The notes beneath the pieces were generated by a model that was not told the origin of the DNA, did no database searches, and saw nothing but the letters and a program-made list of their open reading frames with translations. Made by a program: the position numbers and the translations under genes. Below, piece by piece: positions 1 through 46,220 of a stretch of DNA of 46,220 nt; within the stretch, counting starts at the first letter, position 1, and every line of letters starts with the position of its first letter. This stretch comes from a virus. Location: IMG/VR virus record IMGVR_UViG_3300030117_007787, positions 1-46,220 of that record. One strand, 5' to 3'.

Positions 1-23
1 GGGCCGGGAGGGATAGAGCCCAT
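1..23 (-). CDS. 5' end of the next minus-strand gene (partial, cut by window edge)
   Basis: Only the first seven codons (MGSIPPG) are inside the window. The ATG at 23..21 shares a base with the TAA stop of the 1127-residue gene (25..23), giving a TAATG stop/start overlap. The same junction is used between several other gene pairs here, which makes a real translationally coupled start likely. Nothing can be said about the product. Confidence 0.5.
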
Positions 24-3000
24 TAGTAGCCACCTCCGCCAGAGCCAACGCCGCCCATACCAGAGGTAACTGTGGTTCTCACAGCACCGCCCGTTGTGCG
101 AGGCGTAGAGGCTGTGGTAGTTGTATTATTTGAGGTCTTTGGTGTTCCATCGCCATTCCTTGTGGGAGTTTTTACACCAACGCCTGCCATTTTTTTAAAT
201 GCGCTTGTTGGAGCTTGTGGTATCTGGGTCACTAAATATTGAATTTCTTCGCTAGTATAGGCGCTCATTGATACTAGGCGCAAAAGTTTGTCATATACAG
301 CTTGTTGCTCAAATTGATTTTGCTGTTGAGTAGCAGTCTGCTCTCCTACTATGAAGAAATACTCATTATAGACCGGCAGGCTGTCGAGAAGGCCATAGTC
401 CCCAATGTTCAGGCTCGTTTGGTTATACTTTCTGATTCTGCAGAAGATTGTTCCATTAAGCGAGGAGAGGTTTTGAAACGTAAGTTTTTTCCACATTTCA
501 GACTTTATAGAGCCTCCGTTAAACCCAGAAAGGTATTCTACTCTTCTTAACATGCCAAAGTTATACATAAAAGCGTCGACCTCAGTATCGTCATCACTAG
601 ACGCTATCGCTGCCGCATCAGAGTAAAGTCTAGCTTTTCTTAAGGTTAACAGTTTCTGCTGGTGTGGTAGCTCATTTGTTAAAAAGTTATTTATCCTTGC
701 TTGAGTAACAGCTATATCATCCCTCTGATTGGAGGGTATAATATTTTTTGAAATAAAGTTATTTTCTTTACTAAGGTCAAAAGAGACAGGGTTTTGTGTT
801 CTATTTCTTTCTGTAACTGTGGAATCAGAATTTACATTTAGAATCTGCAGTACCCTACTGACAAGAGATGTTGCATTTTCTGGCTCAACGTCCTCGACCC
901 TAACAGATATTGATTCTTCTACCGGGGCTCCACTCGTGAATTTGTTACTAGCGCCAACGTAGCCATCAGAGGAAATGGTGGAACTTGCTTGACCGGATTG
1001 TCCATTATTGTTCTCTATGATTAACCCCAACACTTGTGAGGTCTGCTGTTGCAAGTTTTTAATCTTTGCTACTCTATCTTCGTCTGAGCCTTTGCCCACG
1101 TCGTTTAACAAGTTGAGAATTTGTTTAGAAGCTCCAATAAAACGAGACCCGCCAGCATTATTAAATAGGATATTTTGCAAGATTGCAGTTATGGAAACAT
1201 AATCAAGAGAATCTATATTTTGTGGTAGCAAATTAACTCTTTCTCCATTAAGTTCAACAAAAGAAGGGGCCATATCAGATCCTTTGGTCTTATCACTAAA
1301 TAAGCTAGTTACGTTTTCTGGTGTTAGAAAGTTAAACCTCGTTTGAATTTCAGGAACGGTGTATTTTATCCCGTCGACCCTGTTGTACTCTGTGTCTAAT
1401 CTGGAAATGAAGCCATTCCTAGTTATACTTGCTATACCAGAGGTGCCTTGTATTCCTAAATAATCAATACCTGAATTTTTTATTACGTTTGAGTCAAAAA
1501 CATCTTGAAACCCCTGGGAAACTTCAAAGATTGGGTAACTACCCCCAGTAGAAATCGAACTCTTTTCCCTAGTGTGTCTAGCAGATTCTTTTGATAATAT
1601 TTTTTTGAGTTTACTTTCAAGAGAGTTCATGATGTTTAAGAACTCTGTTATGGTGTCCGGTGTTGCAACAACGGGATTAACCAATGAATATAGAGCGGAT
1701 GTTAAAGATAATTTATCTTTTTCACTTATGTCTGTTAGCAAGTCGAGTGTTTCTATGTATTTCATAATTGCAACAAACCACCCTTGTCCCAATGTTGTAT
1801 TCAGTTCAGAGGATATGAATGCATCTGTAAACTTATTTGTTCTTTGATCATAATTTTTTGAAAAAGAAGCTCTAGAAAGGTATTCCTCAACATCTCGTAT
1901 CGAAAGTAGGTATTGGTTTAGCCTATTTTGAAGAAGTTCGCTTGTGCCATCTCTGATTTGCAATGATACCGAATATTGGTACATGCCATCACTAACACTG
2001 GATATTGAAAGGTCCTGGCCCGTGAACATCCTAAATCCAGTTAAATTGCCCAAAGAAACTTCTCTTATTGTAGCTGAAGGGCTGAAATCTGGTGGTATTT
2101 CATCGTCTGCATAAACTTGCCTTGAATTAAGATGCGACTGAGCCCCATTAAAAGAGTATTTTGTGTTACTTTTTAATATTCCAGATGTGTCGTATGTGGA
2201 AATGATTGTTTGCTCGTCCTGTTCTGTTCTGAGATTTGTTATAAAGTCTGTTACAAGGTCTGCTTCGCTTTCTAAGCGATTTGCTGCTCTTCTAACGTGA
2301 ATACGCTCTCTTTTGATTGTCAAATCAATTATGGGCGAAGAGGCTATCAGGGATCTGACTAGATCTGGCGTTGAATTTAAAAATAGTCCTCCAAATTTTG
2401 AATTATTTATCATAAAGTTTAAATGATCAAAATTAAATCCAAATATGGCATTGCCAAATTTATCTCTTGTTAGATACAAGTTTGAAAAATAGTTAATTCT
2501 TTCATCACTTAAATCATTTGAAATATTGATTTGAACATCTGTAAGCCTATTGACATCCGGCATGTATGACACTTTTACATTATCAACTGTCTGTCTTACA
2601 AGGGATTTGTGCGGCTCGTCGGTATGAAAAGCTCCCTGCATCCATCCTCGCTCTGGGTGGTCATGAGCAGAGCCGGCCCACACTGCGCCATCATCTGCAT
2701 TTACGAACCTAAATGCCCTCTCTACAAGTTCTGAATTTTCTATAACCTTCTCAATAATTATTGGGCTGTGGGGGATAAGGGGACTCGCTATTGAGGCTTC
2801 ACCCACTTGGCACACCACAAAATAATTTAAGTGTGTGGGTTGCATAGGAATATCAAATTCTACTCTCTCAACCAAGTTTAAAATTTTGTTTGATGTTAAA
2901 GAGTTTATTTTTTCAGTAACCTTGCTTTTTTGGTTTTGTTGCGAAGCTAGGGAGACCTGCTTTATTTGATAATCAATAAACTTATTGTATCCTTGAAAAA

Positions 3001-3406
3001 TTCCTGTGTCGTTTTCATCAAAAAACTTGGCCCCTTCTTCTGCGGTAAGCCTGGTTGATAGTTCCTTGTTTGTAGATTGGACAATTTTTACTAAAAGTGT
3101 TTTTCTTACGTCCTCATTGTCAATCCAATTTAGGCCCTTTTCTGTTCCACTGCTTACTGCAGCGATAGCAAGGTCAAGTAGCACACGCAGACCATTTACA
3201 CTATCATTATCTTGTATCTTTATGGGCGGTGGTTCATAGCCAATTGTCCCATCTATTGCATTTTTGGTCTTTGAAGGTTTTCTAGAATTGTCGGTGGTGT
3301 TGTTTGTCTTGACCTGTGGCACTGAAGCTTCAAGAATTTTTATTGTGCGAACGTATACGCTAGGTGCCGCCGAGCATTGAAGCGCTTGTTCATCTATCTT
3401 TAACAT
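23..3406 (-). CDS. Large uncharacterised virion-type protein (1127 aa)
   Basis: I do not recognise a named family. The protein is long, mostly polar and free of obvious membrane segments. Residues about 1085-1127 form a low-complexity Thr/Asn then Gly tail (ending GGVGSGGGGY), like the flexible ends of phage structural proteins. A His-rich stretch (HDHPERGWMQGAFH) lies near residue 250. The ATG directly follows the TAA of the upstream 342-residue gene, and an AGGAG ribosome-binding site sits in the last codons of that gene about 6 bases before the start, so the two are probably coupled. Its place at the end of the baseplate/giant-protein run suggests a structural or assembly role (inference). 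A tail, neck or fibre-attachment part are all possible. Confidence 0.75.
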   Translation of the reverse strand: MLKIDEQALQCSAAPSVYVRTIKILEASVPQVKTNNTTDNSRKPSKTKNAIDGTIGYEPPPIKIQDNDSVNGLRVLLDLAIAAVSSGTEKGLNWIDNEDVRKTLLVKIVQSTNKELSTRLTAEEGAKFFDENDTGIFQGYNKFIDYQIKQVSLASQQNQKSKVTEKINSLTSNKILNLVERVEFDIPMQPTHLNYFVVCQVGEASIASPLIPHSPIIIEKVIENSELVERAFRFVNADDGAVWAGSAHDHPERGWMQGAFHTDEPHKSLVRQTVDNVKVSYMPDVNRLTDVQINISNDLSDERINYFSNLYLTRDKFGNAIFGFNFDHLNFMINNSKFGGLFLNSTPDLVRSLIASSPIIDLTIKRERIHVRRAANRLESEADLVTDFITNLRTEQDEQTIISTYDTSGILKSNTKYSFNGAQSHLNSRQVYADDEIPPDFSPSATIREVSLGNLTGFRMFTGQDLSISSVSDGMYQYSVSLQIRDGTSELLQNRLNQYLLSIRDVEEYLSRASFSKNYDQRTNKFTDAFISSELNTTLGQGWFVAIMKYIETLDLLTDISEKDKLSLTSALYSLVNPVVATPDTITEFLNIMNSLESKLKKILSKESARHTREKSSISTGGSYPIFEVSQGFQDVFDSNVIKNSGIDYLGIQGTSGIASITRNGFISRLDTEYNRVDGIKYTVPEIQTRFNFLTPENVTSLFSDKTKGSDMAPSFVELNGERVNLLPQNIDSLDYVSITAILQNILFNNAGGSRFIGASKQILNLLNDVGKGSDEDRVAKIKNLQQQTSQVLGLIIENNNGQSGQASSTISSDGYVGASNKFTSGAPVEESISVRVEDVEPENATSLVSRVLQILNVNSDSTVTERNRTQNPVSFDLSKENNFISKNIIPSNQRDDIAVTQARINNFLTNELPHQQKLLTLRKARLYSDAAAIASSDDDTEVDAFMYNFGMLRRVEYLSGFNGGSIKSEMWKKLTFQNLSSLNGTIFCRIRKYNQTSLNIGDYGLLDSLPVYNEYFFIVGEQTATQQQNQFEQQAVYDKLLRLVSMSAYTSEEIQYLVTQIPQAPTSAFKKMAGVGVKTPTRNGDGTPKTSNNTTTTASTPRTTGGAVRTTVTSGMGGVGSGGGGY

Positions 3407-4435
3407 TTAACACTCCTCTCCGCCAGTTGCTTTTGTATCATAAATATCAAATCTTCCAACTGCTAATATATCTGGGCAATCATAGGGTATATCATCAACC
3501 TCCACACCGCGCGTCTTTAGGCTCCTTATTAGTTCGCATATTTGCTCTTCTGGTATTTCTAGGTCTGTATCAATGTTGAAATAATATGGGACCATATCAG
3601 GTGTTGGAGGACTCTCATCTCTTAACATAGTTGCAATTTGCTCTTGGTCTAATAAAATATTGTCAACAATAGTTGGAATTTTTTCTGGGAAGGTTTTTGG
3701 TGTTAAAGTGTCTTTAAACACTGGGTCCGATGACACCTCAAAAACCTCTATGTCATACTGGGTATCAGACGAGGCGTTTTTCTCGTCAACACTAAAGATC
3801 AACTCAGGTATCCCATCCGATAGGAATAGGTATGTACCATCATTATACGTTTGGCTAATTACTTGCCCAGCCCTACTTTCAGGAGGTACGTCCTTAGAAT
3901 ACCCTACTTCAACTTTATATGTAAAATCAAAATCCAATTGAGGTATCCTTCTTACCTCGGAGTTTTCACCAGCCGGTGCTGAACTGGTTATATAATTAAT
4001 CGCCCCTGAGAGTTCTCCTTTTAGTACCCTGATGTCCCAGGAAGGTGCGTTTTCACTGCCCAATTCCATAGACCCCAGTGGCTCAATTAAAGAAAAATCT
4101 CCATCGACAGAGGGCGGGAAAAGTGTTTGCTCGTTTTCTCTATAGCTTGGATCAACGAGTGCCGCCAATCTGTTTAGGGCTACCAAAGTGGTAACGCTTG
4201 TCTCCACTCCATGAAACAAATATTGTGTTTTGAGCGCAGGAGTATTTGTTTGAATCCTATCCTCTATATCGTTTTGTTCCTCGCCAACACTTGCTGCGCC
4301 AGCTGCATCATATAGAATGTCATCATCGTAGAAGGCATAAAAAACTGGAGTGAAGTTTCCCTCGGCCAAAAGAATCTCACCAAGGGGGGTTAATTCAAGA
4401 TCTATAACTTCCTCTTTTTTGTTAAAAAAAGCCAT
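3407..4435 (-). CDS. Conserved large-phage structural-type protein (342 aa)
   Basis: The N-terminus reads FFNKKEEVIDLELTPLGE and continues to a YAFYDDDILYD motif near residues 33-43. This opening resembles uncharacterised proteins I associate with tail/baseplate regions of large myoviruses; I know no experimentally assigned function. The rest is acidic and soluble with no membrane helix, and the C-terminus (GGEEC) ends in a cysteine. The gene lies six bases after the giant 3246-residue gene and abuts the 1127-residue gene (TAA then ATG). The constant linkage suggests the three products act in the same substructure (inference). A virion role is likely but not shown by a catalytic or binding motif. 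Confidence 0.75.
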   Translation of the reverse strand: MAFFNKKEEVIDLELTPLGEILLAEGNFTPVFYAFYDDDILYDAAGAASVGEEQNDIEDRIQTNTPALKTQYLFHGVETSVTTLVALNRLAALVDPSYRENEQTLFPPSVDGDFSLIEPLGSMELGSENAPSWDIRVLKGELSGAINYITSSAPAGENSEVRRIPQLDFDFTYKVEVGYSKDVPPESRAGQVISQTYNDGTYLFLSDGIPELIFSVDEKNASSDTQYDIEVFEVSSDPVFKDTLTPKTFPEKIPTIVDNILLDQEQIATMLRDESPPTPDMVPYYFNIDTDLEIPEEQICELIRSLKTRGVEVDDIPYDCPDILAVGRFDIYDTKATGGEEC

Positions 4436-4441
4436 TTTTAA

Positions 4442-7400
4442 CTACTCTTCCTCGCCTTGTATATCACCCGTAAATTCTACTTCTGCATCTAGCTTAACTA
4501 GTTCAACAAGAGAAAAGAAATCGTATGGCCAGTTATAGCTATATCGGGGTATGCTAGTTTTTGAAGAATTAGTTCTTCCAACTTGAGTTATGTCACTACT
4601 ATCAAATATTCCACCATCGCTAGGATTGTCTTTTATTACCTTATCAAAGTAGTTCTTCTGTGCCTTGCGCTTGATCTTAAAGACCATCCATCTAAGCTTG
4701 CTAGGCAAATTGTCTTTGTTCAAAAGCTCCCCTACTAATAATGGATGTGATATTTCAACCTCTTTTATAATCTTAGAACTGTGGGGACCTTTTCCAGATT
4801 TGAATTCAATTGATTCAGAATCAAAGGATTGGCCAATCTTGGGCGGCAACCCTTGCCAAATATCAACCAAATCATCTCGATCTAGCATGTGCTCAAATTC
4901 AAAAATATACATAGCAAATGGAGTAATCACATCTGGGTACTCTATGAAATCAAATTTAGGTGGCAATACATATTTTTGCATTGAGTTCACCATGTGTTTA
5001 ATGCTGTCAGAAACTTCCGGACTATCTAGCAATGCAGCATCTATGTCAGCCTTTGGTAGCTCAAAGAAACTTTTTTGACCCTCTGCCTCGATATACGGAA
5101 CAGCCACAACAGCTTCGCTTATAAGTTTTGACTGGGCCACTTCTCCTAGTCTTTGCTCCTCGGTCTTAAAACCAAGAAGGTCTATTAGAGAACCAGTTAC
5201 AGCTGGGTTTCCACCTAGCGCATTTTTAATATAATTATCCGGGACATCTGTTATTGATAAGAACACGCCTATATCCGGGGAGGCTGGCGGCTGGCCATAC
5301 TGATGCCACATGCCCCTAGCTACACTAGAGCTAGCCTGCGCAGGAATAGTGGGGGAGGCATCTGCAAAATTAAGCATTGGTGTTTCAAATTTAGTTTGTA
5401 TTGCCAACACAGTTTCTCCGCCGTCCTCTGCTATTGTTGGCCTTCCTGTGTCAGCATCATAAGTTATTTTCTTGGTTGTTGCTTTTGACAATATGTTTAG
5501 GGCTGCGTCTAGCTGCATGCTGTTTGTTTCAATATTAGCAGAATGAAGCATAGTGTTTTGCGATTGTCCGTCACTAAGTGCCCAATCATTTCCAATTCTA
5601 ATATATGATATTGCTAAGTTACTTGGGTCAGTGATATCATCAGCAGTAATAGTGCCTGCCTTACTAGAGGTCCAGAAAATGTCAGCCCAGCTCTCGCCAT
5701 AATAATATGGTGGAGTGAAGCATGGATTAAACCCACCAGCAGAAGCAAATATTAAAGAACCCGTTGTGCCACCGCCCACGGGAGGCCCGAAAGCAGTGGG
5801 TCGACTATACATGGTAAACGATTCTTGAGCAGGATCGCCTGACTTTTGTCTCCATAGATCGTAAGGAGTTAGCGGATTAAAGTATCCCAATGAACCTGTT
5901 CTTGTAATTGGAACGTTGTAAGTCTTACGCATCTTAATTCTAGCGCCATACACTTTTCTATCTTCTGCAGCTTCCCATTGATCTTCCGGTTTTGAAGTTA
6001 TTGTAGTTAAGGTTGATTCTGGTAAAAAGAATTCAATACTTTCCGCTAAGAAATTACTAGCCATTAGTTTATATAAGTTGCCACCTTGTCCACCCCAAGA
6101 AGCAGTTACGTCCAATGATGCACTTGGGTGCGTCTCCATATCAACAAAATCAACATCTGCTATGTATGATTCTGGTTCAAGCAAAGCTTCAAAAGGCACT
6201 CTATGTCCAAACTGGGCGATCCCATTTGAACCGGATATATAAAGATTAGGAACCATGTCTCCTGATTTTGGCGTTCCGGACATGCCGCTGGTAGTAAGAA
6301 ATTCTCCACTGTGTTTTTGGAAGCTAGAAGTCATTACGGGATAATCTACCGCTATCCCACTCTTTATAGTGTTGTACATTACGCCGGGAGCGAACATTGG
6401 AGCCATAAACGTTCTAAATGCAGCCTCTTTACTTATGCCAGTTCCCCTCTCAAGAACAACGTAGTTTCCGTATGAAGCCGAGAACATTTGAGCCATTTCA
6501 ACTGTTCTCTCCACAGGGTAAAACCCATCATATGGGAGAAACTTTAGCAATCCTCCACATGTTAATTTCAACGAAGAAGGCTGTCCAACCTCTTTAATAT
6601 CATCGCGAACGAGTCCAAAGTATCTTAAAAAGTCTGAATTTGTGTACGTTCTGAAGAAATCCGTTTTTGAGCTGTCATCCTTGTTGGATTCTCCGCCTTC
6701 AATTTTAAATAAATCAAGTCTATCGGCTAAGAAATCGCTATTGTTAGCCTTGTAATACATCTCTATGTGATCACTGATTCTAAACTCTGGGACTATGGAA
6801 TATTCTTTCCCTTTTAGCCTCATTTCGTTTACGTAGTCATCATAACTGTTGTACCAAGGGTTCTTTCCTGCTTGATCACCGCAATCCCACTTGGCTTGGC
6901 CTCCAAACCGATCGTTCTCGGGGTCTTGCCTCCAGAACCTTTTGAATGAAGCGTGTGTTCGACTACCACCATTAGCGGTGGGGCTAACTTCAGGTATATC
7001 AAGTCCCTCGGGGCCAACGGCAGCCAATTGATTTTCTAACGTGTGAATTCTTGCATATTGAGGCCCTGGCTTGATGTTTGATAAGGTTCCCATGTGCATT
7101 TGATTGTATCTGTTCATAAGAACCCCAGGGCCACCCGTAGAGCCGACCCTGGTACGAGGGCTCATAGTCTCAAAATCTGAGTCTGCATCTAGAGACCACA
7201 TACTCTGTAGAGCTATTGTATTGCCAAAACTATGGACATTTGTTTGTTCTCTATCAGACCTTAAATCTCTCCAGAAAGAGTTTTCATAGAATTGCCTAAC
7301 TCTTATGCTACTAGAGAACGAATTTATCGATGATGGGTAGATTTTTTCTTTGTACAACAAAGAATTAAATCTTTCTACAGGACTGTCTGGATTGTTTACT

Positions 7401-10400
7401 TGATCTCTCGCATATAGGTCCTTAATCCTATCGTAGGCTGGCACACTTGATTGATTTATTTGTTCAGCCAATAGGTTGTTTAATTCTTCATTACTAAAGT
7501 AAGTTAGAGCGTTTCCGTAGCTTGTTTTTATCGTAGCCTTTCTTGTTATTTGCCTATTGTCAGTTGTCGTGCCTCTAATTGAAAGATTTTGTGTTATGGG
7601 GTTGTACTTGTTTTCGAATGGAGACTCAATAAAGTTGGACGACATACCCCTTAGCGGTTGTGGCGTTAGCCTATCATTCTTTAGGGGATAGTCTAAATTA
7701 TCTACTTTTCTAAAGTAAGATATTATATTCGCCTCGCGCATCTTTCTAGCAACTTGTTTTTGACCCACCCTTGTTTGCTTCCAGGTGTTAAATCCGTATG
7801 GTCCATCTCTATGTAAAATAAGCGCATTCAAAGTCGATGCTGTAAGAAAGCCGCGACAACCAGGGCCTCCGGTAGATTGACGGCATGCATCAAAAGTGAG
7901 GTTTCTGTAAGGATCGGCAGTATATTTTCTGCGGGCGAATTCGGCGCTACCGCTAGCAATACGCTCATCTAAGTTGATCCCCTCAGCAATTACTGTATTT
8001 AATCCTGCAAAATCTACGTGTATATTTGGCAAAGCAGATGGATTGCCAAACGGTATTTGGCTAACATCACTCTCAGACACAAAGCTTATGGCCTGGTGGA
8101 ATCCCTTATGCGAACTTGAAAGTTCGCTGTCTCCATATACGTGTCCATAGAAGTTTCTTGGGACGAGCCCTCGTGGTAATCCACCTCTCCCCCGGCCTTC
8201 GTCAGCAGACGCCGTTATCCATGTATACTGGTAATCGCTTCTTGGGATGGGGTGCGTGATGAATGCATTGTCATACACAGCACCTGTAACATAATTGTTA
8301 TCCACGTATGTTGTAGCTGCGTTAAATTGTATTCTGTTTCTTGGGTTCCTATTAACCTTGTGCCAAGATGCATCAGTTCGATAAGTCGCGGAAGGAGTGT
8401 TTGAGCCAAGTGGTCCACCGAATTGCTCAGCGTGCTGCGACAACAACGTTCTTAGACCAGCCCTTCTGCCCAAATTATTTGCGCGCATTGTTTCAATTTC
8501 GCCACTACCAGAGCCACGCACCGATAGATTTCTAAATGGAAGTGCGTTGTAAACAGATTTTTCTTCTGCCGCTATATCTAAGAAGCCATCCGAATTTATC
8601 TCTGGGCCTCCTGGGGCTGAGAATCTTTCAGCAAATACAAACTTGTTGCTGTTACGGTTTCTAACTGTATAGTTTGTTGAGCCTGAGAATCTATTACTTA
8701 GTTCTCCTATGCTATCCTGCCTTCTTCCGAAGTAGTTGCCTGCAGAAGTGTATTGAGGATTGATTCCGAGCAAGCTATTGACATTTGTTGTCTCTGGGAG
8801 GTATCCGGTCGTTGTCGATGTTGCTGTGCCGCCGCCAGCAATTAATAAATCTGCTGCTGTAAGGTCTACTAGTTCCATGCCATTATCTGGTAGGTTTGCC
8901 ACACTCGCTGCATTATTTGAAGATACTTGATCCTTTATTAGAACTTCCGTATCAGTTGTATCATCTCCAAATCTCCACCATGATACAAGATTGGATACAG
9001 CTGAGTGTTCGGAGAGGTTTTGTGGTCCAGGTAAGTCCCCCATAGTCCCTCGTTCATATATCTCAGACACCTCCGACGTGGATAATTTTTTATTCCAATA
9101 ACTCGCCTCAGCGATCGACCCAGAGTAAAAAGAAGTGTTGTTTACTACTTGGCCGCTAGAATTGTTCCTACGACAGACTAAAGTTGAATCGGAGGAGGGA
9201 GTCTCAAAAGTTCCAAGCGGAGTAGTTGTAAATTCTCCTGATGCCTCTGAGCCATTGATATATAAGTTTGCATCTCCATCTCCATCATTATATGTAAGTG
9301 CAACATGGTGCCACCCATCGGTGCTCCAAATAACATTGTCAGATGTCCAAACACCGTCTCTTGAAGTGTATCCAGCTCTAAATACAACCTTGTTTGAAGT
9401 GTCTATGTGCAGCGACCGCTCGCCTGAAGCGCCGTCACTACCGATTGAAATAAGGAACCTAGTGGTTGATTGAGCAGAAGCATTTGAACAAGACAGCCAC
9501 ATCGAGAATGAAAACGCAGTTGGGTTATTCAAGCTACTGTTGGTAACAATACGATATCCAGGACACCCCAGCACTCCAATTGTTCCAGAAATACAATGAA
9601 TTTGTTTTTGGTTCAGATAGCTATTCACTGTTGTTGTGGCGCCAACATAATGAGGTGGCAAAGGAGTGCCCTCATTATCAACAAAGTGCCTATTGTTTAT
9701 AGACCTTCCAGACGTCTGAACTATTTCATAGTCTCTAGTGTAGTTACCAAGAACAACCGACGAAGTGTTGTACTGTATGTTTCTAATATTTACTGGCCTT
9801 TTGGCACCAACGTTTCTATACCTTGTTGCCATTTTGAATTCTGTGTGCGGGTATGGCCCAACTGGGTATGGATAATCAGGCCCAACAATGCCTATCATAT
9901 TTGTATCTGTGCCGTATTCAATCCCAAGCAATAACTTGAATGCCTCTGGCCTAGTTTGATAACTATCAATTTGATTTCTAGTTGTTTTACTAGAATCAAA
10001 TCTGTTAATGTCGATGTGTCTTGACTGGTGACCACCAACATGGGCGTCTGTAAACGGTCCCTGCATCGGCCTCTCGTTGTTAACGAACGTATCTTCATGC
10101 AAGTTCGTTAAAATTGTGCCACTCTTGAAACCATCTTTTAGAAGTAGATTGTACCCGCTTTCCACAGAACCGCTGACGAGCCTAAAAGGTGCTGCTATAT
10201 GGCCTTTTATAGTGGAGGTGTAGGTGCTATTATTTACGTTTAAGAGGCCAGTCTCGTCCTCTCTTCTTATCCTACAATTAAAAGAATAAAACTTCTTTCC
10301 ATTTGGATCGGTCACATCGTTTATATTTTGGAAATCAAAGAGTTCTTCATCATCAATCAACACTATATTCAATGGTGTTCCAGACGCCGCTCTGGGGCCA

Positions 10401-13400
10401 TTGGGCAGTGTGGAATTTATTATTATTTCCTTTTCTCGATTTTTCGGGAAGTTCGTTCCGCCATGTATACTTCTATGAAATTTCTTTGTTAAAACAAAGG
10501 GTCTTTTAGCATCACGCTCGTACCCAGTCTTTAGTACCTCTAGTATTGTTTGTCTATCATTGTCAACACCCGTAATACCTGTAGCCAGGGGGGCTTCAAG
10601 GCGCGAAGCCTTCTTCTTCCAATAAGGAGCATGCTCCGATTCTACATATGGTATAGGGGCACTATCTAATCTAAAGTTGGCGCCATCACGAGACCTATAT
10701 GGGCTTTCACTAGTACCACCACCTGACGTACTGCCAGCTGCCAATAGCCCACCTGCTCCGCCAGGCGTTTTTTTCTCTAATGTTGGGAATTTTGTCCAAT
10801 ATTTATTTCTTTCTAATACGTGACTCTCAACCAATGTTCTAATTTCGTCTGAGGAATTCGCAGACGCCGGTATCAATTGTTGCAAAAAGTTAGATAGAGA
10901 GGAGTCAATCCATTTATAAAATTCAACAAATTTATCTAAATCGGGATTATTTTCAATACTTTCAAAATAAAGTGATCTGGCCTTTTCTAAAAGCTTGTAA
11001 TCTTGTCTATACCTATTGACAGGATCACCAATTAAATTGTTGAACTCCACTATCGTCGCAAATGTGTTTAGCATTTCATCTGAAATGACCTGGTACATGC
11101 TCTTTTCTATTGAGAAATAATATCTTATTGGCCTTTGATCTCTAGTAAAGTATTCATCATCACGACTCAGAATATTTATCATCTCGGATGAATGCACTGA
11201 CTCAGGCTGCGTTTGCCTCGCAACATAAATAAAATCTTTATTTATTGCCTTTTTATCGTTCTCCGGAAATGCATATCCCAGGCCTGTGTGTTGTGCTTTT
11301 ACTATGTTGCCAAGCCATCCGTATCTCTTTTGAAGCTCAACGGAGCCAGAAGAGCTATCATCGACCGTAAACATCCCGGCCTCGTTGGACCCAGTTATGT
11401 TGTAGAAGTTCCAATTAAGTGCCAGCGTTTCTATTTGAGGTATATACGAGCCTGTCACCGCCTTTTGTGTTAGGAATGTGTTTCTGTGTGGGAACTTAGT
11501 TCCGTAGTTTTCCGTATCTCTAGCGTGTGCTTTAATAGTCTTGTTATCAACATAGCTGCTCCAATATTTTACATTAGAGAGTTTAATATCACTTAATTGA
11601 AGCACAGATCCGCTAAAGTTTGTTCTGTGTGCACCGGCAAAAATTCTCTTGTCGCTTCTTAATAGTCTCTTTGCGTCTTGGCTACTAATTGCCCCAGTTA
11701 AGAAGAATTCATTTTCTGTGATATCTAGTGTTTGATTTATTCCATAAAACTCTAATCTATAGTTTTCGGTGCTTGAAGATACGCCAGTTATGACATCACC
11801 TAAAGGATATTTGTCGTTTATTACCCTTATAGCAAAATTCCATTTTTTGTTGTCATAGACATCTTTATAAATATCAGATGTTAAAGTCGGTAAGCCCCCG
11901 ATCGACGAAGTTAAGAGAAACTTTGCATCCTCTGAGTTAAAATCAGTTCCAGAGCGTACAGCTAAAAGGCGAATATCTGCATAATCTGTGTCTGGCCATG
12001 TTGTATCAGCCGGCGTGCCGCCCCTGGCTCCGTGCATACCAAAGACAGATGAACTAACTATGGAGTTACCAATGCTTGCAGTAGACTCACAAACATCCGG
12101 AGTTACTGGGAATATTACCTCCCCCTCTAGAGTGAATCCAAGATAATCCTCAACTTGATCTCCAATTGGCTTGAGCGAGCCGCTAGCAGAACCAGAAATA
12201 AAAGAAACACTATTGGTGTTACTTGATGCTGTCATTTGATAAATTGTGGCATCGTTTCTAGTTTCATCGCTAAAGTCAACTAGATTTTTTGCCACAACAG
12301 TCGATCTAAAGTTATCTTTTAACTCATATGTTATTTCATCGCCATATGTATTAAAACGAATTAACTGTTCATCAATCCCATAACAGTGTATTAAGTTCCT
12401 AAAGGCCTTCTCGGTTCCCTTTGCTTTATTGATGTGAACAAGGTTGTTATAAATATTTTGATATATTCTATTCCTTATTTCGTCAAGATCTAGATCAAAA
12501 TTCCTATCTTCATCACGAGATAGTATTTGCTCCATAATGTTTGAATCGATAAACATTTCAGATGCGAACATACCAGTGCTGTTAACAAGATCTGAAGAGA
12601 ACGAAGGCGAGTTATAGCTTGAACTCAAATAAGTCAAATTCTTTAGTCTTGGAACTTCTCTAATTTGATTTTGTAACTTATCAAAGTAACTCGCTACAAT
12701 TTGAACTAGATTTTTTAAGTGTCCACTTGAGTCAGTTTCAATTATCCAAGCAGGCAAGGAATTCAATATAGAAGAATTATTCTGTTGATCGTATGATTTT
12801 CCTTGGTCCTTTAGTATTCCTAGGACACGACTGACGTCTGGGTGGCTTGGGTGTATTATTGGGTCTCTAAATTCTGTGGGAGCAGAAAAAGATGATTCAA
12901 TGGCAGAGCCTGTATTTCTACTGAATGCATTGTATCCTGTCCATGTACCATTTGATATTCTACCAGAATAATCAAGCACGGTGGCATCGATACCAGTGTC
13001 CCCTGTTATGCCTTCATTAAATTTAAAATAAACACCAAGATCAACGTTTGCATCGTCTGTATTTGTGCCACCACGAACTTGAGTAAACCAGTTTCTACCG
13101 ATATCTTCTGAGCTTCTCTCTATTTTCCAATATCTAAACTCATCTAACGAGGCCGACATCTTCCCCCAGCCCTTAACCGGGGCATTGTTTGATCCTGGCG
13201 GGGTGTATGCAAGTGCTCCTAGATTACCTCGAAGGGGGCCTCTAATTTCTTGTAAAGTGCCCACATTAGAAAAGAATTTTGAATCATTAAGTTCGCCATT
13301 TATATAAAGTTTTCCATTGAATCCAGAATCTGAAGAGGAAGCTAAAGTTATGGCATAGTGGTTCCATAAATTGTTGGCCACGGATGCTGTTGTGACTGTA

Positions 13401-14182
13401 GATAAGCCAATTGATTGGTTTGTCATTCCAACAGTACCAGACAAGTATGTTAGTCGGAACACATTTTGACCGGCGTCACCGTGACCAGAGCCACTAATTT
13501 CTACCATAAAGCGACCATATGTCGCATCTGTATAGGTGGTTTCGCCGTTCCAAACATCCAATATGACTTCTTTTTTAGTTTTACTAGGATCAAAGGCTTC
13601 TTTTCTTAGCCAAAATTCTACAGTAGATCCACTAGTTGGGTTTAGGGCTAAATTAGAGCCCCTCTTTTTGGACAAATCATAAATATTGTTTTGATTGTGA
13701 GAGCCGGAAAAAGCATCATGTATAGAGTCGCTGGTTGATAAGTTTGTATTAGGGCCACCAAAAAATGATATATATTCGTATGAACCCGTCGCTGGTGCTC
13801 CATATTCACCAGACGTTGAAACGAGAGTTCCCCATTGTTTTCCTGCAAATACGGCCTGGCCGCATGTCCTTGGATACCTCTTGTTTAGAACGTATTGATC
13901 AAGAAACGATGAACTTAAAATATATTCATTTATTTCTTTTTCAGATCCATCATATGGGTACTCTAAGTATACTCTCTTTACAGCATCCTCGTAATACTTT
14001 TCGGCAGAGCCATAAACAGCAAAGTTTGAAGCAGAAGAGTAGTCTATAGGGGGTAAAAATACGTTTACCCTTTTTCTAGTCGCTACAACATTGTCTGCAG
14101 ACTCCGCGTCTTTTCCTAATGAATCTAGGCTTTTTGCTGATAATGTTGCTGGCTTTGTTTTAAAGCGATCATTGGTGCTCAT
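4442..14182 (-). CDS. Giant virion protein with two LamG-like domains (3246 aa)
   Basis: At 9.7 kb this is the largest gene in the window. Two concanavalin-A/LamG-like (LamG_3-type) domains are visible. One spans residues about 186-357 and contains VEFWLRK, LWNHYAITL, LYINGELNDSKFF and LDEFRYWK. The other spans about 1557-1707 and contains FSFSMWLS, GWHHVALTY, LYINGSEASG and IAEASYWNKKLS. Each is followed by a similar linker motif: LGVYFKFNEGITGD...LDYSG near 379 and LVSWWRFGDDTTDTE...IKDQ near 1727. LamG domains commonly bind glycans, so receptor recognition or capsid/tail decoration is plausible. The remainder is Asn/Ser/Tyr-rich and probably mostly beta-structured, with a helical stretch near residues 1030-1120. 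The start is the ATG at 14182, two bases after the stop of the preceding 553-residue gene. No frameshift or internal stop is visible over the whole length. Known: LamG folds bind sugars. Inferred: adhesion or long-fibre role. Confidence 0.85.
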   Translation of the reverse strand: MSTNDRFKTKPATLSAKSLDSLGKDAESADNVVATRKRVNVFLPPIDYSSASNFAVYGSAEKYYEDAVKRVYLEYPYDGSEKEINEYILSSSFLDQYVLNKRYPRTCGQAVFAGKQWGTLVSTSGEYGAPATGSYEYISFFGGPNTNLSTSDSIHDAFSGSHNQNNIYDLSKKRGSNLALNPTSGSTVEFWLRKEAFDPSKTKKEVILDVWNGETTYTDATYGRFMVEISGSGHGDAGQNVFRLTYLSGTVGMTNQSIGLSTVTTASVANNLWNHYAITLASSSDSGFNGKLYINGELNDSKFFSNVGTLQEIRGPLRGNLGALAYTPPGSNNAPVKGWGKMSASLDEFRYWKIERSSEDIGRNWFTQVRGGTNTDDANVDLGVYFKFNEGITGDTGIDATVLDYSGRISNGTWTGYNAFSRNTGSAIESSFSAPTEFRDPIIHPSHPDVSRVLGILKDQGKSYDQQNNSSILNSLPAWIIETDSSGHLKNLVQIVASYFDKLQNQIREVPRLKNLTYLSSSYNSPSFSSDLVNSTGMFASEMFIDSNIMEQILSRDEDRNFDLDLDEIRNRIYQNIYNNLVHINKAKGTEKAFRNLIHCYGIDEQLIRFNTYGDEITYELKDNFRSTVVAKNLVDFSDETRNDATIYQMTASSNTNSVSFISGSASGSLKPIGDQVEDYLGFTLEGEVIFPVTPDVCESTASIGNSIVSSSVFGMHGARGGTPADTTWPDTDYADIRLLAVRSGTDFNSEDAKFLLTSSIGGLPTLTSDIYKDVYDNKKWNFAIRVINDKYPLGDVITGVSSSTENYRLEFYGINQTLDITENEFFLTGAISSQDAKRLLRSDKRIFAGAHRTNFSGSVLQLSDIKLSNVKYWSSYVDNKTIKAHARDTENYGTKFPHRNTFLTQKAVTGSYIPQIETLALNWNFYNITGSNEAGMFTVDDSSSGSVELQKRYGWLGNIVKAQHTGLGYAFPENDKKAINKDFIYVARQTQPESVHSSEMINILSRDDEYFTRDQRPIRYYFSIEKSMYQVISDEMLNTFATIVEFNNLIGDPVNRYRQDYKLLEKARSLYFESIENNPDLDKFVEFYKWIDSSLSNFLQQLIPASANSSDEIRTLVESHVLERNKYWTKFPTLEKKTPGGAGGLLAAGSTSGGGTSESPYRSRDGANFRLDSAPIPYVESEHAPYWKKKASRLEAPLATGITGVDNDRQTILEVLKTGYERDAKRPFVLTKKFHRSIHGGTNFPKNREKEIIINSTLPNGPRAASGTPLNIVLIDDEELFDFQNINDVTDPNGKKFYSFNCRIRREDETGLLNVNNSTYTSTIKGHIAAPFRLVSGSVESGYNLLLKDGFKSGTILTNLHEDTFVNNERPMQGPFTDAHVGGHQSRHIDINRFDSSKTTRNQIDSYQTRPEAFKLLLGIEYGTDTNMIGIVGPDYPYPVGPYPHTEFKMATRYRNVGAKRPVNIRNIQYNTSSVVLGNYTRDYEIVQTSGRSINNRHFVDNEGTPLPPHYVGATTTVNSYLNQKQIHCISGTIGVLGCPGYRIVTNSSLNNPTAFSFSMWLSCSNASAQSTTRFLISIGSDGASGERSLHIDTSNKVVFRAGYTSRDGVWTSDNVIWSTDGWHHVALTYNDGDGDANLYINGSEASGEFTTTPLGTFETPSSDSTLVCRRNNSSGQVVNNTSFYSGSIAEASYWNKKLSTSEVSEIYERGTMGDLPGPQNLSEHSAVSNLVSWWRFGDDTTDTEVLIKDQVSSNNAASVANLPDNGMELVDLTAADLLIAGGGTATSTTTGYLPETTNVNSLLGINPQYTSAGNYFGRRQDSIGELSNRFSGSTNYTVRNRNSNKFVFAERFSAPGGPEINSDGFLDIAAEEKSVYNALPFRNLSVRGSGSGEIETMRANNLGRRAGLRTLLSQHAEQFGGPLGSNTPSATYRTDASWHKVNRNPRNRIQFNAATTYVDNNYVTGAVYDNAFITHPIPRSDYQYTWITASADEGRGRGGLPRGLVPRNFYGHVYGDSELSSSHKGFHQAISFVSESDVSQIPFGNPSALPNIHVDFAGLNTVIAEGINLDERIASGSAEFARRKYTADPYRNLTFDACRQSTGGPGCRGFLTASTLNALILHRDGPYGFNTWKQTRVGQKQVARKMREANIISYFRKVDNLDYPLKNDRLTPQPLRGMSSNFIESPFENKYNPITQNLSIRGTTTDNRQITRKATIKTSYGNALTYFSNEELNNLLAEQINQSSVPAYDRIKDLYARDQVNNPDSPVERFNSLLYKEKIYPSSINSFSSSIRVRQFYENSFWRDLRSDREQTNVHSFGNTIALQSMWSLDADSDFETMSPRTRVGSTGGPGVLMNRYNQMHMGTLSNIKPGPQYARIHTLENQLAAVGPEGLDIPEVSPTANGGSRTHASFKRFWRQDPENDRFGGQAKWDCGDQAGKNPWYNSYDDYVNEMRLKGKEYSIVPEFRISDHIEMYYKANNSDFLADRLDLFKIEGGESNKDDSSKTDFFRTYTNSDFLRYFGLVRDDIKEVGQPSSLKLTCGGLLKFLPYDGFYPVERTVEMAQMFSASYGNYVVLERGTGISKEAAFRTFMAPMFAPGVMYNTIKSGIAVDYPVMTSSFQKHSGEFLTTSGMSGTPKSGDMVPNLYISGSNGIAQFGHRVPFEALLEPESYIADVDFVDMETHPSASLDVTASWGGQGGNLYKLMASNFLAESIEFFLPESTLTTITSKPEDQWEAAEDRKVYGARIKMRKTYNVPITRTGSLGYFNPLTPYDLWRQKSGDPAQESFTMYSRPTAFGPPVGGGTTGSLIFASAGGFNPCFTPPYYYGESWADIFWTSSKAGTITADDITDPSNLAISYIRIGNDWALSDGQSQNTMLHSANIETNSMQLDAALNILSKATTKKITYDADTGRPTIAEDGGETVLAIQTKFETPMLNFADASPTIPAQASSSVARGMWHQYGQPPASPDIGVFLSITDVPDNYIKNALGGNPAVTGSLIDLLGFKTEEQRLGEVAQSKLISEAVVAVPYIEAEGQKSFFELPKADIDAALLDSPEVSDSIKHMVNSMQKYVLPPKFDFIEYPDVITPFAMYIFEFEHMLDRDDLVDIWQGLPPKIGQSFDSESIEFKSGKGPHSSKIIKEVEISHPLLVGELLNKDNLPSKLRWMVFKIKRKAQKNYFDKVIKDNPSDGGIFDSSDITQVGRTNSSKTSIPRYSYNWPYDFFSLVELVKLDAEVEFTGDIQGEEE

Positions 14183-14184
14183 TT

Positions 14185-15846
14185 CTAACCTTCTTCGACC
14201 CTAAACTTAAACTCTTGTGGCTGCTCTTGCCAACTTCCAATTGAACCATTGTAGAAAGCCAATTTAATTTTGTAAGCGTATCCTGGCTCTAGCATGCTCA
14301 TATCCAGATCAAAGTAGCTTCCTGAAATATCGAATGACATTTGTGTATGCAAGTTGCTACCAGTTCCAAACTGTATTGCCTTAAAATCATCTACTACTCT
14401 AGTGACTGCGTATGATCCACTCTCTATTATAAACGGAGGAGTAGAGGATACGGCTCTAGTATAAATAGACGGATACCAATTCTTTTGGCGAGTAAACACC
14501 CTAAAACGAGCTGTTTCAAGGTTTGAATAAACAGGACGCAAATTAGTAATATTTGAAACAAAAGCCGTGGATGGATTTTGTGGCTGTAAAGATATCTTCC
14601 TTGGCTCTATTGTTCCAGTTTGATATTGTATTACCCCTGGTACTTCTCCAATTCCCTCACCACCTTTAAACCAGACATCATAAATAGTGTCCATAGCTTT
14701 TGGAGATGATGCTGTTATAGCGAAAGAAGCGGTATAAATGCCAGTAGAGATGTGCCCACCAGTGACTACTGTTGGTACGGCAGACTGTACATTCGTACCA
14801 TCAACAACCAATGTTATAGCTTCAGTCCCTGGTCCATCGTCGTGGGTTGAACCAGAAAATACTGAGACGTATATTGGGCCGCTTCCAATTTCAGGGATGT
14901 TTCTAAGTTGTCCCCTAAAATAATTGTACAAGTAGACTGTATTTAAGTTTTCACCGGCAGTTGCCAATGAACTGCTGTAATAAAAATTGCCCCTATCGTC
15001 CTTCTCGGCTGAGTCCCAACGTGCCTCAATTATTGGACGCTTGTAAAAAAACTCAGAACTTCTAGCAAAAAACTTCTTTGTGTAGTAAGATCTTTTTGAT
15101 CCACCATTATTGGCGCGACTCACTGTTGTTTGATCAGCAGTCGCAACATATGCCTCCTGTGAGGCCGTCAAGAATATTCCAATACCGTAATTTGGTATCG
15201 TGCCCAAGACATTGCCAGTGCTGTTTACCCATTGCTCAACCAAATTTGTAATGTTTATTTCTAAATCCTCTACTCCGCTATCAAATGTTTGAGTAAAGGT
15301 TCTATTGATATTATCAAAGAAGGCGCCACCCACTGTGTTTGAACCTTGTTTTCCCCATTTAATTGGGCCGTTTACGCTACTAGACCCCATCATTATCCAG
15401 TTTGCGCCCTCACCATCTCTAGTCACATCTGTATAATTGTCAGCGTCAATCCCTTGGCCCTCTTGCCAATTAAAATTGATAAACTTACCTGATAGTCCTA
15501 TTACACTATCATTGTCATTTGCGCCAGAAACAGCAGATGCTACCAATGTAAAGTTTCTAGGCACAGTAAATGGAGTTACAGCGTTGAACATGCGCAGATA
15601 AAAACTAACACTACCTGACGCTGGTATCACTCCATTAGTTCTATCCGTTGCTATGTCTGTTGTCGGAAATTGTACTAATATCCTAGACAATTCAGATGAT
15701 CCAGAACTCTCTTGTCCATATATTGAAAATACCTCCAAACTATCAGCGCGTCCCATATTTGACGCAGTTCCACGAGTGGTTAAATTTTCCCTAAAAGCAT
15801 TTGTAATTGTTGTGTCAGCATTAGCGACATATCTTTTAATAGCCAT
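14185..15846 (-). CDS. Beta-rich virion-type protein next to gp6 (553 aa), weakly DNRLRE-like N-terminus
   Basis: The N-terminus (YVANADTTITNAF, then LEVFSIYG and SRILVQFPTTDI by about residue 65) has the layout of DNRLRE-type beta domains, which begin with an A-D-t-y-i block and end with an r-l-l-v-F block. This is a weak resemblance by eye. The rest is Ser/Thr/Gly-rich with alternating hydrophobic residues, no membrane helix and few cysteines, consistent with an extracellular beta-structured tail component. The ATG shares its A with the TAA stop of the gp6-like gene (TAATG at 15848..15844), so it is probably translated by re-initiation after gp6. Location between gp6 and the LamG giant suggests a baseplate-peripheral or fibre-connector role (inference). 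Confidence 0.75.
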   Translation of the reverse strand: MAIKRYVANADTTITNAFRENLTTRGTASNMGRADSLEVFSIYGQESSGSSELSRILVQFPTTDIATDRTNGVIPASGSVSFYLRMFNAVTPFTVPRNFTLVASAVSGANDNDSVIGLSGKFINFNWQEGQGIDADNYTDVTRDGEGANWIMMGSSSVNGPIKWGKQGSNTVGGAFFDNINRTFTQTFDSGVEDLEINITNLVEQWVNSTGNVLGTIPNYGIGIFLTASQEAYVATADQTTVSRANNGGSKRSYYTKKFFARSSEFFYKRPIIEARWDSAEKDDRGNFYYSSSLATAGENLNTVYLYNYFRGQLRNIPEIGSGPIYVSVFSGSTHDDGPGTEAITLVVDGTNVQSAVPTVVTGGHISTGIYTASFAITASSPKAMDTIYDVWFKGGEGIGEVPGVIQYQTGTIEPRKISLQPQNPSTAFVSNITNLRPVYSNLETARFRVFTRQKNWYPSIYTRAVSSTPPFIIESGSYAVTRVVDDFKAIQFGTGSNLHTQMSFDISGSYFDLDMSMLEPGYAYKIKLAFYNGSIGSWQEQPQEFKFRVEEG

Positions 15847-17642
15847 TACTTCAAGGTCCCTATTATATCTGTATCAAGATATTTAATTTCAAGAACAACA
15901 TTTCTTGGAACTTCAACAAATCTATTTTGTGCGTCTGTATACTCTGACACATCATACGAAATATTTGAATATGCTCCACCAAATTTGTTTACGAGCCTCA
16001 CATTTCTTACACCATCTACTCCCGGAACTCTGGATAGAATTCTTCTAACCTCATCAAGATCAAAGCTCTGTCCCACGTCAAGTTTTGTAGAATATCTGTC
16101 TCTAAGGGCTTGGTTAGCTTTTACAATAAGATCTAATGAGTTGTTTATACTAAAAGATAATAAAGTATATTTAATTTGAACATTAACGACCTTGGCGTCT
16201 AAAATATCAATAGTATCATTGATCATTTTGCTTTGCCCAAGCCAGGTTTTAAGATTTTCTTTTACTTGAGAATTGCACGTAGTTAGATTTCCATTCTTAT
16301 CAGCCCCTATTACGTACAGATTTAAATTTCTTCTAAATGAATCATTGTCTCTATAGATTGCACATCTTTTTATGGATCCAAATTGCCCAGGCATCGTATA
16401 AATGAAGGCTTTATAATCTTGCTCTGTGACTATTCTATCTTGAGCAGAAAAATTATCCATTATTTCCTGCCTCACCTCATCTAAAGAGGGATTGGAAGTT
16501 TGTCCGCTAATTGGTTGTATGTTTGTTACAGCTAGAGAATTTAAAACTGCTCTTCTGGAGGCATTGTTCAGTCTTTCCGGATTTTGAAATTGGAGTCGAG
16601 AGTCGACAACTTTGTTAATGGCTCCCGCTGACGCATTCGCATTTGCCAGCGTATTGCGCCTATAGTTAATTCTCAAAGTAGTATTTGATGGCGAGATTCC
16701 AAACTTATCAGAATCAAGAAGTTTGGAAGGATCAAAAGAGGTGTCACTAATATAATTTCTACCAAGTTTTTGTATCACTACATTAGTTGGCTCTGCCACC
16801 GATGCCCTGCTAAGCTCAGTTTCCGATCCATAGCCAAATTGCAGGGCAGTCCTTCTTGACGTCTTCTTAGTCACAAATCTCCTTGGAACTATAAAAGGCT
16901 TAATCATGGCCGCAGGTGATGAGTCGTCCGTTCTGCTCCTATTGGCAACCCCTCTGTGAATGACATTTTGAGATAAAAACGGCACTTCGTAGTATGTATT
17001 TCCTTCGTCATCTGTAACAGATAATATTTCAACCACATCAAGTGTCTTTAGATCTAATTTCTTAAACCTTTCAAAAGATCCAACGTTTATTGTTTCAGTG
17101 CCCAATTCTCCAGAGACAACCCGACCATACGCTTGAATACCATAAGTTAAAGGTTCTCCAGTATCTGAGTTTTGTTCTAAAATTACAACATCGTTTTCTG
17201 GGTCATTAAAATCTATGTCCTCTAGTAGTATAAATGTTGCACCGCCATCAGAGGAAACAGTTGCACCGCTTTTTAATATAGGTATGTATGTTGTGTCAGG
17301 GCCCAAGGTGGCCCCGTTGGCTGGTACAGAAACATAAAAAGCGCAAACTCCGAATGCAGAACTAGGCCCTTTAAATTTGTAGCCCATCTGCTCACCAAGG
17401 CTTACTACATTATTATACTCAATAGCCGAGTTAAGGAAGCTCTCATTTACTTGATAATCTAAGTAAAATGATAAGATGTCTCCAACATACGCAACCGTAT
17501 CTATCATCAGAGAGCCAAAAGATGCTTCACTAAAATCCTTAAAGGTATCAGAGTAATACCTTTTAGCGTAATCAACTAATTCTTTTCTAATTGATTCGAA
17601 ATCTCTGCTTGTGTATTTAATTGGCACCTTATTCTTTGACAT
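15846..17642 (-). CDS. Baseplate wedge protein, gp6-like
   Basis: The N-terminus carries the hallmark layout of T4-superfamily gp6/baseplate-J proteins: YTSRDFESIRKELVDYAKRYY, then DFSEASFGSLMIDTVAYVGD and LSFYLDYQVNESFL by about residue 70. At 598 residues it is close to the T4 protein (about 660). In T4, gp6 dimers form the ring that links baseplate wedges and pass the conformational change on contraction. A middle segment (QEIMDNFSAQDRIVTEQDYKAF, about residues 390-410) matches the conserved baseplate-J pattern of a QDRIVT-type motif before DY. The start ATG at 17642 has a GAGGG ribosome-binding site about 6 bases upstream. It lies 37 bases after the gp25-like gene, the neighbour expected for this family, and overlaps the next gene by TAATG. 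Confidence 0.93.
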   Translation of the reverse strand: MSKNKVPIKYTSRDFESIRKELVDYAKRYYSDTFKDFSEASFGSLMIDTVAYVGDILSFYLDYQVNESFLNSAIEYNNVVSLGEQMGYKFKGPSSAFGVCAFYVSVPANGATLGPDTTYIPILKSGATVSSDGGATFILLEDIDFNDPENDVVILEQNSDTGEPLTYGIQAYGRVVSGELGTETINVGSFERFKKLDLKTLDVVEILSVTDDEGNTYYEVPFLSQNVIHRGVANRSRTDDSSPAAMIKPFIVPRRFVTKKTSRRTALQFGYGSETELSRASVAEPTNVVIQKLGRNYISDTSFDPSKLLDSDKFGISPSNTTLRINYRRNTLANANASAGAINKVVDSRLQFQNPERLNNASRRAVLNSLAVTNIQPISGQTSNPSLDEVRQEIMDNFSAQDRIVTEQDYKAFIYTMPGQFGSIKRCAIYRDNDSFRRNLNLYVIGADKNGNLTTCNSQVKENLKTWLGQSKMINDTIDILDAKVVNVQIKYTLLSFSINNSLDLIVKANQALRDRYSTKLDVGQSFDLDEVRRILSRVPGVDGVRNVRLVNKFGGAYSNISYDVSEYTDAQNRFVEVPRNVVLEIKYLDTDIIGTLK

Positions 17643-17679
17643 TAAAAGCCCTCATTTATTAATATAAGTAGTTGTTTTT

Positions 17680-18063
17680 TTACGTTATTGGTAATGAAAC
17701 GACTCCCGAAGTTTTTAAAATTTTGTTATAGTAAACAATACTGATTTGCAATGTGTTTTCATCCATACCAGAATTGTTTAAGGAGGAAGAAAATCTAATG
17801 TCTTGAATAGACAAATAAGGAAGATATTTCTGTTGCTGCTGTAACAGCTTGCTTTTAAATTCTTGAAATGTATCCTCTGTCATCTGTTCGAACAAAAATC
17901 TTCTAGCACCAACGCCAAAATCTGGATCCATCATCCTTTCTCCAGGAGTTGTCAAGACAAGCATCTTGAGGTTCTGAGTGGCTATCTCATCATAGGTCTG
18001 GAGAAGGGTAAAGCCATTTTCCTTGTCTCTTGTTAGCGGCAATCTTACTGCAATTCCTGGCAT
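17680..18063 (-). CDS. Baseplate wedge protein, gp25-like
   Basis: 127 residues, near the 132 of T4 gp25. The family signature is clear: an N-terminal LPLTRDKENGF segment, a helix (DEIATQNLKMLVLT), then TTPGERMMDPDFGVGARRFLFE, which is the PGER...PdFG...lFe block of gp25/IraD-type proteins. gp25 forms part of the inner baseplate wedge and is related to the sheath-initiating component of contractile systems (also TssE in type VI secretion). Despite the old 'lysozyme' label the fold has no established lytic activity. The start ATG has a very strong AGGAGGG site seven bases upstream. The gp6-like gene follows 37 bases downstream, the conserved gp25-gp6 pairing. Confidence 0.95.
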   Translation of the reverse strand: MPGIAVRLPLTRDKENGFTLLQTYDEIATQNLKMLVLTTPGERMMDPDFGVGARRFLFEQMTEDTFQEFKSKLLQQQQKYLPYLSIQDIRFSSSLNNSGMDENTLQISIVYYNKILKTSGVVSLPIT

Positions 18064-18070
18064 TTTGTGT

Positions 18071-18077
18071 CCCTCCT
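18071..18077 (-). promoter_or_regulatory. Strong ribosome-binding site for the gp25-like gene
   Basis: On the minus strand the bases read AGGAGGG, an almost full anti-Shine-Dalgarno match, seven bases before the ATG at 18063. It lies in one of the longest non-coding gaps of the window (18064-18105), which also holds a perfect 12-base palindrome (18076-18087) partly overlapping this site. The strength of the site fits a highly expressed structural gene. Confidence 0.7.
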
Positions 18078-18105
18078 ATTTAAATAGTGACTGTCATAGT
18101 TTTCT

Positions 18106-21100
18106 CTATTTAGGGATTGGCCCTTCTACGGGAGATGTCCTGCGCTCAGTCGTTTCAGAATCATCAGTCGCCTCTTCTACTTCTTCTGGGGATTCAGAAT
18201 ACAACGAAGCAGCCGCGCCAGAGAAACAAGTAGGGTCTTCAAGTATAACTCTCGCCCTAGTTTCAGGCGTTAGTCTATCAGACCAGGAGTCAGCGTTTGT
18301 GCTGTCAGATAGATTTCTTACTTGCTCATCTTGTTCCGATCCGTCAAGAGGGTCATATGAAAAATCATTTGCTCTATATAATAAATTAAATACCTTCTTT
18401 AATCTTCTCTTTAAAACAGGAAAAACTTTTCTATTCCAACTCAAGTATGTCGCCGGGGGACGAGCTATGGGAACCTCCTCTGGTATGGGCATTTGGATAT
18501 TGGGGAAAATCCAACCATCTTCCCGACCAACCGAATCCAAAAAGGACTCTATATTAAACATAGTATTTAGAGATTGAATACTTGTAAGGGGAACCGCATA
18601 ACTAAAAATTGTTTTAAACTCTTGAGAGTTGATCATCAATTGAGTTAATAGTGGCCAGTTATATTGATTTGAATTATATGTGTTTTGTGCCATTAAAGTT
18701 CCAGGGTTTGTGCTTCGATAAAATATCCGCATAAGATTGTCATATTCAACTTCAAAATCTGTAGACGAAACAACTGGGATTGAGTACCTAAACCCTGGGG
18801 TGTCTGCTGCAGTGTCCTCGTGCCTGTAATATCTGTTAACAGGATCGTCCCTGTTTAAAAGGGTGATTAGGGCAGGCGCCCTAGAGCCAAGATCATCTAT
18901 CAACTCATCACCAAGCACATACACTAGTCTTAAACCATATTTAAATGATCTAAAGTGGTCTCGTATGGATTCATCTCCCATTCCAAAACCATCGTCAACA
19001 ATTCCAGAAAGCTCCATTCGCTCCCTAATTTCTCTAAGCCCATATACTTGATCAGATTCTATATTTACTCGAAGTGATGGATATCTCGCCGAGGTTTCAT
19101 TAAGAACTGGGCGGATATAAGACTGCAAGATAAATTGCCCATTACCAGAGAAATTTAGATCACCCCTTTCACCATTTAGGATATCTCCGCCCTCTTGTGG
19201 GATATCAAAAATGTTTCTATTTCCAATGTAATAACCATTTCTTAGGAAATCGTCCGCAATATTTTGAACCCAGCCTCCTTGCGGCTGCGGCAAGGTTTGC
19301 TCTATATCTTGAGATATTCTATTGAGTTCTTCTTTGATCAGCTCTTTTAATATAATAGTGGCTTGGTTTTCCGTTGCTTGTATGGCTAGAATGTTTTTCT
19401 CTCTTCTAAGTCTCTTTAGGGTCATAAAGGGGCGAGTTCTTCGTATTCTTCTCAACTCTTCTCTTTGAGGGTATGAATAATCTCTTGAAAAATTGCTTAT
19501 CGCTCTAAGTGCTATGTCTCCAGATTGTGTTATGGACAAAGTGCCGGATCTTGCCCTGCTTAAATATGTTTGAACACACTGTTCTAGAAATTCGTACCAA
19601 TACCCATAAAAGCCCCTGCCTGCAGTGTCTGGTGAACTGGCATCGAGATCTTCAGGGGATATGCCCAAAGAGTCGGCCAACTCTGCTACAAGCGTCTCTA
19701 TACCTGCATCCGATCCTGGCGGGAAAGGAGGGCCGACAGGGTTTGGGCCCTGAGTCCTTAATCCTGTTTTGATCTTTTTAGCCACGTAGTCTGCGAAGAG
19801 ATCAGAATAGACTGACGGGAAGTTTGTTTTATACTTACTAAAACTCGCGTAGCCATTAAGAATATGCTCAATTAAATATATTCTTATTGTTGTAGTTATC
19901 ACGCCCTCTATACAGGCTGAAGTAGTCCTGCCAAATATATGAGAATACGGGGGTTCTCGGACTGTTTTTGGGTTTTGATAAAGTCGTTCATCCTCATCGG
20001 ATGATTCAAACGCCCGCAAGACCCCCTCTTTGATTGAGGGAATATCTAAAAGATCCTTTTTATCAGGACAACAATAGGATTCTTGTTTTTTAGGCAACAA
20101 GATGTCTTTTAATTCAAGCCAACCGCCCTTTCTTGGAGGTATGACAACAATGTTGCCATCATCTAAATAAAATACTTCATATCCCTGATCTAATATTTCT
20201 GGATTAATCGTTGGAGTTATATCATTATCGCTTATTGAGTCTAAATTGTATGTTCCATAATCAAATGCATTCTCGTTAAACGCAACAGATTTAGACAAGG
20301 ATTTGAAAGCCTCTCTTCTTATGCTTTTCAAAACAATCGCAGATCCATTTGATAAATCTTCTAGAGATGCTTCTGGAAAGCTCCACAAAGAGGGATTAAA
20401 TAGGTCCACTACATTGGTAACAAATAAATTATACAGTAGTGCTGAAGAGCCGAGCGCCAGAGGGGTTCTCTGTAGAGAACCAAAGAAGCTGTCATAAATA
20501 TCATTTGGAGATGTCCCAAACTCCACATTAGACAGATAGCTCTGCACTTGTCCATATGCGGTGTCCATCTCTGAGGATTCCAAACTAATAGTAGATCCCT
20601 CACTCGTTATCGGTTCTCCAAATATTCCAAGCCTTTGTAATACACCTTGGTTTGTAGAAAAATTATATGTGATGTTGAATAACGGTATACCTAGAGTGCC
20701 CTCATATGAAAGTGAGACAGTTTCATCAAATATTCCACCGTCAGATTCATCGGAGACAAATTCGCCAGTGCTAAGAAGGTCTTTTAAATATTGCGCAACT
20801 GTGTCTGGCTTTAATTGTGGAGATGATCCTACTGGCCTGTCTCCAAAGTATGATATTCTTAGATCTTCTACTAACTGCTCTGCGGCAACAGCCCCTATTC
20901 CAGGTAATAAAGTTACAAGAGGGCCAGCTAAAATAGCCACTGATGCTCCAAACTGTGTGTGTTGTCCTACAATTGGAGTAGAATTTCTATTTGACAAAAC
21001 AAGATTCATATAACCACCGTTGCCATTTGGTGCAACTGGGGCCATTAGCCCATTAGCGTAAGAAGTGTAGAACGGATCAAACATGCTATCCACTATTTCC

Positions 21101-24100
21101 TTAACCAGGACAACGTTTGTTGGATCATCTTTTGGAACAATATTTGACATCGCAGTTTGGATAGTGTCTGTCATGGACTCACTAAATCCGCCAGTCATTG
21201 CTGATGCTAGATCTGAAACAGTTTCTTCTATCCTTTTCTGAAATGCTTGCACTTGTCTTTGTATTTGTTCATCTGATATTCTATCCCCGCACTCGTTTCT
21301 TAGCGCCTGCTCAAGTCCAGTTAGGTTTGGCTCAATATTGCAAGTGGTAATTATGTTTTCACGATCCCCCCCAAAAGCCTCTAGACTATTTCTTGTATCA
21401 TCTAAAAACTTTTGCGGAAATGCAGTTGACAGGCTTTGGAAGAAGCTGAGAACAGATGCTTCATCAAATAAGAAATCAGAGAACTCTGGGCATTCATTTC
21501 TTGATACACTAAGAACAATCTGTATAACATTTTCACTTGGCGTTCCCTGCATTAGATCAAGCAGTTGGTCCATTCGCAGCCTGCGAGCAAGGCTGTCAAC
21601 TAATGAACAGGGACCTCCTCCTGGCGCCAATGAACCGGGCGATGTTCCAGCCATAGAAGCCATAAGTCTAGAAACTTGATCATCTAGTCCGGATGTTCCG
21701 TTGGGAGGCCCACAAAATGCATCAGCAAACAAGTTAGCGATATTACCTGGTGGAACGTACACCTGGGTGGCAGCATTTCCCGCTATGGACCCTTCTATGG
21801 CTGCAGACAAATTACCTCTTGTAGCTTCACAAAGCGCTCCTTGTAGAACTTGTGTGGCTTTTCTAATCAACTGTACCAGCGTATTAATTAATATTTTTAT
21901 TAGTAAATTCTTTAATGTCTTTATTAGGGCGTTTACAAAGGCAGATTTTATTGTCTCTGAGTTTAGTGCTTTATTTAATGTTGCTTCAATATCAGGAAGT
22001 GTTAGTGCCTTTATTCCACCTATGATCTCGCATATATCACCCTTTAGTCCATTTTGCAAATTTGATTGTATGGAGCTAAGATTGATTGGCTGACTTCCTT
22101 CTTGGCCAGATGTAAATTTCACGTCCACAGCGCATTTGGTGACGTCGGAAGCCATTTTAATAATGGCAGCCAAAACGGGAATATCTTGAATTTGTTGTAA
22201 AAGTTGATCAATACCAAGTGTATCAGTCATGACCTCAACAAATGTATCAAAACCAAACATTATGGTGTCTGCAACTAGGCCGCCCGCTAACTGTCCAAAG
22301 GCACTACTATTAACGCTTGGAGAATTAGCCTGCAGTCTCTGGGCGTCAGTCAAGACATCGAATCTTGGTGGCGCTACTATCTCGCTTGGAATTTGTACTG
22401 TATCAGCATCGGTATCCACTCTGGCTTGCACGTATCCAGCCCAAAAGGACCCTTCGTCATAACCTCCCTGGGAAAGGTAGGTGAAAGACGAAACATCAAA
22501 ATCTATATTTGCTTGATATCCGGCTCTATAAGAGTTTTGATACCGACTTTCTGTTTGTGCCAAGGATGGTGCTGTAAAAAGCGATCCATCATAAAGAACA
22601 CGTCCTTGTTTCCTATCTCTCTCAAGTTGCCTATTTTGCTCCTCCAAGTCCCAAGGGAAGCCAGATGGGCCGTTATACCCAACTTGATTAGCAAATTCTC
22701 TAAATCTCTGGGCATATTGTTCCTGTATTTGAGTTTGAAAATTCCCAGGCAATCCATTAAAAACATCTCTTAAGGCGCGAGCGTCTGTCTTTTTTAATGA
22801 TGCTTTTATCGCTATCATCAGCACCATTTCTGGTGAAATGCCACAAACATCATTTTTCGCAATGGTTTCCATTGTTTTTGATGCTAACGTAAACAAACCA
22901 CATGCGGTTAGTTTGTCAAACAAATTTGACCAGGCTGCGGAGATAGTGTCTCTGCTTTGATCAATAGAGTTTATAGTAGAACTTATGTTTGATATCAATG
23001 GGTCTTGCAGAGCGATGTTTTTCATATTTTGCTCGCTCAAAATGCCTCTTAAATCTTCAACTGAGGATTCTATTTCCGCGTCTCTACGAGCAGCTTGCTC
23101 TTCAGTCATACATAAATTATCAGCAAACCTACCAGCAAATTCCTTAGCAGCGTCAACAAGGCCGTCCACAACAGAGTTTGCAACATCCTCAAGAGCACCA
23201 CCAGAGCAGTTAGCGGGCAATAAAGTGGCGTCACCAATGCTTGCTTGGTTTGCAACCCTAATTGATGGATAATGATATTGTTGTAGGAAAGTGGTTACAT
23301 TTAATTCCTGGCTATTGTTATATTGAGTGATTATGCTATCCAAATTAAACAGATAAGACAGCATTGTGGGATTTCTAAAAAAGCTATTAGATGGCAAATT
23401 TCCCAAGTTTAGCGGTTGATAATCCCCACCATCCTCGCGGGCAAGAATTGCAGATAAATTGTAATCAGAATCATAATAAAACTGTAAACTATCAGCTATG
23501 ACGCCCTCTGACGGAATCTCAAACTGTGACCCTGGTGACTGTTTGTCTCCGACTAGAGGTAGGATGTAGTTGTTTGAATCTAAAAATTTTAGCATATCCA
23601 CCCTAAACGAGATGATACTTTGTGATTCTTGAAGAATGTTAGCCTCTCGTGCCGTTCCATCAAGTAGTATTTTTTCTCTATCCAGAGACCACATATTAAC
23701 CTGCTGAGGGGATAGATTCTGTAGAATTAATTTTAAGGTGTCTAGGTTTGCTAAAATATTTGAGGTCGATACTTCAACGCTAGACCCGACTTGGGAAGAG
23801 GTCCCTGCTGGAGCAGTTCTGTTTTGAAGTCTCAAAGCCTTAACAAGTCCAAACGGCCACTTATACAACAATTTCACATCAACATTTGGAGCTTTGTCAA
23901 ATTCATAGTAATTTTCATTTTCAACAAATTCTCTTAAAATTTGTCTTTGCATGGCAGATGCTTGCTTATTTAAGAAATCCAGCATTTTTTGGATGGCATC
24001 GCCAGCGTATTCACGGACTCTTTCAGGCAATTCATCTGCCCCCACACACTCATAAGTTGTTTGTATTGGTATATAATATTCACAAATTCTAGAATTTAAG

Positions 24101-25116
24101 AACGGCTCCATTTGGTCCGTCCACTCTGGTATTTGAGCGTTAACATTTAATGTACAAATATCTTCTCTTGCAGGCGGATCATTGTCTATATCTGGGCACG
24201 GCCCAGGAGCTTCTGCAGCAGGGGCCACTCTTCCTGGGCCAAAAACAGCGTCAGGTCGTGGACGCATGGGGCATTGTATGTTTCTAGTGCCTGGCCTAAT
24301 TTCGACGCCCTCGTAGGGCAAGCCGAAGTAGCCCTCTTCCTCCCGTGGAAACGCATTTTCTGTCCAAAGTTCAAACTGCCTTGGATCAGGCCCTAAAAGA
24401 CCTTGTCCATCTTCTATATCTGGTAGGTTTGCAATTGAAACAAACGCTTCCCCTGTAACAGGAGATATGTCAGAATATCCAAGTGCTATAAACCTTGCAC
24501 CAAAATAAGCATCAGTAAACTTTACTGGCATTCGCATGGGGTAGGCAAATGTTTCTATCTGTCGCTGCTCTCTAGATAGGCACCCATAGCCATCATCAAA
24601 CATCAGCAATGTTTGTGCTGCTTTTTTAGCATTTTCCCTTTTTTCTGATGGGGTGGCTCCTATATCAAACAGATTAGTCAGCACGCCCGCCTCCACCAGG
24701 CTAAGAAGTCTCCAAGTCTCGGCACCCCGGTCAGTGCCAAGCTCTGAATCGTATTTATCTAAAGGCCCATATACATTATTCAAATACAGTAGTGCCTGCC
24801 TTAAACGAGGCTCGATTTCAGAGGACAACCAAAGTGTCGCCTCCGACACGTCCCATCCATCCCAGAATGTATTAACCCAATCCGCACTTATGTCAAAAGA
24901 CTCTGAAGACACTTCTTCTAGGCTTCTAAAATTTATCCCACCATCGCCAAATACAAGAACCTCTCCATTTTCATACCCTCTAGATAAGTCTGTTTCGGTC
25001 GCACCGGCTCTTCTATATGTCCTTCTAATATACGTACTAGCGAACAGGGGTTCCAGTACAGACCTTCGAAATCTTCTTCTATTTTCTGAACCAACTGTCC
25101 CTACTGGAATTGCCAC
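18106..25116 (-). CDS. Giant virion-type protein of the baseplate operon (2336 aa)
   Basis: I do not recognise a family. A 7.0 kb gene with an intact frame lies between the spike-like gene and gp25. It starts with GTG, supported by an AGGAGA site six bases upstream and the lack of a nearby ATG. Composition is mixed: N-terminal third rich in Arg/Glu/Tyr with Cys-Pro motifs, a helical middle, and a C-terminal portion rich in Tyr/Arg ending in an acidic Ser/Glu/Thr segment. Two hydrophobic stretches stand out: about residues 1055-1095 (long Leu/Ile-rich amphipathic helix, ALIKTLKNLLIKILINTLVQ) and about 1390-1420 (VAILAGPLVTLLPGIGAVAA), which could be buried helices or membrane-active segments. 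Context argues for a baseplate hub or wedge component, or a tape-measure-like or injected protein (inference). No enzymatic motif was seen. Confidence 0.8.
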   Translation of the reverse strand: MAIPVGTVGSENRRRFRRSVLEPLFASTYIRRTYRRAGATETDLSRGYENGEVLVFGDGGINFRSLEEVSSESFDISADWVNTFWDGWDVSEATLWLSSEIEPRLRQALLYLNNVYGPLDKYDSELGTDRGAETWRLLSLVEAGVLTNLFDIGATPSEKRENAKKAAQTLLMFDDGYGCLSREQRQIETFAYPMRMPVKFTDAYFGARFIALGYSDISPVTGEAFVSIANLPDIEDGQGLLGPDPRQFELWTENAFPREEEGYFGLPYEGVEIRPGTRNIQCPMRPRPDAVFGPGRVAPAAEAPGPCPDIDNDPPAREDICTLNVNAQIPEWTDQMEPFLNSRICEYYIPIQTTYECVGADELPERVREYAGDAIQKMLDFLNKQASAMQRQILREFVENENYYEFDKAPNVDVKLLYKWPFGLVKALRLQNRTAPAGTSSQVGSSVEVSTSNILANLDTLKLILQNLSPQQVNMWSLDREKILLDGTAREANILQESQSIISFRVDMLKFLDSNNYILPLVGDKQSPGSQFEIPSEGVIADSLQFYYDSDYNLSAILAREDGGDYQPLNLGNLPSNSFFRNPTMLSYLFNLDSIITQYNNSQELNVTTFLQQYHYPSIRVANQASIGDATLLPANCSGGALEDVANSVVDGLVDAAKEFAGRFADNLCMTEEQAARRDAEIESSVEDLRGILSEQNMKNIALQDPLISNISSTINSIDQSRDTISAAWSNLFDKLTACGLFTLASKTMETIAKNDVCGISPEMVLMIAIKASLKKTDARALRDVFNGLPGNFQTQIQEQYAQRFREFANQVGYNGPSGFPWDLEEQNRQLERDRKQGRVLYDGSLFTAPSLAQTESRYQNSYRAGYQANIDFDVSSFTYLSQGGYDEGSFWAGYVQARVDTDADTVQIPSEIVAPPRFDVLTDAQRLQANSPSVNSSAFGQLAGGLVADTIMFGFDTFVEVMTDTLGIDQLLQQIQDIPVLAAIIKMASDVTKCAVDVKFTSGQEGSQPINLSSIQSNLQNGLKGDICEIIGGIKALTLPDIEATLNKALNSETIKSAFVNALIKTLKNLLIKILINTLVQLIRKATQVLQGALCEATRGNLSAAIEGSIAGNAATQVYVPPGNIANLFADAFCGPPNGTSGLDDQVSRLMASMAGTSPGSLAPGGGPCSLVDSLARRLRMDQLLDLMQGTPSENVIQIVLSVSRNECPEFSDFLFDEASVLSFFQSLSTAFPQKFLDDTRNSLEAFGGDRENIITTCNIEPNLTGLEQALRNECGDRISDEQIQRQVQAFQKRIEETVSDLASAMTGGFSESMTDTIQTAMSNIVPKDDPTNVVLVKEIVDSMFDPFYTSYANGLMAPVAPNGNGGYMNLVLSNRNSTPIVGQHTQFGASVAILAGPLVTLLPGIGAVAAEQLVEDLRISYFGDRPVGSSPQLKPDTVAQYLKDLLSTGEFVSDESDGGIFDETVSLSYEGTLGIPLFNITYNFSTNQGVLQRLGIFGEPITSEGSTISLESSEMDTAYGQVQSYLSNVEFGTSPNDIYDSFFGSLQRTPLALGSSALLYNLFVTNVVDLFNPSLWSFPEASLEDLSNGSAIVLKSIRREAFKSLSKSVAFNENAFDYGTYNLDSISDNDITPTINPEILDQGYEVFYLDDGNIVVIPPRKGGWLELKDILLPKKQESYCCPDKKDLLDIPSIKEGVLRAFESSDEDERLYQNPKTVREPPYSHIFGRTTSACIEGVITTTIRIYLIEHILNGYASFSKYKTNFPSVYSDLFADYVAKKIKTGLRTQGPNPVGPPFPPGSDAGIETLVAELADSLGISPEDLDASSPDTAGRGFYGYWYEFLEQCVQTYLSRARSGTLSITQSGDIALRAISNFSRDYSYPQREELRRIRRTRPFMTLKRLRREKNILAIQATENQATIILKELIKEELNRISQDIEQTLPQPQGGWVQNIADDFLRNGYYIGNRNIFDIPQEGGDILNGERGDLNFSGNGQFILQSYIRPVLNETSARYPSLRVNIESDQVYGLREIRERMELSGIVDDGFGMGDESIRDHFRSFKYGLRLVYVLGDELIDDLGSRAPALITLLNRDDPVNRYYRHEDTAADTPGFRYSIPVVSSTDFEVEYDNLMRIFYRSTNPGTLMAQNTYNSNQYNWPLLTQLMINSQEFKTIFSYAVPLTSIQSLNTMFNIESFLDSVGREDGWIFPNIQMPIPEEVPIARPPATYLSWNRKVFPVLKRRLKKVFNLLYRANDFSYDPLDGSEQDEQVRNLSDSTNADSWSDRLTPETRARVILEDPTCFSGAAASLYSESPEEVEEATDDSETTERRTSPVEGPIPK

Positions 25117-25122
25117 GGTGCT

Positions 25123-25128
25123 TCTCCT
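25123..25128 (-). promoter_or_regulatory. Ribosome-binding site that fixes the GTG start of the 2336-aa gene
   Basis: Minus-strand AGGAGA lies six bases before the GTG at 25116, just after the TAG stop of the spike-like gene (25136..25134). No ATG in frame lies close by, so this site decides the start. Confidence 0.65.
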
Positions 25129-25133
25129 GAATC

Positions 25134-26072
25134 CTAATTCGTCTTGTTAAATCTACTGCCAAACCACTTTTTTCCCGCAGGAGAAAGACGATTGGTCACA
25201 AAATTATTGCCTAGTTTGATACCAAGTTTGTATAATTTTGTGCTAACTTGATCCATTTTTATTGCCTCTTGAACCCCGATAAGTGTACCAAGGACTGCAG
25301 ACGGGGCCGCAACAGGCCCAGCCACTTCATGAGTATGTGTGCTTATTATCTTATTAATCTTTGTTTGCTGCGCGGAAAGAGAATCAACAATCCCCCTTAG
25401 ATCCATAATTTCGTCAACTAGAGTTTGAAGCGTTTCTGATAAGGCGTATGCTTTTACCAAAGGTTCTAGGGGGTTGGCCTCAACATCGTTTGCGCCTATT
25501 AGTTCAATACCCTCTTTGCTATCAATAGTTTTCCCCTGGGAGTCTAGCTCTGGTCCCCCAGACTTATTTTTGCCAGTTCCGGAGACTATTTTTACACCTC
25601 TACGGCCAATGATTCTAACACCGTCTGCCTTAATACCAATTCCAGAAACTCCCTCTAGTTGGGTGTTTCCAACCAATTTAAAGTAATCGTCTATATCTGA
25701 TTTTTGACTTATGTATATTCTGGCTGAGTCGGTAAAAAAACTAGGGTCTACTCTGATATCGCTTTTTGGACCGTCCTTAAGGTTTCCCATGCGTCCAACA
25801 ACTATATCAATTGCTCCCGCCTGGGTATTTGCTTTTCCGCCATATCCAGACATAGAATCAGCATTTCGATCTCTGCCCAAAACAATCCAAGCATTATTCC
25901 TACCAGAAATAATCGTCTCAGAACCTCCAAAAATACCAGTCTTATAGCCAGGAACAGCCTCTTTTAATGGGCCGTTTCCCACACCAGATGTGCGAACATC
26001 CTCTGACAGCTCTTTTCTGTTTTTCTTTTCCTTATCTGATAGGCCTTGAAAATCTCTAGCTTTGCGACTCAT
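25134..26072 (-). CDS. Baseplate spike-like protein (312 aa)
   Basis: The first about 40 residues are charged (Lys/Arg/Asp/Glu). They are followed by repeated short beta-type segments (ISGRNNAWIVLGRDRN, AGAIDIVVGRMG, ARIYISQKSD, GVRIIGRRGVKIVSG), a pattern typical of beta-helical spike or needle proteins of contractile tails. A coiled-coil-like segment follows (ALSETLQTLVDEIMDLRGIVDSL split across about 210-235), then an H-x-H (His246, His248) in STHTHEVAGPVAAPS. HTH/HxH followed by a gPvaaPs motif recurs in P2 gpV and T4 gp5-family spike proteins, where HxH can bind iron at the tip in some phages; that role here is inference because about 65 residues follow. It lies three bases after the OB-fold/lysozyme gene, so the two probably form a complex. 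Confidence 0.72.
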   Translation of the reverse strand: MSRKARDFQGLSDKEKKNRKELSEDVRTSGVGNGPLKEAVPGYKTGIFGGSETIISGRNNAWIVLGRDRNADSMSGYGGKANTQAGAIDIVVGRMGNLKDGPKSDIRVDPSFFTDSARIYISQKSDIDDYFKLVGNTQLEGVSGIGIKADGVRIIGRRGVKIVSGTGKNKSGGPELDSQGKTIDSKEGIELIGANDVEANPLEPLVKAYALSETLQTLVDEIMDLRGIVDSLSAQQTKINKIISTHTHEVAGPVAAPSAVLGTLIGVQEAIKMDQVSTKLYKLGIKLGNNFVTNRLSPAGKKWFGSRFNKTN

Positions 26073-26075
26073 AAA

Positions 26076-27455
26076 TTATTCCCCAGGACCTTCTTCAACG
26101 CCAAGATCGGAAAGGACTCTTTTCATTTTTTCCCTAGTGTCTCTCAAAATCGAAATAACCTCGTTTACGCTAGTGCTTTCGCTGGCCCTGTTCCCTGCTT
26201 CATCTCCGCAGTATGCACTTTGGCCTCTTCCGCAACCAGTTGCCTCATAAGTGTATTGTAGCGGTATAGATGCCCAAATTAGAGCTAAGTCTTGGCCAGC
26301 ATGTTCTGCTCCGTCATATTTGCTAATTAAATAGTTTCCTAGATTTTTCTTATTAGATAACAGCAAATAAGCACAAAACCTCTTTTGAGTGTTTTCATTG
26401 AATAGAGGCCCGCCGGGGGCTCTAGACTTGTCTATTATTTCTTGCAATGTTGCCGGGATGAATTGAAACCTACCAATGGCCAAAAACCCTGGGCCTCCAC
26501 GAGGAGCACCATTAGAAACAACTTGCCTCATATCTACTAGATTAGCATTTTGTCCAGCGGGAAGGTTCCCAGTCCCCCTCTGGTACGATCTGGCCTCAAG
26601 TATTGTCATTTGTGTTAGGTCTTTGGGACTTCTTGTTATATATCTTTTAGCGCCACCAGGGGAGTCTCCGCCAAACCCCCGATTAACGGCATTATATCCG
26701 TCTGTGCCTCCCTCTTTTTGTCCTATATATTCAAACATCTGGTCCAAGGCACCAGAATCGACAACTATTCCAAGCTTTTCCCAATTAAATCTAGTCGCTG
26801 GTTCACTAGATGGTTGTCCATATCTTTCTGGAGGCTGGGCAGATAAAACATCTGACATTGTAAGATTTTCTGTGTCTGATACAAAAACCCTTTGGTACTG
26901 CCCTGCATCGGCGTCTCCGTTTTCTCCGCTGATGACTTTTGCTTTTTGGTATATTTTTACTACTCTTCCCTCGGATTGCACCCCATCTCCTGGGCCTTTG
27001 TTAAATTCTACTAGCACCACATCTCCAACCTCTATATTTGACAAGTCCCCTTCTCTTTTAGCTAAGAAAGTTGGATGCATCTCTATTATGCCTTTATCCT
27101 TGTCTGCATCCTCTGGTTTAGGTGGAACCATTTTTGGTTTTGGGATCATAACATGAACAGTTGGTATTCTAGCATGTATCTCGATATAATCTTCTATGTT
27201 TTCTCCTGTGGCGTTGGTGCTAGTCCTAAGAGACCTAACAGAACTATCACCATTTACCCTAAGAACAATTGCCTTGAATGATTTTGTATCTTTAAAGTAA
27301 TTTTTCTTAAAAGCTTCTAAGGCTGCTTCTTTGGTTATTTTACCATCTAAGTCTTTTGATGAGTCTGCTACATTGTCTGTGGCTGTTAGGTATGGATTTC
27401 TTCTTTTTGGATCCAGCTCAGAATCCATACTGAGTATTTTTGGATCGTCTGACAT
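26076..27455 (-). CDS. Tail-associated lysozyme: OB-fold plus GH104-like lytic domain (459 aa)
   Basis: The N-terminal part (about 45-175) looks like the OB-fold of gp5/gpV hub proteins: FKAIVLRVNG, DYIEIHARIP and a late VGDVVLVEFNKGPGDGVQ block. The C-terminal part (about 235-440) matches phage lambda R-type (GH104) lytic transglycosylases: QKEGGTDGYNAVNRG with Glu248 aligning to the catalytic Glu of lambda R (SEGTDN), then AIGRFQFIPATL near 325 (lambda AGRYQL), and LIWASIP near 385 (lambda IWASLP). It should cut peptidoglycan as the tail pierces the envelope. T4 gp5 has the same OB-lysozyme order but a different lysozyme (T4-type) and carries its own beta-helix; here the spike appears to be the next gene. 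Its ATG shares one base with the stop of the gene before it (TAATG at 27457..27453). Confidence 0.85.
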   Translation of the reverse strand: MSDDPKILSMDSELDPKRRNPYLTATDNVADSSKDLDGKITKEAALEAFKKNYFKDTKSFKAIVLRVNGDSSVRSLRTSTNATGENIEDYIEIHARIPTVHVMIPKPKMVPPKPEDADKDKGIIEMHPTFLAKREGDLSNIEVGDVVLVEFNKGPGDGVQSEGRVVKIYQKAKVISGENGDADAGQYQRVFVSDTENLTMSDVLSAQPPERYGQPSSEPATRFNWEKLGIVVDSGALDQMFEYIGQKEGGTDGYNAVNRGFGGDSPGGAKRYITRSPKDLTQMTILEARSYQRGTGNLPAGQNANLVDMRQVVSNGAPRGGPGFLAIGRFQFIPATLQEIIDKSRAPGGPLFNENTQKRFCAYLLLSNKKNLGNYLISKYDGAEHAGQDLALIWASIPLQYTYEATGCGRGQSAYCGDEAGNRASESTSVNEVISILRDTREKMKRVLSDLGVEEGPGE

Positions 27456-27745
27456 TACTGTGAGTCCTTAATAAGGTCAAAAAGATCGTCTTTATCCTTA
27501 TCAGATAGCCCAAGGTGCCCAACAGCACTTTCACGTTTATGTATAATCGTGCTAACTTTTACTAATTGTTCGTTTGATCTTTGGAGAGTTTCAACATATT
27601 TTGCCGCAGTCTGGCCAACTTCCTTATGGCTTTCCTCATCCTTCGACATATATTGCATAACATCGTCTAGAAGTTCCTTGGTCACTTCTCTATCTTTTCT
27701 AATATTGTCTATAGCTTCTGCAAGATAAGCATTTAAGTCTTTCAT
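27455..27745 (-). CDS. Small helical protein between the sigma factor and tail lysozyme (96 aa)
   Basis: Not recognised. The sequence from MKDLNAYLAEAIDNIRKDREV is almost wholly alpha-helical and charged (VTKELLDDVMQYMSKDEESH; RSNEQLVKVSTIIHKRESAV) without a membrane helix, fitting a small chaperone, adaptor or structural helix bundle. I chose the ATG at 27745 because it forms a TAATG overlap with the sigma-factor stop. A longer GTG-initiated version from 27766 (adding seven residues) would overlap the sigma gene more deeply and has no better ribosome-binding site. It also overlaps the following lysozyme gene by TAATG at 27457..27453, so all three genes are tightly coupled. Confidence 0.75.
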   Translation of the reverse strand: MKDLNAYLAEAIDNIRKDREVTKELLDDVMQYMSKDEESHKEVGQTAAKYVETLQRSNEQLVKVSTIIHKRESAVGHLGLSDKDKDDLFDLIKDSQ

Positions 27746-28446
27746 TAAATATCTCCGCGATTCCACTTACCTTTGAAAACACGGTATCTAATACGCATTT
27801 TGTTTAGGTTGTTTACAACCTGCTTTGTATTAAGTCCAGTAATTTCCCTAAGATATAAATAAATAGCTTTTTTATTAAAAATTTCAATCTCATCTGGACT
27901 GGATAAAATAATCTTTACTGCTTCTAGAACCTTCTTCTCATTTTCCTTTAACGTTCCTGTATCCCAGGTGTCTATCTCTTGCCACAAAAAATTCCAAAAT
28001 TCTTTTTCCTCCCTATCGTGATGATAGGGGTTGTACGAGGATAGGTATCTTTGTTCCACCTCTCCTGTTATATCTTCAAGATCTGTTTCTCTTCTTGACC
28101 TAGCCGTAGTCTTCTTTACCTTGTGTATAAACCAGTTTTTTGTTATTACAGAAAAATAGGAAAAAGCTTTTGACCCCTTTGCTGGGTCATACTTATCCAA
28201 TATTGTTGTTAGCCATACTTTGCATTCTTCTCTTAGAGACTCAATGTTTGGCAAAGACGTAAATTTATAAGTGAATACAACTTTGTCAACCATCTCACTA
28301 AAAGCAGGCTCTATGTAGTTTACGTATAGCTCCGTTCTTATTCGAACATCTCTAGTTTTAGCATACTCAATTATCGCATTCTCATGCTCTTTGGTAAAAT
28401 AGTATTGCTTGCTCTTTTTGGGCTTTCTTCCTTTACGTGCGGCCAT
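27745..28446 (-). CDS. Late-transcription sigma factor, T4 gp55-like
   Basis: 233 residues, somewhat longer than T4 gp55 (185). The core YDPAKGSKAFSYFSVITKNW within residues 82-112 is the gp55-type sigma region 2 signature, followed by a basic HKVKKTTARSRRETDLED segment. The N-terminus is very basic (AARKGRKPKKSKQYYF). In T4, gp55 redirects host RNA polymerase to late promoters (TATAAATA) together with gp33 and the sliding clamp gp45. Residues after about 150 (helical, ending RVFKGKWNRGDI) do not show the acidic/hydrophobic clamp-binding tail I would expect from T4 gp55, so clamp coupling is uncertain. The start ATG has a GAGGAA site about nine bases upstream. Its position directly before the tail genes is compatible with late structural control. 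Confidence 0.88.
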   Translation of the reverse strand: MAARKGRKPKKSKQYYFTKEHENAIIEYAKTRDVRIRTELYVNYIEPAFSEMVDKVVFTYKFTSLPNIESLREECKVWLTTILDKYDPAKGSKAFSYFSVITKNWFIHKVKKTTARSRRETDLEDITGEVEQRYLSSYNPYHHDREEKEFWNFLWQEIDTWDTGTLKENEKKVLEAVKIILSSPDEIEIFNKKAIYLYLREITGLNTKQVVNNLNKMRIRYRVFKGKWNRGDI

Positions 28447-28452
28447 GTTTTT

Positions 28453-28758
28453 CTATTCCTCGAAACCCGATTCTTCTTCTATCTCCTCATCATCCAACAT
28501 GAACTCATCATTGAATTGTTTTATAGATTCAACAACACTTCTTGAGTGTTCAATCAAACCACCCAAGGTATCGTCTCCATAAAACATTTCTAATTCGTGT
28601 ACACTACCAAGATGACTGTCAAAACTATTTAGTTTATTTTCTAGTTCAACAACATTTTGTGTAAAAAATATAAATTGTTTTGTTAGTCTACGGCAGTACC
28701 ACACCAATAAAATGTTGATGCACACAGAAATAAACAAAACTATAGATAATGTAATCAC
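28453..28758 (-). CDS. Membrane-anchored coiled-coil protein (101 aa)
   Basis: Residues about 2-22 (ITLSIVLFISVCINILLVWY) form one clear hydrophobic N-terminal helix followed by basic residues (CRRLTK), so an inner-membrane signal-anchor is likely. The rest is a helical, partly coiled-coil segment (NVVELENKLNSF) ending in a very acidic tail (DDEEIEEESGFEE). The start is GTG, four bases overlapping the FmdB-like stop (GTGA at 28758..28755) with AAGG just upstream. The layout (one TM plus coiled coil) is shared by i-spanins (Rz), but spanins usually carry a longer periplasmic part and a partner lipoprotein, neither of which is seen. Function unknown. Confidence 0.7.
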   Translation of the reverse strand: MITLSIVLFISVCINILLVWYCRRLTKQFIFFTQNVVELENKLNSFDSHLGSVHELEMFYGDDTLGGLIEHSRSVVESIKQFNDEFMLDDEEIEEESGFEE

Positions 28759-29018
28759 TTTGCCTTATAATTCTTTGTTTTAAGGCCCCTCTTTTGAGCC
28801 TTTAAATCTTCAGTCGCGTTCTTTATATACTCATTTACAATTGAGCCAACCTTGGTTTTTGATGAATTTGTTTTTATTGTCATAGGAGACTGTTTAGGGA
28901 TAATTTTTTTTATCTTTAGCGAATTGCATTTTATGCAGTTGCTCAGTGTTTCTGACATTGAATGAAATTCATCAAATATTTCACCACAGTCTGCGCACTC
29001 ATAAGTATATGTAGGCAT
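28755..29018 (-). CDS. FmdB-type zinc-ribbon protein (87 aa)
   Basis: The N-terminus MPTYTYECADCGEIFDEFHS, with a second CIKC pair near residues 32-35, is the FmdB/CxxC-CxxC zinc-ribbon family. Members are small putative regulatory proteins, common in bacteria and in large phages; the molecular role is not established. The C-terminal about 45 residues are basic (KKIIPKQSPM and KAQKRGLKTKNYKAK), suggesting nucleic-acid or ribosome/polymerase contact (inference). Location two genes before the sigma factor would suit a transcription or translation accessory. The ATG directly follows the TAA of the upstream 79-residue gene, and its TGA overlaps the GTG of the next gene. Confidence 0.82.
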   Translation of the reverse strand: MPTYTYECADCGEIFDEFHSMSETLSNCIKCNSLKIKKIIPKQSPMTIKTNSSKTKVGSIVNEYIKNATEDLKAQKRGLKTKNYKAK

Positions 29019-29258
29019 TTACTCGCTGATGATCTCGTCAACAATAGAGTCCTGCTCCTCATCAACGTCATCAAAAAGAACCATTCCTTCTGAGTCAAAC
29101 TTTACAACAGGAGGGTTACTTACGACGAGCCCTTGTTCTGTTGGAACAAAGTCCATATCCTTTAAAGCTGGAACAATATCCGATTGCTCCATTAATGATT
29201 TCTGTAAGGCCATCATGACAGCCCCTAGTGCTTGATCAGATAAGTTAAAAGTTTTCAT
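29019..29258 (-). CDS. Small acidic phage protein of unknown function (79 aa)
   Basis: Not assignable to a function. The N-terminal half is helical (LSDQALGAVMMALQKSLMEQ), with a central FVPTEQGLVVSNPPVVKF segment and a strongly acidic C-terminus (DDVDEEQDSIVDEIISE). Similar short proteins with an 'a-l-g-a-l/m-m-a-l-q' helix are familiar from marine myoviruses, which is a recollection of style and not a verified match. The ATG at 29258 overlaps the stop of the upstream 59-residue ORF by ATGA, and its TAA abuts the FmdB-like ATG. Confidence 0.72.
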   Translation of the reverse strand: MKTFNLSDQALGAVMMALQKSLMEQSDIVPALKDMDFVPTEQGLVVSNPPVVKFDSEGMVLFDDVDEEQDSIVDEIISE

Positions 29259-29434
29259 TTTGCATTCTCCTTAACCATTTCTACTAATCTTGTCATGTCT
29301 TTTTGGATTCTATCTTGAGTAGTAGATAGCTTTTTCTCAAGAGTCACGATTCTATCAGTTAGAGTGCTAATCCTCTGCTTCATGGTTGTTATGTTATTAT
29401 CCATTGTAGTATCCTTTTTTGTTGATCTTGGCAT
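29255..29434 (-). CDS. Short coiled-coil ORF (59 aa)
   Basis: The sequence starts MPRSTKKDTTMDNNITTMKQ and continues as one heptad-type helix (ISTLTDRIVTLEKKLSTTQD, then IQKDMTRLVEMVKENAK). Regular hydrophobic spacing (I, L, I, L, L, I, M, L, M) points to a coiled coil. The ATG at 29434 has an AAAGGAAC site about six bases upstream, and the TGA overlaps the ATG of the next gene (ATGA at 29258..29255). Codon phase, coupling and ribosome-binding site support a real gene. An internal ATG at residue 11 is an alternative start. Function unknown. Confidence 0.7.
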   Translation of the reverse strand: MPRSTKKDTTMDNNITTMKQRISTLTDRIVTLEKKLSTTQDRIQKDMTRLVEMVKENAK

Positions 29435-29448
29435 TTTATTGTTCCTTT

Positions 29449-30309
29449 CTATTGTCCCTCTTTAGAGACCGCTCCCTCTATGTTTTTCCAGTCATATTCA
29501 TTTCTGACCTCTAGATTTTTTTCCCAAGTTGCAGTCATGACTTTTGGCTCAACGCCTATTTTATTAAATAATCCTATGAATGCATTTAAGTCTTTGGGGA
29601 AACATTTTCCACCAAATCCCATATGACCATCATGCCCAGGCACATCTAGGTGAGAATTACCAATTCTGCCATCAGACACAAAACCATTAAGGGCTTCATG
29701 CCAATTTACATCAAGGACTTGTGCAGCTTGTTTCATTTCGTTCATGAATGAAACTTTAGTTGAAAAGAAACAATTTGCCATATACTTGATGAATTGGGCT
29801 GTTGTGACATCTGTTTTAATTATCTTAACATGTGGAAATCTGTTCCTTAAAAATGGCTCAACTTTATTTATTAGGCCTGTTTCTCCACCTAGAATAATTC
29901 TAGATGCGTTTATAAAGTCCAACCTTGCACTGCGCTCAGTCAAAAATTCTGGGCTATGGACTATGTTTAGTCCTGGATATGTTTGTATTAGAGATTCCAT
30001 GGTCCCAGGGACGACAGTTGATTTAACTATAAAAATATTATCGTCCCTTTTATTCAATTCAGATATTTTTTCGAATACTGAATAGAGGATTGTTGTATCT
30101 ATTGAGCCTCCCAAAACACTCTTCATGGGCGTAGGAACAGATACAAAGATAAATTCAGATGCGTTCACCACCTCAGACATTGTGTGGGTGGCTCTATTAG
30201 GATTTGAATCATAAATTTTTACATTTGCATGCAATCCAAAACCGTGGGCCACAGCTGACCCAACAAAGCCATTTCCTATGATTCCAACATTATGCTTTAT
30301 ATTTTCCAT
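29449..30309 (-). CDS. UDP-glucose/GDP-mannose dehydrogenase family protein, lacking the C-terminal domain (286 aa)
   Basis: The NAD-binding motif GNGFVG (residues 12-17), the VPTPM motif, STVVPGT, SPEFLTERSA and the catalytic GGKCFPKD (Cys about 235) are all present, so this should be an active NAD-dependent oxidase of a nucleotide sugar C6 alcohol to acid. At 286 residues it is about 100 shorter than usual members (about 390-440): the C-terminal UDP-binding domain (PF03720) that closes over the nucleotide sugar is missing. The frame ends at a clean TAG with no visible remnant downstream. Its ATG lies 13 bases inside the end of the preceding GT2 gene. It may act on another substrate or need a partner. 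Product likely feeds the glycan cluster with a uronic acid precursor. Confidence 0.85.
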   Translation of the reverse strand: MENIKHNVGIIGNGFVGSAVAHGFGLHANVKIYDSNPNRATHTMSEVVNASEFIFVSVPTPMKSVLGGSIDTTILYSVFEKISELNKRDDNIFIVKSTVVPGTMESLIQTYPGLNIVHSPEFLTERSARLDFINASRIILGGETGLINKVEPFLRNRFPHVKIIKTDVTTAQFIKYMANCFFSTKVSFMNEMKQAAQVLDVNWHEALNGFVSDGRIGNSHLDVPGHDGHMGFGGKCFPKDLNAFIGLFNKIGVEPKVMTATWEKNLEVRNEYDWKNIEGAVSKEGQ

Positions 30310-30917
30310 GTCTCATACTCCGGTTCTTTAGTTTTGTTAGTGTTGTGCATTCTATATCTGTAGAAAGGGATTCTTAAATGATGTATTTTATAATACTCTC
30401 CCAATCTCTTTCTTAATTCCTCTTCTTCTCGATGCCTCATGTTTGGATTATAACCACCAAATTCTAATAGAAGATCTCTTCTATACATAATACCACAAGA
30501 GATATTGTCTTTTTCAGCATACTTTCTTTCAATTATATTTTCATAATCATCTACTAAAATATAATCACAAGAAACACAAAAAGCGTCGTGGTTGGTTTCC
30601 AAATACGTTTTCATAAAATAGGCCATGTCAGCACTCACAAAATCATCTGCATCAACACGTATCACAAACTGGCCCCTGGAAAGTTTTAGGCCTTCATTCG
30701 CTGCTGCTGCTACTCCCATATTGTGTTTATTTTTAATGACCGTTATGTAATTTTCAAAAGGCTTTAAAACTTCAATTGAATTATCAGTGCTCACATCATC
30801 CACAACTATAACCTCAACACTGGCCATGTTTTGAGATAAGCAGCTTCTTATACTCCTTGGGAGATATTTTCCATAATTATAGTTTGTTATAATAATAGAA
30901 ACTTCTGGGTTTGACAT
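30297..30917 (-). CDS. Family 2 glycosyltransferase, compact (206 aa)
   Basis: GT-A fold signatures: SIIITNYNYGKYLPRSI at the N-terminus, EVIVVDDVSTDNS (residues about 35-48), and RVDADDF near residue 87-93, the DXD-type metal/nucleotide-sugar site. Also typical is GVAAAANEGLKLSRGQFVIR. It ends shortly after the GT-A core, which is shorter than most GT2 enzymes, so acceptor specificity may lie in the last about 60 basic, Tyr/His-rich residues. No membrane helix, so it is cytoplasmic. The gene overlaps the next (dehydrogenase) by 13 bases and starts two bases after the epimerase stop, supporting one operon. Confidence 0.88.
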   Translation of the reverse strand: MSNPEVSIIITNYNYGKYLPRSIRSCLSQNMASVEVIVVDDVSTDNSIEVLKPFENYITVIKNKHNMGVAAAANEGLKLSRGQFVIRVDADDFVSADMAYFMKTYLETNHDAFCVSCDYILVDDYENIIERKYAEKDNISCGIMYRRDLLLEFGGYNPNMRHREEEELRKRLGEYYKIHHLRIPFYRYRMHNTNKTKEPEYETWKI

Positions 30918-30919
30918 TG

Positions 30920-31783
30920 CTATTTATTTCTCTCAATCCAACCAGAAACGTAACTTTGTAGATCATAATTTGGTATCCAGCTTAGTGTTTCTGTGCTCTT
31001 TGATATATCTGCTAATGTCTCCCATGCCTCGCCAGGTCGTGCAGGGATATAGGTAGTTTCAGCGCCAGTAAAGAACCCAGCTAGCTCGTTGATTGAGAAG
31101 TTTTCTCCTCGCCCTAAGTTAAACACTTCTCCTAAAAATTCTCCCTTGCTCATGGCAATGAGGCCAGAGCAAATATCCTTGACGTAGGTAAAGTCTCTCC
31201 TCTGTTCGCCGTTTCCTGTAATGGTTAGGTCCTGTCCAGTTCTAAATTGTCTTTCAAAAATGCCCACAACGGTTCCGTAAGGGCCTTCATAAGGTTGCCT
31301 CTCTCCATATACGTTAAAGAATCTTGCAATTGCTGTCTTTGTTCCATAGACTTCTGAGTACATTTTGCAAATCTCTTCTCCTTGCCATTTTGTAAAAGCG
31401 TATGGATTTAGATAAACTCCAGCATAGAAAGAACTTGAGCCAGCATAAACAAGCTTTGCGCCGACATTTCTTGCAAACTCGCATACCAGAGATGTACCAC
31501 GAGCATTTACATTAATTGTTTTCGCCGGTCTGTTAAAACTGGGTTGGATTCTAGCCAAAGCTGCCAAGTGAAAGACAACTTCAACATCTTTTAAATACTC
31601 TGGCGTTTCTCCAGAAAATACATCCAGTATGTCTTCAAAAATATATTTTGCATTTGGGTTGCAGTTTTCTTTTTTACCGGTATCTAAATTGTCAACAACA
31701 TATACTTCATTATCTTCAACAAGCATATCGACAAGGTTGCTTCCAACAAAGCCGCAGCCACCCGTAACCAAAACCTTAGACAT
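30920..31783 (-). CDS. NAD-dependent sugar epimerase/dehydratase, extended SDR (287 aa)
   Basis: Rossmann motif GGCGFVG at residues 8-14, the conserved Asp in YVVDNLDTG, catalytic Ser116-118 region (GSSSFY) and Y128-xxx-K132 (NPYAFTKWQGEE). The motif VFNLGRGENFSINEL is typical of UDP-glucose 4-epimerase-type SDRs. Length is slightly below GalE (about 330) but fits UDP-GlcA/UDP-GlcNAc 4-epimerases and dTDP-glucose dehydratase relatives. It should convert one nucleotide sugar at C4 (or dehydrate it). The exact substrate cannot be read. It lies between a GT and a GT2 gene, so it likely supplies one of their donors. Confidence 0.88.
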   Translation of the reverse strand: MSKVLVTGGCGFVGSNLVDMLVEDNEVYVVDNLDTGKKENCNPNAKYIFEDILDVFSGETPEYLKDVEVVFHLAALARIQPSFNRPAKTINVNARGTSLVCEFARNVGAKLVYAGSSSFYAGVYLNPYAFTKWQGEEICKMYSEVYGTKTAIARFFNVYGERQPYEGPYGTVVGIFERQFRTGQDLTITGNGEQRRDFTYVKDICSGLIAMSKGEFLGEVFNLGRGENFSINELAGFFTGAETTYIPARPGEAWETLADISKSTETLSWIPNYDLQSYVSGWIERNK

Positions 31784-31788
31784 AAAAT

Positions 31789-32571
31789 TTACTCCTTTTC
31801 AAATATTGTTTCATTTTTTACTTTATCCTTAAGAAAATAAGCATCTAAAAAATCGCTTTGCGGAGATTCATAATTAACATTAGAATAAATTTTTTCAAAT
31901 GCTTGGGCCGAATTAGCTCGTTTGGATACCTCAAGGCCACTTAATCTCAAATCATCTCCATGTATTATGGAATAGTTTCTAGCCTCAACCGCTGTATGAG
32001 GGTTGATCTCCCTAAGACCTCTTATTTTTAGCCTGTGGTAAACGTCATCGTCATCGCCGCCATAGTGCTTGACTGTTTCATCTAATCCACGAACCTCAAC
32101 ATAATCAACCTTTGACACTACAAAGTTACCATAATTAATCTCAGGTTTTAACCTAGAAGGTGCAGAAGCTTTTGTTTCTTGTATGCGAGTTGCAGAAAAA
32201 GTTTGGTTTGGGATCACCTTATCAACCCAGTAATACAAATAATTACTGGAAATAAAAACGTCTACATCGGAAAACGCCAGGAATTGTGAGTTGGCATCCG
32301 TATATGGAACACTCATGTTTTTTGATTTTCTCGGACTAAAGCTTAAATCCTCTAATAATTTTACCTGCTTTATTTTTTTTAAATGTGGAGAAAACATTGG
32401 CTTTCTAAACTCTGCTTCTTCCTTAAGACACTCTTCAAAGTTATCGTTGGAATGAAAATTTACATATATAAGCTCATAATCAATACCGTATTGACTGATG
32501 GCGGATGGAAATGTTTGAAGGAAATGATTTAACCTATCTTTAACCGTGATTACCAAAGAGCACTTAACCAT
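31789..32571 (-). CDS. Glycosyltransferase with GT7-C-type domain (260 aa)
   Basis: A GT-A enzyme: VKCSLVITVKDRLNHF at the start, then FSDVDVF as the DXD-like motif, and GGDDDDVYHRLKIRGL near residue 175-190, which matches the acceptor-side domain of galactosyltransferase-type (GT7-C) enzymes. I chose the ATG at 32571, in a TAATAATG run where the preceding NeuB-like gene stops at 32574. A TTG further upstream (32595) would give eight extra residues but has no support. Cytoplasmic, with no membrane helix. Donor and acceptor are unknown. Confidence 0.8.
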   Translation of the reverse strand: MVKCSLVITVKDRLNHFLQTFPSAISQYGIDYELIYVNFHSNDNFEECLKEEAEFRKPMFSPHLKKIKQVKLLEDLSFSPRKSKNMSVPYTDANSQFLAFSDVDVFISSNYLYYWVDKVIPNQTFSATRIQETKASAPSRLKPEINYGNFVVSKVDYVEVRGLDETVKHYGGDDDDVYHRLKIRGLREINPHTAVEARNYSIIHGDDLRLSGLEVSKRANSAQAFEKIYSNVNYESPQSDFLDAYFLKDKVKNETIFEKE

Positions 32572-32573
32572 TA

Positions 32574-33275
32574 TTATTTTAGTCTCCGCTCGCAAAACAA
32601 TCTTAACTCAGATAATTCTTCCATAGTCATGGAACAAGAGTGGGCACCTTCTGTTTTACTTTGTAGGCCCTTGTCAATGGTAAAGTGCTTTTCAATAATA
32701 GTGGCCCCGCGAACAATAGCCTCCTTGCATGCATCAATTCCATCAGTGTGATCACTATACCCAACTAATCTGTCATCAAATGATGCTGGCATTAGATCTA
32801 ATGCCTCGTTAAGAGAGTGTGGATACTTTGAAACACAGTGAAAATATTTAACATTATCATCCTCAAAGGGATATTCGTCATCTGACCATGCACCAAGAGA
32901 GCAATAGGTAGTCATACCTGAGTTGATCATTTCTTGACATAGTTCAAAATCATGGCCCACAAGCATGCTAGCAATCTTGTTGACCTTTATACCAGCCTCA
33001 AGTATCCAAGAAAACCTGTCAGGATGAAAAGCAGAAGCAAAAAAATCGATATTTAGATTATCAGAAAACTCTTTTAGTCTTAGAAATTGTTCCCTTGTCA
33101 TGGAAAGATATTCCCAAATTTCTCTATTCTCTCCAGGCATCCTGTATGTATCATACAGTTGAACCTTGACTGCATCTGCTCCTGCAAGCTTAGATTGCAG
33201 TATCATTTGTTCGGCGCGCTCTACAGATCCGCCCCACTGCCCACACAATTCACTTATGATATACACTCTAGACAT
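32574..33275 (-). CDS. NeuB-like nonulosonate synthase, short form without SAF domain (233 aa)
   Basis: TIM-barrel features of sialic/nonulosonic acid synthases: ADAVKVQLY (31-41), FFASAFH (78-84), YSDHTDG with His176, and EKHFTIDKG with His197. The two His residues align with the metal ligands of meningococcal NeuB. These enzymes condense PEP with a hexosamine or mannose to give a nine-carbon acid (sialic, legionaminic, pseudaminic or KDN type). Typical NeuB is about 340-350 residues and has a C-terminal SAF/antifreeze-like domain; this protein stops after the barrel, leaving no such domain. The NeuA-like cytidylyltransferase lies one gene upstream, as expected for the same pathway. Which sugar is made is unknown; if active without SAF, it may resemble phospho-sugar synthases (KDN-9-P type). 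Confidence 0.82.
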   Translation of the reverse strand: MSRVYIISELCGQWGGSVERAEQMILQSKLAGADAVKVQLYDTYRMPGENREIWEYLSMTREQFLRLKEFSDNLNIDFFASAFHPDRFSWILEAGIKVNKIASMLVGHDFELCQEMINSGMTTYCSLGAWSDDEYPFEDDNVKYFHCVSKYPHSLNEALDLMPASFDDRLVGYSDHTDGIDACKEAIVRGATIIEKHFTIDKGLQSKTEGAHSCSMTMEELSELRLFCERRLK

Positions 33276-33278
33276 ATT

Positions 33279-34259
33279 CTAACTCCTACTCATGTAATTT
33301 ATTATTGTTTTTTCTGCCCGCTCTTTTCCAGAGTAGGGTGCATAATGTGAACAAGTCTGGCACACTGAGGCTAGCTTGCCTTTTAAGAAATTCGCTCTCG
33401 TTTCCTGTGCTTTATCGCTTTGCCAGATTTCTAACAAAGAGTTGTCATCGACATGCCCAACCACTAGCTCATCATATTCGGTTCCATTGTTGTACCTACA
33501 CCCGCACAATCTAATATGCCCATCCACCATTAGTGCTAGAAAAAACGTATAGTAACAAGGTTTATTCTTCTTCCCTATTGGAATGGCGGAGGCCAACTTC
33601 ATGTTGCCAGTTAAATCTTCCTGCTTGATTGACCCGCCCCAATTATCTAAATCTGTCACGAAGATAATAGAATCCTCATCAATGTATGGTTCTATAAACT
33701 TTTTGTAATCCTCAGTGTAAACTGACTCCTCTGCTGGGGAGTCGGGCTTTACAGAAAAATTAACCTTTATTGGTGAACCAGATTCCTTGTTTATTCTAAC
33801 AAATTCGTGGACACCTTTTAACATTCTTTTATATGTTTTTGTTCTATAAACCCTTTGGTATAAGCCTTCTTCGAAGCCTGGAACACTAAAAGTTACATTC
33901 GTGGGGCGGGCCTCTAAAAGCCTTTTTGGGTAGTCTTTTTTTCCCAAAAGAATACCATTAGTATAAAACCTAACTGTCTTAAAATACTCCTTGTTGGTAA
34001 CATAGTTTAGCTTATCAAATATCTTTGGGTCTACTAACAGATCACCAACCAAAGGAGTAAAATCAACAAAAGAACCACCCATATCTTGGTATTGGTCTAT
34101 TGTCTTAATGAAATGTTCTTCCTTCAAAAGTGCCTTTTTATCCGTGAGATATTGGTAGGCGCAAAAGGTACAGTTAGCGTTGCATATATTTGTAACATGC
34201 ACAGCTAATCTATCTGGGGGGTATAGATAAGCCTCTTGCCACTTCTTTTCAGTCTTCAT
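33279..34259 (-). CDS. Radical SAM protein with SPASM-like domain (326 aa)
   Basis: A CX3CX2C cluster at Cys26, Cys30, Cys33 (CNANCTFC) binds the SAM-cleaving 4Fe-4S cluster. The C-terminal about 90 residues contain further cysteines: CYYTFF near 235, LCGCRYN near 255 and CQTC near 300, a SPASM/twitch-like pattern for extra clusters. The core includes FTPLVGDLLVDP and RFYTNG, matching SPASM radical enzymes of sugar and peptide modification. Possible chemistry: dehydrogenation, dehydration, epimerisation or methyl/sulfur insertion on a sugar nucleotide or on a peptide. Its place between NeuA-like and NeuB-like genes argues for a sugar substrate (inference). It overlaps the NeuA-like stop by 11 bases (34249-34259), so expression is coupled. 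Confidence 0.88.
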   Translation of the reverse strand: MKTEKKWQEAYLYPPDRLAVHVTNICNANCTFCAYQYLTDKKALLKEEHFIKTIDQYQDMGGSFVDFTPLVGDLLVDPKIFDKLNYVTNKEYFKTVRFYTNGILLGKKDYPKRLLEARPTNVTFSVPGFEEGLYQRVYRTKTYKRMLKGVHEFVRINKESGSPIKVNFSVKPDSPAEESVYTEDYKKFIEPYIDEDSIIFVTDLDNWGGSIKQEDLTGNMKLASAIPIGKKNKPCYYTFFLALMVDGHIRLCGCRYNNGTEYDELVVGHVDDNSLLEIWQSDKAQETRANFLKGKLASVCQTCSHYAPYSGKERAEKTIINYMSRS

Positions 34260-34800
34260 TTTCTAAAAACTCTACGTCCTCTAGCGTGTGAACGTCATGC
34301 AAATCACAGACTACAACTCCACAGTTAGTGCTTAAATCTTCTTGAAACACATACTTACCCCTAAAAATTCTAAAAGCTGCGTTTTGCATTAGATTTGTAT
34401 CTACACTAAAAACTTCGTCTCTGTTGTGCTCTAAAAAAGTTTCTATGGCACTGTCTAAATGTTTAGATTTGATCTGAGGCGAGTTTGCTTGTAGAGATAT
34501 TACAATATCTGGCTGGGTTTCTTTAAATATATGTTTGGCAGCAGAACGTATGACAGCTTGCTTGTATACATGATCTCCGGACAATAAGGGGTCTCTATTG
34601 TGGATCTTGGCTCCGTAATCTAAAGCTATGGATTTAATTTCTTCATCCTCAGTGCTAACCCATGGCTGTATATCATACTTGGATTGTTGGCACGCCTTGA
34701 TGGCCCAGCTTATCATAGGATGACCCCAGATAGGATATATGTTTTTTCTTGCAAGTCTCTTGCTATTTCCCCTGGCGGGTATTATCGCTACAATTTTCAT
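34249..34800 (-). CDS. NeuA-like CMP-nonulosonate cytidylyltransferase (183 aa)
   Basis: Signature of acylneuraminate cytidylyltransferases at the N-terminus: IIPARGNSKRLARKNI (residues about 6-21), PMISWAI, and VSTEDEEIKSIA. SLQANSPQIKSKHLDSAI matches the LQPTSP-type motif with Ala in place of the usual Pro. At 183 residues it is shorter than bacterial NeuA (about 220-230). It would activate a nonulosonic acid as a CMP-sugar, a donor for transfer. The overlap with the DUF4910 gene is ATGA (34800..34797) and with the radical SAM gene is 11 bases. KdsB-like or other cytidylyl enzymes share the fold, so the exact sugar is uncertain. Confidence 0.85.
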   Translation of the reverse strand: MKIVAIIPARGNSKRLARKNIYPIWGHPMISWAIKACQQSKYDIQPWVSTEDEEIKSIALDYGAKIHNRDPLLSGDHVYKQAVIRSAAKHIFKETQPDIVISLQANSPQIKSKHLDSAIETFLEHNRDEVFSVDTNLMQNAAFRIFRGKYVFQEDLSTNCGVVVCDLHDVHTLEDVEFLENED

Positions 34801-36092
34801 TTTTTAATAATATTATTATCACGCAGAATATCAATATATTCCATGCATTGTTTAAAGTCAATATTTAAAACATTTGCTATGTCAACAACATCATGACCCC
34901 CGTCACAATAAAACAAAGCATTCATCATATTTATCAAATCGTATCTAGACTTCTGGTCTCCACCAGTCCTTCTCTTATGCCAGTCCTTTGGAACCATATT
35001 TCTTTTGCTCAACTTTGGTTCACAGATTACGGCAGATTTGTAGACATAATTAGACTCTAGCGCCTCAATACAACTTTTAACAATATTGTATCCACCAAAT
35101 AAACCCTCGGGGCTTATAAAATCCATATCATCTTTGGAGGTGTGGTACTCCGGGTAGGTGCCATACTTGGATCGCATGATAGTGACTAATGGTAGGTCTA
35201 CATTGGGGTGGCAATATTGCCTTTCGTCTGATCCTTTTTGCAGAAATGAATATTCATCGTAGCCATCTGTAAAATTATCAAACACATGTTTTGCCACTTT
35301 ATCAGTTAGAGTGCCTCCTAATCTAGATGGCATAAACGAATAATTGTTGTTATCACCAATACAAGTTACGTTGAACCCAGCGATTACATTTTTTTTCAAA
35401 GTGTCGTAATTCTTACTTATATAGGTTATCGCTCCTATGGTCTCTGGAGCAAAAACTACTCTGTATGTGTATCTTCTATCTTGCTCCAGTAGCCACTTGA
35501 TCAGATATGTCACTACAGCGGGGCCAGAACACTCGTTGTTGGCCATCGAAGGGTGGCAGATATAGGTTGTTAGGAAAACCTCTTCATTCGTCTCACCGGG
35601 GATTATAACCTCCCCGTATGTAAGAGACCCATCTTTTAGCTCGCTATCAATAAAAACAGTATATTCGCCTTCTTGTAACTTTTCTCTTTTCTCGTGCTCC
35701 AGGCAGAATCCCCATCGTCTGTTATAATAAGAAGTTACATAAGGTATCGCATCGGGGTAATCTGGGGCAGAATATAAATGCTCTTGTAGTTCCTTAAGGT
35801 TAATTTTTTGATTGACTGGCACTGAATAATTCACAACATGTAAATTACTGTCTTTAAAATCCACAATCTTGTTTCCGTTTGGATCCAAGATATATGCATC
35901 GTTTATGCTCCACTCTTGGGGGATTTCCCAGTCATAGGCTTGGTATCCTGTTGGCACCTCGTGAACATTGATCTCGCAAGAGATAGCATCCTGAATTATC
36001 TGTAGGGTTTTTCTATTGCCATTTCCAGTGATGCTTCGACAAATTGGAAACAACCTGTCGCACAGGTCGTATATTTCTTCGCCTATGTTCAT
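34797..36092 (-). CDS. DUF4910/DUF2172-type aminopeptidase-like protein with winged helix (431 aa)
   Basis: The N-terminus (CDRLFPICRSITGNGNRKT) and VPTGYQAYDWEIPQEW are characteristic of the DUF4910/DUF2172 family found in polysaccharide gene clusters. The central region is an M28-type zinc hydrolase core: YICHPSMANNECSGP (about 178-192), FAPETIGAITYI, and QYCHPNVDLPLVT plus YPEYHTSKDDMDF near 290-325. The C-terminal about 70 residues form a winged-helix module (ALFYCDGGHDVVDIANVLNI, DILRDNNIIK). In known clusters members are thought to process peptide- or amide-bearing sugars; the substrate here is unknown. It overlaps neighbours on both sides by ATGA (36092..36089 and 34800..34797). Confidence 0.85.
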   Translation of the reverse strand: MNIGEEIYDLCDRLFPICRSITGNGNRKTLQIIQDAISCEINVHEVPTGYQAYDWEIPQEWSINDAYILDPNGNKIVDFKDSNLHVVNYSVPVNQKINLKELQEHLYSAPDYPDAIPYVTSYYNRRWGFCLEHEKREKLQEGEYTVFIDSELKDGSLTYGEVIIPGETNEEVFLTTYICHPSMANNECSGPAVVTYLIKWLLEQDRRYTYRVVFAPETIGAITYISKNYDTLKKNVIAGFNVTCIGDNNNYSFMPSRLGGTLTDKVAKHVFDNFTDGYDEYSFLQKGSDERQYCHPNVDLPLVTIMRSKYGTYPEYHTSKDDMDFISPEGLFGGYNIVKSCIEALESNYVYKSAVICEPKLSKRNMVPKDWHKRRTGGDQKSRYDLINMMNALFYCDGGHDVVDIANVLNIDFKQCMEYIDILRDNNIIKK

Positions 36093-37165
36093 ACATCGTT
36101 CTCAAAAAAATCAAGTATTGCTTTTGATGAATTAAAGTCAGTGCTCGTTAGGCACTCTTCCTGGGCCTTCTTAAATTCAGAAGTAAAATCATTTGTAGTA
36201 AGATACTTTATTGCGTCCATGGTTTCATTTTTAGTTGAACCCTTCTTAAGACGCACTGCGTAATCATAATCATATAGCGGAGCGTACCCTATTAAGTCTT
36301 CAGTGTTCCCCAGGGCGTCGGATGGGCTTTTAACATGGAAATCAATTACAGGCTTATTTGCCATTACAATTTCCTCAATTGCGCACGAACCAAAATTAAT
36401 AATTAAATCACTTACATGTATAAGCTCCATTGTTGTATGTGGATGCCAGCTTTCATCTTCAAAATAGTGGTCTCCTCGCAGACTAAGCTTTATCGGCTGG
36501 GTTTTTCCGGCGATTCCAACTTCAATTGTGTTGTAGTTGGCTATAGGGTCTTTGCCTCTGGTTTTTACTAAAATATCGTACCCTTGCTCTTTTAATGCGG
36601 TGTAAATTCTCTCCATGTTTATTTTTTTTACATCCCTGCGCTTCGGAAAGACAACTAAAGCTTTCTTTGAATGTCTGCTTAAATTATATTTATCAATGAT
36701 TTTGTCAAACTCAAGGACAACATCAAATTTTGGGCTCCCTAAGAACAAGTTTTTTTTATAATTTGTTCCATAATAATCAGCGAAGAACTTGCTTGGCATT
36801 AAGATATGATCTGCCTTTTCTATATACTCATACCTTTTCTGGCCCGTAGTAAAATTGATAGCGAAAGTTAGCACTACAAATTTCTTATTTTTACCCTTCT
36901 CGATACTACTCATGCCCTGGTTCTCTACAAAAAAGAATATACCGTCATAGTCGACAGCCTCAGTAATATTGTGTGTTTGAACATTATACTTTCTTGCTAC
37001 ATCCAATATTTCATTCCAATTTTTTGGTTTAGATGGGCAGTTATATTTGTTTGATGCTTCAACAAAAATATGGCTTTCTATACCCCTATTATAAGCCTCG
37101 ATTATAATAGGTACAAAATACCTTAGTGAAGTTAGTTGATTTAGGGCAAAATTAATACTTTTCAT
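36089..37165 (-). CDS. CDP-glycerol/UDP-GlcNAc-2-epimerase-like GT-B protein (358 aa)
   Basis: Two Rossmann-type halves are visible. The second carries VVFPKRRDVKK, DILVKTRGK and DLIINFGSCAIEEIVMANKPVI, which matches the nucleotide-binding half of GT-B enzymes such as CDP-glycerol glycerophosphotransferases and UDP-GlcNAc 2-epimerases (S/G-x-x-x-E motif). The first half contains ADHILMPSKFFADYYG and LFLGSPKFDVV. The context of sugar genes supports a transferase or a hydrolysing 2-epimerase; ManNAc production by a 2-epimerase would suit a NeuB pathway, but nothing seen here separates the two choices. ATGA overlap with both neighbours. No membrane segment. Confidence 0.72.
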   Translation of the reverse strand: MKSINFALNQLTSLRYFVPIIIEAYNRGIESHIFVEASNKYNCPSKPKNWNEILDVARKYNVQTHNITEAVDYDGIFFFVENQGMSSIEKGKNKKFVVLTFAINFTTGQKRYEYIEKADHILMPSKFFADYYGTNYKKNLFLGSPKFDVVLEFDKIIDKYNLSRHSKKALVVFPKRRDVKKINMERIYTALKEQGYDILVKTRGKDPIANYNTIEVGIAGKTQPIKLSLRGDHYFEDESWHPHTTMELIHVSDLIINFGSCAIEEIVMANKPVIDFHVKSPSDALGNTEDLIGYAPLYDYDYAVRLKKGSTKNETMDAIKYLTTNDFTSEFKKAQEECLTSTDFNSSKAILDFFENDV

Positions 37166-37884
37166 TTCTTGTGAAGTTCTCCATAAGTTTTATTATAAAA
37201 CGAATATCCGTAAAAGTCCATTACGTCCCAGTCCACCATTTCTCTTGTTTTGCAAAAAAGTTCCTCACTATATTCGGGAGAACCATCCTTGTCTAAAGGC
37301 ATTTTGTAAAAATTGCGTTCCCTAGTATATGCATTCTTTGAAATTCTCTTTTTACCTTTATGTTGGCCTAACACATCCCTTTTTTCATTAACATATTTAT
37401 CATACTTCTTTTGCAGGTTAAATTTTTTATGAATATGTTCCATCGTTAATTCAAAATTATCAAGCATGTCCTCGTGTCTAATGAAAAGAGCGTTTTGCTC
37501 GTTTTCCTTTATTATATTGGACCAGGCCCTATACCGATTATTGTAGTTTTCTATAACTTGCCACGGATTATTCGGGTCTGGGCAATGTCTAGAGGGGGCC
37601 TGCCTCCATGCTCCGTAAAACCAAGAGAATGGGTTTCTTATACAAACAATATATTTAAGCATATTGTTTTCATTGGCCACGCTCAGTGTCTCTGGTGTTA
37701 GATTGTGTGGCCACCCTTTATGTCTTTTAACTTGCTCAAGAAGCATAGGAGTATTGTCACATATGTCCTCTTTGTCATCATGCTTTTCGGCAGTTATGAC
37801 AAGACAATTAAAGTTATTTTCCAAAACAACACGGGAATAATTTGTTCCCGTTCTAACATACCCCTTTTGGATTATAAATGGCAT
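37162..37884 (-). CDS. Sulfotransferase-like protein (240 aa)
   Basis: The N-terminal IIQKGYVRTGTNYSRVVL resembles the 5'-phosphosulfate-binding loop of sulfotransferases (K-x-G-x-x-G/T-N). YIVCIRNPFSWFYGAWRQ (about 78-95) matches the 3'-phosphate-binding motif (v-R-n-P-x-x-w). If active, it would move sulfate from PAPS to a sugar hydroxyl or amine. A kinase or other P-loop enzyme is possible, but the IRNP motif favours a sulfotransferase. It starts in front of the CDP-glycerol-like gene with ATGA overlap (37165..37162). Confidence 0.72.
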   Translation of the reverse strand: MPFIIQKGYVRTGTNYSRVVLENNFNCLVITAEKHDDKEDICDNTPMLLEQVKRHKGWPHNLTPETLSVANENNMLKYIVCIRNPFSWFYGAWRQAPSRHCPDPNNPWQVIENYNNRYRAWSNIIKENEQNALFIRHEDMLDNFELTMEHIHKKFNLQKKYDKYVNEKRDVLGQHKGKKRISKNAYTRERNFYKMPLDKDGSPEYSEELFCKTREMVDWDVMDFYGYSFYNKTYGELHKK

Positions 37885-37892
37885 TACAGTTC

Positions 37893-38789
37893 CTATACTA
37901 AACTTTCAATAACTTCAAAACACTCAATCATGCATTTTTCCCAAGAGTGAGTTACAAAAGAATTATTATTATATTTCTTTGATTGTATTATCTTTAGCAA
38001 ATCATCAAAATCAGAAAAACACATATCTTCCCCAGCAAATTCTACGCAGCCACCACCATCTTTATGAACATACGTTGGAATTTTGCATGCCAAACTCTCA
38101 AGAATATGGTTGGGGCCAGGATCATGCCTAGACGCACTAATATATAAATCATATCTTCCAAGTTCATTGCCCAGCTCTGCGCCGAATAGGGGTTCTACAA
38201 TTTTAGTGTTTTTGAAGGTCCCGTTCTGTCTTCCAATATATGTAAATGTAAAGTCTTGGTTGTCTCCTACAAACTCATCTATCTTCTGATAGACATCAAA
38301 CCCTTTCATAAAATTGTTTGACCAATGGTGGGCAACGATGTTTATTTTTTTATTTTCTATCTTCTCTCCAGGTTTAAAGATGTTGTGATCAACACCATTG
38401 ATAACAACGTCAGTGTCACTACAGAGCCATCCTCTTGTTGTGTGGTATTCCTTCATCCAGTTTGACACGAATATTGTTTTATCCGTAAATTTGCTGCATT
38501 CACGTAGAAGGTGATCTATGTCATTTGTGTTTTTTCTAGCATCACACTCATTAACTCTATGGACGACCTTCGTCGTAGGCTTCCAGTTTTTATATTTTAT
38601 AATTTCATTTATTGATATTCCCAGCTCACTATATCTGGGGTCCTGCATAAATATCAAGTCTATATCGTCTGAGAACTCGTTTACAATCTTATGGCCAAAA
38701 TGCCTCCCATGTTCATGAAAGGCCTTAACAAAAAGGTTGCCACCTCCCCATGGGCCCTCTACAGGCTTCCTGTTAATAAGAATTTTCAT
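37893..38789 (-). CDS. GT4 (group 1) glycosyltransferase (298 aa)
   Basis: GT-B retaining type: MKILINRKPVEGPWGGGNLF at the start (the GGxN loop of donor/acceptor entry), MKEYHTTRGW, then VINGVDHNIFKPGEK and DLYISASRHDPGPNHILESLACKIP, the E-x7-E-like motif of GT4 enzymes. I chose the ATG at 38789; the frame also opens at a TTG at 38801 (MGKV), but GGGAAAAG lies just before the ATG. It is compact (typical 350-400), yet both motif groups are present. The product is probably a cytoplasmic glycan-chain enzyme. Confidence 0.85.
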   Translation of the reverse strand: MKILINRKPVEGPWGGGNLFVKAFHEHGRHFGHKIVNEFSDDIDLIFMQDPRYSELGISINEIIKYKNWKPTTKVVHRVNECDARKNTNDIDHLLRECSKFTDKTIFVSNWMKEYHTTRGWLCSDTDVVINGVDHNIFKPGEKIENKKINIVAHHWSNNFMKGFDVYQKIDEFVGDNQDFTFTYIGRQNGTFKNTKIVEPLFGAELGNELGRYDLYISASRHDPGPNHILESLACKIPTYVHKDGGGCVEFAGEDMCFSDFDDLLKIIQSKKYNNNSFVTHSWEKCMIECFEVIESLV

Positions 38790-38810
38790 AACTTTTCCCA
38801 ATTACCGCCC

Positions 38811-39755
38811 CTATAGATCGACGTATTCTCCAGGCTTAGCCGTTTCTGGTCTAATTGGGTTTTTCATCCAACTCCCAGTTTCATCAATTGGCAGGCTCCA
38901 ACCACCAGCGGAAGCAACAACGTCCTCTATGCCAAGGGGAGTTTGTCTATTCCGTGCTTTTTCAATAATTTCATCGTAGTTAAAAATTTGATAGTATCTA
39001 AAGTCATCCTTAGATTCCCAGTATTTTCCATACCTCTTGTTTCCTCTTATGCGAGCATTTGTGCCTCTGGGGTCGGTGTATATCGCCACAGAAACTGGCA
39101 AAACCGGCATTGCGCACCCAACATTCAAATTATTTTGTTTAATTAATTCAAAAGTTTTTTGGAGCATTTTGGTCTCTGAATCGGGGCCTCCCTCAAAGGC
39201 GTCGTTCTCCTCTTCCCAGGGATAGATCATGTTGATAACTCGCCTACTAAACATTACGTCACCGGCCCCAGAGATTGGATACCTATTCCGATCAAATGCA
39301 AATTTAAAATCACTTTCCCCTTCTGGTGGTGTGAACGTGGTTCTTGAGTTTGTAACTCGTCTTTGAGCATCAAACGACATGCATCCCACATTTTGTATGT
39401 TTTTAGAATAAAACTCTACATATTCCCTAAGCCAACCTCCTTTTACCACAAATTGGCTATCCCCCTGTATTGGGCATACGAATTCACCCCTAGCCTCGCG
39501 ACAAATTAAATTTAACGCAACAGCAAACTCGTTTGCAGGATCTCTTTCTTTCTGTCGAAATACCCTAATCCCTTGCTTTTCTTTTTCAAGGAGATATTCT
39601 TCTGTACCCTCTTCGACTGAAGCGTTGTCAATAATCATTATTTCTTTGTTTGGGTAGTCTTCAGTGCAGACTAGCAGTGACTCTACGCAACTTTTTAAGT
39701 AAAAGAGTCGGTTGCAGTTTACAATTCCAAATGATACTAAAGGTAAATTTTTCAT
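38811..39755 (-). CDS. Family 2-type glycosyltransferase (314 aa)
   Basis: GT-A core: LVSFGIVNCNRLFYLKSCVE, EIMIIDNASVEEGTEEYL, FRQKERDPANEFAVALN and FVCPIQGDSQFVVKGGW, in which the GDS replaces a typical DxD. A GGPDSETKMLQ segment follows. The last about 90 residues contain RGTNARIRGNKRYGKYWE and VASAGGWSLP; similarly built GT2-like proteins occur in phage and capsular loci. No membrane helix. It lies nine bases after the methyltransferase gene. The lack of a canonical DxD leaves the activity less certain. Confidence 0.82.
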   Translation of the reverse strand: MKNLPLVSFGIVNCNRLFYLKSCVESLLVCTEDYPNKEIMIIDNASVEEGTEEYLLEKEKQGIRVFRQKERDPANEFAVALNLICREARGEFVCPIQGDSQFVVKGGWLREYVEFYSKNIQNVGCMSFDAQRRVTNSRTTFTPPEGESDFKFAFDRNRYPISGAGDVMFSRRVINMIYPWEEENDAFEGGPDSETKMLQKTFELIKQNNLNVGCAMPVLPVSVAIYTDPRGTNARIRGNKRYGKYWESKDDFRYYQIFNYDEIIEKARNRQTPLGIEDVVASAGGWSLPIDETGSWMKNPIRPETAKPGEYVDL

Positions 39756-39763
39756 TTTTTTTC

Positions 39764-40486
39764 CTATCTTAAAAATTTCCAGCCTATTCGACTGCTTCCA
39801 TTCTCTATATGTGTAAAAATATTCATAGTGTCTTTTCTGTATAGAATAATAGGCGGTTCGCCAGTGTAAAATTTATATGTACCCCACTCGGGATTGTTCT
39901 CTAAGAACTCATCAACGGCCCCTTTAACCCCAACTTTTTGTCCACAATCCACGGACTCTCTTGTCATTAAATTTTGAATGTTTTCATTTATTTCAGATTC
40001 GTCATAAAAGTTTCCATCTTGTTCTGAAAAATACTCATCCTGAGAGCCTCCCTCACCATCATAGTCATCGCATATTATAATCCCTTCTTCGTTCACTAGG
40101 GCCTGTGCGAATTTTAACTCTTCGCTAACAGTTTTATAATTGTGATCCCCATCAACTAGAACTGTTGAATATTTAAAGCCATCACTAGCAATCCTTGGTA
40201 GCACACTTAGGCTATTTTCTTCATAAAGTTGGATGAACCCGTTTTTTACCTCATTCCTCCAGTTTTCTGCATTTATATGATGACTGGCTATTTTAACGTG
40301 CTCTCTTAGAAGCACATCAACGCCAGTGTACAGAAATTTCCTTTCAGAACTATTGCATACTTTAGTAAGATAATTTGTGACAGGAAAAAGAGTTTGCCCC
40401 TTATCAACCCCTATCTCTAATACAGTGGGGTTGCTAAAGGATCCTGCAAACTTGCTAATAAAATCAATGTATCCGTGATATGCCAT
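39764..40486 (-). CDS. Class I SAM methyltransferase of the Methyltransf_24/CmcI type (240 aa)
   Basis: Motif I VLEIGVDKGQTLFPV (about 23-37), the ribose-binding acid in TGVDV, and VLVDGDHNYKTVSEELKFA (motif IV plus the typical D-H-x-Y-x-x-V) identify a class I methyltransferase of the CmcI/Methyltransf_24 group. Motif IIICDDYDG follows with two acidic residues that can bind a metal, as in catechol-type O-methyltransferases. An O-methyltransferase for sugar hydroxyls is likely. C-terminal residues form a beta-sheet cap. The gene starts eight bases after the isomerase stop. Confidence 0.82.
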   Translation of the reverse strand: MAYHGYIDFISKFAGSFSNPTVLEIGVDKGQTLFPVTNYLTKVCNSSERKFLYTGVDVLLREHVKIASHHINAENWRNEVKNGFIQLYEENSLSVLPRIASDGFKYSTVLVDGDHNYKTVSEELKFAQALVNEEGIIICDDYDGEGGSQDEYFSEQDGNFYDESEINENIQNLMTRESVDCGQKVGVKGAVDEFLENNPEWGTYKFYTGEPPIILYRKDTMNIFTHIENGSSRIGWKFLR

Positions 40487-40494
40487 GCTTATTC

Positions 40495-41295
40495 CTATCT
40501 AAAGTTGTTTTTTAAAATCTGTAAGGCAGACTTTATATTTTTCTCAGTTGTTGGGCGCATTTCAACCGAAACAGCACCATCATATTTAATTCTTTTCAGG
40601 AGGGAATTTATTAAGGTAAAATCAATCGTACCGCCAGTGACGGGTTCTAAGTTTGGAGAGCTTACATGAAAATGAAAGATCTTTTCCCCTGCTTTCAGTA
40701 TAGATTCTGTCAGATTTTCTTCGTTCATTGTTAGAGTGCTAGCATCCATGTTTAGTTTGAAATTGGCGTGGCCTACGTGGTTAATCAACTCTAGCGCCTG
40801 TGAGGTGGTGTTTATAAAATTACAACCATATCCCTCCGCATTAGGTTCTAAGCACAATACTACATCATTTTCACTACATGTTTTAGACAAATCCCAAAAA
40901 AAATCAGATGCAATATCTTGCGCTTCATCGAGTGAAATCCCGTGCCTGTATCTGTTTTTAGGAGACCCAAACACCATTCTCTTAACTCCTAGTTGGGCCG
41001 CTAATTTTATAATTTCTTTTAAGTATTTAGATGTCTCTTTGCGACATTCTGTGGTATCGAAGATTTTAAGGTGCGGATTTCCATATAGCAAGGCTTGCAT
41101 TCCATATATGCTAATACCCTGGTTATTCCAGTATTTCTTCGCCGTTAAGACTTGCTCCTTGGTTGCCTCTATTGGATTTTCGAAGAGGATCTTTGGGGCA
41201 ACCTCTATATTCTTAATATCATATTCTTTTAATAATGGAACAATGTTGTCATTGTCGTCTGGACTCCACGCTATATTTGATATGCACTTCTTCAT
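40495..41295 (-). CDS. Sugar isomerase/epimerase, AP-endonuclease-2-type TIM barrel (266 aa)
   Basis: Features of the xylose-isomerase-like TIM barrel (PF01261): SNIAWSPDDNDNIVPLLKEY, KNIEVAPKILF, GVKRMVFGSPKNRYRHG, VLCLEPNA, NFKLNMDAST, FHFHVSSPN and VSVEMRP. The E, D, H and E residues placed at the barrel ends fit a divalent-metal sugar isomerase/epimerase. Which sugar is acted on is unclear. It is co-transcribed with an SDR and a methyltransferase, so a hexose or its CoA/nucleotide derivative is a likely target. An AP endonuclease (Nfo) is excluded by context and by the missing Nfo signatures. Confidence 0.82.
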   Translation of the reverse strand: MKKCISNIAWSPDDNDNIVPLLKEYDIKNIEVAPKILFENPIEATKEQVLTAKKYWNNQGISIYGMQALLYGNPHLKIFDTTECRKETSKYLKEIIKLAAQLGVKRMVFGSPKNRYRHGISLDEAQDIASDFFWDLSKTCSENDVVLCLEPNAEGYGCNFINTTSQALELINHVGHANFKLNMDASTLTMNEENLTESILKAGEKIFHFHVSSPNLEPVTGGTIDFTLINSLLKRIKYDGAVSVEMRPTTEKNIKSALQILKNNFR

Positions 41296-41296
41296 A

Positions 41297-42049
41297 TTAA
41301 TTTAAAACAAACTCTCTAATTTCCCTCATAGCACATTCTTTAGAATAAAGGTACGCATCATTTGAATTGTAAAGTTCTCCGTACTGCGACTGCATATCTG
41401 TCTTAAAAAAATCTCCTTCCTTTTCCTCCAAGGTTTTATTAAAAACGCCCTGTGCTAAGTCTCTGGCAGTAATTGGCTCAACCGCTATATTTATAACTTC
41501 TATATTATTCTTTATAGCCTTTCGTATATCGTCGTGTAGATTATCAACGCAATAAAGTTGCACCTCAGCCCTTGGATCAATTTTTTCCACCTGATTATTG
41601 TTTATCAAATCAAAAATAATATTCTTTTTAAACCTGTGGCCGTACACTATTGGCAAACGAAGAACAGTGTGATTGGCAAACCTACTTCTTATGAAGGTTT
41701 CAAATTTATATCTATGAAGCCCATACGCTGATTGGGTGTTTGTATCAATTTGATTTGCCTCTGTGACTCCAATTGGATTATCATAAACATCAATTGTGGA
41801 TATTAATACAAATCTATTTGCACTTATTGTCTCTATGCAAGACATTAGCAATTCAATATTTTTCCAATCATCCTTTGGATTTTTGTTTGCTAGCCATTTT
41901 GTTCCATAATTGCCAGCACAGTATACCGTATCAAATTGTCTGCCAATAATATCAACTATATTTTTTGAATTATAAAGCAATGCACCTTGGTTATTTTCAG
42001 CAAGATGGCTGCCAATAAACCCAGTGTGTCCTATAACACAATCTCTCAC
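41297..42049 (-). CDS. Short SDR-type nucleotide-sugar epimerase/reductase, Y-x-x-x-R (250 aa)
   Basis: Rossmann loop GHTGFIG (residues 7-13), central LISTIDVYD (82-90), then SAYGLHRYKFE: the usual Tyr109 is present but the catalytic Lys is replaced by Arg113. VLRLPIVYG follows (typical R-l-p-x-v-y-G). At 250 residues it lacks the longer C-terminal lobe of GalE/RmlB-type enzymes. An active NAD-sugar enzyme is plausible but the Lys-to-Arg change makes it uncertain; some SDR groups carry this pattern. ATGA overlap with the preceding FAD-oxidoreductase gene (42049..42046), one base before the isomerase gene. Confidence 0.8.
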   Translation of the reverse strand: MRDCVIGHTGFIGSHLAENNQGALLYNSKNIVDIIGRQFDTVYCAGNYGTKWLANKNPKDDWKNIELLMSCIETISANRFVLISTIDVYDNPIGVTEANQIDTNTQSAYGLHRYKFETFIRSRFANHTVLRLPIVYGHRFKKNIIFDLINNNQVEKIDPRAEVQLYCVDNLHDDIRKAIKNNIEVINIAVEPITARDLAQGVFNKTLEEKEGDFFKTDMQSQYGELYNSNDAYLYSKECAMREIREFVLN

Positions 42050-43137
42050 AAAAGACCATCCTCTTCAATTCTGCTAACAAGCTTTTCAGCCACAACAGCT
42101 GCTGAAATAAACTTGCCTTCCAAGATTGAATAGAACCCACTTCTACAATTGTGCTCTCTAATTTTGGTCTGCCTATCGTCGCTATCCTCAGTTTTTACAA
42201 GAATCGGCCTAGAAGCAACGTTTGATCTTTTATAAACTAGGTCTTTCATGAATGGAAAATACTCCATACCATGGGAGAGCATCTCAGGCCACATAGAATT
42301 AATCTCGTCTGGCCTAGAATAAAAAAGTCCCCTCTCTCTAGAGACAACAGAGTGGATAACATCATAAACTAGGTACTCATCCTTTGTACCAACATTGGGA
42401 AGTATGGTGATAAAAGGGCCGTCCATAACTGTTAGAGGGGGGATATATTTATCACTCCCAACTACAGCCACTTCAGTGGTCTGAAGGTGGTATTCGCTCA
42501 ACTCTTCATTGACCGAAAAAGCTTGTTGAACATTATTGGTATATGCGTAAGTTGCATTAATAAGAATGTCGGCGTTTAGAATCAAAGACTTGCCATTACT
42601 ATTGGAGATACAAATTTTATTATCACTTAAAAAATCCCCTTTTGTAACGTCGAAAGACGTAATTAAACCAATCTTTCCTTGAGTCACGAGATTTAAATAA
42701 TAGTCCTTAATCTTCTTGAGATTAAAGCAGGGCTCGTTTACAAGAAAAGAGGAATCAATATTTGTCCTGTCTAAAAGTTTGTCGCTTGGCCAAGTTAACC
42801 GATAGTCCAGGTCAAGAGCTTGACAAAAATCAATATACTGCTGGGTTGTTGTTTTTGTATTATTTTTTTCTATGAAGTAATAAAATTCTTTTGGGTACGA
42901 GAGGAACTCAGGAAAGTATTCTTCAAAGTATCTTAATCCAGCAATACATTCCTTTGCTGTATCAATCGACCTGGGATAGTGGAATCCACTGTGTGCCCTG
43001 TTGTGAGTGGCTCCAGAGGCTCCTTTAAATATACCATCAAATTTTTCTATTACAGTTACCGAAATACCTTTTTTTGATAATTCATCAGCACACGAAAAGC
43101 CATGAATCCCTCCCCCAATTATTACAGCATTTTTCAT
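42046..43137 (-). CDS. FAD-dependent oxidoreductase, DAO family (363 aa)
   Basis: The FAD-binding GGGIHGFSCADELSKKG (residues 8-24) with the acidic residue of VIEKFDG, and ASGATHNRAHSGFHYPRS, are typical of D-amino-acid oxidase/L-2-hydroxyglutarate dehydrogenase-like (PF01266) proteins. LILNADILINATYAY is the second conserved FAD-contact segment. Members in surface polysaccharide clusters oxidise amines or hydroxyls on sugars, but the substrate here is unknown. I chose the ATG at 43137, which forms an ATGA overlap with the methyltransferase stop; an upstream GTG would add four residues. It ends with an ATGA overlap into the SDR gene. Confidence 0.84.
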   Translation of the reverse strand: MKNAVIIGGGIHGFSCADELSKKGISVTVIEKFDGIFKGASGATHNRAHSGFHYPRSIDTAKECIAGLRYFEEYFPEFLSYPKEFYYFIEKNNTKTTTQQYIDFCQALDLDYRLTWPSDKLLDRTNIDSSFLVNEPCFNLKKIKDYYLNLVTQGKIGLITSFDVTKGDFLSDNKICISNSNGKSLILNADILINATYAYTNNVQQAFSVNEELSEYHLQTTEVAVVGSDKYIPPLTVMDGPFITILPNVGTKDEYLVYDVIHSVVSRERGLFYSRPDEINSMWPEMLSHGMEYFPFMKDLVYKRSNVASRPILVKTEDSDDRQTKIREHNCRSGFYSILEGKFISAAVVAEKLVSRIEEDGLL

Positions 43138-44177
43138 TTTACAGCACACATAATGCCCACCTCGCCAGGCCCACCATCGATCTCGTAAGTAATTTTCATT
43201 TTTAAATCTTTTTGTAGGAAAGACCTTACCGTGTCGTATTTTATATTGTGCAAATAAGGTGTTTGTAAATCCTCAAAATGTAGAGCATTAATAATCTGTT
43301 CAAAAGAATATTTTTGGGATAAACTCAACATTTGGTTGAGAACTGGGAGATATTTCTTATTTCCTAAAATGTTCAAGACAGAATCTGCATCCTTTTCCTC
43401 TAGCTCTTCAATAGCTTCAATTGTATCAAACACTAGTTGTGGAGGGAGTGATAAAAATCTTTTTCTAAAGTCATATGTTATTTGTGGTGTTGTCCCTTCT
43501 CTGAAGAAGTTGAGCATAAGAACCCCCTGGGGTGTCAAAACATTATGTAAATCACTCAAAGTTTTAGCAGGATCTCTTGTGTGTTGTAGGGCCATATGAT
43601 GAATAACAGCATCAACTTTTAAATTAGCCTCATCAAAGAAAGATCTAATATTTTCCATGTCCCCTTGGATGCTAATATGCTTTCTCTGTAAATTTTTTAT
43701 ATCTCTTAATTTAACTAAAGGTTCGTATCCCTCGGCACTGTAGGTATTTGATGGTCTGTCTTGGGGCGAAAGCATGCCAAAGCCGCCCTTCTCATTATAA
43801 TTTTCAGGAGCATTTTTCTCTCTTATTCTATCAGACGTGCTCTGGAGCCCATTGTAAGACCCGTCATAAGAAATTACAAATTTAGCTCTCTTCTCCAAAG
43901 CAGCTATTGAGAATCTGCCCAGCCCGCTGCATGCATCTAAAATAATCGCCTTATTTAAAAAGTCTAGTGGCCGACCAGACAATAAGTTGAGCAAGAAAAC
44001 TCTATTTCTTCCCCATTCATCACTTGTTTTTTCTTTCTTACCAGCATGCCGTTTTGCCTGTTTTTTCCACATTAAGTTGTATATCTCTTCACTTTTCGGT
44101 CGATTAAAAATATAAACATCTCCCTTTTTTTCTAATTTTGAAACAAACTTATCAATTTCTAAACAATCATATCTCAT
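43134..44177 (-). CDS. Class I SAM methyltransferase (347 aa)
   Basis: Motif I IILDACSGLGRFS (residues 78-90), then the acidic residue in ISYDGS, and VDAVIHHMALQHTRDPAKTL (motif IV plus the post-motif helix) mark a Methyltransf_11/25-type enzyme. A long C-terminal half (about residues 220-347) is helical with a Leu-rich part and ends GPGEVGIMCAV. A sugar or glycan methylation role is likely given the neighbours. ATGA overlaps link it to the carbamoyltransferase (44177..44174) and the FAD oxidoreductase (43137..43134). Confidence 0.85.
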   Translation of the reverse strand: MRYDCLEIDKFVSKLEKKGDVYIFNRPKSEEIYNLMWKKQAKRHAGKKEKTSDEWGRNRVFLLNLLSGRPLDFLNKAIILDACSGLGRFSIAALEKRAKFVISYDGSYNGLQSTSDRIREKNAPENYNEKGGFGMLSPQDRPSNTYSAEGYEPLVKLRDIKNLQRKHISIQGDMENIRSFFDEANLKVDAVIHHMALQHTRDPAKTLSDLHNVLTPQGVLMLNFFREGTTPQITYDFRKRFLSLPPQLVFDTIEAIEELEEKDADSVLNILGNKKYLPVLNQMLSLSQKYSFEQIINALHFEDLQTPYLHNIKYDTVRSFLQKDLKMKITYEIDGGPGEVGIMCAVK

Positions 44178-45805
44178 TTTCTGCTTACCAAAATCCCTTC
44201 ATCATAAAAGTACAAATAGTCAATTTCTGTCTTTAAATAACAATTAATGGCATGTTCGGGCGTTTCACATATTGGTTCCCTATCGTTAAAGCTTGTGTTT
44301 AACAAAATAGGAACACCTGACTTCTTGTTCCATCTAGATAGTAGATCGTAATATCTTTCATTGTCGCTTTTTGTAACTGTCTGTAATCTTGCGCTCCCAT
44401 TTAAATGGACCACTGCTGGGACCTTTTCTTTCACCTCATCTCGAAAGTCCACAACAAAGCTCATGTAAGGACTATCAATATCCTTAGTAAACCAACTTGA
44501 GACGTGTTCCCTTAAAATTGAAGGGGCAAAGGGTCGGAACCACTGCCTATGCTTTACTTTAAAGTTTATTTTATCCTTCATATCTGGGGATCTAGGGTCG
44601 GCCAGAATGCTCCTGTTTCCAAGTGCTCGGCGTCCTGATTCTGAACCTCCTCCGAATACGGCCACGATATTTTGCTCATCAAGAAGATCAACTACCCTAT
44701 CAATATCACATTCGTCGTATGTTACGTTGTCTTTGTTTTTGTCTACTGCTGCCATGATCTCATCTTTGCCGTAGGTAAATCCTAAATATGGCGTATAGTT
44801 ATCCTCCCATCTAATTCTAGGGTTATCTAGTACATGATGCCAGACATATTGAGCTGCGCCAAGCGTTAGCCCCCCATCGTGCGGGGTAGGCGTTACGTAC
44901 ATGTTATCAACCCTATTAGAAAACCAGTCTAGCATTTTTCCCATTACAACAGAGTTTAGCGCCACGCCTCCTGCAAAACATATATTTCTATGTACAGGGA
45001 CTTGATCTAGGATGTTTTGAATTAGCCCCTTTAAATACTCTTCTGTTGCGTACTGTAGGCCTGCAGCTAAGTCAAACTTGTCTTGCTCACTTTGGTCCGC
45101 TATGGTTCTCCACTTATTTAAATATGGGTGTATCGGGTCCGTTCCCACATTAGCACCTCTTGGTTGATTATGTGGTTTGTGTGCCGCTGCTGCCATGTCT
45201 CTTGTCAGCATAACCATGAAGTCATCAAAATACTTTTCTTTATCCCCCATAGCAGCCATGGCCATTACAGTGCCAGCTTGATGTCCTGTTGGCCAGCCAG
45301 ACTGCAGGTTAAAGACATATCTTGTAACTCTTGTCCAGACGCCGCCAATGTTTAGCTGAGATAGAGGGAAAGTGTGCAAATGTTTAATTTTTGTTCCTTC
45401 ACCACTCCAAATCGTAAAAGCAGTTGTAAGCCTATCTTTATTTTCTATTCCCCCACCATCCATCGTGAGGATTAATGCGTCCTGAAAATTACTAGAGAAG
45501 AAAGCGTTCGCAGCGTGCGCCTGGTGATGTCCAATTACATGAAACTCACCCCCATTGCTATCCACTATGTTGTTAATCTTTTCATACGATTCCTTGTAGG
45601 CTTCAAGTTTTTCAGAAAGATGAACCGTGGCAAAATGCTTTATATCGTCATGTTCTGGGTATTCATCAAACATAAACTGGACCCCATCACCATAAGGCTC
45701 CTTTTCTCGTATGTACCTTTCATACTCGGCATGCACCACTGGCCTACCGTTATCTAAAATACAAAATGAACAGTCATGTCCAGACCATGCGCTAGCAATC
45801 TTCAT
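44174..45805 (-). CDS. O-carbamoyltransferase, NodU/CmcH family (543 aa)
   Basis: All main signatures of the family occur in order: WSGHDCSFC (residues 7-15), GHHQAHAANAFF (92 onward), LTMDGGG, AGTVMAMAAMG, CFAGGVALNS, GGGSESGRRALGNRSILADP, FRPFAPSIL and LLNTSFNDREPICETPEHAI. The first two-thirds is the Kae1/TsaD-like domain that makes carbamoyl-adenylate from carbamoyl phosphate and ATP; the C-terminal part is the YrdC-like transfer domain. It should put a carbamoyl group on a sugar hydroxyl. I chose the ATG at 45805 because AAAGGG lies eight bases upstream; a GTG at 45814 in the same frame lies too near that site. It sits one base after the cupin stop. Confidence 0.95.
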   Translation of the reverse strand: MKIASAWSGHDCSFCILDNGRPVVHAEYERYIREKEPYGDGVQFMFDEYPEHDDIKHFATVHLSEKLEAYKESYEKINNIVDSNGGEFHVIGHHQAHAANAFFSSNFQDALILTMDGGGIENKDRLTTAFTIWSGEGTKIKHLHTFPLSQLNIGGVWTRVTRYVFNLQSGWPTGHQAGTVMAMAAMGDKEKYFDDFMVMLTRDMAAAAHKPHNQPRGANVGTDPIHPYLNKWRTIADQSEQDKFDLAAGLQYATEEYLKGLIQNILDQVPVHRNICFAGGVALNSVVMGKMLDWFSNRVDNMYVTPTPHDGGLTLGAAQYVWHHVLDNPRIRWEDNYTPYLGFTYGKDEIMAAVDKNKDNVTYDECDIDRVVDLLDEQNIVAVFGGGSESGRRALGNRSILADPRSPDMKDKINFKVKHRQWFRPFAPSILREHVSSWFTKDIDSPYMSFVVDFRDEVKEKVPAVVHLNGSARLQTVTKSDNERYYDLLSRWNKKSGVPILLNTSFNDREPICETPEHAINCYLKTEIDYLYFYDEGILVSRK

Positions 45806-45806
45806 G

Positions 45807-46166
45807 TTAATCACCCTTTATAATTCTGTAGCTGTCTTCATCAAAATGTTGTGTAGAAAATTCAAACAATTCTGTGTCCTCCAAAGCGATCATTTGGTGC
45901 CTTAGTCCCCTGTAGACATGGAAATTATCACCAGGGCCCAAAGTAATCCGTCCTACATTTTCTATGTCATCTTCCTCAGAAAACTTTACAAGTATGCGAC
46001 CAGATTGCACATAGAAAACCTCATCTTTAAGTTTATGATAATGCCACGAACACCTTTTTCCTTTAACAAAATAAAGCAGTTTGCCACAGTATTCTTCACA
46101 GTTAACAATCCACTTTTCAAATCCCCAACCTTTTGGAACAAGCTTAATTGGCAAAGAAGTCTTCAT
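45807..46166 (-). CDS. Cupin-fold sugar-binding or isomerase protein (119 aa)
   Basis: Both cupin motifs are present: motif 1 SWHYHKLKDEVFYVQSGRI (with His42, His44, Glu49) and motif 2 GPGDNFHVYRGLRHQM (His90), which set a metal site. Small one-domain cupins near nucleotide-sugar genes act as sugar epimerases, isomerases or mannose-6-phosphate-isomerase-type C domains. I chose the ATG at 46166, seven bases after an AAGGA site (46178-46174); a double-ATG places an alternative start at 46169, and GTG codons farther upstream would overlap the preceding gene deeply. The gene overlaps the end of the HAD-like gene by about 23 bases. Confidence 0.82.
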   Translation of the reverse strand: MKTSLPIKLVPKGWGFEKWIVNCEEYCGKLLYFVKGKRCSWHYHKLKDEVFYVQSGRILVKFSEEDDIENVGRITLGPGDNFHVYRGLRHQMIALEDTELFEFSTQHFDEDSYRIIKGD

Positions 46167-46220
46167 CATTAATTCCTTTGTCGTCAACGTAAACGTCACC
46201 ACTTGGCTTTCCTAAAAGCA
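46144..46220 (-). CDS. C-terminal end of a probable HAD-type sugar phosphatase (partial, cut by window edge)
   Basis: Only the last 24 residues fit in the window: LLGKPSGDVYVDDKGI then NDEDFFAN and a TAA at 46146..46144. The GKPSGDVYVDDKGI string is the kind of C-terminal K-P-x-x-D-x-y-i-D-D-k motif seen in small HAD hydrolases of capsule and lipopolysaccharide loci, which remove a phosphate from a sugar phosphate. The frame is open to the window edge. A HAD phosphatase next to NeuA/NeuB-like genes would fit a phospho-sugar route. Family assignment from such a short tail is tentative. Confidence 0.6.
   Translation of the reverse strand, partial: LLGKPSGDVYVDDKGINDEDFFAN
46174..46178 (-). promoter_or_regulatory. 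Ribosome-binding site deciding the cupin start
   Basis: Minus-strand AAGGA lies within the last codons of the HAD-like gene, seven bases before the ATG at 46166 and four before the ATG at 46169. It supports the short start over the GTG codons near 46202. Confidence 0.5.

Follow-up and report, generated by a model that had tools for sequence, protein, structure and literature searches.

Clusters of 'LPS biosynthesis' genes are carried by the T4-like cyanophages P-SSM2, S-SM2 and S-SSM7 (Kyanoviridae), where their function is unknown (PMC3037559). These are large phages, and the clusters comprise about 15 contiguous genes for soluble glycosyltransferases, epimerases and methyltransferases. Phage glycosyltransferases can also act on the virion itself: those of mycobacteriophages modify capsid and tail tube proteins, according to work cited in PMC12619734. 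Outside phages, the cytoplasmic O-glycosylation of flagellins is an established route, in which a PEP-dependent nonulosonate synthase (NeuB/PseI) and a CMP-sugar synthetase provide a soluble CMP-nonulosonate donor, and a soluble transferase (FlmG or Maf) places the sugar on a protein destined for a helical structure of the cell surface, with no membrane step (PMC7591256). The SAF/antifreeze-like C-terminal domain of NeuB supplies the essential Arg314 (PMC6795526).

The window analysed here, a whole stretch of 46,220 nucleotides of viral DNA, belongs to a large environmental phage of the T4 supergroup. A sequence-only reading had described a phage-borne sugar pathway adjoining tail genes and considered it unusual. 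The pathway was borne out, and a related island was found in 25 IMG/VR contigs, about 21 of them distinct; its rarity was not, as large T4-like cyanophages are already known to carry glycan clusters (PMC3037559, PMC7824862). The island is likewise a contiguous run of glycosyltransferase, epimerase and methyltransferase genes in a T4-like genome, and, as in the P-SSM2 cluster, no membrane protein is encoded. However, no match to NeuB, NeuA or the GT-B-fold protein g23 was detected in the P-SSM2 parts compared, and the cluster of that phage adjoins hli03, whereas the island lies near gp55 and the baseplate genes. The two have in common only an epimerase (39% identity) and a distant carbamoyltransferase (29%). 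Compared in outline with mycobacteriophage virion glycosylation, as cited in PMC12619734, the island differs in making its own sugar donor and in carrying many decoration genes. It differs from flagellin O-glycosylation in that no Maf or FlmG homologue was identified and its NeuB lacks the SAF domain.

Organization of the island

The minus strand from 29449 to 46202 contains 19 complete ORFs of 119 to 546 aa for sugar synthesis, transfer and decoration, in agreement with the earlier count of at least 18 consecutive same-strand genes. Counting the junction to the next operon gene, 18 of the 19 junctions are shorter than 10 nt or overlapping. The features are as follows:

46144..46220, minus: C-terminal tail of a presumed HAD-type phosphatase, truncated by the contig end
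45807..46166, minus: g33, cupin, 119 aa from ATG 46166 (longest ORF to 46202); PHROG 'cysteine dioxygenase'
44174..45814, minus: g32, NodU/CmcH-type O-carbamoyltransferase, 546 aa (Pfam/NCBIfam)
43134..44177, minus: g31, class I methyltransferase
42046..43149, minus: g30, DAO-type FAD oxidoreductase
41297..42049, minus: g29, SDR/epimerase, partial match
40495..41295, minus: g28, sugar-phosphate isomerase/epimerase-like TIM barrel (AP_endonuc_2)
39764..40486, minus: g27, methyltransferase (Methyltransf_24)
38811..39755, minus: g26, GT2 glycosyltransferase
37893..38801, minus: g25, GT4-like glycosyltransferase, weak Pfam match; homologues in 23 of 25 related contigs
37162..37884, minus: g24, sulfotransferase-like protein, weak match
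36089..37165, minus: g23, core GT-B-fold protein, no Pfam family; closest in fold to NeuC and TagF
34797..36092, minus: g22, DUF4910/DUF2172 M28-like metallo-hydrolase with winged helix
34249..34800, minus: g21, core short NeuA/PseF-like CMP-sugar synthetase, 183 aa
33279..34259, minus: g20, radical SAM/SPASM enzyme; homologue in 1 of 25 relatives
32574..33275, minus: g19, core SAF-less NeuB-family PEP-dependent synthase, 233 aa, a bare 8-strand TIM barrel
31789..32595, minus: g18, GT-A glycosyltransferase (Glyco_transf_7C)
30920..31783, minus: g17, NAD-dependent sugar epimerase/dehydratase (SDR)
30297..30917, minus: g16, core short GT2 glycosyltransferase, 206 aa
29449..30309, minus: g15, short UDP-sugar dehydrogenase, 286 aa
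29255..29434, minus: 59-aa ORF bridging the island and the sigma operon; resembles a sequence of the closest relative
27745..28446, minus: g11, gp55-like late sigma factor (context, outside the pathway)
15846..17642, minus: g05, gp6-like baseplate wedge protein (context)

Most of the gene labels assigned earlier are backed by Pfam/NCBIfam: NeuB, CTP_transf_3, UDP-sugar dehydrogenase, the TIM-barrel sugar isomerase, the cupin, GT2 and GT7C transferases, the carbamoyltransferase, two methyltransferases, the DAO-type FAD oxidoreductase, radical SAM/SPASM and two SDRs (one strong match, one partial). The exception is the sulfotransferase, a weak match (E 0.0014) below the Pfam cut-off. Two genes had been overlooked, the DUF4910/M28-like metallo-hydrolase (34797-36092) and the transferase-like gene without a Pfam match (36089-37165). 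The HAD tail at the contig edge is real: its frame, ending in LLGKPSGDVYVDDKGINDEDFFAN* with a motif that we take to be that of a HAD-type phosphatase, stops at 46144, so that the cupin most likely starts at ATG 46166 and not at GTG 46202. The cupin is probably a sugar-modifying enzyme. The UDP-sugar dehydrogenase g15 has the NAD and central domains and the catalytic Cys motif; the C-terminal UDP-binding domain is missing.

The island is separated from the baseplate genes by the 59-aa ORF and by genes for an FmdB-like protein, the gp55-like late sigma factor and a lysozyme-like protein. There is no integrase within the window. An assembly chimera was rejected on the same junction in independent contigs and on the flat composition across 29.4 kb; no near-identical bacterial chromosome segment was found. 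A DNA-level search of isolate phages with the 29.0-36.9 kb segment gave no match. Judged by terminase, capsid and gp6, the nearest isolates are Flavobacterium phage immuto and Microcystis phage Mel-JY01, and no glycan island is annotated in the parts of either genome that were compared.

The conserved core and its enzymes

Four genes, encoding the GT-B-fold protein g23, the NeuA-type g21, the NeuB-type g19 and the GT2 transferase g16, are present and collinear in all 25 contigs, NeuB and NeuA types thus being together in every one. The core is usually accompanied by a UDP-sugar dehydrogenase and an SDR, and the genes outside it turn over among relatives in the fashion of O-antigen loci. A late-sigma-like gene homologous to g11 lies downstream of the island in 14 of the 25 related loci, as in the window, and a gp6-like baseplate gene is found 11-23 kb from the island in 16 of the 17 records having gp6. 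Mean identity among relatives is 68% for g16, 62% for g19 and 61% for g21, against 35% for gp6, and the core proteins are more conserved than gp6 in 20/21 pairs. The most conserved island protein is g16, with 61-75% identity across all pairs. This conservation above the level of virion proteins indicates that the core is maintained by selection, while the fast turnover of outer genes around it suggests selection for a variable virion surface chemistry.

The new element is g19, a NeuB reduced to a bare TIM barrel without SAF that has retained the PEP/metal side and lost the sugar side. It matches the Pfam NeuB domain PF03102 with 101.6 bits (cut-off 22.1) and falls below the NCBIfam equivalog cut-offs for both NeuB (TIGR03569, 100 vs 399.65 bits) and PseI (TIGR03586, 77.6 vs 340.25). 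Its predicted structure is a complete 8-strand barrel (pLDDT 87), with 6ncs from Leptospira as best match and nearest solved relative, likewise a short chain of 290 residues. The relatives of g19 have 226-251 aa and all end after the barrel, and the SAF domain PF08666 is absent from all 15 records searched. With the NeuB/PseI/SpsE synthases, including N. meningitidis NeuB, g19 shares the (beta/alpha)8 fold and the PEP/metal residues: Glu25 (E or D), Lys53, Gln55, Lys129, Ser213, His215, Glu234 and His236 are kept in 23/23 g19-type proteins. Unlike those synthases, it lacks Arg314 along with the SAF domain, and two sugar-side positions are replaced in all 23, Asn184 by S/A/P/C and Asp247 by A/G.

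The CMP-sugar synthetase g21 is also short, by about 40 aa; it scores 79.3 bits against PF02348 and 97.4 against the PseF equivalog (cut-off 205.7). A scan of 84,980 bacterial/archaeal species with exact short peptide patterns, which divergent homologues would escape, turned up no close relative of either short enzyme, NeuB or NeuA. A literature search for phage-borne NeuB gave nothing usable. The top fold matches of g23 are NeuC/UDP-GlcNAc 2-epimerases, and its sequence profile found no significant relative in the PDB. As there is no PF02350 match, and two phages have a genuine PF02350 protein besides g23, the assignment as a NeuC epimerase was rejected and g23 is likely a transferase.

Candidate functions of the pathway

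Virion proteins, the host envelope and phage DNA had been proposed as targets of the island, and the evidence favours the first. We give about an even chance to a phage-owned cytoplasmic glycosylation of virion proteins, flagellin-like, with a nonulosonate-like sugar. In such a pathway, g19 would condense PEP with a non-ManNAc aldose, forming a nonulosonate-like (or Kdo-like) acid, which g21 would activate with CTP. The acid sugar and uronate-derived sugars would be added stepwise by g23 and/or g16 with other soluble glycosyltransferases. The acceptors would be Ser/Thr residues of virion proteins, modified in the cytoplasm before assembly in the way that Maf and FlmG modify flagellins. Phage-specific decoration may come from the variable genes (carbamoyl-, methyl- and sulfotransferase-like, radical SAM, DUF4910 and FAD oxidoreductase). 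A search for Ser/Thr-rich acceptors returned only a Thr-rich tail in g01, at most a hint.

The absence of membrane parts suggests that the sugars go onto the virus's own proteins instead of being exported to the host surface. Transmembrane segments are absent from all island genes of the window. Of eight islands scanned, six have none and the other two contain a few isolated single-segment candidates, so that no multi-span flippase, polymerase or ligase is present in the eight. The components of a Wzx/Wzy-type LPS/O-antigen locus were missing from the records searched: the flippase Wzx (0/10), the priming transferase PF02397 (0/15) and the Wzy/WaaL polymerase/ligase PF04932 (0/15), with controls that gave matches. 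Most of the relatives are genome fragments, so these missing export genes are not proof. The description of the locus as a nearly self-contained surface-sugar factory could not be maintained, since the island cannot place a cell-surface sugar without host machinery.

The main rival is that the island remodels the host envelope, a possible but less probable role. A new outer sugar would be placed on LPS or capsule intermediates through the priming transferase, flippase and ligase of the host, blocking superinfection or the binding of progeny to debris. Cyanophage clusters have been interpreted in this way in the literature (PMC7824862). Soluble glycosyltransferases could equally act at the membrane with a host flippase and ligase; in gene content and in its variable middle the island is similar to O-antigen loci, and bacterial DUF4910 homologues of g22 sit in NeuB/Pse and O-antigen loci. 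Matches to the T4-type late promoter TATAAATA are few, and none precedes a gene of the window; another motif, ACTAWTTA, was found instead. This putative late-promoter motif lies upstream of virion genes and is absent from the island and the sigma operon. Co-expression of the island with the capsid is therefore not obvious, which counts against virion glycosylation, and earlier expression would agree with the envelope role. On the other hand, besides the lack of export genes and multi-span proteins, the strong constraint on the core over very different phages would be unexpected if the island were fitted to each host's glycan.

A secondary-metabolite-like cluster, yielding a small diffusible compound or a modified nucleotide-sugar in place of a macromolecular glycan, is an improbable reading. 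A second cyanophage cluster with carbamoyltransferases has been so interpreted (PMC7824862), and the window has a carbamoyltransferase, a radical SAM/SPASM enzyme and an FAD oxidoreductase; however, several glycosyltransferases per island and the conserved GT2 core indicate glycan assembly. T4-like phages glucosylate DNA. DNA-hypermodifying phage glycosyltransferases are among the work cited in PMC12619734, but the decoration of modified bases of the phage genome is very unlikely here, as a thymidylate-synthase-family pyrimidine hydroxymethylase was found in 0/15 records, and the carbamoyl-, sulfo- and methyltransferases and NeuB/NeuA suit a glycan better. Finally, functionless or degenerate host DNA, raised as 'stuffer DNA' for cyanophage LPS genes (PMC3037559), or an assembly chimera, is already refuted by conservation: the ORFs are intact, the core keeps its order in 25 contigs and exceeds gp6 in conservation, and the junction recurs in independent contigs.

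Returning to virion glycosylation, a more specific version can be put forward tentatively. The SAF-less synthase, with its altered acceptor site, would make a nonulosonate-like acid that is not known from cells. A dedicated short CMP-sugar synthetase would activate this acid for cytoplasmic attachment to virion proteins across a wide T4-like group, with strain-specific decorations acting as a virion serotype. If true, these virions would carry their own variable glycan coat, and g19 would represent a new branch among the PEP-dependent sugar synthases. This bears on a question dating from the cyanophage finds, namely whether such clusters in large environmental phages are functional at all and what they act on. 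With the invariant core, the question comes down to four small, soluble proteins amenable to expression and assay, whose predicted product is a CMP-activated acid sugar that would be attached with no membrane step.

One part of the island is shared and previously known, the g15-g17 pair. In Kyanoviridae, for example in phage C48C1, a short UDP-glucose dehydrogenase (319 aa) stands beside a nucleotide-sugar epimerase; the genes around the C48C1 pair are replication genes, not those of a glycan island.

Island layout and phage identity

The glycan genes (g15–g33) of this 46,220-base IMG/VR virus record form a single tightly packed run with gaps of almost nil, and the contig end truncates a HAD gene, of which only the tail lies in the window. 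GC and GC3 are flat across 29.4 kb. The gene content of the island, assigned by profile search, and its surroundings are listed below.

Features of the island and its downstream flank
29449–46202, minus strand: island of 19 ORFs
Within the island: UDP-sugar dehydrogenase and two SDRs
Within the island: NeuB-family synthase and CTP_transf_3 (NeuA-type) enzyme
Within the island: radical SAM/SPASM protein and DUF4910/M28-like hydrolase
Within the island: GT2 and GT7C-type transferases and a GT4-like protein
Within the island: two methyltransferases, sugar isomerase-like TIM barrel and FAD oxidoreductase
Within the island: carbamoyltransferase, cupin and a weak sulfotransferase match
Downstream, no real gap: 59-aa ORF, FmdB-like gene and gp55-like late sigma gene
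Next downstream, likewise no real gap: lysozyme-like gene, then gp25-like and gp6-like baseplate genes

The nearest relative is a contig of 161.7 kb (G001), with gp6 and sigma proteins 78% and 91% identical to those of the window. It encodes a terminase, a portal, a T4-type major capsid and a DNA polymerase, and its terminase and capsid sequences place it in the T4 supergroup. The nearest isolates by these two proteins include Flavobacterium phage immuto and Microcystis phage Mel-JY01, and the window gp6 gives the same placement; in neither isolate does the matching region carry an annotated sugar island. The island of G001 (L024/L025, 10739–33100), flanked upstream by PhoH and a PD-(D/E)XK nuclease, encodes a different sugar route from that of the window, comprising a fused RpiB-nucleotidyltransferase, a PfkB kinase, a class II aldolase, a transaldolase and a GT9.

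A conserved core with an altered synthase

Scanning 2.9 million viral contigs with NeuB and NeuA alignments retrieved 25 contigs (about 21 distinct), mostly genome fragments in which genes were called as simple ORF picks. The order g23 (GT-B), g21 (short NeuA-type), g19 (short NeuB-type), g16 (GT2) is kept in all 25, with varying numbers of intervening genes. While g15, g17 and g25 are present in 21–23 of them, other window genes mostly occur in few (g20 in 1, g22 and g32 in 3 each). This arrangement matches the layout of O-antigen loci, a fixed backbone with exchangeable decoration. A gp55-like sigma homologue lies downstream of the island in 14 of the 25 loci, and the NeuB gene is 11–23 kb from gp6 in 16 of the 17 records where gp6 was found, the exception being G021 (~54 kb); in G006 the order is reversed.

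Mean pairwise identity is higher for g16 (68%), g19 (62%) and g21 (61%) than for the virion protein gp6 (35%), core identity exceeding that of gp6 in 20 of 21 pairs. The distances of g16 and gp6 correlate (rho 0.84), whereas g15, g18 and g25 track gp6 poorly. Given the correlation for g16, shared descent under strong constraint is the simplest reading of the core's history.

The synthase g19 has 233 aa and its homologues 226–251 aa, plus one 274-aa second copy in contig G023. Canonical NeuB has ~350 aa, and its C-terminal SAF/antifreeze-like domain supplies the essential Arg314 (PMC6795526); a search of 15 records for a SAF domain at another locus found none. The AlphaFold2 model of g19 shows a full 8-strand barrel (pLDDT 87), closest to 6ncs, PseI and NeuB. 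Across 23 g19-type sequences (N. meningitidis NeuB numbering), the PEP/metal side is invariably kept (Lys53, Gln55, Lys129, Ser213, His215, Glu234 and His236) and position 25 is always E or D, but Asn184 is replaced by S/A/P/C and Asp247 by A/G. This pattern suggests that g19 would be a PEP-dependent synthase using another sugar acceptor.

The NeuA-type g21 (183 aa) and the dehydrogenase g15 (286 aa, lacking the C-terminal domain) are equally short in related contigs, which rules out a frameshift as the cause; the catalytic Cys of g15 is kept in 24 of 24. In Kyanoviridae, a short dehydrogenase paired with an epimerase was known before. Strict pattern scans covering 84,980 species of bacteria and archaea turned up nothing closely related to the short NeuB or NeuA, and "phage-specific" means here that no close cellular relative was seen. 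Isolate phages gave just two matches: one marine single-cell virus record has a NeuB-like region with 26% identity, and a Moritella-derived record has a NeuA-like region with 41% identity. One viral contig (3300017706_002620) carries the short NeuA/NeuB pair plus a second, longer and more canonical pair (216/274 aa).

The remaining core protein, g23, matched nothing in Pfam, NCBIfam or the isolate phages. Its model has a GT-B fold (pLDDT 87), closest to NeuC and then TagF/TarL. Since g23 is retained also in records having a genuine NeuC-type epimerase, a transferase is favoured, possibly the one that acts with the CMP-sugar.

In an unrelated viral contig (L012, 8067–11017), a NeuA–DUF4910–full-length NeuB gene run links DUF4910 hydrolases to nonulosonate-type loci. 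Bacterial DUF4910 genes on plasmids NZ_CP021332, NZ_CP074394 and NZ_CP015065 lie in polysaccharide loci, beside NeuB-family, pseB–pseI or rhamnose genes.

Possible acceptors

A hydropathy scan detected no transmembrane segments in the genes of six islands (window, G001, G010, G002, G003 and G006) and only isolated single ones in a few ORFs of two others (G004 and G007). Searches for a flippase (10 records) and for a priming transferase or Wzy/WaaL (15 records) found none. An enzyme set that is only soluble implies either soluble acceptors, namely virion proteins or DNA, or borrowed host export. A cytoplasmic route exists in nature, as flagellin glycosylation by a NeuB-dependent pathway and a soluble transferase shows (PMC7591256). 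DNA is a less likely target because a search of 15 records for a hydroxymethylase-type gene found none.

A candidate O-glycan acceptor is the Thr-rich tail TPTRNGDGTPKTSNNTTTTASTPRTTGG at the C-terminus of g01 (window 23–170, residues ~1080–1127), a large protein adjoining the baseplate genes. The tail region also encodes giant proteins at 4442–14182 (3246 aa) and 18106–25116 (2336 aa), the latter without a match in a PHROG search.

Known counterparts and expression

Clusters of soluble glycan enzymes are also found in large T4-like cyanophages; their function has been either questioned (PMC3037559) or ascribed to blocking other phages (PMC7824862). The island is of the same kind, without orthology: the cluster of cyanophage P-SSM2 likewise lacks membrane proteins, but in the parts read the overlap with the island is limited to an epimerase (39%) and a carbamoyltransferase that is distant (29%). 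What is new is the invariant NeuA/NeuB/GT-B/GT2 core, its location beside gp55 and baseplate genes and, judged from its sequence, the altered synthase without SAF.

In this phage group, the octamer ACTATTTA shows a 42-fold enrichment in the regions preceding genes (13 sites against 0.3 expected). In G001 it lies, together with ACTAATTA, mostly ~25–70 nt ahead of genes, those for virion proteins and others.

Sites of ACTA(T/A)TTA
Window 18081–18088, minus strand
G001, for example at 44775, 45192, 65422 and 95484

This putative late promoter element differs from that of T4, TATAAATA. As neither the island nor the sigma operon has octamer sites above background, the island is probably transcribed from upstream, together with or before the sigma gene. 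Such timing is compatible with donor preparation ahead of assembly, and also with early host remodelling.
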